DNA of 64,000 bases. It comes from Arachidicoccus sp. GTDB lineage: Bacteria; Bacteroidota; Bacteroidia; Chitinophagales; Chitinophagaceae. Both the position numbers and the translations under genes were made by a program. A model generated the notes under the pieces. It saw nothing but the letters and a program-made list of their open reading frames with translations. It made no database searches and was not told the origin of the DNA. The stretch covers positions 21,469-85,468 of the forward strand of contig JAPWKH010000016.1 in assembly GCA_028283605.1 (NCBI GenBank), in the 5' to 3' direction. This document shows positions 1 to 64,000 of this stretch, piece by piece (position 1 is the stretch's first letter; each line of letters opens with the position of its first letter).

Positions 1-165
1 TAAATAATCCCATCTTTTTTTCTTGAAACTGTTTCCGTTTACCTGATCATAAAATTGTTCTTTCGTTAAAACAAAAGGCTGGTTTGGAAAACGCACTGTA
101 TAAACTTTGCTCGGAATTCCGATAATTTCAGAATGCTGTTTCTTCGTTTTTTTATAAATTGCCAT
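1..165 (-). CDS. Hypothetical protein, N-terminal part only
   Basis: Open frame that starts with ATG at 163-165 on the minus strand and runs off the left edge without a stop, giving 55 residues. The product begins MAIYKKTKKQHSEIIGIPSK and is rich in lysine, with a short hydrophobic stretch VYTVRFPNQPFVLT. I do not recognise the family. It is divergent from the HTH gene at 318, and the two share the 166-317 intergenic region, so they may be co-regulated. Real coding is plausible because of the good start and lack of stops, but the length is too short to be sure. Confidence 0.45.
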   Translation of the reverse strand, partial: MAIYKKTKKQHSEIIGIPSKVYTVRFPNQPFVLTKEQFYDQVNGNSFKKKRWDYL

Positions 166-214
166 TGGATAAGGTTTTGTTTATCCAAAGCAATGCAGGT
201 TTGTGAAACTGTTC

Positions 215-247
215 TATTCCGCAACAGTATAAGTTATTCCGCTACAG
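215..247. promoter_or_regulatory. Direct-repeat operator candidate upstream of HTH gene
   Basis: Two copies of TATTCCGCWACAG (215-227 and 235-247) repeat with a 20-bp period, about two helical turns, between the divergent genes at 165 and 318. Phased direct repeats next to an XRE-type regulator gene suggest an autoregulatory operator. This is inference from position and repetition only. Confidence 0.4.
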
Positions 248-304
248 GAATATTTTATCTTGAAAATGCGAATACGGATGAATAACAATTATCGTTTAAA
301 AACT

Positions 305-312
305 TAATTTTG
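305..312 (+). promoter_or_regulatory. Bacteroidota -7 promoter box (TAATTTTG)
   Basis: Exact match to the Bacteroidota -7 consensus TAnnTTTG, ending 6 bases before the ATG at 318. A start site 5-7 bases downstream would make the mRNA leaderless or nearly so. No clear -33 TTTG element is visible. Confidence 0.5.
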
Positions 313-317
313 TTTCT

Positions 318-728
318 ATGAATACAAAAGAAGAATCGGCGAAAACAATTCATCAGGGTAGGAACGTAAAGCGTTTTCGTGAAATGCTTGGTATCAAACA
401 GGATGCTTTGGCTTATGAATTGGGCGATGATTGGAATCAGAAAAAAGTTTCGTTGTTGGAATCAAAAGAAACAATTGAACCGGATATTTTGGAACAGGTT
501 GCTAAGATTCTGAAAGTACCTGCGGAAGCTATTAAAAAATTTGACGAAGAAAGCGTGGTAAATATTATATCAAATACTTTCAATGACCAATCAAATGGTT
601 ATAACTATTATCCTACGTTCAACATTAACCCTATAGAAAAAATAATGGAATTATTCGAACGTCTTCTTGCCAGTGAAAAAGAAAAGACGGAATTGATGAA
701 GGAGATTTTAACGAAGTTGGGCAAGTAG
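318..728 (+). CDS. XRE-family helix-turn-helix regulator
   Basis: A 136-residue protein with a predicted Cro/C1-type HTH at about residues 15-70 (NVKRFREMLGIKQDALAYEL, then QKKVSLLESKETI), matching the usual XRE layout in which a glutamine starts helix 2. The C-terminal half is a polar linker followed by a helical stretch rich in Glu/Lys (about 105-136) that could mediate oligomerisation. It is probably a DNA-binding repressor, possibly autoregulated through the 20-bp-spaced direct repeats just upstream. It lies just outside the left end of the cassette array. The target genes are unknown. Confidence 0.75.
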   Translation: MNTKEESAKTIHQGRNVKRFREMLGIKQDALAYELGDDWNQKKVSLLESKETIEPDILEQVAKILKVPAEAIKKFDEESVVNIISNTFNDQSNGYNYYPTFNINPIEKIMELFERLLASEKEKTELMKEILTKLGK

Positions 729-865
729 GTTTAAATAAATATCAATTTATTCAATTACAGCTATAGGCTCATATTGGAAGTCCAATATTTCAATAAATCT
801 TATCCTTCCGAAATAAATTATTGGGGTTAAAAGTTCAATTGAAAAACTGCAGTTGAATTTTTCCA

Positions 866-926
866 CGTCAGCCCGCCATTTCGCCAAACCGATGTATCTT
901 GCGCAACAGTTACCGATGTTACCTGC
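866..926. repeat. Truncated attC-like site (distal end of cassette array)
   Basis: Only the right half of an attC-like palindrome is present: GCCCGCC at 871-877, CGCCAAACC at 882-890, then GATGT, an IS footprint, and the box GTTACCTGC (918-926). The expected left half (a GGCTTGGCG-type arm) is absent upstream, so the site is damaged. The box at 918 is the exact reverse complement of GCAGGTAAC at 2905-2913, which closes cassette 1. In the orientation running away from the recombinase this is the terminal attC of the array. Confidence 0.6.
896..914. mobile_element. Footprint of a deleted IS1182-like element
   Basis: Nineteen bases lie between two copies of GATGT (891-895 and 915-919). The right part, TTGCGCAACAGTTACC, matches the right terminus of the intact IS copy at 16338-16353 at 15 of 16 positions. 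The flanking pentanucleotide repeat is the same one that flanks that copy. This is best read as a nearly complete deletion of a fourth IS copy that left its right end and target duplication behind. Confidence 0.55.
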
Positions 927-946
927 TGCCCTTTGTCTGTCAGACT

Positions 947-1900
947 CTACAAATAAAGTATCGTTAATAGCGTTGCCAAAGAAATTACAAGCCACAATGT
1001 CAATCCTTGTAAAATTGGGTTTAGTCCTACGGAAGCTAATGTTTTTTTAGATAGTCCACAGCCAATTAGAAAAAGTGTAGCTGTTAGTCCTGATTTAGAA
1101 ATCTGCACAATAGAACTACTGATTTTTTGCACAAAAGGAACGTATGTATTTATAATAATAGCAAAAACGAATAACCCAATGAAATAAGGAATTTTAATTT
1201 TTTTGTCTTCTGATTTAAAAAGAAATCCACTTAAAAAAGCTACGGGAATAATCCACAATGCTCTTGCCAGCTTAACGGTTGTGGCAATTTGCATAGCTTC
1301 GTTTCCATACTTGCTTGCGGCACCTACAACAGAACTTGTGTCGTGAATAGCAATAGCACACCATAAACCGAATTGCGATTGCGAAAGATGTAATTGTCCG
1401 CCAATAAAAGGAAATAAAAAAAGGGCAATGGAATTGAGTATAAAAACAGTTCCCAAAGCTACGCTTATTTGTTTTTCTTCTGCTTTGATAACAGGCGAAA
1501 CCGCAGCAATAGCACTTCCCCCACATATTGCTGTTCCCACAGAAATAAGAAAAGATGTTTTATTATTTATCTTCAAAAATTTACCCAACGAATAGCCCAA
1601 AATAAGTGTGCCGATAATGGAAACAACTGTAAATAAGATTCCGTCTTTTCCCGCTTTTAATGCCGTGCTTACATTCATTCCGAAACCTAATCCTACTACG
1701 GAAATCTGCAATAATAAATGCGTGGCTTTATGATTAAGATGCAAATAGGGATGTCCGACAAATTGTGCTATCATTATGCCTAAGAACAAAGCAATTGGCG
1801 GTGATACGAAAGGCGATAGGCAACATATAAGCGTTAAGAGAAAAATTACTTTTCTTGTAGTGTTATTCTGTTCTGAATTATTATTCCTGATGTTTTTCAT
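947..1900 (-). CDS. YeiH-type (UPF0324) putative sulfate exporter family protein
   Basis: A 317-residue polytopic membrane protein with about ten hydrophobic segments. The family hallmark SVGTAICGGSAIAAVSPVIK lies near residue 120, and the region AIHDTSSVVGAA near 185 also fits the YeiH/UPF0324 family, annotated as putative sulfate exporters; the true substrate is not established. Length is close to the family norm (about 320-350). It follows the LysR-type gene (1972-2868) on the same strand with a 71-bp gap, the arrangement seen for yeiE-yeiH in enterobacteria, so LysR control is likely. It is cargo of cassette 1; the stop lies about 20 bp from the cassette boundary box. Confidence 0.85.
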   Translation of the reverse strand: MKNIRNNNSEQNNTTRKVIFLLTLICCLSPFVSPPIALFLGIMIAQFVGHPYLHLNHKATHLLLQISVVGLGFGMNVSTALKAGKDGILFTVVSIIGTLILGYSLGKFLKINNKTSFLISVGTAICGGSAIAAVSPVIKAEEKQISVALGTVFILNSIALFLFPFIGGQLHLSQSQFGLWCAIAIHDTSSVVGAASKYGNEAMQIATTVKLARALWIIPVAFLSGFLFKSEDKKIKIPYFIGLFVFAIIINTYVPFVQKISSSIVQISKSGLTATLFLIGCGLSKKTLASVGLNPILQGLTLWLVISLATLLTILYL

Positions 1901-1971
1901 TGCACTAAAAATTATTTCGGTGCAATATTCAGCAACATTAGCACGACAGGGAAATGATTATTAGCAATCTT

Positions 1972-2868
1972 CTATAACTTAAAGTTATCACGGCTCATAA
2001 ATTTCAAAAATAATTCTTGCAAGTAATTTGAGCCGCCTTGTTGGATAATGAAATAAAAATACCGTTCAATGCTCAAATCTTCTATATCTATGATTTTTAG
2101 TTCATTATTTTTTAGTTCTTTGAATATGGAATGAACAGATAAAAATGCAAAAGCGTTTGAATGAAATAGATAAGATTTAATACTTTCACTACTTTCTAAA
2201 ATTAGTTCAATATTCAGTTGCGAAAACTTCACGTTCACTTTTTTCAAAGCTGCAACAATGACTTCCAAAGAACCCGAACCTTGTTCACGCACAACCAATG
2301 GCAACTTTTGCAATTCGTTTAATGTGATTGTTGATTTTTTGATTGCCTTATTTGTGATGCTTGTGCAAAGCACAATTTCGTCTTTAATGAACGGTATGTA
2401 TTTTATATTTTGGCGTTTGGATTGTCCTTCAACAATGCCTAAATCAATTTTATTGTCCACTAACAGGCTTTCGATATGTTCCGTGTTTCCGTCCGTGAGT
2501 TCAATGTGAATGTCGGGAAACTTCTGTTTGAATAACGCAAGATATTTAGGCAAAACGTATTGAGCAACAGTAGTGCTTGCACCTAATTTAATAGAGCCTT
2601 TCACACTTTCGTTTAGTGCCGCCAAATCAAATTCAATGTCCCGGTAAATATTAAAAATACTTTCGGTGTAGTTTAATAACGTAGCACCGGCAACTGTCAG
2701 CTTTATTTTCGTTCCGTTTCGTTCAAACAGTTTGCATTTGTAAAAACTTTCAACTTCCTGAATATGTTTTGTTACGGCAGGTTGTGTAATAAAAAGTTCT
2801 TCTGCAGCTTTTGTAAAGTTGAGCCGTTTTGCAACCGTATGAAATACTTTTAATCTAAAATCAAACAT
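1972..2868 (-). CDS. LysR-family transcriptional regulator
   Basis: A 298-residue protein with the standard layout: winged HTH in residues 1-65 (FHTVAKRLNFTKAAEELFIT, then QPAVTKHIQEVE) and a substrate-binding domain from about 90 to 290 (IKLGASTTVAQYVLP, DLGIVEG, VREQGSGS). The GSGS-type anion-binding loop and the YeiE/CysB-like features fit sensing of a small sulfur or other anion, but the ligand is not established. It sits directly upstream of, and on the same strand as, the YeiH-type exporter and probably activates it. Both form cassette 1 of the array; the closing box GCAGGTAAC lies 36 bp upstream of the start codon. Confidence 0.85.
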   Translation of the reverse strand: MFDFRLKVFHTVAKRLNFTKAAEELFITQPAVTKHIQEVESFYKCKLFERNGTKIKLTVAGATLLNYTESIFNIYRDIEFDLAALNESVKGSIKLGASTTVAQYVLPKYLALFKQKFPDIHIELTDGNTEHIESLLVDNKIDLGIVEGQSKRQNIKYIPFIKDEIVLCTSITNKAIKKSTITLNELQKLPLVVREQGSGSLEVIVAALKKVNVKFSQLNIELILESSESIKSYLFHSNAFAFLSVHSIFKELKNNELKIIDIEDLSIERYFYFIIQQGGSNYLQELFLKFMSRDNFKL

Positions 2869-2904
2869 TTGTCAAATATAATGATAGCTTCGGTTTTTAG
2901 GGTT

Positions 2905-2989
2905 GCAGGTAACGTTTTGGTGTTTGGGCGTGAAAGTCCGCAGGAACTTTCATGTGTGAACGTCAGTCGCCATAACGCCAAACCGCTGT
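2905..2989. repeat. attC-like site B, left part (interrupted by IS copy 1)
   Basis: Begins with the R''-type box GCAGGTAAC (2905-2913). One arm, GGTGTTTGGGCG (2919-2930), pairs imperfectly with CGCCATAACGCCAAACC (2968-2984). A small inner hairpin TGAAAGT/ACTTTCA lies at 2931-2952. The site continues after the IS at 4731 with GCTGT and the next box GTTATTGGC (4734-4742). The outer boxes GCAGGTAAC and GTTATTGGCTGC are partly complementary. Confidence 0.65.
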
Positions 2990-4730
2990 GCCTGTTGCAC
3001 AACTAAGATATGCACATTATGTGAATGATAGAAATTAAGAACGCTTTTTGCGGAATAAATTTTATGCAAGGCAAAAAGAACCTCACCCCACAACTATTCT
3101 ACAATACAAGTCTGGATCGACTTGTGCCCGAAGATAATTTTTACAGAAAGCTCAGCAAGGAGCTGGATCTCCACTTTATTTATAAAGCCACTGCAAAATA
3201 CTACGGCAGGGAAGGACAAGAGAGTATCGATCCCGTTGTTTTTTTTAAAATATTGCTGGTCGGCTATTTCAACAATATCAACAGTGACCGTGCATTGCTG
3301 CGTTATTGTGCCAATTGCTTAGATGTTCGTTTGTTCTTACAATATGATTTAGGGGAAGACCTACCCTGGCACAGTACCATTAGCCGCACAAGGCAACTGT
3401 ATGGCGAAGAAGTGTTTTTAAGTTTGTTTCAAACAGTATTGAAACTATGTTTAGACAAAGGCATGATACGAGGCAAGCGCCAATGTGTGGACAGCGCCTT
3501 CATAAAAGCCAATGCCTCCATGGACAGCTTGATAGAAAAAGAAGTGGTAGAAGATGCAAGTGCTTTTGTAAACGAGCTTAACGAGAACAGTGAATACAAA
3601 GTAACGACTGAAAGAAAAAAGTTAGTTGACCGTCATCATAAGTGGAAAGAAGAAGCGTACAAAGGCATGCCCGGCAATAATAAAAGCGATCGTGTGGATG
3701 AAGACGGCAATGAAATCCGCCCGAAATTCCTGAGCAATCATACACATTACAGCCCAACCGACCCCGATGCAAAGATCAGTGTAAAGCCCGGCAAGGCCCG
3801 ACATCTCAATTATGCAGGACAGTTGGCAGTAGATGATGCGCACCACGTGATTACTGGTGCCTGCGCCAGTACGGCGGGTAGTAAAGACAGTGCTATCCTG
3901 CATGAAATTGTTGACCAAACCATACACAATCTTGAAAGCAACGGCATGCAGCTCGAAGAACTGATAGCCGATGCCGGCTACAGCAGCGGCGAAGCTTTGC
4001 AATATCTGGATGATAAAAACATAGATGCGTGGATACCGAATTTCGGGCAATACAAGCCCTTGCGGGAAGGGTTCATTTATAACAAAGAAAAGAACCAATA
4101 CGAATGTATAAAAACCACCGGTCACAAAGCCGTCCTCACATTTAAGGGCACTAAGACCGACAGCAAAGGCTACAGCAAACATATCTACCGCAGCAGCGAG
4201 AAAGATTGTAAAAACTGTCCGTTACGCACAGAGTGCTGCGGAAAAGCTACCAAATTTAAAAAGATAGACAATTCTATATACAAGCCCTTGTATGACAAGA
4301 TGCACTTAAAGCTTAGGGAGCATCGGGCTTATCACCGCAGGTTAGTAAAGCGGCGAAGCTCCACTGTAGAACCAGTACTTGGCACACTTATTAACCATCA
4401 CAATATGCGACGGATCAATGCGAGGGGCATGCAAGCGGCCAACAAACACATATTAATGGCAGCGCTATGCTATAATCTGAAGAAATACCTGAAGTTCACC
4501 CGTAACCTGCCACAAAGTATGGCAATAGCCCTGCAAAAAATGAAGGGGAAATCCTTTTATTTTATTTTTTTGATCTTAAGGTTAGCCATACCGGCCAATA
4601 GGCGGGTGCCAAAACTTTATGAAATCAGCAACCCATAAAAAACAGACTCCGGCATTAAGGCTGTATATGCGTTTTGAAACGGTATTATGGAATCAAAATT
4701 TATTTAATTGGTAGTTGTGCAACAGTTACT
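2990..4730 (+). mobile_element. IS1182-like insertion sequence, copy 1 (intact)
   Basis: A 1741-bp element with 14-bp perfect terminal inverted repeats CTGTTGCACAACTA at 2992-3005 and 4712-4725 (inverted), flanked by the direct repeat GCTGT (2985-2989 and 4731-4735). The exact outer boundary is uncertain by a few bases because the termini outside the inverted repeats differ. It encodes one uninterrupted transposase. It is inserted in the right arm of an attC-like site just inside the GTT core. Two further near-identical copies lie at 11514 and 14615, in the same orientation. Confidence 0.85.
3025..4638 (+). CDS. IS1182-family transposase
   Basis: A 537-residue DDE transposase. The N-terminal region (about 25-110) matches the DUF772/InsH-type domain (LVPEDNFYRKL, LLVGYFNNINSDRALLRY). 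The C-terminal catalytic region carries the expected acidic residues in QCVDSAFIKANAS, LIADAGYSSGEA and SSTVEPVLGTL. A cysteine cluster (CKNCPLRTECC) near 400 is typical of the IS1182 group. The start could instead be the ATG at 3064 (MQGKKNLTP), which is where homologues tend to begin. The last 24 residues exist only because of a seven-T run; copy 3 has six and ends earlier. This is the only copy without an internal frameshift and is presumably the functional source. Confidence 0.92.
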   Translation: MIEIKNAFCGINFMQGKKNLTPQLFYNTSLDRLVPEDNFYRKLSKELDLHFIYKATAKYYGREGQESIDPVVFFKILLVGYFNNINSDRALLRYCANCLDVRLFLQYDLGEDLPWHSTISRTRQLYGEEVFLSLFQTVLKLCLDKGMIRGKRQCVDSAFIKANASMDSLIEKEVVEDASAFVNELNENSEYKVTTERKKLVDRHHKWKEEAYKGMPGNNKSDRVDEDGNEIRPKFLSNHTHYSPTDPDAKISVKPGKARHLNYAGQLAVDDAHHVITGACASTAGSKDSAILHEIVDQTIHNLESNGMQLEELIADAGYSSGEALQYLDDKNIDAWIPNFGQYKPLREGFIYNKEKNQYECIKTTGHKAVLTFKGTKTDSKGYSKHIYRSSEKDCKNCPLRTECCGKATKFKKIDNSIYKPLYDKMHLKLREHRAYHRRLVKRRSSTVEPVLGTLINHHNMRRINARGMQAANKHILMAALCYNLKKYLKFTRNLPQSMAIALQKMKGKSFYFIFLILRLAIPANRRVPKLYEISNP

Positions 4731-4799
4731 GCTGTTATTGGCTGCCCATTCTTTCGTCCGTTATTTGTCTGTCGGGTCGGGTGTTGTCGGTGCGTTGGC

Positions 4800-4866
4800 T
4801 TGGGTAGCTCTTTTGCATTTTTCTGTTGGGTTTGTGCGGTTGCGAAAATGCAAATGTGCTACCCAA
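4800..4866 (-). terminator. Hairpin with TTGTGCG loop at end of the sulfur operon
   Basis: Two-part stem: TTGGGTAGC (4800-4808) with GCTACCCAA (4858-4866), and TTTGCATTTT (4812-4821) with AAAATGCAAA (4845-4854), separated by a three-base internal loop tct/tgt. The loop contains TTTGTGCG. It overlaps the stop codon of the minus-strand gene at 4859 and could end the operon. It resembles hairpins at 11253 and 14546, so it is more than a generic terminator. Confidence 0.5.
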
Positions 4867-5608
4867 TAGCGTGGACTTTGGTTGTCTTTGTCCGTTTGTG
4901 TAACTGATAAGTCAAGTTCAGAAAGATGTTATTTTCGTGTAGTTTGGTTGTGCCTGTCAAAGGCAGTCGGGCAATGTGGATATAACCGATATCAAATTTC
5001 AGATAAGGTAAAACTGTGTATTCAAGGTTTAGTCCAATTCTGTCGTGGTCAAAGAAATGATGTTGTGTTGTGCCTGAAAGATTAAAAAGTAATTCATCAA
5101 AAACTGAAAGTTTTATTTTGTCTATAAAGTCGTAACGAAAGCCAAAACGGTTTCTTAGTCGTGTGATGTCAGATTGATTGTTGTCAAACATTCGGTATTC
5201 AATCGCTGTCCTGTCCACAACGTAAAACTTTTTTACAATTATGTGTTGTAGTTCAACTGCTGCCGAAAAACGAATTTCATTATTAGGTTGTGCGATTTCG
5301 TCTGTCTTGTTTTGAATAATCCTGTAATGAGAAAAATAAGCGAAAGGCGATACGGAAACCTTTACATCTTCATTGTGTTGATAATGCACCCAACTTCTGT
5401 AAGTAAACATCAAGTTTCTGTCAAACAAGTTTGCATTGTCAAATCCGTTTTGTCGTCTGTGCTGAAACTCGTTGTCTATTTTGAATTTCTTGCCAACAGG
5501 AATACTCAAAGTGCTGCGAAACCAAGCATTGTAATGTTGTTGTGCCTGTGAAGTCTGGACAATAGAAATCCATATTGCTGTCGTCAGCAATTTTTTTAAC
5601 CAATTCAT
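4859..5608 (-). CDS. DUF2490 outer-membrane beta-barrel protein
   Basis: A 249-residue protein with an N-terminal signal peptide (MNWLKKLLTTAIWISIVQTSQAQ, cleavage near residue 22). The remainder is an alternating hydrophobic/polar beta-strand pattern (QHYNAWFRSTLSIPVGKKF, NEFQHRR, FAYFSHYRI, FDIGYIHIA), which matches DUF2490, a Bacteroidota barrel family of unknown function. It is the last gene of the sulfur operon, 9 bp downstream of the YeeE/YedE-like gene, so it may help small sulfur compounds cross the outer membrane (inference). The stop codon lies within a hairpin. Confidence 0.75.
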   Translation of the reverse strand: MNWLKKLLTTAIWISIVQTSQAQQHYNAWFRSTLSIPVGKKFKIDNEFQHRRQNGFDNANLFDRNLMFTYRSWVHYQHNEDVKVSVSPFAYFSHYRIIQNKTDEIAQPNNEIRFSAAVELQHIIVKKFYVVDRTAIEYRMFDNNQSDITRLRNRFGFRYDFIDKIKLSVFDELLFNLSGTTQHHFFDHDRIGLNLEYTVLPYLKFDIGYIHIARLPLTGTTKLHENNIFLNLTYQLHKRTKTTKVHAIG

Positions 5609-5617
5609 AGATGTTTT

Positions 5618-6118
5618 TTAGTGTGGAAGTTTTTCTCTGAAATATCCGTAAACCCAAGTGCCTGCAATGGCACTCAAAAGCGTAACGGCAATAACGGTTG
5701 CACCTGTTCCGATTTGTGCAAACAACGGACCGGGGCAAGCTCCCGTAATTGCCCAACCCAAACCAAAAATTAAACCGCCATAGATTTGTCCTTTATTAAA
5801 TTCTTTGGGTGAAATTTTAATTGGTTCGCCATAAATGGTTTTGATGTTGAATTTCTTAATCAGGAAAACGGAAATCATACCGACAACAATGGCACTCCCG
5901 ATTATTCCATACATATGAAACGACTGTAAACGAAACATTTCTTGTATGCGAAACCAACTTACAATTTCTGCTTTTACAAACACAATTCCGAATAAAATTC
6001 CTACGATTAAGTATTTCAAATTGTGATACCACTTGTGTTCCAAACGACTTTCGTTTACGCACATTGCGTCTAATTCACGAAGTTGTAAATCTTTTTCTAT
6101 ATCTGTATTTTGTTGCAT
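5618..6118 (-). CDS. YeeE/YedE-family sulfur transport protein, second half
   Basis: A 166-residue membrane protein with four hydrophobic segments. The motif GLGWAITGACPGPLFAQIGTG (about 125-145) matches the YeeE/YedE (sulf_transp, DUF6691) signature, in which a conserved cysteine lies in the pore. In E. coli a single YeeE protein takes up thiosulfate. Here the transporter is split into two half-length genes, this one and 6130-6693, separated by 11 bp, a common Bacteroidota and proteobacterial form. It probably moves thiosulfate or another sulfur species in the persulfide pathway encoded upstream. The long N-terminal cytoplasmic tail is unremarkable. Confidence 0.8.
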   Translation of the reverse strand: MQQNTDIEKDLQLRELDAMCVNESRLEHKWYHNLKYLIVGILFGIVFVKAEIVSWFRIQEMFRLQSFHMYGIIGSAIVVGMISVFLIKKFNIKTIYGEPIKISPKEFNKGQIYGGLIFGLGWAITGACPGPLFAQIGTGATVIAVTLLSAIAGTWVYGYFREKLPH

Positions 6119-6129
6119 TTCTGTTTTAG

Positions 6130-6693
6130 TTAAAGTGAAAGAATAAAAGGTAAAATGAGATTAGCCATAATGAAACCGCCAATCATAAAACTAATGGTCG
6201 CAATCAATGACGGAAGTTGTAAATTGGACAATCCCATAATGGCGTGTCCGCTTGTGCAACCACCTGCGTAACGTGTGCCGAAACCCACTAAAAAACCACC
6301 GACAACCATAAGTAAAAATCCTTTCAGCGTAAACAGCGATTGCCAATTTATGATGTCTTTTGGTACAAGGTTGTTGAAATTTGTAATGCCGTAACCTGCT
6401 AATTCTGTTGCTAATTTTGGATTGACTTCAACAGGATTGGCATTTGATAAAAGGTTTATTGCTATTGCTCCGCCTAAAAAAATGCCGAACACAAAAAACA
6501 AATTCCACACTTCTTTTTTCCAATCGTATTTAAAAAATGGAATGTTGGCAGGCATACACGAAGCACAAACGTGGCGAAGTGATGAACTGATGCCGAAAGA
6601 TTTGTTGCCAATAATTAAAAGTGCAGGAACAGTTAAACCGATTAACGGTCCCGCTACATACCAAGCCCAAGGCTGTTTTATAAATTCTATCAT
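6130..6693 (-). CDS. YeeE/YedE-family sulfur transport protein, first half
   Basis: A 187-residue membrane protein with about five hydrophobic segments and the family motif [20 protein letters not shown] near residue 140, whose cysteine is expected in the transport path. An additional CASCMPAN motif near residue 45 is also cysteine-bearing. It pairs with the adjacent half-transporter at 5618-6118; together they approximate a full YeeE. It lies 7 bp downstream of the thioredoxin gene within a tightly packed operon. The substrate is inferred from family and context (thiosulfate or related sulfur compound), not proven. Confidence 0.82.
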
Positions 6694-6700
6694 TTTTATT

Positions 6701-6994
6701 TTACTTGTTTTCGTTAATCAATTTTTCCAATTCGTTTGCAGGAACTACTCCCGATTGTCGCCAAAGCGGTTTTCCGTTTTTGAATAAAATAAGTGTTGGC
6801 ACACCACGCACCTGATAAGCTGCTGCGACTTGTTGGTTTTTGTCCACATCAATTTTGATGATGCTTGCATTTTCACCAACACGATTTTTTACATCGTCTA
6901 AAATGGGCAACATCATTTTGCACGGACTGCACCAAGTGGCAAAGAAGTCCACCAATACAGGTTTATCCTGATTTATTATTTCCTGAAATGTCAT
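6701..6994 (-). CDS. Thioredoxin
   Basis: A 97-residue protein spanning one thioredoxin fold with no signal peptide. The active site is [11 protein letters not shown] (about 17-27), with Ser replacing the usual Gly of WCGPC. The cis-proline region is [14 protein letters not shown]. It is likely cytoplasmic and, in this operon, may accept or reduce protein persulfides produced by the rhodanese enzymes. The start codon overlaps the end of the upstream DUF6132-like gene by 32 bp, indicating translational coupling. Confidence 0.88.
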
Positions 6995-7196
6995 ACTGTT
7001 TTTTTATTGTCTTTTGAAACATTGAGAATAAAAGACCGCCCATAATTGAGCCGTAAATGGTGCTGCTAGTCGGGTTTGAAGTGATTGCACAACTTCCCGA
7101 ACTGCAAACCACCTGTTGCCAATAAAAATATCCTGCCGTTGCATCAACAAACAGACCAATGATTGTGAGTAAATGTTTTTTAGCGAATTTCTTCAT
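6963..7196 (-). CDS. Small membrane protein, DUF6132-like
   Basis: A 77-residue protein with an N-terminal basic stretch (MKKFAKKH), a hydrophobic segment LLTIIGLFVDATAGYFYW, a central CSSGSC motif and a second hydrophobic segment TIYGSIMGGLLFSMF. Bacteroidota sulfur clusters often carry such a protein (DUF6132). The vicinal cysteines could carry sulfur or redox equivalents, but no function is known. It overlaps both neighbours (17 bp upstream, 32 bp downstream), typical of a compact operon. Confidence 0.7.
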   Translation of the reverse strand: MKKFAKKHLLTIIGLFVDATAGYFYWQQVVCSSGSCAITSNPTSSTIYGSIMGGLLFSMFQKTIKKQYDISGNNKSG

Positions 7197-7413
7197 AGCT
7201 TACATCTTCTACATTTCTGTTGCTTTTGCGAATAGGCGTATTACAACCCGAAGCACCACAACAACCAATATTCATTATTGGCATTAGCGAAAACAAAACA
7301 CCTGCTCCGACAAACAACCATTCTTTTGTTGAAATGCCTTGAACAATAATGAATATGCCCATTGCTAAACGCAACACACGCATAAAATCCCAAGTTTTTA
7401 AATAGTTTTTCAT
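7180..7413 (-). CDS. Small inner-membrane protein of the sulfur operon
   Basis: A 77-residue protein starting at ATG 7411-7413 (MKNYLKTWDFMRVLRLAMG). An upstream ATG at 7440 would overlap the preceding gene more. It has two hydrophobic helices and a CCGASGC cysteine cluster near residue 50 followed by a polar tail. Homologous short proteins are common beside rhodanese genes in Bacteroidota, and the layout resembles DUF2892/YgaP-tail proteins. The cysteine cluster, again close to a membrane helix, suggests sulfur handling, but no specific role can be assigned. Confidence 0.65.
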   Translation of the reverse strand: MKNYLKTWDFMRVLRLAMGIFIIVQGISTKEWLFVGAGVLFSLMPIMNIGCCGASGCNTPIRKSNRNVEDVSYEEIR

Positions 7414-7415
7414 TG

Positions 7416-7673
7416 TTAATTCATTTTTCCAATTGCACAACTGATGTATGATTTTGCTTGTTTCAAAATCGTGTTGTTTCCTTTTTCGGGATAACCCAAT
7501 TTTGAAAGTTCCTGCACTAAAATATTTTTGTCTGTTGTGCCGTAAATGGTTACTATTTCGGTGTCTTTGTCAATGCTTACATTTTGCACACCGTCAATTT
7601 TTAGCAAAGCGGTTTTAATGCTGTTCATACAGCCACCGCATTTTATATTTTCTACTTCTATGTTGTGTGTCAT
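7416..7673 (-). CDS. Heavy-metal-associated (HMA) domain protein
   Basis: An 85-residue ferredoxin-like HMA domain: VENIKCGGCMNSIKTALLKI carries the CxxC metal or thiol site at about residues 12-15, followed by DGVQNVSIDKDTEIVTIYG. The C-terminal extension holds one more cysteine (YISCAIGK). HMA proteins usually bind Cu(I), but in sulfur clusters they may act as sulfur carriers; the sequence cannot decide. It overlaps the downstream end of the YgaP-like gene (7670) by 4 bp and sits 2 bp before the next gene. Confidence 0.8.
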   Translation of the reverse strand: MTHNIEVENIKCGGCMNSIKTALLKIDGVQNVSIDKDTEIVTIYGTTDKNILVQELSKLGYPEKGNNTILKQAKSYISCAIGKMN

Positions 7674-7879
7674 TGCTTTTTCTTTTTAAAAGTGTTAATT
7701 CCGAAAGGCAGATACAACGGACAAAAACTGATGAACGAAGTGATCAAAAACACTACGGCTAAAATACCCAACACGATTGTCAATGTTCCTGAAATGGTAT
7801 TTGTGAAATACAAAATGCCAATTACAACCGCAATAAGTATGCGTATTGATTTGTCTGTTGTTCCCATATTCTTTTTCAT
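7670..7879 (-). CDS. YgaP-type (DUF2892) transmembrane protein
   Basis: A 69-residue protein with the DUF2892 pattern: the soluble start MKKNMGTTDKSIRILIAVVI, a first helix, a short loop with TISGTLTI, a second helix, then FCPLYLPFGINT. It matches the membrane part of YgaP, which in E. coli is fused to a rhodanese domain; here the rhodanese is encoded separately just upstream (7885-8253), 5 bp away. The two probably work as a pair in persulfide handling at the membrane. Confidence 0.82.
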   Translation of the reverse strand: MKKNMGTTDKSIRILIAVVIGILYFTNTISGTLTIVLGILAVVFLITSFISFCPLYLPFGINTFKKKKQ

Positions 7880-7884
7880 TGTTC

Positions 7885-8253
7885 TTATTGTTTAGTTAGT
7901 TCATTTACATTTTGCCACGTTCCGCCATTGATTACATTTTGAAAACCGTTTTGTTCCAAAGTGCTTTTTGCCTGACTGCTGCGGCTGCCACTTCTGCAAA
8001 AAACAACGATGCTTTTCTTGTTTTTGAATTTGGATAATTGACTTGGCACTTTGTCCAACGGAATGTTTACTGCACCTTTTACGCTACCTGCCGAAAATTC
8101 GGCAGGTGTGTGAACATCCACTAAAAACGCACCATTTTTTACGGCTTCTTTCAATCCGCTGTTGTCTGTTGGTGCAAACATATTTTTGAAAATTCCAAAC
8201 ATTGCTATTACTGTTATTATGATGAAAATTAGTTTAACACTTTGCTTTGACAT
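7885..8253 (-). CDS. Membrane-anchored rhodanese-like sulfurtransferase
   Basis: A 122-residue protein with an N-terminal anchor or uncleaved signal (VKLIFIIITVIAMFGIF, about 7-23) and one rhodanese domain (about 35-120). The active-site loop is VVFCRSGSRS with the catalytic cysteine near residue 85; GTWQNV ends the domain. It is expected to transfer sulfane sulfur on the periplasmic side. The start overlaps the end of the MBL-rhodanese gene by 25 bp, and the YgaP-like membrane gene follows directly. Confidence 0.87.
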   Translation of the reverse strand: MSKQSVKLIFIIITVIAMFGIFKNMFAPTDNSGLKEAVKNGAFLVDVHTPAEFSAGSVKGAVNIPLDKVPSQLSKFKNKKSIVVFCRSGSRSSQAKSTLEQNGFQNVINGGTWQNVNELTKQ

Positions 8254-9641
8254 ACGAAGTTGGTTTTAGGAACATTGGTTTTTGCAATGGCATTGAAACC
8301 TCCTTCAATTTCTGTAAAGTTTCTGTAGCCTCTTGCCTGTAAAATGCTCGCTGCAATCATACTGCGATAACCACCTGCACAATGCAAGTAAAAATGCTCT
8401 TGCGGATTGATGTCCTTAACCCAATCATTGACGTAAGCCAAAGGTTTACTGTATGCTTCTTCTATGTGTTCAGCTTCATATTCGCTTTCCTTGCGAACAT
8501 CAATAATTTTGTGTTTGCTAATTTTTACCTCCGATGCAAATTGTTCGGGTCTTATACGGTTTACGGTGTCGGTTTCTTTCCCTGCATTTTTCCAAGTATC
8601 AAAACCACCTGCTAAATATCCTAACACATTATCAAACCCTACACGGCTCAATCGTGTTACTGCTTCTTGCTCTTTGCCGTTGTCTGTAACCAACAAAATA
8701 GGTTGCTTTATATTTACAATCAACGCACCCACCCAAGGGGCAAAATCGCCACTTAAACCAATGTTGATTGATTGCGGAATGAAACCTTTTGCAAAATCCT
8801 TATCGCTTCGTGTGTCTAAAATCAACGCACCTGTGCTTTCGGCTGCTGCTTCAAATTCGTTGACTGAAAGTGGTTTTATTCCGTGTTTCAATACTTCATC
8901 AAAGCTGTCGTAACCTTTTTTGTTCATTGCTACATTCATACCGAAGTAGGCAGGTGGTGGAAGTAGCCCGTCTGTAACGGCTTTGACAAATGCTTCTTTG
9001 TTGGGTTGGTTCAAAGCGTAATTCATTTTCTTTTGGTTGCCCAAACTGTCCACCGTTTCTTTCATCATATTTTTTCCGCAAGCCGAACCTGCACCGTGTG
9101 CAGGATAAACCGTAATATCATCGGGCAAAGGCAGAATTTTGTTATACAAACTTTCATAAAGCAATCCTGCCAATTCTTCCTGTGTCATATTCGCTGCTTT
9201 CTGTGCCAAATCAGGTCTGCCCACATCACCCAGGAAAAGCGTATCGCCACTGAACAAAGCCGTTTCTTTTCCGTTTTCGTCCATCAACAGAAAGCAAGAA
9301 CTTTCCATTGTATGCCCTGGTGTATGCAATACTTTGATTTTTACATTACCCAATTCAAAAATTTGATTGTCTTCTGCTGAAATACACTCAAACTCACAAG
9401 CTGCATTAGGTCCGTAAACAATTGGTGCATTTGTTTTTCTGCTTAAATCCAAATGTCCGCTTACAAAGTCTGCGTGAAAATGTGTTTCAAAAATGTATTT
9501 GAGCTTTACACCGTCTTTTTCCAAACGGTCTAAATAGGGCTGCGTTTCACGCAATGGGTCAATAATGGCAGCTTCGCCATTGGAAGTGATGTAATATGCA
9601 CCTTGTGCCAAACACCCTGTATAAATTTGTTCTACTTTCAT
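8229..9641 (-). CDS. MBL-fold persulfide dioxygenase-rhodanese fusion (BLH/CstB-like)
   Basis: A 470-residue three-domain protein. Residues 1-210 form an ETHE1-like metallo-beta-lactamase domain with the iron-binding THFHADFVSGH motif, HTPGHT and SGDTLFLGDVGRPDL. Residues about 255-350 form a rhodanese domain without a catalytic cysteine (LLVTDNGKEQ). Residues about 365-460 form a second rhodanese domain with active loop LHCAGGYRS. This layout matches persulfide dioxygenase-sulfurtransferases such as CstB, which oxidise persulfide sulfur to sulfite or thiosulfate. It is the first gene of its transcript and has a putative Crp/Fnr-type site (9695-9718) upstream. It is the central enzyme of the sulfur cassette. 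Confidence 0.9.
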   Translation of the reverse strand: MKVEQIYTGCLAQGAYYITSNGEAAIIDPLRETQPYLDRLEKDGVKLKYIFETHFHADFVSGHLDLSRKTNAPIVYGPNAACEFECISAEDNQIFELGNVKIKVLHTPGHTMESSCFLLMDENGKETALFSGDTLFLGDVGRPDLAQKAANMTQEELAGLLYESLYNKILPLPDDITVYPAHGAGSACGKNMMKETVDSLGNQKKMNYALNQPNKEAFVKAVTDGLLPPPAYFGMNVAMNKKGYDSFDEVLKHGIKPLSVNEFEAAAESTGALILDTRSDKDFAKGFIPQSINIGLSGDFAPWVGALIVNIKQPILLVTDNGKEQEAVTRLSRVGFDNVLGYLAGGFDTWKNAGKETDTVNRIRPEQFASEVKISKHKIIDVRKESEYEAEHIEEAYSKPLAYVNDWVKDINPQEHFYLHCAGGYRSMIAASILQARGYRNFTEIEGGFNAIAKTNVPKTNFVCQSKVLN

Positions 9642-9668
9642 TGTTCTGTTTTTTTATTGTTTGATGGT

Positions 9669-9718
9669 GCAAAATTGCGAAGTAGTTTTTTCGAGTACAG
9701 TTACATTGGTTACACAAG
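9669..9718 (-). promoter_or_regulatory. Putative Crp/Fnr-type operator and promoter of the MBL-rhodanese operon
   Basis: On the minus strand GTAACCAATGTAAC lies within a 24-bp motif (9695-9718) that recurs with 4 mismatches at 10567-10590. In both places exactly 21 bases separate the motif from a TTTGC -7-like element (here 9669-9673). The matching spacing upstream of two different genes argues for a shared activator, most simply the Crp/Fnr protein encoded at 10582-11205. Confidence 0.55.
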
Positions 9719-9724
9719 CAAAAT

Positions 9725-10522
9725 TTATTTCAATAAAGTTTCTTTAATGATGATGTAAATGCCCATTATCAGCACAAACCAACCAAATGCAGGCTTCAAT
9801 TTTTCCCCCTTTATCTTTGTGGAGAGATAGCTACCAATCAATATTCCGATTATGGCAATAAAGACAATGCTCAATAGAAAATCCCATTGAACGGATGTAT
9901 GGGATAAGGAAAACAGAAAGCCCGTTAAGGAATTGATTGAAATAATAACCAACGATGTTCCTACTGCTGTTTTCATTGGCAATTTGAGCAAGTTTACCAA
10001 TGCAGGAATAATCAGAAAGCCACCACCTGCACCTATCAATCCTGTAATAACTCCAATAAAAATTCCCTGTGTGAAAATTAAAGGATAGTTGAATTGTTGT
10101 TTTTGCGGTGTTTCTTCATCTTGCTTTTTATCTTTCTTAATCATACTGTAAGAAGCGAAAATCATCAGCACGGCAAAAAGCAACATCAGCAATATGCTTT
10201 TGGTAACGGTAAAATTTTCGATGCTGAAAATTTCCTGTGGAATCGCAGGAACGATATAAGCTCTTGTAAGAAAAACGGAAATGATTGACGGAATACCAAA
10301 AACAATTGCCGTTTTGATATTAACCAATCCTTTTTTGAAGTAAGAAAAAGAACCGACAACGCTTGTTGTGCCGACAATAAAAAGGGAATAAGCGGTTGCT
10401 AAAACCGTATCTATACTGAACAAATAAACTAAAACAGGAACGGTAAGAATACTGCCACCGCCACCGATTAGTCCTAATGCTATACCTATAAAAATTGAAG
10501 CTAAATAACCTGCTATATCCAT
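9725..10522 (-). CDS. TauE/SafE-family sulfite exporter
   Basis: A 265-residue protein when started at ATG 10520-10522 (MDIAGYLASIFIGIALGLIG); this start is preferred because the promoter-like element lies at 10541-10590. About eight hydrophobic helices form two repeats, each with the family motif (GLIGGGGSILTVPVLVY near residue 17, GLIGAGGGFLIIPALVN near 155). TauE/SafE proteins export sulfite or sulfoacetate-type anions. Beside a persulfide dioxygenase that produces sulfite, the likely job is sulfite efflux. It lies between the regulator gene and the MBL-rhodanese gene, each with its own copy of the operator motif. Confidence 0.87.
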   Translation of the reverse strand: MDIAGYLASIFIGIALGLIGGGGSILTVPVLVYLFSIDTVLATAYSLFIVGTTSVVGSFSYFKKGLVNIKTAIVFGIPSIISVFLTRAYIVPAIPQEIFSIENFTVTKSILLMLLFAVLMIFASYSMIKKDKKQDEETPQKQQFNYPLIFTQGIFIGVITGLIGAGGGFLIIPALVNLLKLPMKTAVGTSLVIISINSLTGFLFSLSHTSVQWDFLLSIVFIAIIGILIGSYLSTKIKGEKLKPAFGWFVLIMGIYIIIKETLLK

Positions 10523-10540
10523 TGTTTTAAGATTGATGCA

Positions 10541-10590
10541 GCAAAGGTGTATCAACCTAAAAACCTGTACAGCTACTTTGGTTACATAAG
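10541..10590 (-). promoter_or_regulatory. Putative Crp/Fnr-type operator and promoter of the TauE gene
   Basis: Second copy of the 24-bp motif (10567-10590, GTAACCAAAGTAGC on the minus strand), 21 bases from TTTGC (10541-10545), exactly as at 9669-9718. It overlaps the last codons and stop of the regulator gene (stop at 10582-10584). A site centred some 40 bases upstream of the expected start suits an activator. Confidence 0.55.
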
Positions 10591-11205
10591 GGATATTTTG
10601 TTTCTTCCGAGCTGAACAACTCCGTTTTCTTCCAATTGTTTTAATAATCGTGAAACAACCACTCTTGCTGTTCCTAACTCGTTGGCTAATTGTTCGTGGG
10701 TAATGTTCAAAGTTTTGTTTCCTGTGAGTTCTTGTTTTTTGTGTAACAAAGTCAATAAGCGTTCATCAACTTTTTTGAATGCAATGGCATTTACAATTTC
10801 CAATAATTCTTCAAAACGTTTGTGATACAAACGGAAAATATAATCCAGCCATTGCGGATATTCTTTAATGAACAACGATACCTTTTCAATAGGCAAAAAA
10901 AGTATTTCTGCATCGTCTTCTACTTCTGCTTTTACTTTGCTTGTTTCATTGTGCAGTCCGCCTAAAAACGACATAATGCAACTTTCGCCCGCTTTGATGT
11001 AGTAAAGCAAAATTTCTCTGCCGTCTTCTTCAGTTCGGATAACTTTCAAAGTTCCTTTGGTAACAATCGGAATAGAACGGATATGTGCATTTTCGTTTAG
11101 AATAATGTCGCCCGCTTTGTAAGTCTTTTGTATGCTGTATTGTTGTAGTTTTTCTACTAATTCGGGTGATGTTTTAAATTCTGTTATTTGTTGTAAATCT
11201 TCCAT
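10582..11205 (-). CDS. Crp/Fnr-family transcriptional regulator
   Basis: A 207-residue protein with an N-terminal cyclic-nucleotide-binding-like barrel (about 20-125; GDIILNENAHIRSIPIVTKG, GRE, GESCIMSFLGGL) and a C-terminal winged HTH (about 150-205; ITHEQLANELGTARVVVSRL). One cysteine, C74 or thereabouts in GESCIMSF, could be a sulfur or redox sensor, but there is no N-terminal Fe-S cysteine cluster of FNR type. It is expected to control the sulfur genes downstream through the repeated GTAACCAA-type motif. First gene of cassette 2 when read away from the recombinase. Confidence 0.87.
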   Translation of the reverse strand: MEDLQQITEFKTSPELVEKLQQYSIQKTYKAGDIILNENAHIRSIPIVTKGTLKVIRTEEDGREILLYYIKAGESCIMSFLGGLHNETSKVKAEVEDDAEILFLPIEKVSLFIKEYPQWLDYIFRLYHKRFEELLEIVNAIAFKKVDERLLTLLHKKQELTGNKTLNITHEQLANELGTARVVVSRLLKQLEENGVVQLGRNKISLM

Positions 11206-11252
11206 TTTGCAAAGTTACAATTTTGTTTGGGTGGTGGGTGGGCTTGGTTGGG

Positions 11253-11316
11253 GCAAAATTAAATGTGGTGTTTTTGTGTCGGCTTGTGCGTTGGCAAACA
11301 CCTCTTTTAATTTTGC
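11253..11316. repeat. Hairpin with conserved CTTGTGCG loop
   Basis: Two-part stem: GCAAAATTAAA (11253-11263) with TTTAATTTTGC (11306-11316), and GGTGTTT (11267-11273) with AAACACC (11296-11302), with a tgt/tct internal loop. The loop contains CTTGTGCGTTGGC, shared with the hairpin at about 14546-14607 and partly with 4800-4866. It lies between the Crp/Fnr start codon and the cassette boundary, where the promoter should be. Confidence 0.5.
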
Positions 11317-11382
11317 GATGCGTTGGCAATTTTTCTGTTTTTTGTCCGTCTGTTGATGTCTGCACGGTGGTCTGTCAGGGTT

Positions 11383-11513
11383 GCCGATAACGTTTTGCGG
11401 CTTGGCGCAGGCGGGGACTTTTCCCACAAAACTTCCTGCGAAGCACCAATGTTCAAATTTACGAAAAACTGTCATACGGAGAACGAAACCCCCGCCTGAC
11501 GCCAAACCCTTGT
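11383..11513. repeat. attC-like site C, left part (interrupted by IS copy 2)
   Basis: Starts with the box GCCGATAAC (11383-11391). The long arm GGCTTGGCGCAGGCGGGG (from 11399) pairs with CCCCCGCCTGACGCCAAACC (ending 11508). It is interrupted after CTTGT (11509-11513) by IS copy 2 and resumes with CGTGT and GTTATAGGC (13259-13267). Outer boxes GCCGATAAC and GTTATAGGC pair at 8 of 9 positions. Confidence 0.7.
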
Positions 11514-13255
11514 GCCTGTTGCACAACTAAGATATGCACATTATGTGAATGATAGAAATTAAGAACGCTTTTTGCGGAATAAATTTTATGCAAGGCAAAA
11601 AGAACCTCACCCCACAACTATTCTACAATACAAGTCTGGATCGACTTGTGCCCGAAGATAATTTTTACAGAAAGCTCAGCAAGGAGCTGGATCTCCACTT
11701 TATTTATAAAGCCACTGCAAAATACTACGGCAGGGAAGGACAAGAGAGTATCGATCCCGTTGTTTTTTTTAAAATATTGCTGGTCGGCTATTTCAACAAT
11801 ATCAACAGTGACCGTGCATTGCTGCGTTATTGTGCCAATTGCTTAGATGTTCGTTTGTTCTTACAATATGATTTAGGGGAAGACCTACCCTGGCACAGTA
11901 CCATTAGCCGCACAAGGCAACTGTATGGCGAAGAAGTGTTTTTAAGTTTGTTTCAAACAGTATTGAAACTATGTTTAGACAAAGGCATGATACGAGGCAA
12001 GCGCCAATGTGTGGACAGCGCCTTCATAAAAGCCAATGCCTCCATGGACAGCTTGATAGAAAAAGAAGTGGTAGAAGATGCAAGTGCTTTTGTAAACGAG
12101 CTTAACGAGAACAGTGAATACAAAGTAACGACTGAAAGAAAAAAGTTAGTTGACCGTCATCATAAGTGGAAAGAAGAAGCGTACAAAGGCATGCCCGGCA
12201 ATAATAAAAGCGATCGTGTGGATGAAGACGGCAATGAAATCCGCCCGAAATTCACTGAGCAATCATACACATTACAGCCCAACCGACCCCGATGCAAAGA
12301 TCAGTGTAAAGCCCGGCAAGGCCCGACATCTCAATTATGCAGGACAGTTGGCAGTAGATGATGCGCACCACGTGATTACTGGTGCCTGCGCCAGTACGGC
12401 GGGTAGTAAAGACAGTGCTATCCTGCATGAAATTGTTGACCAAACCATACACAATCTTGAAAGCAACGGCATGCAGCTCGAAGAACTGATAGCCGATGCC
12501 GGCTACAGCAGCGGCGAAGCTTTGCAATATCTGGATGATAAAAACATAGATGCGTGGATACCGAATTTCGGGCAATACAAGCCCTTGCGGGAAGGGTTCA
12601 TTTATAACAAAGAAAAGAACCAATACGAATGTATAAAAACCACCGGTCACAAAGCCGTCCTCACATTTAAGGGCACTAAGACCGACAGCAAAGGCTACAG
12701 CAAACATATCTACCGCAGCAGCGAGAAAGATTGTAAAAACTGTCCGTTACGCACAGAGTGCTGCGGAAAAGCTACCAAATTTAAAAAGATAGACAATTCT
12801 ATATACAAGCCCTTGTATGACAAGATGCACTTAAAGCTTAGGGAGCATCGGGCTTATCACCGCAGGTTAGTAAAGCGGCGAAGCTCCACTGTAGAACCAG
12901 TACTTGGCACACTTATTAACCATCACAATATGCGACGGATCAATGCGAGGGGCATGCAAGCGGCCAACAAACACATATTAATGGCAGCGCTATGCTATAA
13001 TCTGAAGAAATACCTGAAGTTCACCCGTAACCTGCCACAAAGTATGGCAATAGCCCTGCAAAAAATGAAGGGGAAATCCTTTTATTTTATTTTTTTGATC
13101 TTAAGGTTAGCCATACCGGCCAATAGGCGGGTGCCAAAACTTTATGAAATCAGCAACCCATAAAAAATAGCCTCCGGCATTAAGGCTGTATATGCGTTTT
13201 GAAACGGTATTATGGAATCATAATTTATTTAATTGCTAGTTGTGCAACAGTTACC
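11514..13255 (+). mobile_element. IS1182-like insertion sequence, copy 2 (frameshifted)
   Basis: A 1742-bp copy, nearly identical to copy 1, with inverted repeats at 11516-11529 and 13237-13250. Flanking pentamers are CTTGT (11509) and CGTGT (13256), which differ at one base, unlike the matching repeats around copies 1 and 3. This may reflect mutation or recombination between IS copies. It carries one extra base inside the transposase gene. Confidence 0.85.
11549..13163 (+). pseudogene. IS1182-family transposase, frameshifted
   Basis: Same gene as at 3025, broken by a +1 change near 12254 (TTCACTGAGC here, TTCCTGAGC in copy 1, TTCACGAGC in copy 3). The first frame ends at 12361 after 270 residues, losing two of the three catalytic acidic residues; the second part can be read to 13163. 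The three copies differ most at exactly this short spot, so either this is a mutational hotspot or it marks a sequencing/assembly difficulty. Programmed frameshifting is not expected here because copy 1 reads through. Confidence 0.85.
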
Positions 13256-13272
13256 CGTGTTATAGGCAGTTT

Positions 13273-13891
13273 TTATTTGACTTCTAATTCTTTAATTATT
13301 TTTAAAAGTTTTTCTCGATTCTTACTTGATGACATCCAAACCGGAAGTTTTTCAATCATAGTCCAATGAGTACGATTATTACTTTCTCTAATTTCAGCAG
13401 AAATATAATTTTTCAGATAGTTCAGATGTTCATAATTATATGCCCAAAAAATGTTTTCCTTAAAGTTTGAAGTTATCCAAAGTGGTAATCCAAAATAATC
13501 ATCGGTAGCTTTTCCATTTTCAGTATAAACCCATTCTTGAGCAATATTTCTTGGTTCATAATCCTGAGTAATACCACACTTTTTGCATTTAATAGCAATC
13601 TTTTCTTTTTTCTCAATTACATTTGGTATTAACAATTCAATTTCTTCTGAACAGTTTGAACAATTACATTTTAATTCAACTCGAAAAGTTTTTTTTCTAC
13701 CTTTTTTGAGAATAATGGCAGTTAGGGCAAGACAAAATTCTTTCAGAAAAATAAGAATATGGAGTTTCCTTTCTTATAATAGCTCTTTTAGAACATTTTG
13801 GGCATTCAACAAATATTTCATTTTGAAAATTATTCAAAGTATAATTTTCATCTTTAAATCTATTATTTGTCTTTTCGGATACTGTTGTCAT
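13273..13891 (-). pseudogene. Zinc-ribbon protein gene, frameshifted (cassette 3 cargo)
   Basis: Two adjacent minus-strand frames (13697-13891 and 13273 to about 13705) join into one protein if a single base change is corrected in the six-T run at 13702-13707. The joined product, about 205 residues, has CPKC (residue about 31), CPNC (about 53), then CNCSNC and CKKC, i.e. two consecutive zinc-ribbon pairs. A conserved C-terminal region follows (FGLPLWITSNFKENIFWAYN, EKLPVWMSSSKNREKLLKII). This matches bacterial proteins annotated as TFIIB-type zinc-ribbon proteins, of unknown function. A sequencing error in the homopolymer could also explain the break. Confidence 0.75.
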
Positions 13892-13897
13892 AAAATT

Positions 13898-13996
13898 GCC
13901 TATAACGTTTCAGGGCTTGGCGTTCGGGCGGGAAAGTCCGAAGGAACTTTCACACTTGAACGTCAGCCAGCCTGACGCCAAACCCGAGTTATGTGC
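13898..13996. repeat. attC-like site D (uninterrupted)
   Basis: The only complete site in the main array, 99 bp. It has box GCCTATAAC (13898-13906), arm GGCTTGGCG (13914-13922) pairing with CGCCAAACC (13976-13984; one G-T), GGGCGGGAAAGT and ACTTTCAC forming an inner hairpin, and box GTTATGTGC (13988-13996). The box at 13898 pairs perfectly with the box at 13259 (start of cassette 3); the box at 13988 pairs perfectly with 14532 (end of cassette 4). The stem is imperfect with unpaired bases, as expected for a folded single-strand recombination substrate. Confidence 0.75.
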
Positions 13997-14016
13997 TGCC
14001 CTTCTTTCGTTCAATG

Positions 14017-14505
14017 TTATTTTTGTAGGGATTGATTTACTATTTCTTGTCGTCCGGAAACAATTAGTTCGTCCATTGAAACAGGGTCAAAGTTGTCAGC
14101 CATTACAAAAAACTTAACGGTAATTGTATTGTCTTGTCCGTAGTCTTTTTCAATATTAAATGTTTGTCCTGCTTCAGTTTTTTGAAGTTTTTCTGAAATT
14201 AAATTTTTTAATTTTTTCAAATCTTGAATTGTTCCCGCAATATAATCTGCTGTTATTGTCGGTTTGTTCCATGTCATTACTTTCAAATAACTGTAAGGTC
14301 CGTAATGCTCGTGTTCAGATAAAGTGTCGTTAGCTGGATTGTTTATGTATTTGTCAAGCAAAGAAACAAAGTTCTGTAATCCTTTTTTACTGCCGTAAAA
14401 TCTACATTGATTTATGTCAATTCTGTCGTCACGGTCGTAATAGAAGCCAAGTTGTCGCCATTCGTCAATCATCATTTTGTCAATATCAATTTTTTTGTCT
14501 GTCAT
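14017..14505 (-). CDS. Hypothetical protein, cassette 4 cargo
   Basis: A 162-residue soluble protein with no signal peptide or membrane segment. Recognisable but unnamed features: EWRQLGFYYDRDDRIDINQC near the start, FYGSKKGLQNFVSLLDKYI, then EHEHYGPYSYLKVMTWNKP and, near the end, KFFVMADNFDPVSMDE. The composition and size resemble immunity-type or small accessory proteins found as isolated genes in Bacteroidota, but I cannot assign a family with certainty. It is the only gene in a 550-bp cassette bounded by GTTATGTGC and GCACATAAC, read away from the recombinase. Confidence 0.75.
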   Translation of the reverse strand: MTDKKIDIDKMMIDEWRQLGFYYDRDDRIDINQCRFYGSKKGLQNFVSLLDKYINNPANDTLSEHEHYGPYSYLKVMTWNKPTITADYIAGTIQDLKKLKNLISEKLQKTEAGQTFNIEKDYGQDNTITVKFFVMADNFDPVSMDELIVSGRQEIVNQSLQK

Positions 14506-14531
14506 TGTTGTGATGTTGGTCGTCTAAGGTT

Positions 14532-14614
14532 GCACATAACGGTAAACGGCTTTGCGTTCGTTGCTTATGTGTGTTTGCCTTGTGCGTTGGCAAGCAATAA
14601 CGCAAAACCGATGT
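14532..14614. repeat. attC-like site E, left part (interrupted by IS copy 3)
   Basis: Box GCACATAAC (14532-14540), arm GGCTTTGCGTT pairing with AACGCAAAACC (ending 14609), and an inner hairpin TTGCC/TTGGCAA around CTTGTGCG. It therefore has the same outer logic as the other sites but a different inner stem-loop. It is interrupted after GATGT (14610-14614) and resumes at 16354 with GATGT and box GTTATGTGAG (16357-16366). Confidence 0.7.
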
Positions 14615-16353
14615 GCCTGTTGCACAACTAAGATATGCACATTATGTGAATGATAGAAATTAAGAACGCTTTTTGCGGAATAAATTTTATGCAAGGCAAA
14701 AAGGACCTCACCCCACAACTATTCTACAATACAAGTCTGGATCGACTTGTGCCCGAAGATAATTTTTACAGAAAGCTCAGCAAGGAGCTGGATCTCCACT
14801 TTATTTATAAAGCCACTGCCAAATACTACGGCAGGAAGGACAAGAGAGTATCGATCCCGTTGTTTTTTTTAAAATATTGCTGGTCGGCTATTTCAACAAT
14901 ATCAACAGTGACCGTGCATTGCTGCGTTATTGTGCCAATTGCTTAGATGTTCGTTTGTTCTTACAATATGATTTAGGGGAAGACCTACCCTGGCACAGTA
15001 CCATTAGCCGCACAAGGCAACTGTATGGCGAAGAAGTGTTTTTAAGTTTGTTTCAAACAGTATTGAAACTATGTTTAGACAAAGGCATGATACGAGGCAA
15101 GCGCCAATGTGTGGACAGCGCCTTCATAAAAGCCAATGCCTCCATGGACAGCTTGATAGAAAAAGAAGTGGTAGAAGATGCAAGTGCTTTTGTAAACGAG
15201 CTTAACGAGAACAGTGAATACAAAGTAACGACTGAAAGAAAAAAGTTAGTTGACCGTCATCATAAGTGGAAAGAAGAAGCGTACAAAGGCATGCCCGGCA
15301 ATAATAAAAGCGATCGTGTGGATGAAGACGGCAATGAAATCCGCCCGAAATTCACGAGCAATCATACACATTACAGCCCAACCGACCCCGATGCAAAGAT
15401 CAGTGTAAAGCCCGGCAAGGCCCGACATCTCAATTATGCAGGACAGTTGGCAGTAGATGATGCGCACCACGTGATTACTGGTGCCTGCGCCAGTACGGCG
15501 GGTAGTAAAGACAGTGCTATCCTGCATGAAATTGTTGACCAAACCATACACAATCTTGAAAGCAACGGCATGCAGCTCGAAGAACTGATAGCCGATGCCG
15601 GCTACAGCAGCGGCGAAGCTTTGCAATATCTGGATGATAAAAACATAGATGCGTGGATACCGAATTTCGGGCAATACAAGCCCTTGCGGGAAGGGTTCAT
15701 TTATAACAAAGAAAAGAACCAATACGAATGTATAAAAACCACCGGTCACAAAGCCGTCCTCACATTTAAGGGCACTAAGACCGACAGCAAAGGCTACAGC
15801 AAACATATCTACCGCAGCAGCGAGAAAGATTGTAAAAACTGTCCGTTACGCACAGAGTGCTGCGGAAAAGCTACCAAATTTAAAAAGATAGACAATTCTA
15901 TATACAAGCCCTTGTATGACAAGATGCACTTAAAGCTTAGGGAGCATCGGGCTTATCACCGCAGGTTAGTAAAGCGGCGAAGCTCCACTGTAGAACCAGT
16001 ACTTGGCACACTTATTAACCATCACAATATGCGACGGATCAATGCGAGGGGCATGCAAGCGGCCAACAAACACATATTAATGGCAGCGCTATGCTATAAT
16101 CTGAAGAAATACCTGAAGTTCACCCGTAACCTGCCACAAAGTATGGCAATAGCCCTGCAAAAAATGAAGGGGAAATCCTTTTATTTTATTTTTTGATCTT
16201 AAGGTTAGCCATACCGGCCAATAGGCGGGTGCCAAAACTTTATGAAATCAGCAACCCATAAAAAACAGACTCCGGCATTAAGGCTGTATATGCGTTTTGA
16301 AACGGTATTATGGAATCAAAATTTATTTAATTGGTAGTTGTGCAACAGTTACC
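14615..16353 (+). mobile_element. IS1182-like insertion sequence, copy 3 (frameshifted)
   Basis: A 1739-bp copy with inverted repeats at 14617-14630 and 16335-16348 and a perfect target duplication GATGT (14610-14614 and 16354-16358); identity of the flanks extends to ACCGATGT. Differences from copy 1 include AAG to GAC near the start (KKN to KKD), one missing G near 14835 and one fewer T near 16190. Confidence 0.87.
14650..16196 (+). pseudogene. IS1182-family transposase, frameshifted
   Basis: Same gene as at 3025 but with GGCAGGAAGG instead of GGCAGGGAAGG near 14835. The initial frame therefore leaves the transposase reading after about 60 residues and stops at 14946. The remainder can be read from 14877 to 16196 (439 residues) and contains all three catalytic acidic residues. 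A six-T run ends the protein at IF, 24 residues before the end in copy 1. A truncated product from the internal ATG would lack the N-terminal DNA-binding region. Confidence 0.85.
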
Positions 16354-16395
16354 GATGTTATGTGAGGTGCATTTGTAAACTATATAAATTAAAAT

Positions 16396-16635
16396 ATGAA
16401 TACCATAAAAGAACTTATACAATCAATACCTGTCAACCGAGCAAATTTTGAACATATCGCCCAAACAGGACGAATAAACGGAAGTCTGTTGGTTGAAATA
16501 GAAAAAATGATTGAGAAACATTTTATACCAAAATTAAAAGATTTTGAACCGTCAAATCCGCTTGAAGATTTGATGACAAAAAAAGTACAACAAATTTTAA
16601 AATATCAAAAAGAACAAAGAAAATTTAATAAATAA
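16396..16635 (+). CDS. Small hypothetical protein, cassette 5 gene 1
   Basis: A 79-residue, mostly helical polar protein (MNTIKELIQSIPVNRANFEH, then EIEKMIEKHFIPKLKDFEPS, C-terminus rich in Lys/Gln). Its stop TAA shares one base with the ATG of the next gene (TAATG), so translation is coupled. The size and overlapping pair resemble toxin-antitoxin modules often found in integron cassettes, but neither protein shows a recognised toxin or antitoxin family. Unlike the other cargo genes it reads towards the recombinase. Confidence 0.65.
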   Translation: MNTIKELIQSIPVNRANFEHIAQTGRINGSLLVEIEKMIEKHFIPKLKDFEPSNPLEDLMTKKVQQILKYQKEQRKFNK

Positions 16636-16913
16636 TGGCAATATTCAAAGAGGCACAGATAAAAAAAATGCTTGATCACGTTGCAACAGGCAATATGTCG
16701 TTAAGCCAATTCACACAATCGTTAAATATAGAAGCGTACAAGTATCAAGCACATAAAGGCGATTTAGTTACAATGATGGATGTGGTTAGAAATTTGGAAG
16801 CGTTTTTAGTCCATAATGAAAATACTAAAAACATAACAAAGATTAAAATCAAAACACTCATCGATTATATGAAGTCGGAAGTTGTGGAAGGTGCGTTGTC
16901 GCATCTCACATAA
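16635..16913 (+). CDS. Small hypothetical protein, cassette 5 gene 2
   Basis: A 92-residue protein, predicted largely helical, no signal peptide. It begins MAIFKEAQIKKMLDHVATGN and contains VTMMDVVRNLEAFLVHNENT. The stop codon TAA (16911-16913) lies inside the cassette boundary box CTCACATAAC (16905-16914), so the gene fills its cassette completely. Together with the overlapping upstream gene it forms a two-gene unit of unknown function; a stabilising toxin-antitoxin role is a reasonable hypothesis but not shown. Confidence 0.65.
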   Translation: MAIFKEAQIKKMLDHVATGNMSLSQFTQSLNIEAYKYQAHKGDLVTMMDVVRNLEAFLVHNENTKNITKIKIKTLIDYMKSEVVEGALSHLT

Positions 16914-17074
16914 CTCTCAAATATACGAAACTTTGCAATCTCCTTAACTTATGATGATTTATTTATTTATGATTGATATACAGCTTTCTCAATTGAGTAA
17001 GCAAGTTTCGCAGACTGAATAATTTTTATAAAATATTATTTGTTTATTTGTATAAAATTATACAATATACGAAA
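16905..17074. other. Candidate attI region beside the recombinase gene
   Basis: The last cassette box CTCACATAAC (16905-16914) is followed by plain AT-rich sequence, not by a palindrome, as expected for an attI-type junction. Candidate recombinase-binding repeats: ATATACGAAA at 16921-16930 and again at 17065-17074; CGAAACTTTGC (16926-16936) faces GCAAGTTTCG (17001-17010) in inverted order. All lie between the array and the recombinase start at 17098. Confidence 0.45.
17048..17065. promoter_or_regulatory. Inverted repeat upstream of recombinase gene
   Basis: TTGTATAA and TTATACAA, an 8-bp perfect inverted repeat with a 2-base spacer, 33 bp before the recombinase ATG. It overlaps the expected promoter and is a possible repressor site. 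No consensus of a named regulator is recognised. Confidence 0.35.
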
Positions 17075-17097
17075 TATCAGTCTATAAAACTTACGCT

Positions 17098-18180
17098 ATG
17101 AGTTTCAACCCGAAAAATTATCAATCAACATTGGGCAGCCATAATGATAAAGATGTTATCTGGATATCTTTTCCATACGATATTTTATTGATTGAGGAAC
17201 TGAAACAAGTATCTCAACCTAAATGGAGCAATTCAAAAAAATGTTGGTATTTGCAGGATGTAACACATTACCGTGACTTGTTCAATATTCTCCAAAAAAA
17301 TTATGGCAAAAGCATATTAAGCAATATCAGCGATATAAATAAACCTGCTTTCTTGCGCTATGTGGAGCAATTGCAACTTAAAGGCTACAGCCATCAAACA
17401 ATTAGAACTTACAGCGTTGAATTTGCACAATTATTGAAAGTGCTGAAATCTTTTCCTGTCAATGATTTAACCGAAGAGCGTTTGCGGAGCTATTTCCTGT
17501 ATTGTGTGCAAAAGCTGAGACTTTCAGAAAATCAAATTCACAGCAGAATGAATGCCATTAAATTTTATTTCGAACAAATATTGCATCGAAGTAAATTTTT
17601 TATGGAAATTCCGAGACCCAAAAAACCGAGCATTTTGCCCAAAGCCTTATCGGCTGCCGACATTAAAAAAATGCTGAATACAGTCGAAAATAATAAGCAT
17701 AAACTCTTGTTGCAATTGTGCTATGGCATGGGATTGCGCGTAAGTGAATTGGTACATCTTAAGATTACCGACATCGACAGTAAACGTATGCAAGTGTTGG
17801 TAAACGCCGGTAAAGGGAAGAAAGACAGATATGTAAATCTGCCGAATTCTATTTTGGATTTATTAAGGCAATATTATAAAGAATACAGGCCTAAAGAATA
17901 TTTGTTCGAAGGCCAGTACGGAGGCGCTTATTCCGTGAGAAGCGTGCAAATCATTTTTAAGAAAACGATGCAAAAGGCAAAGATTAATAAGAAAGTAGGC
18001 GTTCACAGTCTTCGGCACAGCTATGCTACACATTTGCTGGAAGCCGGCACAGATATATCTTTTATACAAAAATTGCTCGGGCACAATGATATTAAAACAA
18101 CACTTATTTATACACAAGTATCCGACCGCAATTTATCATCTATACAAAGTCCATTGGATAAAATAAATAACCACCCATAG
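17098..18180 (+). CDS. Tyrosine recombinase, IntI/XerC-D-like, of the cassette array
   Basis: A 360-residue protein. Residues 1-70 form an extra N-terminal region (ISFPYDILLIEELKQVSQPK, WSNSKKCWYL). About 80-165 is a SAM-like core-binding domain and 180-345 the catalytic domain. All catalytic residues are visible: R214 (GMGLRVSELV), K239 (GKGKKDR), H303 and R306 (HSLRHSYATHLL), H329 (LLGHNDIKTT) and Y338 (IYTQV). The linker RPKKPSILPKALS and the tail IQSPLDKI resemble IntI. The roughly 20-residue insertion characteristic of classical IntI between the K and HxxR motifs seems absent (the segment 258-302 is short), so it is XerC/D-like in that respect. Its position directly beside the array and its transcription away from it suggest it inserts and excises the cassettes. 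Confidence 0.85.
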   Translation: MSFNPKNYQSTLGSHNDKDVIWISFPYDILLIEELKQVSQPKWSNSKKCWYLQDVTHYRDLFNILQKNYGKSILSNISDINKPAFLRYVEQLQLKGYSHQTIRTYSVEFAQLLKVLKSFPVNDLTEERLRSYFLYCVQKLRLSENQIHSRMNAIKFYFEQILHRSKFFMEIPRPKKPSILPKALSAADIKKMLNTVENNKHKLLLQLCYGMGLRVSELVHLKITDIDSKRMQVLVNAGKGKKDRYVNLPNSILDLLRQYYKEYRPKEYLFEGQYGGAYSVRSVQIIFKKTMQKAKINKKVGVHSLRHSYATHLLEAGTDISFIQKLLGHNDIKTTLIYTQVSDRNLSSIQSPLDKINNHP

Positions 18181-18209
18181 CTATCTCATTTATTCCTTAA
18201 TTTGCGCAT

Positions 18210-18971
18210 ATGCAAAACACGATAATATCTGTAAAAAATCTTACTAAAAAATACGGCGATTTTGAGGCCGTGAAAGGAATTTCTTTTGATGTGATGCAAG
18301 GCGAAATTTTCGGCTTGCTCGGGCCTAACGGCGCAGGTAAATCCACAACGCTTGAAATAATTGAAACGCTTCGTGAAAAAACAAGCGGAGAGGTTTTTGT
18401 AGCCGGACTGAATTTGGATAAACAGCCGAATGATATAAAAAAAATTATTGGCGTGCAGTTACAGTCCGCAGGATATTATCCCGGATTGTCTTTGTCGGAA
18501 CTGGTGCAGATGTTTGCCGGCTTGTATAACAAACAGGTTGATTCGCTGGAACTGTTGGATTCAGTGAATTTGCGCGATAAAGCAAAGAATAAATTCAAAG
18601 AATTGAGCGGCGGACAAAAGCAACGTTTTTCTATCGCAACTACATTGATCAATCAGCCGAAAATAATTTTTCTGGACGAACCAACGACAGGGCTTGATCC
18701 GCAAGCGCGCCGCAATTTGTGGGATCTGATTTTGGATATCAGAAAAAAAGGAACCACAGTAATTATCACAACACATTATATGGATGAAGCAGAATTTCTT
18801 TGTGATAGAATTGCTATTATCGATTCGGGAAAAATCATTTCTCTTGATACGCCGGATAATATGATTGATGAATTGGTTGCAACCGGCTTTGAGCGTCCGA
18901 AGCAAGTAAAACTCGCAAACCTTGAAGATGTATTTCTGCATTTGACAGGAAAGACTTTGAGAGAGGAGTAA
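18210..18971 (+). CDS. ABC transporter ATP-binding protein (ABC-2/CcmA type), orphan
   Basis: A 253-residue ATPase with Walker A GPNGAGKST (about 37), a Q-loop near VQLQSAG, signature LSGGQKQR (about 131), Walker B IFLDEPTTGLD and the H-loop THYMDEAE. This is the drug/Na+ export-type subfamily usually paired with an ABC-2 permease. No permease lies on either side: the next gene is a YfiT-type protein, and upstream is the recombinase. The partner may be elsewhere or may have been lost when the region was rearranged. Confidence 0.88.
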   Translation: MQNTIISVKNLTKKYGDFEAVKGISFDVMQGEIFGLLGPNGAGKSTTLEIIETLREKTSGEVFVAGLNLDKQPNDIKKIIGVQLQSAGYYPGLSLSELVQMFAGLYNKQVDSLELLDSVNLRDKAKNKFKELSGGQKQRFSIATTLINQPKIIFLDEPTTGLDPQARRNLWDLILDIRKKGTTVIITTHYMDEAEFLCDRIAIIDSGKIISLDTPDNMIDELVATGFERPKQVKLANLEDVFLHLTGKTLREE

Positions 18972-19089
18972 TCGGAACGAGGAATTGGGAAGATGTTTTG
19001 GATTATTAGATTATTCTTAATTATCATAACTCTCATAAGAAATCAACGTTTTATTTCCCAAAACAATTTAGCAACAAAGCAATTAAACA

Positions 19090-19614
19090 ATGCACGATCT
19101 TCGCTATCCCATCGGGAATTATGACCCGCAGCCGTTTTCGGAAGAATTGAAAAATAAATGGCTGGAAGATATTGAGCAGCTTCCCGAACGGTTGGAATAT
19201 GCTATCATCAATCTGGATGAAGCACAATTACAAACGCCTTATCGCGATGGCGGCTGGACAGTGCATCAACTGGTGCATCATATTGCGGACAGCCACATCA
19301 ACGCTTATGTGCGTTTCAAATTAGCTTTGACGGAAGATAATCCTGCGATAAAAACGTATGAAGAACAATTGTGGGCAGAATTAGATGATGTGAAAACATT
19401 ACCCATAAATATTTCCATTACATTGTTGTATGCGCTGCATCGAAGATGGATAGCGGCTTTGAGCGATTTGAAAGAAGATGAATGGAATAGAAAAATGTAT
19501 CATTCCGGAATGAAAAAAGAAGTAACACTTTGGTTTATGCTCGGCAATTATGCATGGCACGGAAAGCACCACACAGCGCACATTAATGCATTAAGAGAAA
19601 GAATGAATTGGTAG
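19090..19614 (+). CDS. YfiT/DinB-superfamily metal-dependent hydrolase or thiol transferase
   Basis: A 174-residue protein of the DinB four-helix fold. Metal ligands are visible as the three histidines of the family: HQLVHHIADSH near residue 55-65 and HGKHHTAHINALR near 157. Strong similarity to Bacillus YfiT/BstA by its start (DLRYPIGNYDP) and tail. BstA transfers bacillithiol to electrophiles, but Bacteroidota have varied thiols, so the substrate is uncertain. Length equals the family norm. The gene ends a few bases before the GNAT gene and may be co-transcribed with it. Confidence 0.85.
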   Translation: MHDLRYPIGNYDPQPFSEELKNKWLEDIEQLPERLEYAIINLDEAQLQTPYRDGGWTVHQLVHHIADSHINAYVRFKLALTEDNPAIKTYEEQLWAELDDVKTLPINISITLLYALHRRWIAALSDLKEDEWNRKMYHSGMKKEVTLWFMLGNYAWHGKHHTAHINALRERMNW

Positions 19615-19619
19615 AAATT

Positions 19620-20024
19620 ATGATTGAAATAAAAGAAACGAAAGATATTTTAATAGATAATGTAATCGAGATTTACAAAGCGAACTATTGGTCATCTGCT
19701 GAAAAGCCAAATGAATTATTGAATGCATTATTGAATTCTCATTCATTAATAACAGCATGGGACAATGATAAATTAGTAGGATTGGGAAATGCTTTATCCG
19801 ACGGATATTTGGTTGTATATTATCCTCATCTTATCATTCATCCTAATTACCAAGGGAAAGGAATTGGTTCATTAATTATGCAAAAATTTCAAGAAAAATA
19901 TAGCAACTTTCATCAACAGATTTTAGTGGCGGATGGAAAGGCTATTGATTTCTATAAAAAATGTGGATTTAAAAAAGCGGGAGAAACGGAATCGATGTGG
20001 ATTTATCAAGGAAACGACCATTAA
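19620..20024 (+). CDS. GNAT-family N-acetyltransferase
   Basis: A 134-residue protein started at ATG 19620 (MIEIKETKDILIDNVIEIYK); an upstream TTG at 19608 would overlap the previous gene. The acetyl-CoA loop is IHPNYQGKGIGSLIMQ (V/I-x-x-x-Q-G-x-G-x-G/A variant, about 78-92), preceded by the beta-bulge strand VVYYPHLII. The C-terminal ADGKAIDFYKKCGFKKAGE is typical of GNAT. The substrate is unknown. It lies between the YfiT-like gene and the Nudix gene with short spacing. Confidence 0.85.
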   Translation: MIEIKETKDILIDNVIEIYKANYWSSAEKPNELLNALLNSHSLITAWDNDKLVGLGNALSDGYLVVYYPHLIIHPNYQGKGIGSLIMQKFQEKYSNFHQQILVADGKAIDFYKKCGFKKAGETESMWIYQGNDH

Positions 20025-20039
20025 AATTTATTTTAAATT

Positions 20040-20609
20040 ATGACAGACGAACAACTTAAATGGAAAACATTATCCTCAGAATATTTGTTTAAAGACAATT
20101 GGCTTACAGCGCGAAAAGACCGCTGCGAGCGGGCTGATGGCAAAATTATCGATCCATATTATGTATTTGAATTTCCCGAATGGGTAACCGCATTTGCAGT
20201 AACCGAAGACGATAAAATAATTTTGGTGAAACAATACCGCCATGCGCTTGGCGAAGTTGGTATTGAATTGCCCGGCGGTTGTGTTGATGATTCGGATGCA
20301 AATTTTGAAGATGCTGTCCGCCGTGAATTGATGGAAGAAACCGGTTATGCTTTTGAAAGTGTTCATGCGTTGGGAAGAATTTCTGCAAATCCTTCTACCA
20401 ATAGCAATCTCATGCACATGTTTGTGGCAACCGGCGGTAAAAAAGTAAATGCACAGCATTTAGATGAGAACGAAGAAATAGAAGTTCTTGAATATTCTTT
20501 TGACGAATTATATCAACTGATGGATGAAAAAAGAATTGTACAGGCAATGCATATAACAACCATTTTTTATGCGCTTAGGTATTTGAATAAACTGAATTAT
20601 AATAAATAA
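20040..20609 (+). CDS. Nudix hydrolase
   Basis: A 189-residue protein with a complete Nudix box, GGCVDDSDANFEDAVRRELM followed by EETGY (about 80-104), matching GX5EX7REUXEEXGU with one variation in the first acidic position. The N-terminal part (WKTLSSEYLFKDNWLTARKD) and YVFEFPEWVTAFAVTEDDKI resemble ADP-ribose pyrophosphatase-type members that dimerise by domain swap. It is expected to hydrolyse an ADP-ribose-like or other nucleoside diphosphate; the exact substrate is not readable from sequence. Confidence 0.88.
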   Translation: MTDEQLKWKTLSSEYLFKDNWLTARKDRCERADGKIIDPYYVFEFPEWVTAFAVTEDDKIILVKQYRHALGEVGIELPGGCVDDSDANFEDAVRRELMEETGYAFESVHALGRISANPSTNSNLMHMFVATGGKKVNAQHLDENEEIEVLEYSFDELYQLMDEKRIVQAMHITTIFYALRYLNKLNYNK

Positions 20610-20714
20610 TATGCTTGAAACGAAGCATATAAATTTTCATAAACATAAAGACAGGCTGAGTTGAATCTTGCATACGGAAGCGTTTGCCCTTGGCGCACAA
20701 AATAAAATATTCGG

Positions 20715-21269
20715 ATGAAAAAAATCGTTGTCATAGGTCCGGAAAGTACAGGAAAATCAAGCCTTTGCGAAGCTTTGGCGCATCATTATCATACACTTTG
20801 GTGCCCCGAATATGCAAGAGAATATTTGTTGAAGAATGGTACAAATTATTCCTACGAAAATCTATTGGATATAGCTAAAGGACAAATTGCTTTGGAAGAA
20901 GACAAAATGAAGAAAGTCGAAGGTAGAACAAAAAGTTCCAACTCAAATCTTCTGTCTTCTCAACTCTTATTCATTGATACTGATATGTATGTAATGAAAG
21001 TTTGGTGCGAGTATGTGTTTGGTGAATGTCATTCTTTCATTCTCGAACAAATTGTTGAAAGAAAATATGATTTGTATTTGCTCTGCAATACTGATCTTCC
21101 TTGGGTTAAAGATGAATTGCGCGAATATCCCGATGAGAAAAACCGGATAGAATTGTTTAATATTTACAAAGATATTTTGATTAATCAAAACGTACCTTTT
21201 GCTATTGTCAGCGGACAAGGAAATGAAAGATTTGAATCTGCCGTCCGCTTTGTTGACAACTTTTTATGA
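20715..21269 (+). CDS. AAA-family ATPase, NadR ribosylnicotinamide-kinase-like
   Basis: A 184-residue P-loop protein with Walker A GPESTGKSSLCEALA at residues 8-22 and CPEYAREYL (about 33-41), both hallmarks of the kinase domain of NadR. A stretch LLFIDTDMYVMKVW (about 88) supplies the Walker B-like acidic residues. It lacks the nucleotidyltransferase domain of full NadR. It could phosphorylate ribosylnicotinamide, or be an ATPase paired with PnuC elsewhere. It is separate from neighbours by about 105 bp upstream and meets the convergent CbpM gene within 2 bp downstream. Confidence 0.8.
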   Translation: MKKIVVIGPESTGKSSLCEALAHHYHTLWCPEYAREYLLKNGTNYSYENLLDIAKGQIALEEDKMKKVEGRTKSSNSNLLSSQLLFIDTDMYVMKVWCEYVFGECHSFILEQIVERKYDLYLLCNTDLPWVKDELREYPDEKNRIELFNIYKDILINQNVPFAIVSGQGNERFESAVRFVDNFL

Positions 21270-21270
21270 T

Positions 21271-21561
21271 TTATTCATATCTGCTCAGCCTTTTTTTGAG
21301 TTCTGTTATTTTCTCATGCATATTATTGATCCTGTATATCAAATGCCGTATTGCATCAATTCCTTCTATATTAATATCAAGATCATAATGCAGATGTATC
21401 ATTTGTTCAATATCTTTTATCTGATCTTCAGTGATATATTTATCCTCTTCTCGCTCGGTAAATTCAAGCAAGCCATAATCTTGCAATGCGTTAAAAAACG
21501 AAATCTCTGCATGATAATGCGTACAGATATGATGAATGGGAATTAAATGTTGATTATCCAT
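21271..21561 (-). CDS. cbpM: Chaperone modulator CbpM
   Basis: A 96-residue helical protein of the CbpM/MerR-HTH-2 type ([37 protein letters not shown], a coiled helix to the C-terminus). It overlaps the downstream end of the CbpA gene by 8 bp, the standard cbpA-cbpM order. In E. coli CbpM binds the J domain of CbpA and blocks its work with DnaK. The function is inferred from family and gene order. Confidence 0.85.
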
Positions 21562-22462
21562 TTGGCCTTAGTTTAGAAAGTTCGCTAAACAATTCTTTTT
21601 CCTTGTCGGAAAGATGTGTCGGTATTTTGATTTGATAAGTGATAAATAAATCGCCAAATTTCCCATCTTCTTTATATACAGGAAAACCTTTTCCTTTCAG
21701 CTTTACTTTGGTACCGCTTTGGGTATCAGGCGCAATTTTAAGTTTCACTTTTCCGTCTAATGTATCGATAATTTGCTCGCCACCGAGAACAGCTTTATAT
21801 AAAGGCAATTCAACATCTTTATATAAATCGTTGCCATCTCTTTTAAAAGAAGTATTATTCTGAATATTAAAAGTAATGTACAAATCTCCTGCCGGTCCGC
21901 CATTGATTCCTTCTCCGCCATGGCCTTTCAGCTTTATGGCCTGGCCGTTTTCAACGCCTGCGGGAATGGTAATGCGAATATTTTTTCCATTAACGGAAAA
22001 TACCTGTTGATGCGTTTTATACGCTTCTTCCAAATTTAATGTAGATGTTGCATTAATATCCTGGCCTCGAAACCTTGATTTGGTACGGCTTCCGGAAGAT
22101 TGTCCGCCGAACATGGAAGAGAAGAAATCTGAAAAATCATAATCATCGTTACCAAAACCTTCAAATTGCGATGCGCCTTGTCCGCTTTGATAGCTACGCG
22201 ATTGCTGCTGTGCCTTTGCATTTTCATAAGCTTCTGCATGTGCCCAGTCCTTTCCGTATTGATCGTATTTTTTTCTTTTCTCCGGATCGCTCAGTACTTC
22301 ATTAGCTTCATTGATTTGCTGAAATTTTTTTTTGGCTTCATCATTATTCGGATTTAAATCCGGATGATACTGCCTCGCCAGTTTTCTGTAAGCTTTTTTT
22401 ATATCTGCTTCCGAAGCGTTCTTATCAATACCGAGAATTTTATAATAATCAATGTAATCCAT
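21554..22462 (-). CDS. cbpA: DnaJ-family co-chaperone CbpA
   Basis: A 302-residue class B J protein. The J domain is residues 1-70 with the HPD motif in [12 protein letters not shown] Gly/Phe/Ser-rich linker (about 75-125) follows, then two C-terminal peptide-binding domains (130-300; [37 protein letters not shown]). There is no cysteine-rich zinc region, so it is CbpA and not DnaJ. It stimulates DnaK ATPase. A perfect -7 box TACTTTTG lies at 22484-22491, giving a short leader of about 15 bases. It is co-transcribed with the CbpM gene. Confidence 0.9.
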
Positions 22463-22483
22463 TCGTACAATTAATTTTATTTA

Positions 22484-22491
22484 CAAAAGTA
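22484..22491 (-). promoter_or_regulatory. -7 promoter box (TACTTTTG) of cbpA
   Basis: Exact TAnnTTTG on the minus strand, 22 bases upstream of the cbpA start codon. No recognisable -33 element. Confidence 0.5.
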
Positions 22492-22494
22492 AAA

Positions 22495-22881
22495 CTAATT
22501 AATTCTTATAGACACAATGCTTGATAAGTTGTCTTTCGTTTTAATCATTACGGTAATGCTGAAACTTTTGTTGTCAGATTTTATTTTTCCGGTAAGATAG
22601 CCTGTGCCGCCGAGTTCTCTTTGTGAAGATAGTTCGAAACCGTTGATGCTGTTCGAGGTATAAAAGTCTTTCAATGTTTGTGTAGCCTGGTTTTTACTTA
22701 TGTTTTTTGCTTCATCTTTATTCGGCAATTTAATATCCACGTAGTTCTCCAAATATTTGCTTATTTCTGTAGCGTTTCCTTGTTTGAATGCATTGATAAT
22801 GTCGGAAATAGCTGTAGATGCAACAACGGTAAAGGCCGATAAGATGAATGATACTATTGAATAAATGAATACATGTTTCAT
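22495..22881 (-). CDS. DUF4783 periplasmic protein
   Basis: A 128-residue protein started at ATG 22879-22881 (MKHVFIYSIVSFILSAFTVV), which gives a proper signal peptide; a longer reading from 22965 would bury it. The mature part matches DUF4783: ISDIINAFKQGNATEISKYL, LENYVDIKLPNKDEAKN, LKDFYTSNSINGFELSSQRE, ending with a beta-rich region. This NTF2-like family is found almost only in Bacteroidota and its function is unknown. It is probably secreted to the periplasm. Confidence 0.8.
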   Translation of the reverse strand: MKHVFIYSIVSFILSAFTVVASTAISDIINAFKQGNATEISKYLENYVDIKLPNKDEAKNISKNQATQTLKDFYTSNSINGFELSSQRELGGTGYLTGKIKSDNKSFSITVMIKTKDNLSSIVSIRIN

Positions 22882-23129
22882 CTGTTTATATTTATTTTTT
22901 TTAATTGTCAGGTGGAATTCGCCAGAATAATCATGCTTTGGAGATGCAAAATTCTTATGGCTCATTTCATTTGTTTATTTTTTAATATAATAATTGTTAC
23001 AAACTATGCGCCAAATTAATCATTTTATTATTATTGCGCGAATGTATGTAAAGGATTATTGATTGAAAGAGGTTGAAAAATGACTAACTTTACACGCCTA
23101 AATTAAATCTTCAGATTAAAAAATAATAT

Positions 23130-24656
23130 ATGTCGTCAAAAAAAGCAATGCTTATCATCATGGACGGTTGGGGTTTGGGAAAAAATAAGGAAACCGATGC
23201 CATTCAAAATGCTGATACGCCATTTGTCGATTCGTTGTATAAAAAATACCCCAATTCCACATTGGTTACTTGCGGCGAATCTGTAGGATTACCTGACGGG
23301 CAAATGGGCAACAGTGAGGTCGGGCACTTAAATCTGGGCGCGGGAAGAATTGTTTACCAGGAATTGCAAAGAATCAATGTAGCCATTCGTGAAAATACTT
23401 TTCATAATAATCCTGTTTTACTCGAATCGATAAACACAGCAAAAGAGAATAATAAACCATTGCATTTGCTCGGTTTGGTAAGCAACGGCGGTGTTCACAG
23501 CCATATCAACCATTTGAAAGCGATTATCGATGTATGTAAGGAGCAGGGATTATCAAACGTATTTATTCATGCTTTTACAGATGGCCGCGATTGTGATCCG
23601 CACAGCGGCAAAGGTTTTATAGAAGAATTGCTGAACCATTTGAAAGAAACAGGCATTGGGCAAATAGCAACTATTACCGGGCGTTATTACGCAATGGACA
23701 GAGATAAGCGTTGGGAACGCGTAAAATTAGCGTACGATGCTTTGGTAAACGGTCTCGGCGAAGAGTCGGATGATCTGCTTGCATCCATTGAAAAATCTTA
23801 TGCCGAAGAAGTAACTGATGAATTCATTAAACCCATTGTAAATGCGTCTTTGAAAAATAATGCCGGCAGTAAAATCAAAGATGGCGATGTTGCAATTTGT
23901 TTCAATTTCCGTACAGATCGTTGCCGCGAAATTACACAAGTGCTTACACAAATTGATGTGCCGGAATTCGGTATGCATAAATTCAACTTGCATTATACCA
24001 CAATGACGGAATATGATGCAACTTATAAAAACGTTCATGTAATTTTTGAAAATGATAATCTTACCAAGACTTTAGGCGAAGTTTTGGAAGCCAATCATAA
24101 AAAGCAAATCCGTATTGCAGAAACGGAAAAATATCCGCACGTAACTTTCTTTTTCAGCGGCGGAAGAGAAAAAGAATTTGAAGGAGAAAAAAGAATTATG
24201 GCTCCTTCGCCAAAAGTGGCAACGTATGATTTACAGCCGGAAATGAGCGCTTATGAACTGACCGAAAAAATTATTCCCGAGATAGAAAATGAAACGGCTG
24301 ATTTTATTTGCTTAAACTTTGCCAATACAGATATGGTAGGGCACACAGGTGTTTTCAGCGCAGTGATAAAAGCAGCGGAAACAGTAGATAAATGCGTGGA
24401 AGAAATTGTAACCGAAGCATTGAAGCACGATTATACTATCTTCCTTACCGCCGACCACGGCAATGCCGATAATATGGTAAATGAAGACGGAAGCCCGAAT
24501 ACACAACACTCTCTTAACTTAGTGCCGTATTTTATCATCAGCAACGATTTTAAAGGCGAGGTTAAAGCAGGTAAGCTCGGCGATGTAGCTCCCACAATTC
24601 TGAAAATTTTAGGGCTTGATATTCCAAAAGAAATGACGGGTAGTATACTGATATAA
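23130..24656 (+). CDS. gpmI: 2,3-bisphosphoglycerate-independent phosphoglycerate mutase
   Basis: A 508-residue cytoplasmic glycolytic enzyme interconverting 3- and 2-phosphoglycerate, with two Mn ions. It begins MLIIMDGWGLG with the metal aspartate; the phosphorylated serine is in GNSEVGHLNLGAGR (about 60). It has TDGRDCDPHSG, FNFRTDRCRE, and the second metal set NTDMVGHTG and LTADHGNADNM near 395-445. Length is normal (about 510). A near-consensus -7 box TAACTTTA lies at 23085-23092, and a strong hairpin terminator follows at 24673-24718. Monocistronic. Confidence 0.96.
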   Translation: MSSKKAMLIIMDGWGLGKNKETDAIQNADTPFVDSLYKKYPNSTLVTCGESVGLPDGQMGNSEVGHLNLGAGRIVYQELQRINVAIRENTFHNNPVLLESINTAKENNKPLHLLGLVSNGGVHSHINHLKAIIDVCKEQGLSNVFIHAFTDGRDCDPHSGKGFIEELLNHLKETGIGQIATITGRYYAMDRDKRWERVKLAYDALVNGLGEESDDLLASIEKSYAEEVTDEFIKPIVNASLKNNAGSKIKDGDVAICFNFRTDRCREITQVLTQIDVPEFGMHKFNLHYTTMTEYDATYKNVHVIFENDNLTKTLGEVLEANHKKQIRIAETEKYPHVTFFFSGGREKEFEGEKRIMAPSPKVATYDLQPEMSAYELTEKIIPEIENETADFICLNFANTDMVGHTGVFSAVIKAAETVDKCVEEIVTEALKHDYTIFLTADHGNADNMVNEDGSPNTQHSLNLVPYFIISNDFKGEVKAGKLGDVAPTILKILGLDIPKEMTGSILI

Positions 24657-24672
24657 AAAATGAAATAAATGC

Positions 24673-24718
24673 AAAACGCGTAATGAACAATAATGAAAAT
24701 TGTGCATTACGCGTTTTT
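24673..24718. terminator. Rho-independent terminator after gpmI
   Basis: A 13-bp stem AAAACGCGTAATG (24673-24685) and CATTACGCGTTTT (24705-24717), followed by T-rich sequence. The A tract on the left also lets it work for the convergent SH3-protein gene ending at 24742. Confidence 0.8.
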
Positions 24719-24741
24719 ATTTGCAAGTACGATTACAAGTG

Positions 24742-25164
24742 CTATTGCGGAGTAAGGTATTGCGCATAGCTGTATCCTTCAGCTCCGTCCTCTGTACGAA
24801 CGAGCCACCATTGGTCATTAGCTTTGCCTACCAAAGTAATGATAGAATCCTTTGCAGCCTTGCCAACAATTGGCTGGTCTGTCCCCGGTCCTTTGCGAAT
24901 ATTTAAAGCAGTTTCGTGCGTTGTAACTTTCACTTTAGCGCCGGCAACAGCAGTAGAAACATCGATGTCCAATACTACATCGCCGGTTAAGAAATTAGGA
25001 TCAATTTTCCCATAAGTATCCCATAATTTATTTTTTACATCGGCATTTGGAGCAGTGCCTGAAATATGTAAAACGCCATCTGTTTCCGCTGTTTGTAAAT
25101 CGGTAATTCCCGATGCGTTTGCCGCATCAAGAAGTTCTTTATATTTATCTGTAAGAGCTGACAT
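24742..25164 (-). CDS. SH3-domain protein with BON-like N-terminal region
   Basis: A 140-residue protein. Residues 1-70 (TAETDGVLHISGTAPNADVK, LWDTYGKIDPNFLTGDVVLD) resemble a BON-type fold. Residues 78-138 form a bacterial SH3b domain (THETALNIRKGPGTDQPIVG, WWLVRTEDGAEGYSYAQYL). No signal peptide is seen, so the location is unclear even though SH3b domains usually bind cell-wall peptides. It is 25 bp downstream of the BON lipoprotein gene; the two are likely an operon acting in the envelope. Confidence 0.78.
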   Translation of the reverse strand: MSALTDKYKELLDAANASGITDLQTAETDGVLHISGTAPNADVKNKLWDTYGKIDPNFLTGDVVLDIDVSTAVAGAKVKVTTHETALNIRKGPGTDQPIVGKAAKDSIITLVGKANDQWWLVRTEDGAEGYSYAQYLTPQ

Positions 25165-25189
25165 TCTTGATTGTTTTATTATTTAAAAA

Positions 25190-25687
25190 TTATTTTACTT
25201 TAACGGCAGATAAGTTTGTTTTCTTGGGATGCAATGCATCAAGCGCTTGCTTTAATGTAAGAATACGACTTTTTTCTACTTCCCCTGTTACCGTAATTAC
25301 GCCGCCGCTTACTGTGGCACTGATACCTGGAAAATCTTTAGTTGCGTCTTTTACTGCTGCCGTCAATGAATCATCAGGAGATAATGCTAAAGTAGGTGCA
25401 GGAGGGGGCGGAGCTACCGAGATATTATCCGTAAGGCTTTTTATGCCTTTATCTTTTAAGCCGTTTACTGCGGTTTCAATATTGGCTTTGTCATCGGCGC
25501 TGCTTACACTTCCGCTTAATGTAACGATGCCGTCTTTTACTTCTGCCGAAATGCCGGTATAGTTGGCTATAGCGGTTTGTACAGTAGTTTGAATTTCTGC
25601 ATCAGTCGGCTTGTGTTTACAAGCTGAGAGAGAAAAAATACCAAGCCCGGAAATGAATAATGCAGGCATTAACTTTTTTGCAATCAT
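25190..25687 (-). CDS. BON-domain lipoprotein
   Basis: A 165-residue protein with a lipoprotein signal (LSACK, lipidated cysteine near residue 23). It carries two BON domains, about 30-92 (VQTAIANYTGISAEVKDGIV) and 103-163 (VKDATKDFPGISATVSGGVI), joined by a short APPPPAPT linker. BON domains, as in OsmY, bind phospholipid surfaces and protect the envelope under stress. The position next to an SH3b/BON-like gene supports an envelope role. Confidence 0.85.
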   Translation of the reverse strand: MIAKKLMPALFISGLGIFSLSACKHKPTDAEIQTTVQTAIANYTGISAEVKDGIVTLSGSVSSADDKANIETAVNGLKDKGIKSLTDNISVAPPPPAPTLALSPDDSLTAAVKDATKDFPGISATVSGGVITVTGEVEKSRILTLKQALDALHPKKTNLSAVKVK

Positions 25688-25769
25688 TTTAATTTGTTTT
25701 AAGATTTGAATTAATGATACTAAGATATAGGATAAATGATTATCCTTTTAATAAAATTATAAAAAATCT

Positions 25770-26969
25770 TTATTTCAAAATATTATGCCCCAATTTATCG
25801 CGTTTTGTTGTAAGATATTTTTCATTATGGATATTTGGAACAGATTCGATCGGGACTACTTCAACAATTTCAATTCCATAACCATTAAGCCCTGCACGTT
25901 TACGAGGATTATTGCTCATTAATTTAAGCCTTGTTGCTCCTAAATATTTCAATATTTGAGCGCCTACGCCATAATCCCTCTGATCTGCTTCAAATCCTAA
26001 TTGTAAATTGGCTTCTACGGTATCCAAACCTTCTTCCTGTAATTTATATGCTTTTAATTTATTAATTAATCCAATGCCTCGCCCTTCCTGATTCATATAT
26101 AAAACAATTCCTTTGCCTTCCTTTTCCACCATTTGCATAGCGGCGTGTAATTGTTCTCCGCAATCGCAACGCATGCTGCCCAAAATATCTCCCGTGAGGC
26201 AGCTTGAATGCACTCTCGTAAGCACCGGTTCGCCTTCTTTCCAACTGCCTTTTATTAGTGCAAGATGCTCAGCATTATTTTCTTTTTCCTTAAAAGCTAC
26301 GAGTTTAAAATGACCATATTTTGTAGGCATATCAACACGAACAATTTCCTGAATCAATGAATCCGTTTTCATGCGGAATTCAATCAAATCTTTAATGGTA
26401 ATAATTTTTAAACCGTATTGTTCTGCAAGTTTTTCGAGTTGGGGCAAACGTGCCATTGTGCCGTCATCGTTCATTATTTCTACCAATACGCCAACAGGAG
26501 CGAAGCCTGCAAGCCTTGCTAAATCTACTGCGGCTTCTGTATGTCCGGCTCTTCTCAGTACGCCTCCATCTTTTGCGCGTAAGGGAAATATATGTCCGGG
26601 CCGCCCGAAATCAGAAGGTTTGGTATCAGTATCTGTAAGTGCGAGAATTGTTTTTGCTCTGTCGTGTGCGCTGATACCTGTTGTGCAGCCATTGCCCAAT
26701 AAGTCAACGCTTACGGTAAACTGCGTTTCATGAAGTGCAGTATTGTTGGTAACCATTGCAGCAAGGTCTAATTTGTCTGCAAGCGATTCGCTTACGGGCG
26801 CACATATCAAACCGCGCCCTACTTTACTCATAAAGTTGATGGTTTCCGGCGTGATGCTTTGCCCGGCAATAATAAAGTCGCCTTCGTTTTCACGGTCTTC
26901 ATCATCTACGACTATGATTAATTTCCCTTGCTTTATATCTTCTATTGCCGATTGTATTGTATTTAGCAT
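25770..26969 (-). CDS. ribBA: Bifunctional DHBP synthase / GTP cyclohydrolase II
   Basis: A 399-residue riboflavin-synthesis enzyme. Residues 1-200 form the RibB domain ([26 protein letters not shown]) making 3,4-dihydroxy-2-butanone 4-phosphate from ribulose 5-phosphate. Residues 208-399 form the RibA domain with zinc cysteines [19 protein letters not shown], then [11 protein letters not shown] and [11 protein letters not shown]. Both active sites look intact. A perfect -7 box TAATTTTG lies 20 bases upstream. No FMN riboswitch is visible in the short leader. Confidence 0.96.
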
Positions 26970-26988
26970 ATTGTATATCTTTAACCTG

Positions 26989-26996
26989 CAAAATTA
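26989..26996 (-). promoter_or_regulatory. -7 promoter box (TAATTTTG) of ribBA
   Basis: Exact Bacteroidota -7 consensus on the minus strand, 20 bases before the ribBA ATG. The resulting leader is too short for an FMN riboswitch. Confidence 0.5.
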
Positions 26997-27101
26997 CGAT
27001 ATTAAACAGTTAAGAAATGTATATTGGATGTAATGAGTAAGTAAAATATTCGTGATAAATATTTATTAACAGTAACAGGAAATAAATTCAATCAGTAGTT
27101 T

Positions 27102-28043
27102 TTGAGGCCAGATAAAATTTTAGAGTTTATATTTTTCGGTAATTATTTTTATGCTTTTTGCGCAGCAGCATTATCTGTGGAGGCGTCTTTACAGCAAAAT
27201 GTCCCTTTAAATACGCCTGCGTATTATTGTTTATTAATAAGCGGTACAATTGTATATTACACGTATGCATATTTAGGCCAGATGCGTTTTGGAACTGTAA
27301 AGACAAAGGAAACCATACATCCATATTACAACAAAAGAACGCAATGGTATAAAGATAATTATTCGTTAGTGAGTATAATGCAGCTATTCTTTATACTCAT
27401 TATGATTGTGTCGGCATTATATTTATCCATTATTGAATTTCATGAAATATTTACTTTGCGGTGGGATGAATGGGTTGCACTATTGATTGTTCCTTTGGTG
27501 GCAATATTATATTACGGCAATGATTATTTTTCTTTTATAAAAATAAATATCCGTAAGAGTGGAATCGCAAAGCCTTTCCTGATAGGTTTTGTATGGGCTG
27601 CCGCTGTTTCGGTATATCCGGTAATGTTTTATAAATGGCAAATCAACCGGCATTATCAAATCACATTTTTGTCTATATGGTTTTTTGTAAAAAACTGGAT
27701 GTTTATATCTATGCTTTGTATCATGTTTGATATTAAAGATTACGCCGATGATTCCAACAAAAAATTAAAAACATTTGTTGTGCGTGTGGGCTTGCGAAAA
27801 ACTATTTTTTATATACTTCTGCCTTTAACATTGATAGGCTTGTTGTCCTTATGGGCTTTTGGTAGCATTATGCATTTTTCTTTTGAAAAAATATTGATAA
27901 ATACGATTCCCTTTGTCTGCTTGCTGATAGTAGCCTATTCCATGCAGCGCCGCAGGCCGATTTTATATTATTTGATAATTATAGACGGGCTGATGCTTGT
28001 AAAAGCATTTTGCGGAATTGCAGCAGCAATTATAGTAAAATAA
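27102..28043 (+). CDS. UbiA-like polytopic membrane protein
   Basis: A 313-residue protein with about eight hydrophobic helices. The motif MFDIKDYADDSNKKLKTF (about 205) resembles the second Asp-rich motif of UbiA prenyltransferases (D-x-x-D/E near the membrane face), but the first motif NDxxD is not clear, so substrate and activity are uncertain. The start is a TTG at 27102; no ATG lies nearby in frame. Such UbiA-like proteins without a known product are frequent in Bacteroidota. Confidence 0.6.
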   Translation: MRPDKILEFIFFGNYFYAFCAAALSVEASLQQNVPLNTPAYYCLLISGTIVYYTYAYLGQMRFGTVKTKETIHPYYNKRTQWYKDNYSLVSIMQLFFILIMIVSALYLSIIEFHEIFTLRWDEWVALLIVPLVAILYYGNDYFSFIKINIRKSGIAKPFLIGFVWAAAVSVYPVMFYKWQINRHYQITFLSIWFFVKNWMFISMLCIMFDIKDYADDSNKKLKTFVVRVGLRKTIFYILLPLTLIGLLSLWAFGSIMHFSFEKILINTIPFVCLLIVAYSMQRRRPILYYLIIIDGLMLVKAFCGIAAAIIVK

Positions 28044-28181
28044 AAATTATGCTTCAGCAGGTTGAAGCTATTCCAATTGTAATAATTACTTTGAACGGAT
28101 TGAGATCGTCCATTAATATAATTTTATTATTTTGAATATTGGTATAATTTTAATTTTTTAAATAACAAAAATCAATAAAAT

Positions 28182-28442
28182 ATGTGGGTAAAATTAAAAC
28201 ATCAGCCAATAAAAAAGGGCGATTTATTGATACACGAAATTGATAAAGAAGATTTGTATAATAAAGATATTTTAAGTTCCTTTTTTGTAAAAGAAATAGA
28301 GGGGGAAAATTATCAGTTGGAAAATTTTATTATACAACCGGACTTTAACCTCGATGCCACGCCAAATATTGCTATTCCGATAGATTTTACAATTTCATAC
28401 AAGGAACTTGTAAAAGCAAATTGGCACTTGTGGATCGATTAA
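28182..28442 (+). CDS. Hypothetical protein
   Basis: An 86-residue soluble protein, no signal peptide (MWVKLKHQPIKKGDLLIHEI; ends SYKELVKANWHLWID). It is acidic with alternating beta-like segments. A reading frame with a good ATG and no competing frame supports coding. I do not recognise the family; it stands alone between the UbiA-like and epimerase genes. Confidence 0.55.
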   Translation: MWVKLKHQPIKKGDLLIHEIDKEDLYNKDILSSFFVKEIEGENYQLENFIIQPDFNLDATPNIAIPIDFTISYKELVKANWHLWID

Positions 28443-28529
28443 ATGCTGCATTGATAAAGCATAATTTTAATCTCAATTATGTTCATTTGAAAATGAAAGC
28501 CTTTATTTTGTAGAAATATTCATTCTATC

Positions 28530-29522
28530 TTGCAACCTACACAGAAACAAGAAACTATCATAATCACCGGCGCAAGCGGACTTGTGGGGTCACATATTTT
28601 ACAGGAGTTATACAATTCTCCGGCAAGGATAATAGCGGTATGCAGAAACATTCCGCCTGATGCCGATAAGCGTTTTGAATGGATTGCCGGGGATATTCTC
28701 GATACAAATTTTTTAGAAGAGATATGTGCAAATGCCGATAAAATATATCATTGTGCAGCATTGGTTTCTTACGACCCTAAAAAGAAAAAAGAAATATTTC
28801 AAATCAATGTAGAAGGTACGGCAAATGTTGTAAATGCTGCATTGAATTGTGGCGTACATCGGTTACTATATGTAAGTTCTGTCGCCGCTATCGGCGAGTC
28901 GCAGGACAACAAAATGGCTGATGAAGAAACCGTTTGGAAAGATGTGCATGTTGCTGATTACGGGAAAAGCAAACATTACGCGGAAATGGAAGTGTGGCGC
29001 GGCATTAGCGAAGGATTGGATTCGGTTATTATCAATCCGTCTATTGTTTTGGGCTGCGGAGATTGGGAGAAAGGATCAACGGAAATTTTTAAAAACATCT
29101 ATAAAGGCTTTCCCTGGTACAGCGCAGGGGTCCACGGTTTTGTGGATGTCCGCGACGTTGCCTGCGCCGCCGTTATGCTGATGAATAGTGATATACAAGG
29201 GCAGAGATTTATTATAAACGGAATAAATATTTCTTACAAAGAATTATTTTCAACAATAGCACAATCGTTCGGGATACGGCCGCCGTATAAAAAGGTAACG
29301 CATTTTCTCTCCGGAATAGTTTGGCGGTTGAGCAGCTTAAAAAGTTTTGTAACGGGCAAAAGTTCAATGATTACAAAGCATTCCGCAAGAATAGCAATGC
29401 AAAATATTCAATTCGACAACAGTAAATTATTAAAATTTTTACCCGGTTTTGAATATACCGATTTCAAAACAAGCGTTCAGGAAATTTGCAATTGTCTGAA
29501 AGAAAAGTATAATCTTCTCTAA
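28530..29522 (+). CDS. NAD-dependent epimerase/dehydratase family protein
   Basis: A 330-residue extended short-chain dehydrogenase. The Rossmann dinucleotide motif GASGLVGSHI is at residues 14-23, the catalytic pair in DYGKSKHYAE (YxxxK, near 148) and NPSIVLGCGDW after it. The C-terminal region handles an unknown nucleotide sugar or related substrate. The start is TTG; no in-frame ATG precedes the Rossmann motif. It resembles dihydroflavonol-4-reductase-like members common in Bacteroidota. Confidence 0.85.
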   Translation: MQPTQKQETIIITGASGLVGSHILQELYNSPARIIAVCRNIPPDADKRFEWIAGDILDTNFLEEICANADKIYHCAALVSYDPKKKKEIFQINVEGTANVVNAALNCGVHRLLYVSSVAAIGESQDNKMADEETVWKDVHVADYGKSKHYAEMEVWRGISEGLDSVIINPSIVLGCGDWEKGSTEIFKNIYKGFPWYSAGVHGFVDVRDVACAAVMLMNSDIQGQRFIINGINISYKELFSTIAQSFGIRPPYKKVTHFLSGIVWRLSSLKSFVTGKSSMITKHSARIAMQNIQFDNSKLLKFLPGFEYTDFKTSVQEICNCLKEKYNLL

Positions 29523-29780
29523 TTTTTTTAACTTTTTGTCAGTATTTTTTATTGATTTTATTAGTGTGCTTTTTTATTAAATCGGCATATTTTTGTAATG
29601 TCCTGAAGTGCATATTTGGAAAAATATTTGGTGTTTCAAAATAATTTTCCTAAAATTACATTTGAGTTTTAGCATCTTCCATAGGTTTTCAATCACCTGA
29701 GATGCAGGTTTTAAAATCTTATTGTTCATCTTAAATAAATGGCATCATATCTGTTTATTTAAAAAGTATTTTTTAAAATA

Positions 29781-30638
29781 GTGAAAAAATTTCTCTTTTT
29801 GTGTACGCTTAGCATTGGGCTATGCTCTTTTATTTCGCCGATATCCGGTACTAAAGGATTACCTGTAGATAAAAATTTTCCAAACCTTTTGCCTAATAAA
29901 CCCATTGCTCAGGCAAAGGCTTATAGATATGCAGATTCAATTTACAGTAGAATACATTTATCAACATACGGATTGGAGAAGGAAGTGTTTTTCAGTGCTT
30001 TCAAAGGGTATGAATATCTAAAAAGCAAAGGGATGCTGGAAAAAGATAATTTTTTGACAATTGTTGATTATACGCAAAGCAGCACACGCAAAAGATTATA
30101 TGTAATAGATTTTAATAAAGGCCGTGTTATTTTCAATACTTATGTGTCTCACGGTGCGCGCTCGGGAAAAGAATTTGCTACCAGCTTTTCAAATTCGGAT
30201 GATTCGCACAAAAGTTCTCTCGGATTCATTGTTACCGGCGAGCCATACAGAGGAATAGCAGGATATAGTTTGCATTTAAAAGGAGTGGAGCCGGGTATTA
30301 ACGATCATATATATCGCCGCAGTATTGTAATGCACGGAAGCCGCTATGTAAACGAACAGCGCGCGGAAGAAAATGAAAATGGTGTGGGTAGAAGTTTTGG
30401 TTGCCCTGCTGTTCCTTACGGACAACAATACGATATTATCAATACCATCAAAGGCGGAAGTTGTGTATGCATTTTTGCTGATGATGCACATTACAAAATG
30501 TCTTCCCGCGTTTTGAATGCTGCATTTGAATGGCCGGATTTGAAAACAAAATTACCTGATTTGATGCCGCCTTCACTAACGAATCAATCAACCGCAGAAA
30601 ATCGTTTGTCAATTTCTACAACAGATAAAAAGGGGTAA
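29781..30638 (+). CDS. Murein L,D-transpeptidase catalytic-domain family protein
   Basis: A 285-residue exported protein (signal MKKFLFLCTLSIGLCSFISP, GTG start). The central domain matches the YkuD-like murein L,D-transpeptidase catalytic family: YVIDFNKGRVIFNTYVSHGA, then MHGSRYVN and SFGCPAVP, giving the His and Cys of the active site (near 200 and 219). It may cross-link or modify peptidoglycan in the periplasm. A hairpin terminator follows at 30661-30696. Confidence 0.82.
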   Translation: MKKFLFLCTLSIGLCSFISPISGTKGLPVDKNFPNLLPNKPIAQAKAYRYADSIYSRIHLSTYGLEKEVFFSAFKGYEYLKSKGMLEKDNFLTIVDYTQSSTRKRLYVIDFNKGRVIFNTYVSHGARSGKEFATSFSNSDDSHKSSLGFIVTGEPYRGIAGYSLHLKGVEPGINDHIYRRSIVMHGSRYVNEQRAEENENGVGRSFGCPAVPYGQQYDIINTIKGGSCVCIFADDAHYKMSSRVLNAAFEWPDLKTKLPDLMPPSLTNQSTAENRLSISTTDKKG

Positions 30639-30660
30639 AATTTATATCAAATATTTTACA

Positions 30661-30696
30661 GAAAAATCCGGTTGGCATGTGCTGGCCGGATTTTTC
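30661..30696. terminator. Terminator after the transpeptidase-like gene
   Basis: Stem GAAAAATCCGG (30661-30671) and CCGGATTTTTC (30686-30696), followed by TTTT. It ends the plus-strand gene at 30638. Confidence 0.78.
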
Positions 30697-30789
30697 TTTT
30701 GCAATCATGCAACATTATTTTATCAATTTTTTTCTTCGGATGAAATATATTGCATGCAATTATTTAATTCAGTTTTATAAAACCATTTT

Positions 30790-31173
30790 ATGTCAAAGCA
30801 AATCATCAACACATCAAATGCTCCGGCGCCGGTAGGCCCATACAATCAGGCTATTATTGCAAATGGATTTCTGTTTATAAGCGGACAAATCGCTATTAAT
30901 CCGGAAACAAATCAATTGGAAATTGAATCCTTGGAAAAAGAAACGCATCTCGTTTTCAGTAATCTTAAGAGTATATTGTATGAAGCAGGTTATGCATTCA
31001 GCGATGTTGTAAAAGCAACAGTGTTTTTAAGTGATATGAGTTTGTTTGGTCAGGTAAATGAAATATATGCGCAATATTTTTCTGAAAATCCTCCTGCGCG
31101 TGAATGTGTTGCCGTAAAAACATTGCCAAAAAATGTAAATGTTGAAATTAGTGTAATTGCTTACAAAGCTTAA
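30790..31173 (+). CDS. ridA: RidA-family enamine/imine deaminase
   Basis: A 127-residue trimeric-type protein with the RidA pattern: APAPVGPYNQAIIANGFLFI, GQIAINPETNQL, FSDVVKATVFLSDM and PPARECVAVKTLPKNVNVEI, in which Arg and the C-terminal Glu form the active site. RidA hydrolyses reactive 2-aminoacrylate-type imines made by PLP enzymes. Length equals the family norm. Monocistronic as far as can be seen. Confidence 0.92.
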   Translation: MSKQIINTSNAPAPVGPYNQAIIANGFLFISGQIAINPETNQLEIESLEKETHLVFSNLKSILYEAGYAFSDVVKATVFLSDMSLFGQVNEIYAQYFSENPPARECVAVKTLPKNVNVEISVIAYKA

Positions 31174-31386
31174 TTCCATGTTTCTATGAATTGCTTTATA
31201 GATTTTGTTTAATAAAGAATAAGAATAATCAATATTTTCTATTTAATTAAATGAATAAATTTGTTATGAAGTAAAAATGAAAATGCACCAAGCACATATG
31301 CATTCATTTTCTACAGCCATTCAAATTTTAATATGCATTTGCCACAGATATAAAATACTTATCTGAAAGTTGAATGCTCAACTTAA

Positions 31387-33675
<2,289 letters not shown>

Positions 33676-33696
33676 TTTTAGTTATATTATGTTTGG

Positions 33697-33734
33697 AAAA
33701 AAGGTTATGCGAACTATTTCGTATAACCTTTTTT
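33697..33734. terminator. Terminator after katG
   Basis: Stem AAAAAAGGTTAT (33697-33708) and ATAACCTTTTTT (33723-33734), ending in a T run, 20 bp after the katG stop. Confidence 0.8.
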
Positions 33735-34303
33735 ATCGTAATTATTTTTATGCGAACATTATTTTCTCAATGTGTATTGGGAAGTTGTTTTAATCAAAAA
33801 TTATTATATGTGATATTGCTGCGAAAACTGAAATGACGATAAAGGGCTTCTTGTTTTAGTGAAGGTGTGTGTTATATTGCTTGTTTATAATTTCATTTTT
33901 ATATTGAATGGATTGCTTCGTACCTCACAATAAGGGTGTAATGGATTTAATTTATTCAGGCATTGTATGGCGGAAGATTTTATGAGTTGCGTTGAGTGCG
34001 TGAGGGATAGCAAGGGCGCGACGAAGGAGCGGTGCGGAGTGAAATGGAGCACCGTAGCGAAGCGCAGCCCTGCATAGCCCGACGGCAAGCGACATAGTGC
34101 TGTTATTTTTGTGAGTTTAACAGATAGTCGCTTGGCGGCACGCCCGGTATAAAATAAATTATTTCGTATTGGTTTATGTTAATTCTAAAATTTTTAGTCT
34201 TAAAAAATAATACGGATAAAAAAGATTCGTTATTATTGTTGAGTGAGTTTGCCATGTGTAGTTTTTAATAATTTATTTTCTTTTTGCTCAGTAAAAATAA
34301 TCC
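33735..34303. other. Non-coding interval containing a GC-rich repeat
   Basis: About 570 bp without a convincing gene. The middle (33986-34146) is a GC-rich repeat described separately; the rest is AT-rich with no recognised RNA or promoter. Small frames crossing the repeat are compositional artefacts. Confidence 0.6.
33986..34146. repeat. GC-rich structured repeat, copy 1
   Basis: Shares with 42431-42625 the segments GTGAGGGATAGYAAGGGCGC, GAGTGGTGCGGAGTG-like, GGAGCACCGTAGCG and GCCCTGCATAGCCCGAC, ending in GGCACGCCC. After the common part there is a hairpin whose arms differ between copies but pair in each: here CAAGCGAC (34085-34092) with GTCGCTTG (34127-34134). Function unknown. Confidence 0.65.
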
Positions 34304-35299
34304 ATGAGTCATAAACAAAAGTTCAGTTGGTCGGAAGAATGCGAGCCACATAAATTGCGTACAAAAAAAATTATCAGTGAACATCCTGAAATCAGGGAAC
34401 TGATAGGGAGAAATCCTTATACTTTGTTGATTATATTATTGTGCGTGGGATTGCAGACTGCTCTTGCGTATTATTTGCGAGATAGTTATTGGTGGCTGGT
34501 ATTTGTATTGGCGTATTTTGTAGGTGCGTTCGCTTGTCATACATTGTTTGTGTGCATTCACGAATGTTCGCATAATCTTTTATTTAAGAAGAGATGGTTA
34601 AATACTGCTGCAAGTTTTATCGCCAATCTTCCTTTGCTGTTTGCAAGTGCCGCATCTTTTAAAAAGTATCATTTAAAACATCATGCTTTTCAGGGAATTG
34701 AGGCTTTGGATGCTGATATGCCAAGCTATTGGGAAGCTAAACTGGTAGGTAATTCTACTGTTAAAAAAGCATTGTGGCTGCTGCTGTATCCTATTGCGCA
34801 AGCCAGCCGTTTGGGCAGAATGAATAAAGAAGTAAAGTTGTGGGATAAAGAAATGGTACTGAACTGGGTGGTACAAATTGTGTATGTTGCTGCAATATAT
34901 TATTTCTGCGGATGGAAAGGAATTGTTTTTCAGTTAGCAAGTTTTTTCTTTTCTGTTGGGTTGCACCCTTTGGGAGCGCGTTGGGTGCAGGAACATTTTT
35001 TGACAGATGGCGATCAGGAAACCAAAAGTTATTACGGCCCTTTGAATGTTCTTAATTTAAATGTGGGATATCATAATGAGCATCATGATTTTCCTTCTAT
35101 CCCATGGCATAATTTACCCAAGATTAAAAAGATAGCGAATAAGCATTATGATAATCTGGCTTCTCATAATTCTTACACTTTGCTGTTGATAAAATTTATA
35201 TTTAGCCGTGAATTGTCTGTTTTTTCGCGGATGGCAAGAAATAACAAGGGCAAAACGATTGCAAAAGTTGAGACTGTAAAAGTGGAGGCAACCATATAG
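34304..35299 (+). CDS. Fatty acid desaturase, dihydroceramide delta-4 desaturase (DEGS)-like
   Basis: A 331-residue membrane di-iron desaturase with three histidine boxes: HECSH (about 90), HLKHH (about 124) and HNEHH (about 258). Far beyond the boxes it resembles eukaryotic DEGS1: the start WSEECEPHKLRTKKIISEHP, SFKKYHLKHH, GLHPLGARWVQEHF and SYYGPLNVLNLNVGYHNEHH followed by DFPSIPWHNLPKI. DEGS1 inserts the delta-4 double bond of ceramide. Bacteroidota make sphingolipids, so a role in unsaturating dihydroceramide or a related lipid is likely but unproven. It is monocistronic and preceded by a long non-coding region. Confidence 0.85.
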   Translation: MSHKQKFSWSEECEPHKLRTKKIISEHPEIRELIGRNPYTLLIILLCVGLQTALAYYLRDSYWWLVFVLAYFVGAFACHTLFVCIHECSHNLLFKKRWLNTAASFIANLPLLFASAASFKKYHLKHHAFQGIEALDADMPSYWEAKLVGNSTVKKALWLLLYPIAQASRLGRMNKEVKLWDKEMVLNWVVQIVYVAAIYYFCGWKGIVFQLASFFFSVGLHPLGARWVQEHFLTDGDQETKSYYGPLNVLNLNVGYHNEHHDFPSIPWHNLPKIKKIANKHYDNLASHNSYTLLLIKFIFSRELSVFSRMARNNKGKTIAKVETVKVEATI

Positions 35300-35313
35300 T
35301 TTTTCTTTTTTCC

Positions 35314-36468
35314 TTAAAACGCCTCACTCATAGAAAAATAATATCCTGAAAATCTTTTTCCGTTAGGTAATTTTTGGCCTAAACCATAATCCAGTCTAAG
35401 CGTTAGGTCTTTTGCCAAATCGAAGAAATACCGTATGCCGGCGCCATAATTCGGTTTAAGAGAATGGAACGATATATTATCTTGCCCCCATACAGATCCA
35501 TATCCGCCAAAAGCTACAACGGCAAAGCGCGGAACAAATCGATAACGTAATTCTGTTTGAGCCGCTGCCAAGTTTTTATCCCTGAACCTTCCTTGATAAT
35601 ATCCGCGCATAATGGTGGAGCTTCCCAATTGCGGATATAAATAAAACGGAATATTTTCGGAATAAACTCCCTGATAAATACTATTGAGGCCGAGCGTTAC
35701 TCTCCGGCTCACAGGTATGAAATATCGGGCATCAAAGTTGGAAAAAGTTCCATGAAAATTTTGTCCGCCAAATAAATCGGGCGTGTAGTTGAATGATAAA
35801 TATTCATAGAGACCTTTTGTGGTGTAAGTAACATTATTCCGCGAATCGAACATTTGCCCTGCTCCAAAATAAATCTGCTTTCCGCCCGATGCTCCGTAAT
35901 AATTATCTGTTGTAAGAATTCCTCCGACTGTGAGGTCGCGATAGGTATAATCTTCATAACCGGCGCGAAGACCTACATAAAAATTCTTTGCTACTTTTTT
36001 ATCCGCAGCCAAAATCAATTTTGCGCGCTTTTCATCTACTTCATCTTTGTTTTCGGATGAAGTATTGTTGCCAATTCCGTAAAAATCGTATGGATAATTT
36101 CTGTAACGAAATTCTGTGTAATAATGGTATTTATTTTGTTTGCTCCAGATATCGGCAATGGCTTTTACGCCCGTTTGATTTTTTGTTGTATGAGTTACCA
36201 GAAAGTTTAAGGTGGATACGCGCGTTTGCCGATCGAATTTATCAGTATAAAAAGAAAATATGCCCGTAACACCGTATTCCAAGCCCATTTCGGGAGAATA
36301 CGCTCCGATAGGAAATAGGAAAAAATTATTTTTCCTTACAGAATCTTTTTCGTTGGATAAATAATGATGCATAAGTTTTTTAAGCCATGAACTATCCTGT
36401 GAAAAAGAAATATTGCTATATAAGCAAAATGCAGCTATAAAAAGAACTGCATTCCTTGTAATAATCAT
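35314..36468 (-). CDS. BamA/TamA (D15)-type outer-membrane protein
   Basis: A 384-residue protein started at ATG 36466-36468 (MIITRNAVLFIAAFCLYSNI), giving a clean signal peptide. A perfect -7 box TATTTTTG directly precedes it and overlaps the alternative TTG start, so the ATG is preferred and the mRNA may be leaderless. The mature part is a beta-barrel (PEMGLEYGVTGIFSFYTD, FRYRNYPYDFYGIG, LAAAQTELRYRFVPRF, RYFFDLAKDLTLRLDYGLG) ending with a terminal Phe, as in D15 surface antigens. No POTRA domains fit in the short N-terminus. Role unknown. Confidence 0.8.
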   Translation of the reverse strand: MIITRNAVLFIAAFCLYSNISFSQDSSWLKKLMHHYLSNEKDSVRKNNFFLFPIGAYSPEMGLEYGVTGIFSFYTDKFDRQTRVSTLNFLVTHTTKNQTGVKAIADIWSKQNKYHYYTEFRYRNYPYDFYGIGNNTSSENKDEVDEKRAKLILAADKKVAKNFYVGLRAGYEDYTYRDLTVGGILTTDNYYGASGGKQIYFGAGQMFDSRNNVTYTTKGLYEYLSFNYTPDLFGGQNFHGTFSNFDARYFIPVSRRVTLGLNSIYQGVYSENIPFYLYPQLGSSTIMRGYYQGRFRDKNLAAAQTELRYRFVPRFAVVAFGGYGSVWGQDNISFHSLKPNYGAGIRYFFDLAKDLTLRLDYGLGQKLPNGKRFSGYYFSMSEAF

Positions 36469-36471
36469 TCG

Positions 36472-36479
36472 CAAAAATA
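36472..36479 (-). promoter_or_regulatory. -7 promoter box (TATTTTTG) deciding the barrel gene start
   Basis: Exact TAnnTTTG on the minus strand, 3 bases before the ATG at 36468. Transcription would start at or within a few bases of the ATG. Confidence 0.45.
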
Positions 36480-36485
36480 AACATT

Positions 36486-38054
36486 TTATCTTACACCTTT
36501 CATCAACTTTCTAATGAATGGCGCGCACGCAATTAAAAGTACGCCTGCTGCAACGCATATCCAAGCCATTTGTTTATACCCGGCTGTATAATCTATCAAT
36601 CTGTCCATATCGGTTGTAGCTGCTTTATCTGAAGACATTGCGGCGCCTAATAATCCTGCACCATATTGGCCATAAGCGCTTGCTAAAAACCACATGCCGA
36701 TCATTACGCCTTGCAGCTTTTTCGGAGATAATTTTGTAACTATCGACATACCAATCGGAGACAGACAAATTTCTGCAATGGAGATCAATAAATAAGCAAA
36801 TGTAAACATGCCAAGCGATGCTTCAGTGCCTTGGTTGTTTGCTGTAAATCTTAAATAGAAAAAGAAGAAATAAGAAGCCGCCATAAACAAAAAACTGATG
36901 CCGAATTTGTTGATTGTATTCGGTTCTGCTTTTCTTTTTGACATCCAAATCCAAACCATTCCGGCAACCAGACCAAGAAAAATGATGAAAAATGAATTGG
37001 CGGAATTGTTTACCATATTCGGATCGAGATTAAGAAAGCCGAACATGGTGTGTGATAAATTCTTTTCTGCAAATATTGCCAGTGAACCGCCTGCTTGTTC
37101 AAAGAAAGTTTCAAAAACGAAATAGAAGAAGATAAAAATAAATGCCGCAAACAATTTTGATTTTGCCCCTTCTTCTTTCTGGCGAAATACCTCAAACAAA
37201 AAATAAACAATGGCGACTGCCGCAAGCACATACATGAAGATAGATGTAAAACTTGCATTTTTAATTAATATCAAAATAATAGGAATAGCAATAATGCCGC
37301 CTGCATACACCGCGTATTCTTTCCATACAGAATTTGTATTTTTAACCGGTGTATCCACTTCTACCTTTTGCAATGTATCGTTAATATCTACGATGTGTAA
37401 ATTGTCATTTGCATTTGGTTTGTTGCCAATGGGTTTGATGAATTTTTTCGTCAGTAAAAAAGTAATTAATCCGATAATCATCACACTTCCCGAAGCAATG
37501 AAAGCATATGACCAACCAAACTCCGGAGACTTGCCAAGATATACGCAAACAATACCGCCAAGTAAAGCGCCTAAATTAATGCCCGAATAAAAAAGGCTGA
37601 AACCCGCATCGCGCCGCACATCGCCATCTTTGTACAGCCAGCCTACCATGGAAGTAATATTAGGTTTGAAAAAACCGGTGCCGATAACGCTACATGTAAT
37701 ACCTAAATAAAATAAACTATGTGGATTGGACGCAATAATAAAATTGCCGACAATCATTACCAATGCACCAAACACAAGCGAACGCTTGAACCCCAGAACC
37801 TTATCTGCAAACATCCCTCCTAAAAATGTAAACGCATATACAAAAGCCTGAATTGTTCCGTATTGAAGATTGGCAGATTTTTCAGAAAGCCCCAAACCTC
37901 CGCGCACCTGATCTACCATAAAAATGGTGAGTACGCCGCGCATGCCATAGAAACAGAATCGCTCCCACATTTCCACTAAAAACATATACCAAATCTGTTT
38001 GGGATATTTTCCTTTAAAATCTTGTATTTGTGCTAAAGTCAGGTCTTGAGACAT
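36486..38054 (-). CDS. Proton-dependent oligopeptide transporter (POT/PTR family)
   Basis: A 522-residue major-facilitator protein with about 14 hydrophobic helices. The POT signature ExxERFxxY is seen as EMWERFCFYG (about 28-37); further family blocks are GGMFADKVLGFKRSL, and GTGFFKPNITSMVGWLY (about 125). The last part, ISIAEICLSPIGMSIVTKLS, is also typical. Cytoplasmic-membrane uptake of di- and tripeptides driven by protons is expected. A long insertion between helices 6 and 7 (SVWKEYAV...) is usual in Bacteroidota members. Confidence 0.92.
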   Translation of the reverse strand: MSQDLTLAQIQDFKGKYPKQIWYMFLVEMWERFCFYGMRGVLTIFMVDQVRGGLGLSEKSANLQYGTIQAFVYAFTFLGGMFADKVLGFKRSLVFGALVMIVGNFIIASNPHSLFYLGITCSVIGTGFFKPNITSMVGWLYKDGDVRRDAGFSLFYSGINLGALLGGIVCVYLGKSPEFGWSYAFIASGSVMIIGLITFLLTKKFIKPIGNKPNANDNLHIVDINDTLQKVEVDTPVKNTNSVWKEYAVYAGGIIAIPIILILIKNASFTSIFMYVLAAVAIVYFLFEVFRQKEEGAKSKLFAAFIFIFFYFVFETFFEQAGGSLAIFAEKNLSHTMFGFLNLDPNMVNNSANSFFIIFLGLVAGMVWIWMSKRKAEPNTINKFGISFLFMAASYFFFFYLRFTANNQGTEASLGMFTFAYLLISIAEICLSPIGMSIVTKLSPKKLQGVMIGMWFLASAYGQYGAGLLGAAMSSDKAATTDMDRLIDYTAGYKQMAWICVAAGVLLIACAPFIRKLMKGVR

Positions 38055-38436
38055 ATTTATAATTAGTATTTAAAATATAGATTAATTTTTCAAATATATA
38101 GATTTGTTGTGATTGGAAAACAAATTATAATAAGTCCGGTAAATAAATACTTATTGAAATTATTTGGACTTTTTAATTTGAGTACTAAAAGAACCCGGAG
38201 CGTTTAAACATTTAAAGCGAATACGTTAAAATAATATTCGACCCTGTCGGGGTCGAACGTTTGTTGTTTAAAATTTCATATAAATGTATAATTCCTTTGG
38301 GATTATAATCTTAATTTTTTAAAGTCTGAACAATGGTTCGGAACTTGGCTTTCTGGAGGGAAAATCCGCAGGAACTTTCACGCTTGAACGCCAGCCCGCC
38401 TGACGCCAAAACCTGTGTTAGTGGTATGTGCTTCTA
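38055..38436. other. Non-coding interval before a stray cassette
   Basis: Upstream region of the peptide-transporter gene with a small hairpin TTCGACCC/GGGTCGAA (38237-38257, GTCG-type loop), then the 12-bp direct repeat (38322) and the attC-like palindrome (38337-38426). No gene is seen. Confidence 0.5.
38337..38426. repeat. attC-like site F (stray cassette)
   Basis: Palindromic arm TTGGCTTTCTGGAGGG (from 38345) pairs imperfectly with CCCGCCTGACGCCAAAACC (ending 38413). Inner features match the sites in the main array (AAAATCCGCAGGAACTTTCA). It ends in the box GTTAGTGGTA (38417-38426), the exact reverse complement of TACCACTAAC at 39151-39160. Confidence 0.65.
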
Positions 38437-39123
38437 TCATTCTTGTTCAACTCTTTCACAAAATTGTATTGCCTCCTTGCATTCAATATCAATATAGTCA
38501 TACATTTTGAAAAATTGGGTATTAATTGTCCAAACAAACCGATATTCACATTGGTCTTGATATTTTTTTTCTTTCAGGAACATTAGGTCAATACCATTAC
38601 CGAGAATTTCGTTAGTTCTTTCATTCCCTTTTTGTCCGCCTATTATTATTGTTCCTTCTGGTCCAGTAAAGTCATTAATGTCCATACCTGGAATTAATTT
38701 CTTAATCACTCTATGTTCTCTATAGTTGCAAAATCCTTGAAATGATTGCTTGAAGCCAAGAATTGCGTTTGAGACCGCAACGGAAAAATCTAGTGGTTTT
38801 ACAATTCTAAAACAGGTTTCTGTTTTGAAAGTTTGTCTTATTAAGTCTGACTCGATTATACTGCCACAAAGCATATATCCATCACTCCCAACATTTGACA
38901 TTACGTGAAATTGAAGGCCTGATTTATCAGTTGTTCCTGTTATACTTCCGCTTCCTTCATTTTTGTCTCCACGAATTTCGTCTGGATATTCTCTGAATTT
39001 TTTGAATGAACTTAGTCTTAAAATACCTTTTTCAAAAAATAAGTCAATAAATTCTTTGTCCATATACCGATAAATATTCGGTAAGTAAATGTCTAATGGT
39101 TTTCCCGTCTGTAAACTAATCAT
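38437..39123 (-). CDS. Hypothetical protein, stray-cassette cargo
   Basis: A 228-residue soluble protein. The region YRYMDKEFIDLFFEKGILRL and the later KKYQDQCEYRFVW recall the general layout of DUF2971-like proteins (start describing a position or line, ending with a YxxE/Q-x-E-Y-R-F motif), but the match is weak and I do not assign it. It is the only gene of the cassette and reads towards the attC-like palindrome (leftwards). Confidence 0.7.
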   Translation of the reverse strand: MISLQTGKPLDIYLPNIYRYMDKEFIDLFFEKGILRLSSFKKFREYPDEIRGDKNEGSGSITGTTDKSGLQFHVMSNVGSDGYMLCGSIIESDLIRQTFKTETCFRIVKPLDFSVAVSNAILGFKQSFQGFCNYREHRVIKKLIPGMDINDFTGPEGTIIIGGQKGNERTNEILGNGIDLMFLKEKKYQDQCEYRFVWTINTQFFKMYDYIDIECKEAIQFCERVEQE

Positions 39124-39225
39124 TATTGTCTATTGTGTGTCTTTTAGCATTACCACTAACTTGTGGATATGCGCAACCTTTACGAATATGCTTTGAAATT
39201 AATCAAGTCTGAACAACTTCATTTA

Positions 39226-40401
39226 TTATTCATTTATCTGTCGCGCAATGGTTCTTATATGTACAAGCCAAAGAACAAATAAAACAATTGCTGCAGAAAG
39301 AATCGTTATCCAAGAAATATAGGGATTGATTTCCATGCTTTGCGTGCCCAGAAATTTATATAATACGAATTGTAATAAGGATAGAATGATCAATACCAAA
39401 AACATGATCACAATATTGAGCGGGAAAAGCTGTTTCATCATAAAACGCTTTAATTGTTTTGGCGATGAGCCTAAAGTTATCAGCAATTTTATTTCTTCTT
39501 TACTGCTGGCAATCGTTAATTCTATAAACAAGCTGAATACAAGCAATGCAAACACCAGCATGGCAACGCCCGTAAACCATGAAATGCGCACTACAAAAGC
39601 AACTACTTTTCTGTATTTACTGAAGCGTGTTTTATCTGTGTCGGTGGACAGATGATGTGTTTGAAGATAATCAGTCAATTGCGGATTACTCGGATCTTTG
39701 GTTCGTATTACGATGCGCGATGCGCCTTTGGGCGCTTCTGTCGCGAAGTTTTTATTTGCCCAATCCATAAATGTCTGCGGCACGAGTATGGAAGAAATCC
39801 TGTCGCTGAAACCTACAATTTTTGCATAAAAATTTTTAGCGCCCAAAGGCGTTTGAATACTTAATTGTATGGGAATATTCTTGATAAGGTCTTGCGAAAG
39901 TTGCGGTAAATTTTGTGAGCTGGCAAAGCCGAAATTATATAGATCCAAAAACATATTGGGAATCACAATAGGTATAAACTGAGAATTATCGTCCCACTTC
40001 CAATCATCACTATGAACGTCCAAAAAATTATCGTGTACGCTTTCGAAAAAGAGGTCGGTATAAAAGGGCAAATTGGTGCCGCCGTTTGCAGAAACTTTAA
40101 AGCGGCTGGGCGTTACAACGCCGACAGCATCTATAAAAGGTTGTTTCTTTAAATCGTCAATTTCATTATCATTCAGCTGTGTTTTGCCGCGCGTTTCGTC
40201 ATTCACAATTTTATTTACCACCAAAAAATTGGCAATGCTATCCTGCACATTATTTCCATGCAGTAATTGATTGTAATTGACCTGTAACTGTATTGCTGCT
40301 AAGATTAACATTAGCGCAATTCCCAAACCGAACATTGCCAGAATATATCGCAGGCGCCCGGCACTTTTTTTTATTATCTTATTTAATAAATCGTTCAGCA
40401 T
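39226..40401 (-). CDS. FtsX-like ABC transporter permease
   Basis: A 391-residue membrane protein with one N-terminal helix (LRYILAMFGLGIALMLILAA), a large extracytoplasmic domain (about 45-270) and three C-terminal helices, the FtsX/MacB_PCD layout (SSKEEIKLLITLGSSPKQLK, then the last helices). It pairs with the ATPase at 40488-41135, 86 bp upstream on the same strand. The complex could act as a mechanotransmission or lipoprotein/peptide transporter; the substrate is unknown. Confidence 0.82.
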   Translation of the reverse strand: MLNDLLNKIIKKSAGRLRYILAMFGLGIALMLILAAIQLQVNYNQLLHGNNVQDSIANFLVVNKIVNDETRGKTQLNDNEIDDLKKQPFIDAVGVVTPSRFKVSANGGTNLPFYTDLFFESVHDNFLDVHSDDWKWDDNSQFIPIVIPNMFLDLYNFGFASSQNLPQLSQDLIKNIPIQLSIQTPLGAKNFYAKIVGFSDRISSILVPQTFMDWANKNFATEAPKGASRIVIRTKDPSNPQLTDYLQTHHLSTDTDKTRFSKYRKVVAFVVRISWFTGVAMLVFALLVFSLFIELTIASSKEEIKLLITLGSSPKQLKRFMMKQLFPLNIVIMFLVLIILSLLQFVLYKFLGTQSMEINPYISWITILSAAIVLFVLWLVHIRTIARQINE

Positions 40402-40487
40402 AAAATTGGGAATAAGAAAGGATGATTAATGAATAAGGAGTAGCGAGTAATGAATAATGAGTAATAAACAATTTAGCAGATTTACCG

Positions 40488-41135
40488 CTATAGATTCAGT
40501 TTAATTGTATAGTTAAAATAATCATCTTCATCCAGGTCTGTCAATACCATGCCTGCATTGCGCCGCGAACATTCTTCGCTAATGAGCGCTGCGGCCTTAT
40601 ATGAATTATTATTATCTAAATGACTGAAAGGCTCATCCATTATTAATAATGAAAATGGCTGTATAAGCGCACGGATAATAGCGATGCGCTGCTGCTCTCC
40701 ATAGCTGCAAATGCCGGCGCGTTGATTGAGTATATGTGATACGCCCAATCGCTCTGCCATTTCATCAATCTTGCCAGATTCATAAAATGGTTTTTGTAAT
40801 ACACGGTTCAGCTCAATGTTTTCGCGTGCGGTAAGATTTTCAAATAATCTTAAATCCTGAAAAATAACGCTGATATTTTGCTGCCGGTTTGCGGCAAGTT
40901 CATCTCCTTTTATTTGCTGAATATTTTTATTATCCCACAAAATATTTCCTTCGTAATCCGAACGGAGTTTGTAGATATAATGAATCAGCGTAGTTTTTCC
41001 GGTGCCACTTGGCGCTTTAATTTTTACAATTTTTTCCGGCTCAAAAGTGATGTTGCTATGCCAGACATCCGAAGGACGTTTGGATAAGTTTTCTTTTAAA
41101 GGAATCGGAATAATGTTGTTTAATGTTATTTGCAT
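40488..41135 (-). CDS. ABC transporter ATP-binding protein
   Basis: A 215-residue ATPase. Walker A is APSGTGKTT (about 42), the Q-loop VIFQDLRLF, Walker B LLIMDEPFSHLD. The ABC signature is degenerate, CSYGEQQRIAI in place of LSGGQ, though Gly, Glu/Gln and the following QR are kept. It is of the LolD/MacB-type small ATPases and precedes the FtsX-like permease, so they form one complex at the inner membrane. Confidence 0.85.
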   Translation of the reverse strand: MQITLNNIIPIPLKENLSKRPSDVWHSNITFEPEKIVKIKAPSGTGKTTLIHYIYKLRSDYEGNILWDNKNIQQIKGDELAANRQQNISVIFQDLRLFENLTARENIELNRVLQKPFYESGKIDEMAERLGVSHILNQRAGICSYGEQQRIAIIRALIQPFSLLIMDEPFSHLDNNNSYKAAALISEECSRRNAGMVLTDLDEDDYFNYTIKLNL

Positions 41136-41185
41136 GATACCAAAGATAAGGAAGAAGGCGATGAAATTTTTGAGATAAAATTACT

Positions 41186-42385
41186 TTAAGGATATAGCAA
41201 ATATTTCTGCCGTATGCGTTTGAACTTCTTCAAATCTTTTTGCCAGCTTTTGCGAATTTGAATTTCTGTTTTACCGCTTATGATTTGCATCATCAATTTA
41301 TCGTTACCGGCGAGTTTGTTGAAGAAAATAGTGGTGGGCTCATTTTCCTGCCCTATAAAAAAATGCTGCTTATCGGGAAATAATTTATAAGCAGCCAATA
41401 AATATTTTAATTCCAATTGATTGCCAAAAACAGTATCATGAATATTCCAGCCGTAACAAACTTTGCCGTAGAACTTTGATGAGGCAGCGCCTTGCGTTGG
41501 TTCGGGAATAAAGCTGTACAGGGATGAATCTAAATCCGGATGGCCTAATATTTCAAACGGATATTTTGTACCACGACCTTCGCTCAGGACGGTTCCTTCA
41601 AAGAAGCAAACGGACGGATATTTATATACCGAACTCATAAATGGCAAATTCGGCGACGGCTTTACAGGCAATACATAACGGCTGCCATGCGTATAATTTT
41701 TGCAAGGAATGATTTTAATATTCACAGACTTTGGGTTATATCTTGTTTTGGTTTTAAGCCAATGCTCGCCGAGTAACATTTTTGCATATTCTCCGATAGT
41801 CATTCCATACACTACAGGAATTGGCTGCTCGCCTATATTGCTTGCGTATTTTCGGTTTAAAACCGGTCCGTCTATATAAAAGCCGTTTGGATTGGCACGG
41901 TCAAGGATTATTAATGGTTTGTGCAGATCAATGGCTGCTTCCATGAAGCGCTGCAATGAAGACAAATAAGTATAAAAACGAGCGCCGACATCTTGCAGAT
42001 CGAATAAAAATATATCTATATTTTTTGCATCTTCAGCGGATGGTTTTGTTTTGCTGCCGTATAATGATATGATTTTGATTCCGGTTTTTGAATCGGTTGT
42101 ATTACTGATTTTTGCACCTGCATCTTCAATGCCGCGAAAGCCGTGTTCGGGAGCAAATACGCATGCAACATGTATGCCAAGCGATAGTAATGAATCTATC
42201 AACGAAACGCCTTTGATTTCTGAAGTTGGATTGGCAAATACGCCTACGTTTTTATTTTGTAATAATGGTAAATAATTTTCTGTTTGGTAAGCTGCCGGTT
42301 GTATTTGCTGCGCCGTTGTTTTTCCGCATAGAAGCATTATAATGAATGATATAAAAACTGGAATGTTTAATAAACAAAAAGACAT
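41186..42385 (-). CDS. DUF1343 protein, NamZ-like exo-beta-N-acetylmuramidase
   Basis: A 399-residue exported protein started at ATG 42383-42385 (MSFCLLNIPVFISFIIMLLC), which gives a signal peptide. Longer readings would run into the GC-rich repeat upstream. The mature part is typical DUF1343: GVFANPTSEIKGVSLIDSLL, FAPEHGFRGIEDAG, FLFDLQDVGARFYTYLSSL, DRANPNGFYIDGP, SVCFFEGTVLSEGRGTKYPF and EILGHPDL. NamZ of Bacillus and Bacteroidota releases terminal MurNAc from peptidoglycan fragments; the same role in cell-wall recycling is likely. Confidence 0.85.
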   Translation of the reverse strand: MSFCLLNIPVFISFIIMLLCGKTTAQQIQPAAYQTENYLPLLQNKNVGVFANPTSEIKGVSLIDSLLSLGIHVACVFAPEHGFRGIEDAGAKISNTTDSKTGIKIISLYGSKTKPSAEDAKNIDIFLFDLQDVGARFYTYLSSLQRFMEAAIDLHKPLIILDRANPNGFYIDGPVLNRKYASNIGEQPIPVVYGMTIGEYAKMLLGEHWLKTKTRYNPKSVNIKIIPCKNYTHGSRYVLPVKPSPNLPFMSSVYKYPSVCFFEGTVLSEGRGTKYPFEILGHPDLDSSLYSFIPEPTQGAASSKFYGKVCYGWNIHDTVFGNQLELKYLLAAYKLFPDKQHFFIGQENEPTTIFFNKLAGNDKLMMQIISGKTEIQIRKSWQKDLKKFKRIRQKYLLYP

Positions 42386-42758
42386 CGCATGCTTTTGTTT
42401 AATATTGCTTTTATATAAGCATGATTGTAACGGCGTGGAGCGCGTGAGGGATAGTAAGGGCGCGACAGAGTGGCGCGTGGAAATAGGCAATACATTTGAT
42501 GATACGCGCAACGCCGGAGTGGTGCGGAGTGCAACGGAGCACCGTAGCGCAGCGAAGCCCTGCATAGCCCGACCTGCGCCGCAGTATATTTTATAAAGCC
42601 GCTTGCCGCGGCGCAGGGCACGCCCAAAAAAGAAAAATAAAAACATTCATTATTCCATTGGTATGAAAAATAATGAGATTGCTTCGCTTGTAACTTGCTT
42701 TCCGTAATGCCCGCATTTAACTGATGATTGCAAGGAACGAAGCAATCTCGATATATGC
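42386..42758. other. Non-coding interval with GC-rich repeat
   Basis: Between the muramidase start and the PEP carboxylase stop. The repeat at 42431-42625 fills most of it. No promoter box is recognised; the muramidase gene may therefore be read from the PEP carboxylase transcript or from a promoter in the AT-rich 42386-42430 stretch. Confidence 0.5.
42431..42625. repeat. GC-rich structured repeat, copy 2
   Basis: Carries the same conserved segments as 33986-34146, with an extra insert around 42476-42517. The variable hairpin after GCATAGCCCGAC has arms TGCGCCGC (42575-42582) and GCGGCGCA (42609-42616), unlike copy 1 in sequence but again complementary. It ends with GGGCACGCCC. Confidence 0.65.
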
Positions 42759-45335
42759 CTACGCAGAATTTCTGCCGGCGTTGATGATGCCGAAAGAGCA
42801 ACGCATAATCAATGTTTCGTACACTTCTTTAAGATTGCTTTTTGAGCCGGACTGTTCGAGTTGCGTGTATTTTACGAGACCGTATTGCTGTATGGTTACA
42901 AGCGGCAATACAATTCTTTCGCGCATTTGTATGGACATGGATTCTACCGGATAATTGCTCATTAATTCCGTTTGCCCGCTTAAGCGTAATACCATTTTTT
43001 CGGTAAGTAAATATTCATCATAAATTTTTTGCCATAGCTCTGCATACTTGGGATGTTTCGCATGAAATTGCGTGAGTGGAAAGAAGCATTTTTTCATGGA
43101 CATTTCACTGTTGTCTATCATGGTGCGGAAGAATAATGAGTTTTTATACAAATCTTTCAACGCCTTGAATTTGCCTGCTTTCTCGAACTTTTGCAAAGCT
43201 GTGCCCACGCCGTAATAGCCTGTAACATTTTGTTTTAACTGGCTCCACGCGCCTACGTAAGGGATGGCACGCAAATCGTTCAGTGTAAGTTTTGACGAAG
43301 CATTTCTTTTCGATGGGCGGCTGCCGATATTTGCCGAACCGTAGAATTTTAATGGGCTTGCATAGGAAAGGTATTCCATGAAATGGGGAGCATTTTTTAA
43401 ATCGTTGTATGCTTCCAAACTTTCTTCGGAAAGTTTTGCGAGTAAGGTTTCTTCTTCTTTTGTAAGTGTTTCTTCCTGTGAGTTGAGAACGTCATTGGAT
43501 ATGCCTGCATTGAGCAATTGCTCAATATTGTACTTGGCAGATTCTATAGTTCCGAAGTTAGAACTTACTGTTTGTCCTTGTACGGTAAGCTGGATTTCTT
43601 TATTGGCAATGTTGCTGCCCATAGATGCATAAAACTTTTGTGTTTTACCGCCGCCGCGTGCAGGAGGGCCGCCTCTTCCGTCAAAGAAAATAACATCTAT
43701 GTCATATTCTTTTGAGACGCGCGTAAGTTCTTCTTTTGCTTTGTAAATACTCCAGTTTGCCATTAAATAACCACCATCTTTAGTGCCGTCTGAAAAGCCG
43801 AGCATAATGGTTTGTTTATTGTTTCTTAGGTTTAAATGTTTTCTGTAAAGTGCATTGTTGTATAGTTCTTCCATTACTTTACCTGCAGATTGCAAATCTT
43901 CTATGGTTTCAAATAAGGGAAGTATATCTAAGGTAAGTTCATCTTCTTTCCAGCCGCTTAATTTTAACAGCGCAAATACTTCCATTACATCGAGCAAACT
44001 TGTGCAATGACTGATGATATAACGGTTACAGCCAAATTCTCCATTTGTTTTCTGGATGGTTTTTATGGATTTCATGGAATCAAACGTGTCTCTGTAAATA
44101 TCTTCTTTGATCAACTTTTCATTTGCAGGTTTCTTTATTTTTCCGATTATTTTTATCTTGTCTTCTATTGAAGATGCTGCATAATTTTTGGGTAATCCAT
44201 TTTCAGTTTCGCTGAGATGCTTCATTAAATTGTGATGCACTGTACTGTCTTGCCTGATGTCTATTGTGGCAAAATGAATCCCGAAAATTTTTACTTTCCC
44301 GATTAGTTCGTCTATTATTTGTACAAAAAGTCCGTTGTGCTGCTCAATGATTTTTTTGCGGAGTTTATTTAAGCCTTCCAGCAGCCATTCTTTTGTAATA
44401 ATGTAAGAACTTTTCTCGAACAAAACGCCATAAAAAGCTTTTTCGATCGTTGCCACATCATCTTCAATTCCTTTAAACGTAAGCCTGTGCTTGATTTTGC
44501 GAATGTCTTTATAATATCGGTAAATGATTGATCTGTGTAATTGCTGTGCCACGGAAACCGTGGTATCGCTTTTTACGTAAGGGTTTCCGTCTCTGTCTCC
44601 GCCGGGCCAGAATCCCATGCGTATGATGGCATTTTCATCATTATCCAGATCGGGAAATTCTGTTTGTAAAGAAGCTACAATTTTCCCGGCTGCAGGATAA
44701 AAAACATTTTCCAGATACCAGATAAGGCTAACCGCTTCATCATAAGGTGTGGGTTTTTTCTTTTTTAAGAAAGGCGTTTTTGCTAGTTGCATTAAATATT
44801 CGTTTACCTGCGGCGTATCACCTGTGTTTAATGCAGCAGCAAGATCGTTGATAATGCTTAATACTTCGCCCGGATAGAATTGTGTAGGATGCGCGGTAAG
44901 AACAAGCCTTACGGAAAAATCATTTATTTTCTTTTCAAGTTCGTCTTGCTTGTCGTATTGGCGCATTTGCGATAATAATTGCTTTAATGAACCTTGCCCT
45001 TGTACATCATGAATTTCTTCAAATGAGGCGTCTTCCAAAGCATCGAAAAGTACGACCTGGCGCTCTGCGTATTGTATAAAACGGAAAAGCATATCGAGCT
45101 GTTCGCGCTCATCTTTATAATTTGTATATTGAGACAGGAAACTTTCAATAATTTCTACAGGGCTTTTTAAATTTTTATATCCTTCTTCGCAATGTATTAA
45201 AAATAAAGAGAGCCATACACCTGTCTTTTCAATTCTGTGGAACGGCAATGAAGTAAATAAGCTGTTGTATAATTGAAAACGAATTGCTACCCTGTTTCTG
45301 AATTGGGCTAAGGCATTGTTTGCAAATGACTGCAT
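42759..45335 (-). CDS. ppc: Phosphoenolpyruvate carboxylase
   Basis: An 858-residue cytoplasmic enzyme making oxaloacetate from PEP and bicarbonate. The catalytic blocks are LTAHPTQFYPGEVL (His near 153), GFWPGGDRDGNPYV (about 230) and FFDGRGGPPARGGGKT (about 555), all intact. Length is slightly below the usual 880-970. The C-terminus reads GIINAGRNSA, where the family nearly always ends in RNTG, a residue set that helps form the active site; this may be a genuine lineage variant. Confidence 0.93.
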   Translation of the reverse strand: MQSFANNALAQFRNRVAIRFQLYNSLFTSLPFHRIEKTGVWLSLFLIHCEEGYKNLKSPVEIIESFLSQYTNYKDEREQLDMLFRFIQYAERQVVLFDALEDASFEEIHDVQGQGSLKQLLSQMRQYDKQDELEKKINDFSVRLVLTAHPTQFYPGEVLSIINDLAAALNTGDTPQVNEYLMQLAKTPFLKKKKPTPYDEAVSLIWYLENVFYPAAGKIVASLQTEFPDLDNDENAIIRMGFWPGGDRDGNPYVKSDTTVSVAQQLHRSIIYRYYKDIRKIKHRLTFKGIEDDVATIEKAFYGVLFEKSSYIITKEWLLEGLNKLRKKIIEQHNGLFVQIIDELIGKVKIFGIHFATIDIRQDSTVHHNLMKHLSETENGLPKNYAASSIEDKIKIIGKIKKPANEKLIKEDIYRDTFDSMKSIKTIQKTNGEFGCNRYIISHCTSLLDVMEVFALLKLSGWKEDELTLDILPLFETIEDLQSAGKVMEELYNNALYRKHLNLRNNKQTIMLGFSDGTKDGGYLMANWSIYKAKEELTRVSKEYDIDVIFFDGRGGPPARGGGKTQKFYASMGSNIANKEIQLTVQGQTVSSNFGTIESAKYNIEQLLNAGISNDVLNSQEETLTKEEETLLAKLSEESLEAYNDLKNAPHFMEYLSYASPLKFYGSANIGSRPSKRNASSKLTLNDLRAIPYVGAWSQLKQNVTGYYGVGTALQKFEKAGKFKALKDLYKNSLFFRTMIDNSEMSMKKCFFPLTQFHAKHPKYAELWQKIYDEYLLTEKMVLRLSGQTELMSNYPVESMSIQMRERIVLPLVTIQQYGLVKYTQLEQSGSKSNLKEVYETLIMRCSFGIINAGRNSA

Positions 45336-45401
45336 AAGAAGTTATATTTTTCTGATTAAAATTTTTAATGGTAATATTCTACGTTGTTTTAATAATTCAA
45401 T

Positions 45402-46427
45402 TTATGATTTTTTGATTTTATCATAAAAGCCTCCAAAATTATTTTGGCGTACTCCTGCTTCTTTAAAAAAATCGCCGGGAAATCCTAATTCTATTTTACT
45501 GATTTGGTTGAGCCTTTCTACGTGTGTGTCCGATAAAAGTACTTCTGTTACTTTTAAATTATCTTCCAGTTGAGATAGCTTCGTTGCGCCTATTATAGGA
45601 ATGGAAGGGATATCTTGTTGCCTAATCCATTGAAGTGCAACGTTGGAAGGAGATATATTTATTTCATCGGCAATGGCAACGACTTCTTTTGTAATCGTTG
45701 TGCTTGTGTCGTTTAATCTTTTGCTTTCCGGTTTTATTCTTCCTTGCTCACCACGCAAGTATTTTCCGGTTAATGCTCCGCCTGCAAGCGGCGCCCATGG
45801 CAAAAGCGTCATCCCAAAATGCTTTGCCATTGGGATTAATTCTCTTTCGGGCGTTCTTTGTAAAAGGCTGTATTCTATTTGCAGCGCTATGAATTTATTT
45901 AAGCCCATCAACTCGGCATAAGTATTACCTTTTGATACAACCCATGCCGGCGTATCGCTGATGGCAATGTAATTTACTTTGCCTTGTGAAATCAAATCAT
46001 CTAATCCGCGTAATATTTCTTCAATAGGCGTAAGGTCGTCCCATATATGCAAATAAAGAACATCGATAAAATCTGTTTGCAAGCGCTTCAGGCTTGCTTC
46101 TACGGAGCGCATCATATTTTTGCGATTATTGCCGGATGCATTCGGATTGCTTTCATTATCTTTCAAAGAGTATTTGGTAGCAATTGCAAAATAATCCCGG
46201 TCCACGCCAATGTTCTGCATATAATTTCCAATGATCTTTTCGCTTGTGCCAAGTTTGTAAATATTGGCAGTATCAATAAAATTGCCGCCTTCTTCTGCGA
46301 ATTTATCTATGATTTTAAAAGCCGTTGCCTCATCTGCTCCCCAGCCTGCTTCTGTGCCGAAGCCCATTGTACCGAGGCATAGCTCAGACACCTTTAGCCC
46401 GCTTTTACCTAATAGCTGATATTTCAT
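45402..46427 (-). CDS. Aldo/keto reductase
   Basis: A 341-residue TIM-barrel oxidoreductase of the YajO/Tas-like subgroup. The catalytic tetrad is visible: Asp in FIDTANIYKLGTSEK, its Tyr, Lys in IATKYSLK and His in LYLHIWDD. The NADPH-binding end is IPSIPIIGATKLSQLEDNL. Substrate unknown. A hairpin is not evident downstream; the gene stands alone between ppc (convergent side) and the dipeptidase gene (divergent). Confidence 0.9.
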   Translation of the reverse strand: MKYQLLGKSGLKVSELCLGTMGFGTEAGWGADEATAFKIIDKFAEEGGNFIDTANIYKLGTSEKIIGNYMQNIGVDRDYFAIATKYSLKDNESNPNASGNNRKNMMRSVEASLKRLQTDFIDVLYLHIWDDLTPIEEILRGLDDLISQGKVNYIAISDTPAWVVSKGNTYAELMGLNKFIALQIEYSLLQRTPERELIPMAKHFGMTLLPWAPLAGGALTGKYLRGEQGRIKPESKRLNDTSTTITKEVVAIADEINISPSNVALQWIRQQDIPSIPIIGATKLSQLEDNLKVTEVLLSDTHVERLNQISKIELGFPGDFFKEAGVRQNNFGGFYDKIKKS

Positions 46428-46558
46428 TTATACAATGTTTTTATTCAAAATCTTGTTGTGGTAATTATTATGCATACAGGTTTTGAAGATAAAGTTATTT
46501 AATCTTATTTCTTATTTTAAATATTTTTCATTGAATTTATAATATTCTTCTATATGCT

Positions 46559-46566
46559 TACCTTCG
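46559..46566 (+). promoter_or_regulatory. -7 box (TACCTTCG) deciding the dipeptidase start
   Basis: Matches TAnnTTTG at 7 of 8 positions. It lies downstream of the first in-frame ATG (46554), so that ATG cannot be used if this promoter is real, and supports the ATG at 46602. Confidence 0.4.
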
Positions 46567-46601
46567 CCCGTACTAAATTATTAAATTATAAATCTGTTTA
46601 T

Positions 46602-47972
46602 ATGCAAGAATGGAAATCTTATCAGGAAGATAATAAACAACGTTTTTTAGATGAGTTGCTTGAACTGCTCCGTATACCCAGCATTAGTGCGCAACCGGAA
46701 CATAAGAGCGATATGATAACGTGCGCCGATAAAGTAAAAACGCATTTGGAAAAAGCAGGTGCACAGAATGTTGCAGTATATCCTACCAAAGGACATCCTG
46801 TTGTTTTTGGCGAAATAAAAATTGATGAAAGCAATCCTACTGTTTTGGTGTACGGACATTATGATGTGCAGCCTGTTGAGCCTTTGGAGCTGTGGACAAA
46901 TCCGCCTTTTGAGCCAACGATTATAGACGGAAAAATTTATGGACGCGGTTCGGCAGATGATAAAGGGCAATTTTTTATGCATGTAAAAGCATTGGAAACT
47001 TTGGTAAAAACCAATTCGGTTCCTTTGAATATAAAATTTATTATTGAAGGAGAAGAAGAAATCGGTTCGGATCATTTGGCAGAATTTTTACAAGAACATA
47101 AAGACTTGCTAAAGGCTGATGTAGTGCTGATTTCAGATACTTCGATGCTTAGTCTTGAAACACCGAGTATCGATACTGGCGTTCGCGGATTGAGCTATAT
47201 TCAAGTGGAAGTTACCGGGCCAAGCCGTGATTTGCATAGTGGCGTGTATGGCGGTGCAGTGGCAAATCCTATCACAATTTTAGCGAGAATGATTTCCACA
47301 TTGCATGATGAGAATAACCATATTACCATTCCGAATTTTTATGATGATGTGCAGGAATTGTCTCAGGAAGAACGCCAGAAATTAAACAGTGCTCCGTTTA
47401 ATGAAAAAGAATATGAGCAAGACTTAGGCGTGAAAGAATTATGGGGCGAAAAAGGTTATACAACAATTGAAAGAACAGGTGTGCGCCCAACGCTTGAACT
47501 GAACGGAATTTGGGGCGGCTATACCGGTGAAGGTTCAAAAACAGTATTACCTTCTAAAGCTTATGCAAAAATAAGTTGCCGTTTGGTACCGAATCAGGAT
47601 CATCATAAAATTACAGATTTATTGGTTAAGCATATTGAAAAAATTGCCCCACCTTATGTAACTGTAAAAGCGGAAGTATATCATGGCGGTAATCCTTATG
47701 TAACCCCGATAGACAGCATCGAATACAAAGCCGCAGAGAAAGCTATTGAAGCAACGTTCGGTAAAGCGCCTATTCCGGTTCGCGGCGGTGGAAGCATTCC
47801 AATCACGTCTTTATTTGAAAGTATTCTTAAGTGCAAAACGGTATTTTTAGGATTCGGTTTGGATAGCGACAATTTGCATAGTCCTAACGAAAAATATAAC
47901 TTGGAAAACTTTTATAAAGGCATAGAAACCATACCGTATTTCCACAAGTTTTATGCGGAGCTGAAGAAGTAA
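46602..47972 (+). CDS. M20-family dipeptidase
   Basis: A 456-residue metallopeptidase started at ATG 46602 (MQEWKSYQEDNKQRFLDELL). Di-zinc ligands and catalytic residues are recognisable: VYGHYDVQP (His), GRGSADDKGQ (bridging Asp), IEGEEEIGS (catalytic and metal Glu), and the late HSPNEKYNLENF (His). A lid/dimerisation domain spans about 190-350. It matches cytoplasmic CNDP-type dipeptidases that cleave a broad set of dipeptides. It works in peptide nutrition, consistent with the POT transporter nearby, though not in an operon with it. Confidence 0.9.
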   Translation: MQEWKSYQEDNKQRFLDELLELLRIPSISAQPEHKSDMITCADKVKTHLEKAGAQNVAVYPTKGHPVVFGEIKIDESNPTVLVYGHYDVQPVEPLELWTNPPFEPTIIDGKIYGRGSADDKGQFFMHVKALETLVKTNSVPLNIKFIIEGEEEIGSDHLAEFLQEHKDLLKADVVLISDTSMLSLETPSIDTGVRGLSYIQVEVTGPSRDLHSGVYGGAVANPITILARMISTLHDENNHITIPNFYDDVQELSQEERQKLNSAPFNEKEYEQDLGVKELWGEKGYTTIERTGVRPTLELNGIWGGYTGEGSKTVLPSKAYAKISCRLVPNQDHHKITDLLVKHIEKIAPPYVTVKAEVYHGGNPYVTPIDSIEYKAAEKAIEATFGKAPIPVRGGGSIPITSLFESILKCKTVFLGFGLDSDNLHSPNEKYNLENFYKGIETIPYFHKFYAELKK

Positions 47973-48010
47973 TTGTATTGAATTTGAGAAGAAAAATGGA
48001 ACACGATAAT

Positions 48011-48127
48011 ACGTCATTCCCGCGCAGGCGGGAATCTCTATCTCATCACAAGCGCGATTTCATGGGGTGTCTTTTAAGTTCGGCTGTAACCGAACAAAGT
48101 AGATTATCGCTTGTGCGGGAATGACGT
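48011..48127. repeat. Nested foldback element (MITE-like)
   Basis: Outer inverted repeat ACGTCATTCCCGC (48011-48023) and GCGGGAATGACGT (48115-48127). Inside lie CACAAGCGCGAT facing ATCGCTTGTG and a central hairpin GTTCGG/CCGAAC. The whole 117 bp could fold into one cruciform. It ends 20 bp before the S4-protein start and has no coding capacity. Confidence 0.6.
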
Positions 48128-48147
48128 TCAGGCGTTATCAAATTATC

Positions 48148-48537
48148 ATGGAAGAAAAATTACGCATCGATAAATATCTCTGGTCAATCCGTTTGTACAA
48201 AACACGCAGTTTGGCAACGGAGGCGTGCAACTCCGGTAAGGTAAAATGGAATGGAAACAACGTGAAAGCCTCGAAACCGGTGGCTTTGGGCGAAGAATAT
48301 GAAGTGAAAACCGAATCTAAGAAATGGATAATAAAAGTTACAGGTTTATTGCATAACAGAGTGGCGTATTCCGAAGCAATAAAATATTATCTTGATATAT
48401 CGCCCGAAGAAGATATAACTAAAGTGAAGTTTCAGCCTGCAAGTTTTCACACAGGTAAAAGACAAAGTAAAATCGGCCGCCCGACAAAACAACAAAGAAG
48501 AGATATCGACGAGTTTTTAGGGAATTCTTCTGAATAA
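48148..48537 (+). CDS. RNA-binding S4-domain protein (Hsp15-like)
   Basis: A 129-residue protein started at ATG 48148 (MEEKLRIDKYLWSIRLYKTR); the earlier ATG at 48121 lies inside the foldback element. The S4 domain covers residues 4-65 (RIDKYLWSIRLYKTRSLATE, KVKWNGNNVKASKPVALGEE). A basic C-terminal tail (FHTGKRQSKIGRPTKQQRRD) resembles Hsp15/YrfH, which binds stalled 50S subunits carrying nascent chains. The function is inferred from this family. Confidence 0.85.
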   Translation: MEEKLRIDKYLWSIRLYKTRSLATEACNSGKVKWNGNNVKASKPVALGEEYEVKTESKKWIIKVTGLLHNRVAYSEAIKYYLDISPEEDITKVKFQPASFHTGKRQSKIGRPTKQQRRDIDEFLGNSSE

Positions 48538-48661
48538 GGATTTTGGTCGCGCAGGATCACAGGCGAGCACCGGCTTGTTTATAAAATCGAAGGGAAGAAA
48601 AGTGTGAACCAAAAATGCACTATTCTTCAATGCAGATTTCATTATGATTAATTTTTTATCA

Positions 48662-49147
48662 ATGAACAATTTTTCTCTCACCACACAACTCACGCAACAA
48701 GAATACTGCAAACTATTCTTGCAATTAAGCTACAAGCAAAGAGTCTATCAAATCATCACGATGATGGGAATTTTGTTGCTTATATTATCCATTATCCGGT
48801 TTTTTATTCCCAATATGCTGACCAGTAAAGTGCAATTGTTTTTACTTTGTTTTAGCATATACACACTCGTATTATTTCCGGTATTGATATGGTTGCGATC
48901 GAAAAAAATATATAAAACAAATCTGGCATTGCAAGAAGCAATTCATTATCAGTTTTCGGATGAAAATGTAATTGTAAACGGGGGTGGTATAGAATCCGTT
49001 TTTGCATGGAAAGACTTTGGAAAAGTGCAACAGACAAAATCCTTTTTATTGCTGTATAATTACAATCGTGCAGCCTATTTTATCAAGCTGAAAGATTTGA
49101 CACAGGAACAGATTAACTTTATAAAATTGAAAATGAACAATGGATAA
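48662..49147 (+). CDS. YcxB-like membrane protein
   Basis: A 161-residue protein (MNNFSLTTQLTQQEYCKLFL; an upstream ATG at 48644 is also possible). Two membrane helices lie at about 33-54 and 62-82 (MGILLLILSIIRFFI, FLLCFSIYTLVLFPVLIWL). The C-terminal YcxB-like domain follows (HYQFSDENVIVNGGGIESVF, WKDFGKVQQTKSFLLLYNYN). Function unknown; 65 bp upstream of trmD. Confidence 0.72.
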   Translation: MNNFSLTTQLTQQEYCKLFLQLSYKQRVYQIITMMGILLLILSIIRFFIPNMLTSKVQLFLLCFSIYTLVLFPVLIWLRSKKIYKTNLALQEAIHYQFSDENVIVNGGGIESVFAWKDFGKVQQTKSFLLLYNYNRAAYFIKLKDLTQEQINFIKLKMNNG

Positions 49148-49212
49148 TTTACAACGATTGTAAAATAAATTATTCTGTCCATTGTCCATTATCAATTCTC
49201 AATTAAATAAAA

Positions 49213-49890
49213 ATGCACATTGACATTATCACAGTTGTTCCGGAATTAATGGAAAGCCCATTGTCGCACAGCATCATGAAACGCGCGCAGGATAAGGGTT
49301 TGCTTACGGTGCAAACACACAATCTTCGTAAATGGGCAATCAATAAATATGGTCAGGTTGACGATTATCAATTCGGCGGCGGCGCGGGAATGGTAATGAT
49401 GTGCGAGCCTTTGGCAAATGCCATTGAGGATCTACAAAAAGAAAAAACTTACGATGAAGTAATTTACATGACACCGGACGGAGAAAAATTTAATCAGCCG
49501 ATGGCGAACCAACTTTCTCTGAAAAAAAATATATTAATTATTTCCGGGCATTATAAAGGAATTGATCAGCGCATACGTGATCATTTTGTAACAAAAGAAA
49601 TTTCTATTGGAGATTTTGTTATCAGCGGAGGGGAACTTGCTGCCAATATTGTTGTAGATGCTGTAGGAAGATTATTGCCCGGCGTTTTAAATGATGAAAC
49701 CTCCGCTCTTACTGATTCTTTTCAGGATAATCTTTTAGCGCCGCCTGTTTATACGCGCCCTGCAGAATTTCGCGGCTGGCAAGTACCCGATGTACTGTTA
49801 AGCGGAAATCCTAAATTAATAGAAGAATGGCGCTATCAACAATCTATTGAACGCACCAAAGAACGAAGGCCGGATTTACTGCAGGAATAA
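49213..49890 (+). CDS. trmD: tRNA (guanine-37-N1)-methyltransferase
   Basis: A 225-residue SPOUT enzyme. It begins [20 protein letters not shown]; the trefoil-knot SAM site covers [38 protein letters not shown] and [29 protein letters not shown] is also typical. It methylates G37 of tRNAs to prevent frameshifting. Length is a little below E. coli (255). In many bacteria it is grouped with rpsP-rimM-rplS, not so here. Confidence 0.94.
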
Positions 49891-49914
49891 AAGATTTAAT
49901 TCAAACCGGAAACT

Positions 49915-50553
49915 TTACCAGAGATTAACGCCGAATCCTGTACGGATAATAGGTTGTGTTTTAGAGCGCAACACATTGTTGCCGTCATAATATTGTTCAC
50001 GATACGGTGAGTTTACATTTGTTAAAAAATCCATTCCGATACTCATGAAAAAATATGATTGACCGTAAACTCTTTGCGCATAACCGATAGAGCCGATCAG
50101 GCTCGGTACATTCCAATGTCTGCTGTATTCGTTTTCATCAACAGGAAAAAATTTCGAATGAACATAATTGTCTTCAAAAGATGTTTCAAGAAATAGGAAC
50201 GGAACAGGATAAAATCTTGCAAACGGCGCTACGCCTAAGTTCCAGGTATGTTGTTTGCTGTTGTCATAAAACTTTTGATAATTGTAAACTGCATTTAATG
50301 CAAGCCCTACATCCACATATTGATTGATGGAGTAACCAATCGATGGATTGATACCAAATGCACCTCCTCCGTCTCCAAAGCCTGCAACCAGATTACCACC
50401 GACAAAATAATGATTGGTTTTATAATTTCCATTCCGGTTATCCGATCTTATATGTGATACTTCCGGTAGATCATCGTAAGATGTTGTGTCTTGTGCAAAT
50501 ACCGATATGCTACATGTAAGCAAAGCATAAACAATAATAAATTTTTTAAGCAT
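49915..50553 (-). CDS. Outer-membrane beta-barrel protein
   Basis: A 212-residue protein started at ATG 50551-50553 (MLKKFIIVYALLTCSISVFA), giving a standard signal peptide; an upstream frame would overlap the MscS gene. The mature part shows beta-strand pairs (NHYFVGGNLVAGFGDGGGAF, INPSIGYSINQYVDVGLALN, APFARFYPVPFLFLETSFED) and ends in FGVNLW with a terminal aromatic, the usual barrel sorting signal. A family name is not recognised. It lies 5 bp after the MscS stop and may be co-transcribed. Confidence 0.78.
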   Translation of the reverse strand: MLKKFIIVYALLTCSISVFAQDTTSYDDLPEVSHIRSDNRNGNYKTNHYFVGGNLVAGFGDGGGAFGINPSIGYSINQYVDVGLALNAVYNYQKFYDNSKQHTWNLGVAPFARFYPVPFLFLETSFEDNYVHSKFFPVDENEYSRHWNVPSLIGSIGYAQRVYGQSYFFMSIGMDFLTNVNSPYREQYYDGNNVLRSKTQPIIRTGFGVNLW

Positions 50554-50557
50554 AATT

Positions 50558-51640
50558 TTATCTGTAATTACTTCTAATAATTTTAATACCTGTTTGTTGA
50601 ATAAGTGCAACAATTTCAAGATTTATCTGTTGCACTTTGTCTCTGAATTCTTTAAGCGTGAGATTCATTAATCCATAATATTCCATATAAATTTTATGAG
50701 AATTTACACCGGTTTCTTTAAAATAAACAGTGGGTAAAGTAATGCTTTCAGATGATTTTTTATTCAGCAGTTCAAGTATTTTATCGCATATATTTTTTAT
50801 ATCTTCGGGCTTTGTATCCAGGTCTACTTCTAATGTTTGTATTTGCCTTCTGTAAGTCTGGTTGCTCGTATTTTCCAATGCATTGCTGATTACACTTGAA
50901 TTGGACATGCTTATCAAAGTCTTCGCATCTGTTCTGATTAATGTACTTCTTAATCCTATTTTTTCCACAGTTCCTGTAATGTCGTTTACTTTAATCGAAT
51001 CGCCAACAAAAAATGGTTTGTCTAAGAAAATTACGAAAGAACAGATTACATTTTCCACGCTTTCTTTCGCCGCCAAAGCAAGCGCTGCTGTAACAAGTCC
51101 TAGGCTCGTAACAAACGTCGCCAACGAATAATTGAAAGAAAATTTAAGAATACATAAAATGCAAAGTACGATTAATATGGCGCGCGCAAGATCGGATAAT
51201 AATGAGATCATCTGTAATGCAGAGCGGTCGCTTCTTTCGGAGGCATGAGTTTTTAAAATTGCAGTAATAAAGATGGTAATGCCAATGATTAAATTAAAAA
51301 AACAAATAACCAACCAGCCTGTGCTCACGGCATCTACGACATTGCTGAAGTGAGTTTTGAAAAAATTCCCTTCGAACAAATCAGGATATTTTAATCTTTC
51401 TAAAGCATACACGGTAGCTGCCCAGAAGATATATTTGCTCAGCGGATCTACGATGTTCTTCTTAAAAATATCGGAATAACTATTATGATTGAATTTTGTA
51501 AAAATCTTTACGCAAATATTTGCCAGCAATCGCGAAATAATTCTGCTGAAAAATAATGCCAATAAAATAATGGCAACGGTAATGATCCAGTCGCGAACTG
51601 TATTGTCCAAAAATATCTTATTCCATATTCCATTTGCCAT
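50558..51640 (-). CDS. MscS-type mechanosensitive ion channel
   Basis: A 360-residue membrane protein with four or five hydrophobic helices (about 15-35, 75-95, 100-125, 150-195). The pore helix is GLVTAALALAAKESVENVIC, and the MscS beta domain follows (FVIFLDKPFFVGDSIKVNDI, GTVEKIGLRSTLIRTDAKTL). The C-terminal cytoplasmic domain is complete. It protects against hypo-osmotic shock. It is upstream of, and close to, the outer-membrane barrel gene. Confidence 0.88.
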   Translation of the reverse strand: MANGIWNKIFLDNTVRDWIITVAIILLALFFSRIISRLLANICVKIFTKFNHNSYSDIFKKNIVDPLSKYIFWAATVYALERLKYPDLFEGNFFKTHFSNVVDAVSTGWLVICFFNLIIGITIFITAILKTHASERSDRSALQMISLLSDLARAILIVLCILCILKFSFNYSLATFVTSLGLVTAALALAAKESVENVICSFVIFLDKPFFVGDSIKVNDITGTVEKIGLRSTLIRTDAKTLISMSNSSVISNALENTSNQTYRRQIQTLEVDLDTKPEDIKNICDKILELLNKKSSESITLPTVYFKETGVNSHKIYMEYYGLMNLTLKEFRDKVQQINLEIVALIQQTGIKIIRSNYR

Positions 51641-51652
51641 GTCCTTACAGCT

Positions 51653-52486
51653 TTATTGTTTAATATCATATATAGCAATCTCTTGCTTATTCAGAATATA
51701 CATTTTATTATTTTGTATAATCATTTGCTTTACTTTATCCCATTCCATTTTTAGCGATACAATATATGTTTGGGCAATAATTTTTTTGGGATTATACATC
51801 CAGATCGTATCGCTCGTGCGCCCAAAAAGAATGTTGTTTGTAACGCCCACATCTTCCCAATTTACATAATCTATTTTTTGTTTAAAGCCGCCGTAATAAT
51901 CAAACAACAGCCAGCCTGTATTTTTATCATATAAATATAATTGCCCATTGTTATCAATAATTTTCGAAGGTTGTGGCGCTTGGTCAAATACGGTTCGTAA
52001 ATCTGTTGAAGCAAATGAGACTGCACCGTTTGCATCTACTTTTTTTATTTGCGCCGTCTGTTCGTCATATACCCAGATTTTGCTGTCGTAACTGCTCGCT
52101 ACAGCGCTTGCCTGCATAATGCCCGCTTGCCTGAAGTCCACTGTATTCACGGCATTCAGAAATCTGTCAAGCTGCAATACAGTCGTAAAATCTTTATAAT
52201 AAACCAACAGCTTTAAAGGATTGGAAACATCCAGTGAATAAATATTTCCGTACTGGTTTAGCTTGTCGGACAATTGCAGCGAATCACCATTGGCAGACAT
52301 TTTTTTTATCTGAATATTATTGTCGGCAATCGCAAATATATTGCCTAAATTATCAACATAAATTTTGGAATAATTTCCGGGAATCGATCTTTCATGTTCT
52401 ATATTCAACAATAAATTTGTTTGAGATAAAGCAAACAAGGAAAACATGAAAAATGAAACGGACAATATAATTTTTATTCTTCCCAT
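51653..52486 (-). CDS. Exported protein with beta-propeller-like repeats
   Basis: A 277-residue protein with a signal peptide (MGRIKIILSVSFFMFSLFAL, cleavage near SQT). Repeating strands such as IYVDNLGNIFAIADNNIQIK, IYSLDVSNPLKLLVYYKDFT and KIWVYDEQTAQIKKVDANGA suggest a small propeller. No catalytic motif is recognised. Its start overlaps the end of lpxH by 13 bp, so it is in the lpxH operon; similar proteins sit beside lpxH or MscS genes in related genomes by general impression only. Confidence 0.72.
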   Translation of the reverse strand: MGRIKIILSVSFFMFSLFALSQTNLLLNIEHERSIPGNYSKIYVDNLGNIFAIADNNIQIKKMSANGDSLQLSDKLNQYGNIYSLDVSNPLKLLVYYKDFTTVLQLDRFLNAVNTVDFRQAGIMQASAVASSYDSKIWVYDEQTAQIKKVDANGAVSFASTDLRTVFDQAPQPSKIIDNNGQLYLYDKNTGWLLFDYYGGFKQKIDYVNWEDVGVTNNILFGRTSDTIWMYNPKKIIAQTYIVSLKMEWDKVKQMIIQNNKMYILNKQEIAIYDIKQ

Positions 52487-53235
52487 TTCTTTAAAATTAA
52501 ATCCTTTCCGTCAAATTCCGCATAAGTGAAATTTGTAATCCAGTCGCCCAGATTGATGTATCTGCTTTTTGAATTCAATGGAATGTCTATCGGGTAATGC
52601 CGGTGTCCGAATATAAAATAATTGATATTTTCTTTTTGCAAAATTTCTTTGCAATAAATCACGAGCCATTCATTTTCTTCGCCGAGCCATTGCGCATCGG
52701 CATTACCTGTTTTTTGCCGGCTTTTTCTACTGAAATAATTTGCCAGTCCTATTCCCCATGTAGGATGCAACTGCCCGAAAAGCCAATTACAAAATCTGTT
52801 GCGGAAAATCTTTTTCAGGAATTTATAACCTTTATCGCCAGGCCCTAAACCATCGCCGTGGCCAATGTAAAATTTCTTTCCATTATATTCAAAATGTTGT
52901 GGTTCGGAATAAGTTGTTATGTTCAATTCTTTTTCAAAATAGCCGTTCATCCACATATCATGGTTACCGATGAAAAAATGAGTCTTGATGCCTGCATCGC
53001 TCAGTTCGCCAAGCTTTCCAAGCAAGCGTACAAAATATTTCGGCACTACTTTTTTGTACTCATACCAAAAATCAAACATATCGCCTACAACAAAAATTTC
53101 GCTTGCCGTAGGTTGAATATTATTCAGAAAAGAAATAATCTTTTTTTCGCGCAGCAAACTTTTTTCATAGTCCGGCGCGCCAAGATGAAAGTCTGATAAG
53201 AAATATATTTTTTTATTCAAGGGAATCTGAGACAT
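52474..53235 (-). CDS. lpxH: UDP-2,3-diacylglucosamine diphosphatase
   Basis: A 253-residue metallophosphoesterase started at ATG 53233-53235 (MSQIPLNKKIYFLSDFHLGA). Metal motifs: FLSDFHLGAPD, VGDMFDFWYEY, FIGNHDMWM, GHGDGLGPGDKGYKFLKK and IFGHRHYPID, all as in the LpxH branch. It removes UMP from UDP-diacyl-glucosamine in lipid A synthesis at the inner-membrane face. Length is normal. The adjacent LUD gene is on the same strand, 34 bp upstream. Confidence 0.9.
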   Translation of the reverse strand: MSQIPLNKKIYFLSDFHLGAPDYEKSLLREKKIISFLNNIQPTASEIFVVGDMFDFWYEYKKVVPKYFVRLLGKLGELSDAGIKTHFFIGNHDMWMNGYFEKELNITTYSEPQHFEYNGKKFYIGHGDGLGPGDKGYKFLKKIFRNRFCNWLFGQLHPTWGIGLANYFSRKSRQKTGNADAQWLGEENEWLVIYCKEILQKENINYFIFGHRHYPIDIPLNSKSRYINLGDWITNFTYAEFDGKDLILKKWEE

Positions 53236-53269
53236 GAATTCTGTGTGAGTTATGAATAATGAATTTTGA

Positions 53270-53908
53270 TTAAAATCCGTTTTCAACTACAAAGCAATAT
53301 ACTTCTTTCGGGCCATGTACGCCTACTACTAATGTTTTTTCTATATCCGCCGTTCGGCTTGGCCCGGTTGCAAGTGTAATAAGCGATGGAAAGTTTTGCT
53401 TTGATTGCTGCATATACTCAAGCCCTTCAAAAATATCATATACAATCTCGTTGGTAAAAGCGATGCAAATATGAATAGGCGCATATACACTTGTTGTACG
53501 GCCGCCGGGTTGTGCGCTGCTCATCAGAATGCTGCCCGTGCGCGCGATTAATTTTTCGCAGGTTGTAATTGCCGCTTTACATTCCGAAAATTTGCTGAAT
53601 TCCAAAGCATGAAAATCTGCATGTTGCAAAAAATTGATCAATTTGGGCTCGCGGCAAAATGCTTTGATATTTTCTTTTTTTATCAAGAGTTGCTTTAGCT
53701 GCGTGCTTAATTCTGCAGCATTGGAACAATAGAAAAAATTTCCTCCGGCTTTTGAAAAATTTTCAGCAAAGGTTACAGTTAAATCTTCTTTTGTATAATG
53801 GAACGTGTCTTTGCTTTCCATATTTTTAACATCAGGAAAAGGTATTTCTGTTGCATGCGTTAATGCCGTACGTATTTTTTTTAATATTCTTTCTTTGGGA
53901 GATTGCAT
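53270..53908 (-). CDS. LUD-domain protein (LutC/YkgG-like)
   Basis: A 212-residue protein of the LUD fold: starts MQSPKERILKKIRTALTHAT and contains CEKLIARTGSILMSSAQPGG, then ITLATGPSRTADIEKTLVVG and VHGPKEVYCFVVEN near the end. LutC works in lactate utilisation with LutA and LutB, but those genes are not nearby, so the standalone role is uncertain. The characteristic GPSRTADIE motif is present. Confidence 0.85.
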   Translation of the reverse strand: MQSPKERILKKIRTALTHATEIPFPDVKNMESKDTFHYTKEDLTVTFAENFSKAGGNFFYCSNAAELSTQLKQLLIKKENIKAFCREPKLINFLQHADFHALEFSKFSECKAAITTCEKLIARTGSILMSSAQPGGRTTSVYAPIHICIAFTNEIVYDIFEGLEYMQQSKQNFPSLITLATGPSRTADIEKTLVVGVHGPKEVYCFVVENGF

Positions 53909-54008
53909 ATAATTTCCAAGCCCGGGATTTAAAAATAAATACCATGAAAGCGCTTTTGTAAAGATATGATTAGCATTGCAAAAAATATCGTTTCCAAAGA
54001 CGAGGTTG

Positions 54009-54058
54009 ATAAAATGAAAGAGACTGTATTTAATTAAATACAGTCTCTTTCATTTTAT
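54009..54058. terminator. 50-bp perfect palindrome after ftsH
   Basis: Positions 54009-54033 are the exact reverse complement of 54034-54058; the core is GAGACTGTATTTAA and its complement. It lies 34 bp past the ftsH stop (minus strand) and has T runs on both sides, so it is probably a two-way terminator. The perfection over 25 bp arms is greater than needed for one. Confidence 0.7.
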
Positions 54059-54091
54059 GTTTACGTTTATAAATGTTCGCGTTTTTTAAAT

Positions 54092-56158
54092 TTATTCTTT
54101 TTCTTCTTCGGTAAAGGGAACCTGATTCAATGCGCCATCGTATGGCGGCACACCTTCGCTCACGCCTCCTGCATTATTATCTTCAATTTCTTCGGGTGTA
54201 TCTTCGTGCGGGCGATTGCCTATCAATGCTTCCACATCGCTTTTGAAAAGGACTTCTTTTTCCAACAATGCTTTCGCTAATTTTTCTACTTCTTCTTTTT
54301 TATCCTGTAATAAACTTAGTGTACGTTGATAAGCTACCTGAATCAGTTTACGAACTTCTTCATCAATCAGTTTGCCTGTTTCCTCACTGAATGGTTTGGT
54401 AAATTGTGATTCCTGTTGCGGATCGTAATAGCTGATATTGCCTATTTTATCATTCATGCCATATACGGTAATCATGGAATATGCAGTACGCGTTACTTGC
54501 TGTAGATCGTTAGATGCGCCGGTGGAAATTTTCCCGAAAAATATTTCTTCAGATGCGCGTCCGCCTAGTGTCATACATATCTGGTCAAGCAATTGATCCG
54601 TGTTGTATAAATATTGTTCTTTGGGTGTGTACTGCGCATAACCGAGCGCTGCTGTACCGCGCGGAACGATAGTGACTTTTAATAATGGATAAGCATGTTC
54701 CAAAAACCAGCCGCAAATGGCATGTCCCGCTTCGTGATAAGCAATGATTTGTTTTTCGTGCGGTGCGATTATTTTATTCTTCTTTTCCAAACCACCGATT
54801 ACTCTGTCGATAGCATCGTCAAAATCTATCATTTCAACACCGCTTTTACCTTTACGTGCAGCAATCAAAGCTGCTTCGTTACATACATTGGCTATATCGG
54901 CTCCGGCAAATCCGGGTGTTTGTTCAGAAAGCTTGTGTACATTGAGTTCCTGCGAAATTTTGATTGGCTTTAAATGAACTCTGAAAATATCTTCTCTTCC
55001 TTTCAAATCCGGTAAATCGATAGATATTTGTCTGTCAAAACGGCCCGGGCGCAATAGTGCGGTGTCTAACACATCAGGGCGGTTTGTTGCAGCCAGGATA
55101 ATAATGCCGGTATCTCCGCCGAACCCGTCCATTTCTACCAGCAATTGATTCAATGTATTTTCACGCTCATCGTTGCTCATCATGGCGTTTTTGCCACGCG
55201 CACGGCCAATCGCATCTATTTCATCAATAAATATTACGCAGGGCGCTTTTTCTCTTGCTTGCTTGAATAAATCTCTTACACGGCTGGCACCCACACCAAC
55301 AAACATTTCCACAAAATCGGAACCGGACATACTAAAGAAAGGAACTTGTGCTTCGCCGGCCATCGCTTTTGCCAATAAAGTTTTTCCTGTACCCGGAGGA
55401 CCTACCAATAATGCACCTTTTGGAATTTTACCCCCAAGGTTAGTATATTTTTTCGGGCTTTTGAGGAAATCCACAATTTCCATCACTTCCACTTTCGCTT
55501 CATCAAGGCCGGCAACATCCTTAAAAGTAATGTTTAATTTAGCGCCTTTGTCAAACAATTGCGCTTTAGATTTTCCTACGCTGAATATTCCTCCTCCAAC
55601 GCCTCCGCCTCCGCCACCGATCTTACGCATGATAACATACCAGCCCAGCAAGAACAATGCAACAGTAAGGAAAATGCTAAGTAAATTATTATTCATCCAG
55701 TTGGAATCGCTTACAACCTGTGTATTGGGCGCTTCCACTGTTGGATGTGTTTGTAAAAAGCTATTCAGCCTATTTTGAAAATCTTTTAAATCAACTACTC
55801 TGAATTGGAATAGCGGCGCATTACCGTAGTTATTCAAATTGATCTGGCTATTGCCTACGATCTGGCGGTAAACAGGTTTGTTTAAACTGTCCTTATTGAT
55901 ATATACGCGTACATAGCCTTGTGAATTATCAACCAGATCCAATTTGGTAACATCGCCTTGAGCCAGCATGTCGTTTGTAAATTGCTGCTCTGAGATGCTT
56001 ACCTGATCAGGTGTTGTACGTGCAAAATATATCCAGCCTACTAAAAGTAATATTATTAAAATATATATAATATAAACTCCTGAACCTTGCGGAGACTTAC
56101 GGGTACCGTTCGGGCCGCCGAGATTTGGTAATTTTCGTTTATTATTGTCTTGTGCCAT
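54092..56158 (-). CDS. ftsH: ATP-dependent zinc metalloprotease FtsH
   Basis: A 688-residue inner-membrane protease. Two membrane helices (about 28-46 and 162-178) flank a periplasmic domain. The AAA domain has Walker A GPPGTGKT, Walker [13 protein letters not shown], the pore motif and the [12 protein letters not shown]. The zinc site is HEAGH near 460. The Gly-rich stretch after helix 2 ([17 protein letters not shown]) is usual in Bacteroidota. It degrades unassembled membrane proteins. A perfect -7 box (TATATTTG) lies upstream at 56177-56184. Confidence 0.96.
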
Positions 56159-56176
56159 ATTAAATTATAAAATGTG

Positions 56177-56184
56177 CAAATATA
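56177..56184 (-). promoter_or_regulatory. -7 promoter box (TATATTTG) of ftsH
   Basis: Exact TAnnTTTG on the minus strand, 19 bases upstream of the ftsH ATG, between the ftsH and rsfS genes. Confidence 0.5.
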
Positions 56185-56222
56185 ATTGCTCTCTTGTCTT
56201 TTTTAAATGTTTTTATTCTTAA

Positions 56223-56612
56223 TCAATTCTCAAATTTTTGTTCGGGGGCATCGCACCAAAGTTCTTCCAATTGGTAAAGTTTCCGCGTTTCGGGGAGCAT
56301 TATATGTATTACCACATTTACATAATCTATCAAAACCCATTGCAATGCCGAGCGGCCTTCCCGCCGGTAAGGGTTTTCTCCTGAAATTTCTTTTACCCTT
56401 TCTTCAATGTTATCGGCTATTGCTTTTACCTGTGTAGTGGATTGCGCTTCACAGATGATGAAAAAATCTGCAACTGCTTCATCAATATGACGCAAATCGA
56501 GGGATATGATTTCCTCGCCTTTTTTTTCCTGAATAGAATTAACGATTGCTTTGAGCAGCTTGGAATTCTTGGTAAGTTTCGTGACCTTTTTTGAAGATGT
56601 ATGTGTTGCCAA
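56223..56612 (-). CDS. rsfS: Ribosome silencing factor RsfS
   Basis: A 129-residue protein of the RsfS/Iojap fold: LLKAIVNSIQEKKGEEIISL, DLRHIDEAVADFFIICEAQS, and GRSALQWVLIDYVNVVIHIM, LPETRKLYQLEELW. It binds L14 and blocks subunit joining when nutrients are scarce. Length is normal. It lies upstream of ftsH on the same strand with a 64-bp gap. Confidence 0.92.
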   Translation of the reverse strand: MATHTSSKKVTKLTKNSKLLKAIVNSIQEKKGEEIISLDLRHIDEAVADFFIICEAQSTTQVKAIADNIEERVKEISGENPYRREGRSALQWVLIDYVNVVIHIMLPETRKLYQLEELWCDAPEQKFEN

Positions 56613-56737
56613 AAATAAATTTTAAATGAATGAATATGATTGAAGGTTTATTTTTACTTCGTCTTAATTTTGCTCTTTCTATAAAAAGCTATCTTCGCAA
56701 AAATACTAATTCTTTTTTCTAATTTTTCGAAAAATAC

Positions 56738-57475
56738 ATGACCGGTAAAACCTTTACCATTCTTAACGAAACGGATAGTTCCAACAACTATGCCAGCAAC
56801 TTGATTTTAAGCGGAAATGCAATACACGGAGACGCGGTTTTTGCTAAACATCAAACCAAAGGCAAAGGCCAAAGAGGTAAATTATGGAATGATGAATCCG
56901 GAAAAAACATTGCATTGTCCGTAATGCTTGAGATGGCAGGCATTCAGTCGGACAAACAATTTGGATTGATTGCAACAGTGGCGCTATCTGTTTTTGATAT
57001 TATTAAAAAATATACTTCCGACGAAGCAAAAATTAAATGGCCTAATGACATTTATTGGCGCGACAGAAAGGCAGTTGGTATATTAATTGAAAATAAATTT
57101 TCAGGCCAATTTTGGCAGTGGGCTATTGCAGGAATGGGTGTAAACGTAAATCAAACACAATTTGACGATGCGTTAAAAGCAAAGGCTGTATCTTTAAAAC
57201 AAATTACCGGAAAAGAATTTGACTGTATCGAATTGGCGAAAGAAATGCACGGAAGACTGCTGGAAAGATTTGACCAATTAAAAAATTCAAACAGCGAAGA
57301 AATTTTGAAAGAATACAATTACAATTTGTATAAAAAAGAAGAAGAAGTGCAGATTATTTATAAGAATGAAAAGTATAAAACTGTTGTTCGGCAGGCAGAT
57401 GAATCGGGCAATTTGTGGATGGATAATGCGCCGCAGCCGTATTTTACTTTTGGAGAAATAGAATGGGTGCTTTGA
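56738..57475 (+). CDS. birA: Biotin--[acetyl-CoA-carboxylase] ligase
   Basis: A 245-residue biotin protein ligase without the N-terminal HTH, so not a repressor. Motifs: DSSNNYA, KHQTKGKGQRGKLWNDESGK (the biotin/ATP loop, GRGRRG-like), KWPNDIYWRDRKAVGILIEN and GMGVNVNQ. It attaches biotin to acetyl-CoA carboxylase BCCP. A near-consensus promoter lies just upstream (TATCTTCG, 56690-56697). It is in an operon with the MBL hydrolase gene, 18 bp downstream. Confidence 0.92.
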   Translation: MTGKTFTILNETDSSNNYASNLILSGNAIHGDAVFAKHQTKGKGQRGKLWNDESGKNIALSVMLEMAGIQSDKQFGLIATVALSVFDIIKKYTSDEAKIKWPNDIYWRDRKAVGILIENKFSGQFWQWAIAGMGVNVNQTQFDDALKAKAVSLKQITGKEFDCIELAKEMHGRLLERFDQLKNSNSEEILKEYNYNLYKKEEEVQIIYKNEKYKTVVRQADESGNLWMDNAPQPYFTFGEIEWVL

Positions 57476-57493
57476 GAATAGAAAACTATTAGC

Positions 57494-58129
57494 ATGTTCA
57501 CAATACAAACTTTTACATTTAATCCTTTTCATGAAAATACATACGTATTATTTAATAAAGAAAAGCAAACCATTATCATAGATCCCGGCGCTTATGATAA
57601 TAAGGAGAAATTCCGGCTGGAAAATTTTATTGAAGACAACGGGCTGGAAGTAAAATATTTATTGAACACACATTGCCATATAGATCATGTATTTGGAGAA
57701 AAATATTTTTCTCACAAATACAATGCAACACCGCATATTCATTTGGAGGAAGAAGAAATTTTATTCACTGCAAGCACAGTTTCAGAGCAATATGGTTTGG
57801 AATTTGAAGAATATAAAGGCAATGTTCACTTCATTGATGAAAAGGATAAAATCATTCTTGGCCAGGATCAACTGCAAATAATTTTTACACCCGGCCATTC
57901 GCCCGGCAGCCTTTCTTTTTACTGTGAAAAACAAAAATTCGTAATCAGCGGAGATGTATTGTTCAGGCAAAGTATAGGCCGCACGGATTTGTATAAAGGC
58001 AATCATCAACAACTTTTACATAGTATTAAGGAAAAATTGTTCACCTTGCCGGACGATACTACGGTTTATCCCGGGCACGGACACATTACATCTATAGGAT
58101 TTGAAAAAATAAATAATCCTTTTTTATAA
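57494..58129 (+). CDS. MBL-fold metallo-hydrolase (glyoxalase II-like)
   Basis: A 211-residue metallo-beta-lactamase-fold protein. The zinc motif is LNTHCHIDHVFG (HxHxDH), with further ligands in FTPGHSPGSL and SGDVLFRQSIGRTDL and the last His in TTVYPGHG. It resembles the YcbL/GloB2 group with glyoxalase-II or general thioester hydrolase activity. It follows birA closely and precedes the TlpA-like genes by 13 bp, so the four genes may share a transcript. Confidence 0.87.
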   Translation: MFTIQTFTFNPFHENTYVLFNKEKQTIIIDPGAYDNKEKFRLENFIEDNGLEVKYLLNTHCHIDHVFGEKYFSHKYNATPHIHLEEEEILFTASTVSEQYGLEFEEYKGNVHFIDEKDKIILGQDQLQIIFTPGHSPGSLSFYCEKQKFVISGDVLFRQSIGRTDLYKGNHQQLLHSIKEKLFTLPDDTTVYPGHGHITSIGFEKINNPFL

Positions 58130-58142
58130 ATAAAATTATTCG

Positions 58143-59360
58143 ATGAAGAAACTGTTAAGTTGCATAATATTTCTTAATGCTATTGTTTTTACAAGTTGTA
58201 ATTCTACTTCTTCAAACGGAAGGTTTACTGTAACAGGAAAAGTTACAGATAAATCTTCGTCAATTCAGGGAAAATATATCTTTCTCAAAGAAGTAAGTAT
58301 AACTGATAAAGAACCGGTAATAATCGATTCGCAAAAAGTATCGGCGGGCGGCGCTTTTACTTTGAAATCAAACATTGCGGGCCAGCATCTTTTTATTGTA
58401 ACGATCAACGGAGGATTTCCTTTTTTATTGATCAATGACAATAATGAAATTACTTACAACATCAATGGTTCCGATCCGTTGCATCCGGATATAAAAGGCT
58501 CTGATGCCACAACTAAATTATACCAGTTTATAAATGACTATAAATTAAAAGATTCGGTTTTAACCAATACAGCGATTGAATTGGATTCTATGAATAAATT
58601 GCCGACTACCACGCATCAGCAGGATTCTATCATGGAAGTTTTGGTAGATAAAAAGAAAGCAGAAATTACGGAAATAAATACTTTCATTAAGAACTTTATT
58701 GGTGAAGGGGACAATCCGGTAGCAATTTTTTATGTTTTAAATGTGATGGCGCCAAGAACTTTTGAGCCGAAAGAATTATTGCCGTTAGCCCAGGCAGCAA
58801 GTGTACGTTTTAAAGATGACGGTTCTCTTGCAGCCTTTGCAAGCCGGGTAAAAGAAGCGGTTTCCGGAGATGAAAACGCAACTGATAATTATCCTTTATT
58901 GAATAAAGCCGCGCCTGATTTGGCTATGACATCGCCGGACGGATTGCCTGTTAAGATAAGTGATTTTAAAGGGAAATACTTGTTGGTAGATTTTTGGGCA
59001 AGCTGGTGCGGACCTTGCCGTGCTGAAAACCCGAATGTAGTAAAAGTATATAATAAATTCAGGGATAAAAATTTTACAATATTAGGCGTTTCGCTGGATC
59101 AGGACAAAGATGCGTGGGCAAAAGCCATTAAGAACGATAAGCTCACTTGGAATCATATGAGCGATTTAAAACAATGGGAGAGTGCCGCTGTTCAAGCTTA
59201 CCATTTTGACGGGATACCTTTTAATGTGTTAATCGATCCTTTAGGAAAAATTATTGCAGACAATTTACGTGGCGAAGACTTGGATAAAAAACTCGACCAA
59301 ATATTCAACCCGTCTGCAACAACTCCGGCAAATGATTCAGCTAAAACACAAAAAAGTTGA
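58143..59360 (+). CDS. DUF4369/TlpA-like thioredoxin-domain lipoprotein
   Basis: A 405-residue exported lipoprotein (lipobox FTSC at about residue 19). The N-terminal DUF4369 domain (25-125) is followed by a helical linker and, from about 250, an AhpC/TlpA thioredoxin domain with WASWCGPCRAE and the cis-Pro FDGIPFNVLI. It is a thiol-disulfide oxidoreductase anchored to the envelope. Typical of Bacteroidota, often in multiple copies; a paralogue follows at 59473. Confidence 0.88.
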   Translation: MKKLLSCIIFLNAIVFTSCNSTSSNGRFTVTGKVTDKSSSIQGKYIFLKEVSITDKEPVIIDSQKVSAGGAFTLKSNIAGQHLFIVTINGGFPFLLINDNNEITYNINGSDPLHPDIKGSDATTKLYQFINDYKLKDSVLTNTAIELDSMNKLPTTTHQQDSIMEVLVDKKKAEITEINTFIKNFIGEGDNPVAIFYVLNVMAPRTFEPKELLPLAQAASVRFKDDGSLAAFASRVKEAVSGDENATDNYPLLNKAAPDLAMTSPDGLPVKISDFKGKYLLVDFWASWCGPCRAENPNVVKVYNKFRDKNFTILGVSLDQDKDAWAKAIKNDKLTWNHMSDLKQWESAAVQAYHFDGIPFNVLIDPLGKIIADNLRGEDLDKKLDQIFNPSATTPANDSAKTQKS

Positions 59361-59472
59361 GAGTAGTAAAAGTTAAATGAAAAGTTATTTTAAAAATTAT
59401 TTCCCAAATATTAAGAAATACGGATAAACCTTTATCCTTATAAATGGTTCAAAGATTTATAAAAAAGCAAAT

Positions 59473-60606
59473 ATGAAGAAGATTGGTTTATTATTAATGA
59501 GCATAATTCCTTTGGCAACCTGGTCTCAACAACAATTTACTATTTCCGGATCAGTAAGAGATGTTCAGCTCGAAGTAAATAAAGTATATATTTCTTATGC
59601 CTCCAATGGATTAAATGTTTTAGACAGTACAAATGTTTCGGGAGGCAGGTATTCTTTTCAGGGACTTATTACACAGCCTACAAGAGTTGATTTAAGAGCC
59701 AAATATAAGAATGGAGAAACTACGGTAGTTTCCAGAGATCTTATCACTCTTTTTGTAGAGCCTTCACAAATAAGTATAGACAGTAAAGATTCATTTTCAA
59801 ATGCCACCATCAGCGGATCTTCAGTGAATATTGAGTTTCAAAAGTTACAGGCTGCTGCTAAGCCTTTTGAGCCGCGAACATCCGCTCTGCTAAAAGAAAT
59901 AGATCGATATAAAAAACAAAAAAATGAGAGCGCTTTAGAACAGGCGCAGAAGCAAATGGACCAGTTGAATGCGGAAATGAAAGAAGCTGTTTATGCAAAT
60001 TATATTCGCCAGAATCCATCTTCTCCGTTAGCATTTTTTGCATTGCAGCAGTTTTCCGGTGCAATTATTCCAAATCCAAAAGAGTCTTTAGAATTGTTTA
60101 ATCTTTTGTCGGAAAAAATGAAAACTTCGCATGACGGACAAAGAATGCAATCGCTTATTCAGCGTAGCATTCGGGCAAGCGTTGGTAATTCTGAAATTGA
60201 TTTCAGCCAAACCGATATAAACGGAAATACAATTACATTATCATCCTTAAAAGGCAAAACGGTGTTAATAAATTTCTGGGCAAGCTGGTGCGGTCCGTGC
60301 CGTGCATTAGATCCAAAATTGATACAGTTATACAACCGGTTTAAGGATAATGATTTTACAATAATTAATGTATCGTTAGATAAACCCGGAGCAAAACAAG
60401 ACTGGCTGGATGCAGTGAAGGAAAGTGGCATTGGCATTTATCCGCAAGTATCAGATTTGCGTTTTTGGAACAATGCAGCTGCGCAGGCTTACGGCGTTGC
60501 AGCTTTGCCACAAAATATATTGATTGATGCTCAAGGAACAATTGCAGGCAGAAATTTAAAGCCGGTTGAATTAGCTGAGAAAATAGCGTCATTAACGAAA
60601 AAATAA
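59473..60606 (+). CDS. DUF4369/TlpA-like thioredoxin-domain protein
   Basis: A 377-residue exported protein with a cleavable signal (MKKIGLLLMSIIPLATWSQQ), not a lipoprotein. DUF4369 domain about 22-115, a charged helical linker (LKEIDRYKKQKNESALEQAQ), then a thioredoxin domain with WASWCGPCRA and cis-Pro VAALPQNILI. Paralogue of the preceding gene but soluble in the periplasm, suggesting division of labour between membrane-bound and soluble forms. Confidence 0.87.
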   Translation: MKKIGLLLMSIIPLATWSQQQFTISGSVRDVQLEVNKVYISYASNGLNVLDSTNVSGGRYSFQGLITQPTRVDLRAKYKNGETTVVSRDLITLFVEPSQISIDSKDSFSNATISGSSVNIEFQKLQAAAKPFEPRTSALLKEIDRYKKQKNESALEQAQKQMDQLNAEMKEAVYANYIRQNPSSPLAFFALQQFSGAIIPNPKESLELFNLLSEKMKTSHDGQRMQSLIQRSIRASVGNSEIDFSQTDINGNTITLSSLKGKTVLINFWASWCGPCRALDPKLIQLYNRFKDNDFTIINVSLDKPGAKQDWLDAVKESGIGIYPQVSDLRFWNNAAAQAYGVAALPQNILIDAQGTIAGRNLKPVELAEKIASLTKK

Positions 60607-60683
60607 AGTTTCTTTCAGTATTTTTAACAGTAGCGTTTTCTGTAAAGCATGGTTTTTGTTTTTTAATATGAAAACAAACAATT

Positions 60684-60965
60684 ATGGAAAAAAGAGATAA
60701 AAAAGATGCAATGGATAAATTTCTGCGTGAACTGGAAGACATTAAAAACAGTCAGGTAGCTGTATTGAAAAAAATCGCACAAATAGAAGCGGATAATATC
60801 AATGCAGGCGTTCAGATACTTGATAAATCTTTGCCGGATGTGCATGAATATGCTGATAAAACAGTTGAAAATATTACGCAGATAGAAAATGACCTACAAA
60901 ATTTCAGGGATGATTTTGTAAAAAAGAATAATTTAAATGCTGAGCCGGAAGTAGTGGCACCTTAA
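60684..60965 (+). CDS. Hypothetical helical protein
   Basis: A 93-residue, highly charged, helix-rich protein (MEKRDKKDAMDKFLRELEDI, IAQIEADNINAGVQILDKSL, ending VVAP). Heptad-like spacing suggests a coiled coil. No signal peptide or known family. It is followed directly by a strong hairpin terminator. Confidence 0.6.
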   Translation: MEKRDKKDAMDKFLRELEDIKNSQVAVLKKIAQIEADNINAGVQILDKSLPDVHEYADKTVENITQIENDLQNFRDDFVKKNNLNAEPEVVAP

Positions 60966-60985
60966 ATTACCGGTAAGATATTCAG

Positions 60986-61027
60986 TACTAAAACAGGCTG
61001 TTCAAAAATGAACAGCCTGTTTTAGTA
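60986..61027. terminator. Bidirectional terminator between hypothetical gene and rplQ
   Basis: A 19-bp perfect stem (TACTAAAACAGGCTGTTCA and its complement) around an AAAA loop, with T runs on both strands. It ends the plus-strand gene at 60965 and the minus-strand ribosomal operon. Confidence 0.85.
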
Positions 61028-61046
61028 AATAAAATAATTCAGAATA

Positions 61047-61835
61047 TTAGGCTTCTTTGCCGCCTTTTAATTCATCTTGTAAAGTATTTAATTCGTCCCA
61101 TTTTCCGTCAGCAGCCAACTGAGCTTGTTGTGCCCAAGTTGAAGGATCTGCAAGATTAAAATGCCCGCCCTCTACTGCATCCAATATAGCTTTTATTTCA
61201 TCGGAAGATTTTGCAGCTAATGCAGAAAAAGTATTGATGCCTGCAGCATTTAATGCTTCAGCGATTTTAGGTCCGATACCTTCAATTTTAACAAGGTCAT
61301 CATTAACCGCAGCGCCTTTATTTTCTTCGATTACTTCTGCTTCGCTGATTGCGCTTGTAGTGGTTTCCGGAGCAACTGCATCAACTTTTTTAGTAGTTGA
61401 ACGGCCGCGGCGTGTTCTTTTTGCAGGTTCTGCCGAAGAAGTAGAAGAAACACCATATACTTCATTAAAATCTACCAGTTCGATAAGTGCTTTCTCTGCA
61501 TTATCGCCCGGACGGATGCCTAATTTAATAATACGGGTATAACCTCCGGGACGTGCACCAATTTTAGGACCGACTATTGTAAATAATTCTTTTACAGCTT
61601 CTTTATTTTGTAAATAGCTGAATACAATACGATGATTGTGACTGATTTGATTTGCGTTCTCGTTCTTCTTTGTTTTAGTAATCAAAGGCTCTACGTATTT
61701 ACGCAATTCTTTAGCTTTAGCTACAGTAGTTACAATACGTTTGTGCGTAATTAACTGCGCAGCAAGGTTTGATAATAACGCATCTCTGTGCGCTTTTTTA
61801 CGACCTAAATTATTTTGTTTATCTCCGTGACGCAT
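61047..61835 (-). CDS. rplQ: 50S ribosomal protein L17 with C-terminal helix-hairpin-helix extension
   Basis: A 262-residue protein. Residues 1-120 are standard L17 ([40 protein letters not shown] region). About 120-175 is an Ala/Glu/Lys-rich linker ([16 protein letters not shown]). Residues about 178-230 contain a helix-hairpin-helix motif ([20 protein letters not shown]), then [20 protein letters not shown]. Typical bacterial L17 is near 120-130 residues, so this more than doubles it. Bacteroidota L17 often carries such tails; their role is unknown. Last gene of the rpsK-rpsD-rpoA-rplQ operon. Confidence 0.93.
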
Positions 61836-61925
61836 AAAAAATAAATGTTTAATATTTGCACCGTGTCAAGGAATGCAGATACCGGCTTATGCAGCCTGTG
61901 TTATAAAAGATGGTTTATAAAAATA

Positions 61926-62924
61926 TTAATCGTTTACTTCGATTCCCATACGAGCCAAATCCATTCCGAAGTGAAGGCCCCTTTCGTGTAAAACCTGTTC
62001 AATTTCTGTCAAAGATTTTTGCCCGAAATTGCGGAACTTCATCAAATCTTCTTGCTCATATTGAACCAATTCGCTTAAAGAATTAATTTTAGCTGCTTTT
62101 AAACAGTTAAACGCACGAACGGAAAGATCTAAATCTTCCAAAGGTGTTTTTAATACTTTGCGCAATTGCAATACTTGCTCATCAACCACATCTTCTTTCT
62201 TATCTTCTTTACTGTCGAAAGTGATATTTTCATCAGTAATGATCATCAAATGCTGGATGAGTATTCTTGATGCTTGCTTTACAGCTTCTTCCGGATGAAT
62301 AGTACCGTCAGTAGATACATCCAACAACAACTTTTCATAGTCTGTACGTTGTTCCACACGATAGTTTTCGATGGCAACTTTTACATTTTTAATAGGAGTG
62401 TGGATAGAATCTATAGCGATATATCCGAAAGGAACATCTTTGGGTTTGTTTTCTTCTGAAGGAACATAACCCCTACCTTTTGCAATGGTTAATTCAATAT
62501 CCAGTTTTGCAGAAGGATCTAATATACATAATACCAATTCGGGATTCATTACTTCAAAGCCTGAAGTGGCTTCGCCGATTTCGCCTGCAAGAAACTCAGA
62601 CTTTCCTTTGATAGATAAAGTAATTTTTTCGTTGTTGATATCTTGTTCAACAATCTTTTTAAAACGAACTTGTTTTAGATTTAAAATCAATTCGGTTACA
62701 TCTTCTGTAACACCGGGAATAGTAGCAAATTCATGATCAACGCCGTCAATTTTAATTCCGACGATTGCGTATCCTTCCAATGAGCTGAGCAATACTCTGC
62801 GTAATGCATTGCCGACTGTTAATCCGAAGCCGGGCTCAAGCGGACGAAATTCAAATTGTCCTTCAAAATCATTTGCTTTTTGCAATACGATTTTATCGGG
62901 TTTTTGAAAGTTTAATATGGCCAT
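61926..62924 (-). CDS. rpoA: RNA polymerase alpha subunit
   Basis: A 332-residue protein with both domains. Residues 1-230 form the dimerising NTD (FEFRPLEPGFGLTVGNALRR, LLSSLEGYAIVGIKIDGV). Residues 250-325 form the CTD (LKTPLEDLDLSVRAFNCLKA, EEDL/GQKSLTEIEQ-type helices), which contacts promoters and activators. In the canonical order between rpsD and rplQ. Length is normal. Confidence 0.97.
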   Translation of the reverse strand: MAILNFQKPDKIVLQKANDFEGQFEFRPLEPGFGLTVGNALRRVLLSSLEGYAIVGIKIDGVDHEFATIPGVTEDVTELILNLKQVRFKKIVEQDINNEKITLSIKGKSEFLAGEIGEATSGFEVMNPELVLCILDPSAKLDIELTIAKGRGYVPSEENKPKDVPFGYIAIDSIHTPIKNVKVAIENYRVEQRTDYEKLLLDVSTDGTIHPEEAVKQASRILIQHLMIITDENITFDSKEDKKEDVVDEQVLQLRKVLKTPLEDLDLSVRAFNCLKAAKINSLSELVQYEQEDLMKFRNFGQKSLTEIEQVLHERGLHFGMDLARMGIEVND

Positions 62925-63008
62925 ATTAAAACTTGTTTTTTAGAATATTCCTTTCGGAATAATTATTAAATAAAATTTTTGAATACAACGAACTGAGTAA
63001 AAGCTTCA

Positions 63009-63614
63009 TTACTTAGAATACAATTCCACAATCAATTGTTCTTTGATATTTTCAGGAACGCTTTCTCTTTCCGGATAAGTAATAAAAGTACCTTGCTTTT
63101 CTGTTTCATTCCAATCCAACCAATTGAATTTTGGATTTTTACCGCGGATTTGGCTTGTTAAAGCTGTATTAGCTTCGCTTTTTTCTTTTAAACCGATAAT
63201 ATCTCCGGGTTTCAACCTGTATGAAGGAATATTAACGATGTCGCCATTTACGGTAATATGCTTATGGCTTACCAATTGGCGGGCTGCAGGACGTGAAGCA
63301 GCAATACCTAAGCGGAATACTGTATTGTCCAAACGGGATTCCAACAATTTAATCAGGTTTTCACCGGTTACGCCTTTTAAGCGGTTAGCTTCTTCGAAAG
63401 TATTACGAAACTGGCGTTCCAGCACACCGTAAGTGTATTTTGCTTTTTGCTTTTCTTTTAACTGAGTAGCGTATTCTCCCAATTGTTTGCGTTTGCGCAG
63501 TGCGCCGTGCTGGCCGGGAGGATTACTGTTTTTTCCAAGGTATTTTCCGTTTCCTAAAATAGGTTCGCCGAAAATACGGCTGATTTTGGTTTTTGGACCT
63601 GTGTAACGTGCCAT
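63009..63614 (-). CDS. rpsD: 30S ribosomal protein S4
   Basis: A 201-residue protein: [60 protein letters not shown], and the S4 RNA-binding motif [20 protein letters not shown]. It binds 16S rRNA early in 30S assembly. Length is normal for S4; no zinc-finger cysteines in the N-terminus, so it is the C-minus form. It lies between rpsK and rpoA as expected. Confidence 0.97.
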
Positions 63615-63763
63615 TTGAATTTATAGTTTTTGTGATTTTTTAATGACGGTATTTTATCTGTAAAAATCTAAAATAAATAAAACACCCTATTTAATTAACA
63701 ATTAAAAATTAACGATGAATAATTGGAAATTTCTCAATTATTCATTGTCAATTCTCAATTCAA

Positions 63764-64000
63764 TTATACTCTTCTCTTTTTCGGAGGGCGGCAACCATTA
63801 TGCGGAAGCGGAGTAATATCCTTAATCAACACAACTTCGAGACCATTTTGTGCCAAAGAGCGGATTGCTCCTTCGCGGCCGGCGCCGGGTCCTTTTACGA
63901 ATACATCGATTCTTTTCAATCCTGCATCAACTGCAACTTTAGCTGCATCGGCTGCGGCCATTTGCGCTGCGTAGGGAGTGTTCTTTTTAGAACCGCGAAA
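63764..64000 (-). CDS. rpsK: 30S ribosomal protein S11, C-terminal part
   Basis: The frame runs off the right edge; 78 residues are visible from [20 protein letters not shown] to [11 protein letters not shown]. This covers the conserved C-terminal half of S11 ([40 protein letters not shown]). First seen gene of the operon that continues with rpsD, rpoA and rplQ. Confidence 0.96.

What the first reader, a model, noticed from the sequence alone, without database searches (positions are those of the whole stretch)
918..18180. Integron-like cassette array with adjacent tyrosine recombinase in a Bacteroidota chromosome
Five consecutive segments each begin with a GTTANNNNN box and end with its own reverse complement (9-10 bp, perfect in four, one wobble in the fifth), although the boxes differ between segments. 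Neighbouring segments are separated by long imperfect palindromes (attC-like), and an intact tyrosine recombinase gene points away from the array after 184 bp. Self-complementary ends per cassette are the defining consequence of integron recombination, where the R'' and R' boxes come from one folded attC. Chance cannot plausibly explain five independent pairs. Departures from classical integrons: the recombinase seems to lack the IntI-specific insertion, one cassette is 6.7 kb, and the last site is damaged.
Basis: partly seen in the sequence, partly recalled or inferred. Interest (0 to 1): 0.95.

Follow-up and report, generated by a model that had tools for sequence, protein, structure and literature searches.

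The report
New integron lineage in Bacteroidota
This stretch holds five gene cassettes lined up behind a conserved junction site, like an integron, but the recombinase beside them, which likely moves the cassettes, lacks the protein part thought essential for that job in known integrons, and the same arrangement recurs in related bacteria, so it could show how integrons arose.

Summary
Five cassettes (918-16914, read on the minus strand) carry self-complementary 9-10 nt ends. They start at a conserved attI-like site (16911-16930) beside a tyrosine recombinase (17098-18180). Related recombinases in Bacteroidota have the same site, upstream or downstream of the gene. In 30 of 41 testable loci the exact reverse complement of the attI-junction box lies 100-2500 nt further on, against 22 of 1612 swapped boxes. 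An attC model built only from other genomes finds four of the window's five predicted sites (one weakly) and nothing else in 64 kb. Cassettes shared between genomes diverge at the GTT boundary. The 6.7-kb, 12-ORF sulfur cassette recurs in two other genera with the same ends. The recombinase lacks the IntI-specific insertion (65-68 residues against 107) and falls outside the IntI clade. An IS1182-family element that targets attC interrupts three sites. Catalysis, strand choice and present activity are inferred. I call it an integron-like system that fails IntI membership, a new variant of a known kind. The capped listings of ten full-text searches in an open-access library showed no description of it.

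The parts
17098..18180 (+). Tyrosine recombinase, 360 aa; R214, K239/K241, H303, R306, H307 and Y338 (taken as catalytic from recall of the family) invariant in 14 rows; no IntI-specific (I2) insertion; extra N-terminal alpha/beta domain of about 65 aa
16911..16930 (-). attI-like site, TTTCGTATATTTGAGA|GTTA on the minus strand; GTT begins at 16914
16357..16914 (-). Cassette C1 (558 nt); box GTTATGTGAG; two small ORFs on the opposite strand (16396-16635, 16635-16913)
14541..16356 (-). attC1, interrupted by IS copy 3; 3' part found by model R1 at 14531-14621 (E 9e-6)
14613..16352 (+). IS1182-family element, copy 3 (transposase frame broken), flanked by CGAT on both sides
13988..14540 (-). Cassette C2 (553 nt); box GTTATGTGC; one ORF (14017-14505)
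13907..13987 (-). attC2, the only uninterrupted site; R1 match 13897-13997 including the R boxes (E 3e-10)
13259..13906 (-). Cassette C3 (648 nt); box GTTATAGGCA; two ORFs
11392..13258 (-). attC3, interrupted by IS copy 2; R1 match at 11382-11520 (E 1e-9)
11512..13254 (+). IS1182-family element, copy 2 (transposase frame broken); flanking 4-nt repeats differ at one base
4734..11391 (-). Cassette C4 (6658 nt, 12 ORFs): Crp-type regulator, TauE-like exporter, MBL-rhodanese fusion, rhodanese, HMA domain, thioredoxin, two Sulf_transp-domain proteins, DUF2490 and others; no internal attC found by R1
2914..4733 (-). attC4, interrupted by IS copy 1; R1 match at 2904-2996 (E 0.26, weak)
2988..4729 (+). 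IS1182-family element, copy 1 (537-aa transposase open); flanking 4-nt repeats differ at one base
918..2913 (-). Cassette C5 (1996 nt); box GTTACCTGC; YeiH-like protein (PF03601) and LysR regulator
850..917 (-). Remnant of attC5 (R'' half only; inner limit approximate), with a 20-bp scar at 894-913 flanked by CGAT

Best explanation
This is an integron-like cassette array whose adjacent tyrosine recombinase, which lacks the IntI-specific insertion, likely moves the cassettes by what would be recombination of a double-stranded attI with attC sites folded from single-stranded DNA. Shown by sequence: a conserved attI-like junction, attC sites with a covarying stem, cassette ends that are reverse complements of each other, and cassettes shared between genomes that diverge at GTT. 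Inferred: that this recombinase is the catalyst, that the folded bottom strand is the substrate, and that insertion happens at attI. Also inferred is that the stem's two conserved non-Watson-Crick positions and its uneven spacer (3-4 nt against 5-7) replace the extrahelical bases that mark strand and polarity for IntI. In the window, an attC-targeting IS has interrupted three sites and apparently left a scar in a fourth, so this particular array is probably largely frozen.
For: attI: 33 of 77 loci have a site of 15 or more of 20 matches reading away from the recombinase, 0 of 77 reading towards it, 2 of 770 shuffles (the consensus was read by eye from some of the same loci). Self-complementary ends: 30 of 41 exact against 22 of 1612 swapped boxes; 10 nt in 22 and 9 nt in 8, never longer. 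Covariation: 45 double-change cells against 19.4 in shuffles, 0 of 500 as high; own arms pair better than every swapped arm in 29 of 32 sites on the bottom strand and 24 of 32 on the top. R1, with no window sequence in it, finds 4 of 5 predicted window sites, one of them weakly. With its 14 training sites and two repeat fetches left out, 130 of 131 R1 sites read away from the recombinase. Genomes with the recombinase: 78 of 96 carry R1 sites; without: 80 of 198 (Fisher p 1.8e-11). Mobility: L116/L117 identical in 194 of 200 nt before the attI GTT and 52 of 200 after it; L017/L133 cassette 86.8% identical, ending at the boxes; L133/L139 99.3% identical, one end at GTT; C4 shared with G269 and G490 with the same ends. 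Putative catalytic residues invariant. Canonical IntI in 0 of 14 sampled genomes of the family.
Against: No activity was tested. 11 of 41 loci with an attI-like motif (threshold 14 of 20) lack the exact box match within the 100-2500 nt searched; in one of them, L139, the match lies at 86 nt. 44 of 77 loci show no attI-like site at 15 of 20. 80 of 198 genomes without the recombinase at E <= 1e-70 still carry R1 sites, 15 of them five or more, and 18 of 96 with it show none. Bottom-strand preference rests on folding energy only (top lower in 8 of 33). Mismatch types show no overall strand bias (154 A-C, 145 G-T), and in window attC2 the strands are about equal (-19.1 and -18.6 kcal/mol). L133/L139 identity runs into the neighbouring attC arm at its other end.
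Confidence: 0.83

Rival explanations
1. The cassettes are mobilised in trans by a canonical IntI integrase; the neighbouring recombinase is a bystander.
For: Canonical IntI over its cut-off is present in 105 of 395 sampled genomes of the phylum. Many genomes carry attC sites without the recombinase.
Against: None of the 14 sampled genomes of the window's family has one at E <= 1e-55, yet 158 of 294 genomes of the family carry R1 sites. R1 finds 1 match at E <= 0.01 in 349 kb around 20 canonical intI genes and 162 in 1.30 Mb around this family, 14 of them its training sites. The attI motif lies beside this recombinase on either side.
Confidence: 0.07
2. A Xer-like double-stranded reaction at short palindromic core sites, with no folded single-stranded substrate.
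For: The recombinase just meets the XerA model NF040815 (220.4 against 220 bits) and lacks I2. Self-complementary ends alone would also follow from a palindromic core site.
Against: R'' and R' are separated by roughly 80-190 nt, with a covarying stem that brings them together; a double-strand core has a spacer of 6-8 bp (recalled).
Confidence: 0.08
3. A canonical integron whose IntI lost or degraded its insertion.
For: Layout matches classical integrons; partial similarity to TIGR02249 (189.3 bits). A published classification says the insertion is not fully conserved in its integron-like subgroup (PMC8138268, passages).
Against: 24 canonical IntI form one clade (100) apart from the 77-row clade that holds the window; all 47 rows with an attI-like motif lack the insertion, and the attC model barely sees canonical arrays. 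An ancient loss at the base of the clade is not excluded, since the tree's outgroup branches are long.
Confidence: 0.12
4. Repeats and palindromes without cassette recombination (REP-like elements plus IS insertions).
For: Three IS copies with inverted repeats explain part of the palindromes in the window.
Against: Cassette-precise sharing and attI-precise divergence between genomes; own-box complementarity.
Confidence: 0.02

Closest known systems
Sedentary chromosomal integrons with IntI
   Same: attI beside the integrase gene, arrays of attC sites with AAC/GTT boxes, cassette ends from one folded attC, sites in one orientation reading away from the integrase
   Different: Recombinase outside the IntI clade and without the I2 insertion; L stem without insertions in its first 10 bp where extrahelical bases would sit; conserved GCGTATATTTGAGA attI; cassette of 6.7-7.2 kb
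XerA / XerC-like 'simple' tyrosine recombinases
   Same: Size of the catalytic domain and lack of the insertion; best solved-structure sequence match is an archaeal XerC-like recombinase (4a8e) and best fold match is XerA 5hxy
   Different: Linked to attI and cassette arrays; about 65-aa N-terminal domain
IS1111-attC insertion sequences (IS110-type; recalled)
   Same: Insertion sequences that target integron attC sites
   Different: Here an IS1182-family DDE element (NF033551, 307.1 bits against 270), 4 nt from the R'' box at each junction seen

Membership tests
Integron (canonical, IntI-based) | Integrase scores as IntI (TIGR02249 cut-off 265 bits) | tested here: not met
   189.3 bits
Integron (canonical, IntI-based) | IntI-specific insertion (I2) in the catalytic domain | tested here: not met
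   65-68 residues from GKGKKDR to HxLRH in 47 of 47 rows with an attI-like motif (14 of 20 or more), 107 in 24 of 24 IntI; gap against IntI4 2a3v visible
Integron (canonical, IntI-based) | Recombinase falls inside the IntI clade | tested here: not met
   IntI monophyletic (100) without it; quick tree, SH-aLRT only
Integron (canonical, IntI-based) | attI site beside the integrase gene | tested here: met
   33 of 77 loci at 15 of 20 or more, reading away only; the window's site 19 of 20
Integron (canonical, IntI-based) | Tandem cassettes with R''/R' boxes and a GTT crossover | tested here: met
Integron (canonical, IntI-based) | attC that folds through paired arms (covariation) | tested here: met
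Integron (canonical, IntI-based) | Unpaired central spacer between R and L | tested here: met
   3-4 nt on one side (144 of 147), 5-7 nt on the other (140 of 145); asymmetric
Integron (canonical, IntI-based) | Extrahelical bases on the R''-L'' arm | tested here: not met
   The first 10 pairs of the L stem are one run of columns without insertions; 137 of 150 aligned sites have all 20 letters; two conserved non-Watson-Crick positions six pairs apart instead. The alignment was fitted to the model; deeper parts of the stem not resolved
Integron (canonical, IntI-based) | Recombination of the folded bottom strand | not testable with these tools
   Energy bias only; no mismatch bias
Integron (canonical, IntI-based) | Cassette promoter Pc | not tested
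   -
Xer recombinase (XerA model NF040815) | Curated score cut-off 220 | tested here: met
   220.4 bits, at the limit
Xer recombinase (XerA model NF040815) | Chromosome dimer resolution at dif | not testable with these tools
   Three other, more distant recombinase matches are in the genome
IS1182 family | Transposase model NF033551 cut-off 270 | tested here: met
   307.1 bits

The most novel reading that the evidence does not exclude
A second integron lineage, or one older than I2: a Xer-like recombinase family spread across Bacteroidota captures cassettes through folded attC without the I2 helix held to be exclusive to IntI, using an uneven spacer and paired mismatches instead. It moves whole regulated operons as single cassettes, and its sites are parasitised by their own attC-specific insertion sequence.
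Probability: 0.6. Interest if true: 0.95.

Novelty: new variant of a known kind. Interest (0 to 1): 0.9.

Why it matters
The I2 insertion is described as essential for integron function, though not fully conserved in its subgroup (PMC8138268, passages), and, together with single-strand recombination, as exclusive to integron integrases (PMC7790495, passages). A large family that builds integron-like arrays without it makes the origin and necessity of I2 directly testable. It also points to a gene-exchange system that may be common in part of Bacteroidota: 96 of 294 sampled genomes of the window's family have a relative of the recombinase (not all were shown to have an array) and 158 of 294 have sites of its attC type. 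A survey of complete genomes that searched for IntI and attC reported one complete integron in Bacteroidetes proper, Salinibacter ruber (PMC9024848, passages). A 12-ORF sulfur-metabolism cassette of 6.7-7.2 kb exceeds the roughly 2-kb maximum implied by PMC8352920 (passages), which would mean whole pathways can move in one step.

Tried and rejected
Rfam gave no match in window 1-20000 at E <= 1. Counting G-T against A-C mismatches to infer the folded strand gave no overall bias. Chains of cassettes by box matching alone (104 links) were not used as a count, because long 9-of-10 links can be chance. Folding window attC2 alone was weak. The 'missing attC inside C4' idea was tested with R1: none found, and G269 and G490 show the same unit. 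Phage and E. coli collections were not searched. The structure model (pLDDT 79.6, pTM 0.48) is only moderate and was used for the secondary structure of the N-terminal domain and a fold search. The nearest relative is 65% identical (L005).
Full report
OBSERVATION. The window was read directly and the borders checked base by base. On the minus strand, starting next to the recombinase gene, five segments follow one another: C1 16914-16357, C2 14540-13988, C3 13906-13259, C4 11391-4734 and C5 2913-918. Each begins with GTT plus a private box and ends with the reverse complement of that box, perfect over 9-10 nt in four and with one mismatch in C4. Between them lie attC-like sites. Three of the four interior ones are interrupted by a 1.74-kb IS1182-family element, the fourth (attC2, 13907-13987) is uninterrupted, and the fifth, terminal site is half lost.

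CONSERVED attI. A motif TTGCGTATATTTGAGA|GTTA lies either upstream of the recombinase gene (the window's layout) or downstream of it, reading away from the gene. Of 77 loci, 33 have a site with at least 15 of 20 matches in that sense, 0 in the opposite sense, and 2 of 770 block shuffles reach it; 44 of 77 have none at that score. The consensus was read by eye from some of these loci, so the opposite-sense control matters most. A number of contigs end at or near this junction, as would be expected where assemblies break in repeated arrays.

CASSETTE ENDS. The attI junction fixes where the first cassette starts, which gives a clean test. In 30 of 41 loci with at least 700 nt beyond an attI-like motif (threshold 14 of 20), the exact reverse complement of the 9-nt junction box lies 100-2500 nt downstream. 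Boxes swapped between loci do so in 22 of 1612 tries, and random GTTR 9-mers of the same sequences in 19 of 649. The complementarity is 10 nt in 22 loci and 9 nt in 8, never longer. Eleven loci fail within that range; one of them, L139, has its match at 86 nt.

attC STRUCTURE. Thirty-three sites were taken from chained cassettes by box match and spacing and one was dropped as not a site. In the remaining 32, the two arms pair better with each other than with every swapped arm in 29 (bottom strand) or 24 (top strand). On an alignment of the 14 shorter ones (A1), the stem shows 45 cells changed on both sides against 19.4 in shuffles, 0 of 500 as high. A covariance model R1 built from these 14, none from the window, finds in the 64-kb window exactly four matches up to E 5, all minus strand, at 13897-13997 (3e-10), 11382-11520 (1e-9), 14531-14621 (9e-6) and 2904-2996 (0.26, weak). 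These are the four interior attC; none lies inside the 6.7-kb C4, and the half-lost fifth site is not found. Over 89 of 98 sources (1.30 Mb) it finds 162 matches at E <= 0.01, the 14 training sites among them. Of the best 150, 3 lie in loci without a recombinase; with the 14 training sites and 2 repeat fetches also left out, 130 of 131 read away from the recombinase, the exception being a palindromic site listed on both strands. The stem's first 10 pairs have no insertion columns, and 137 of 150 aligned sites have all 20 letters. Two positions six pairs apart are conserved as non-Watson-Crick (T with G in 94 of 148; A with C in 66 of 147). The unpaired spacer is uneven, 3-4 nt after R'' (144 of 147) and 5-7 nt before R' (140 of 145). 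The top strand folds lower in only 8 of 33 sites, but mismatch types do not favour either strand overall (154 A-C, 145 G-T), and window attC2 folds about equally on both. Strand choice is therefore open.

THE RECOMBINASE. It just reaches NF040815 (220.4 against 220 bits; the model is named site-specific tyrosine recombinase/integron integrase) and falls short of the integron integrase model TIGR02249 (189.3 against 265). Against the solved IntI4 structure sequence, the two aligned stretches leave chain residues 202-247 out. From GKGKKDR to HxLRH it and its 46 relatives with an attI-like motif (14 of 20 or more) have 65-68 residues, as do 38 relatives without one; 24 canonical IntI have 107, and three other recombinases of the same genome have 69-75. 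In the tree, the 24 IntI form one group (100) and the window lies in a separate 77-row group (92), 30 of whose rows show no attI motif; the outgroup branches are long, so the order of the deep splits is unresolved. The residues taken as catalytic (from recall) are invariant in a 14-row alignment. The predicted model has an extra N-terminal alpha/beta domain of about 65 residues; the best fold matches are XerA, an archaeal Xer and IntI4.

DISTRIBUTION. At E <= 1e-70, 96 of 294 genomes of the window's family and 21 of 395 of the phylum have a relative. R1 sites (E <= 0.001, at most 11 candidates scored per genome) occur in 78 of 96 genomes with the recombinase and 80 of 198 without; mean 4.55 against 1.23. 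Canonical IntI over its cut-off occurs in 105 of 395 phylum genomes but in 0 of the 14 drawn from the window's family, its own genome included. Around 25 canonical intI genes (90 kb) R1 finds nothing at E <= 1. Around 20 of them with longer flanks (349 kb) it finds 7 matches at E <= 1, one of them at E <= 0.01; three lie in a row in L248 and may be canonical attC seen weakly. The two systems thus coexist in the phylum with largely different sites. The attC-positive genomes without a recombinase at this threshold are unexplained and may hold more distant relatives, broken assemblies or orphan arrays.

MOBILITY SEEN IN SEQUENCE. Two congeneric genomes (G636, G464; loci L116, L117) are identical in 194 of 200 nt up to the attI GTT and in 52 of 200 after it. 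A cassette of Faecalibacter macacae (L017) and one of G059 (L133), where it is the first cassette at attI, are 86.8% identical over 942 bp, ending at the GTTAGCGGTA/TACCGCTAAC boxes. L133 and L139, from different families, share a 1326-bp stretch at 99.3%; one end is at GTT, the other runs into the neighbouring attC arm. The C4 sulfur cassette recurs in G269 (7195 bp, 80.2% identical over aligned positions) and G490 (7039 bp, 86.7%), both with GTTATCGGC...GCCGATAAC ends. In G269 attC sites lie directly on both sides; G490's contig is barely longer than the cassette and begins inside a possible attC (E 0.3). In G486 one boundary is eroded, and in G479 and G506 no box was seen where I looked. 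The C4 mismatch in the window is thus probably a point change in one copy.

THE INSERTION SEQUENCE. The genome has three full copies, all in this array, and partial matches at C11 (two places), at the end of contig C14, and a 31-nt match at C18 that was not examined. At the three full copies and the first three partial ones the R'' box lies 4 nt from the same IS end, in the same orientation. The 4-nt flanks repeat exactly at copy 3 and at the attC5 scar and differ by one base at copies 1 and 2. Six relatives elsewhere (G269 twice, G672, G617, G665 and a Myroides albus plasmid) show the IS end 4 nt from GTT, or GAT in one; in the four whose other end could be read it adjoins an attC arm. This looks like an attC-targeting IS1182-family group. 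It interrupts the stem, so it likely immobilises the cassettes of this array.

MECHANISM. Inferred from the anatomy: the recombinase binds a folded attC, joins it to attI (or another attC) at the G|TT of R', and cassettes accumulate at attI. Which strand folds, how polarity is set without extrahelical bases, and how the junction is resolved are unknown. In known integrons these depend on I2 and extrahelical bases (PMC7790495 and PMC2727003, passages).

LITERATURE. Ten searches of an open-access library, several with capped listings, showed no description of such a system among the papers listed. Passages were read in PMC9024848, PMC9668308, PMC2426708, PMC7790495, PMC8138268, PMC2727003 and PMC8352920. 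One of them notes that the IntI insertion is not fully conserved in its integron-like subgroup (PMC8138268), so some relatives without it may have been seen before in sequence surveys. Subscription papers and preprints are not covered.

VERDICT. An integron-like system, common in part of Bacteroidota, whose recombinase fails the tests of IntI membership. It looks like a working integron by the sequence tests run here, apart from those rows of the membership table that were not met; enzymatic activity remains to be shown.

Noticed in passing
window 2988-4729, 11512-13254, 14613-16352; L265, L267-L270, L272: IS1182-family elements that insert in attC 4 nt from the R'' box, in one orientation, with exact or one-base-different 4-nt repeats; relatives occur in other genomes and on a Myroides albus plasmid beside a predicted macrolide-esterase gene.
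   Followed up: partly
window 4734-11391; L232, L234: A 6.7-7.2 kb cassette of 12 ORFs with its own Crp-type regulator, far larger than usual gene cassettes.
   Followed up: yes
G562 contig C8, 9572-95154: Eight listed attC matches on one strand over 85 kb, apparently a very large array.
   Followed up: no
own genome G000: C18:73038-73176, C22:67475-67578, C7:12699-12834, C11:4352-4490: attC-like matches outside the window array (E 4e-7 to 0.05); C11 also carries two IS remnants beside R'' boxes.
   Followed up: partly
phylum sample: Canonical IntI over its cut-off in 105 of 395 genomes of the phylum, more than the few reported from complete genomes.
   Followed up: no
window 16396-16913: C1 holds two small overlapping ORFs on the strand opposite to the other cassettes, with no informative family match.
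   Followed up: no
loci with the attI motif downstream (e.g. L078, L091, L101): The layout flips: of 47 rows with an attI-like motif it lies 3' of the recombinase gene in 28 and 5' in 19; 17 of the latter fall in one 27-row subclade with the window.
   Followed up: partly
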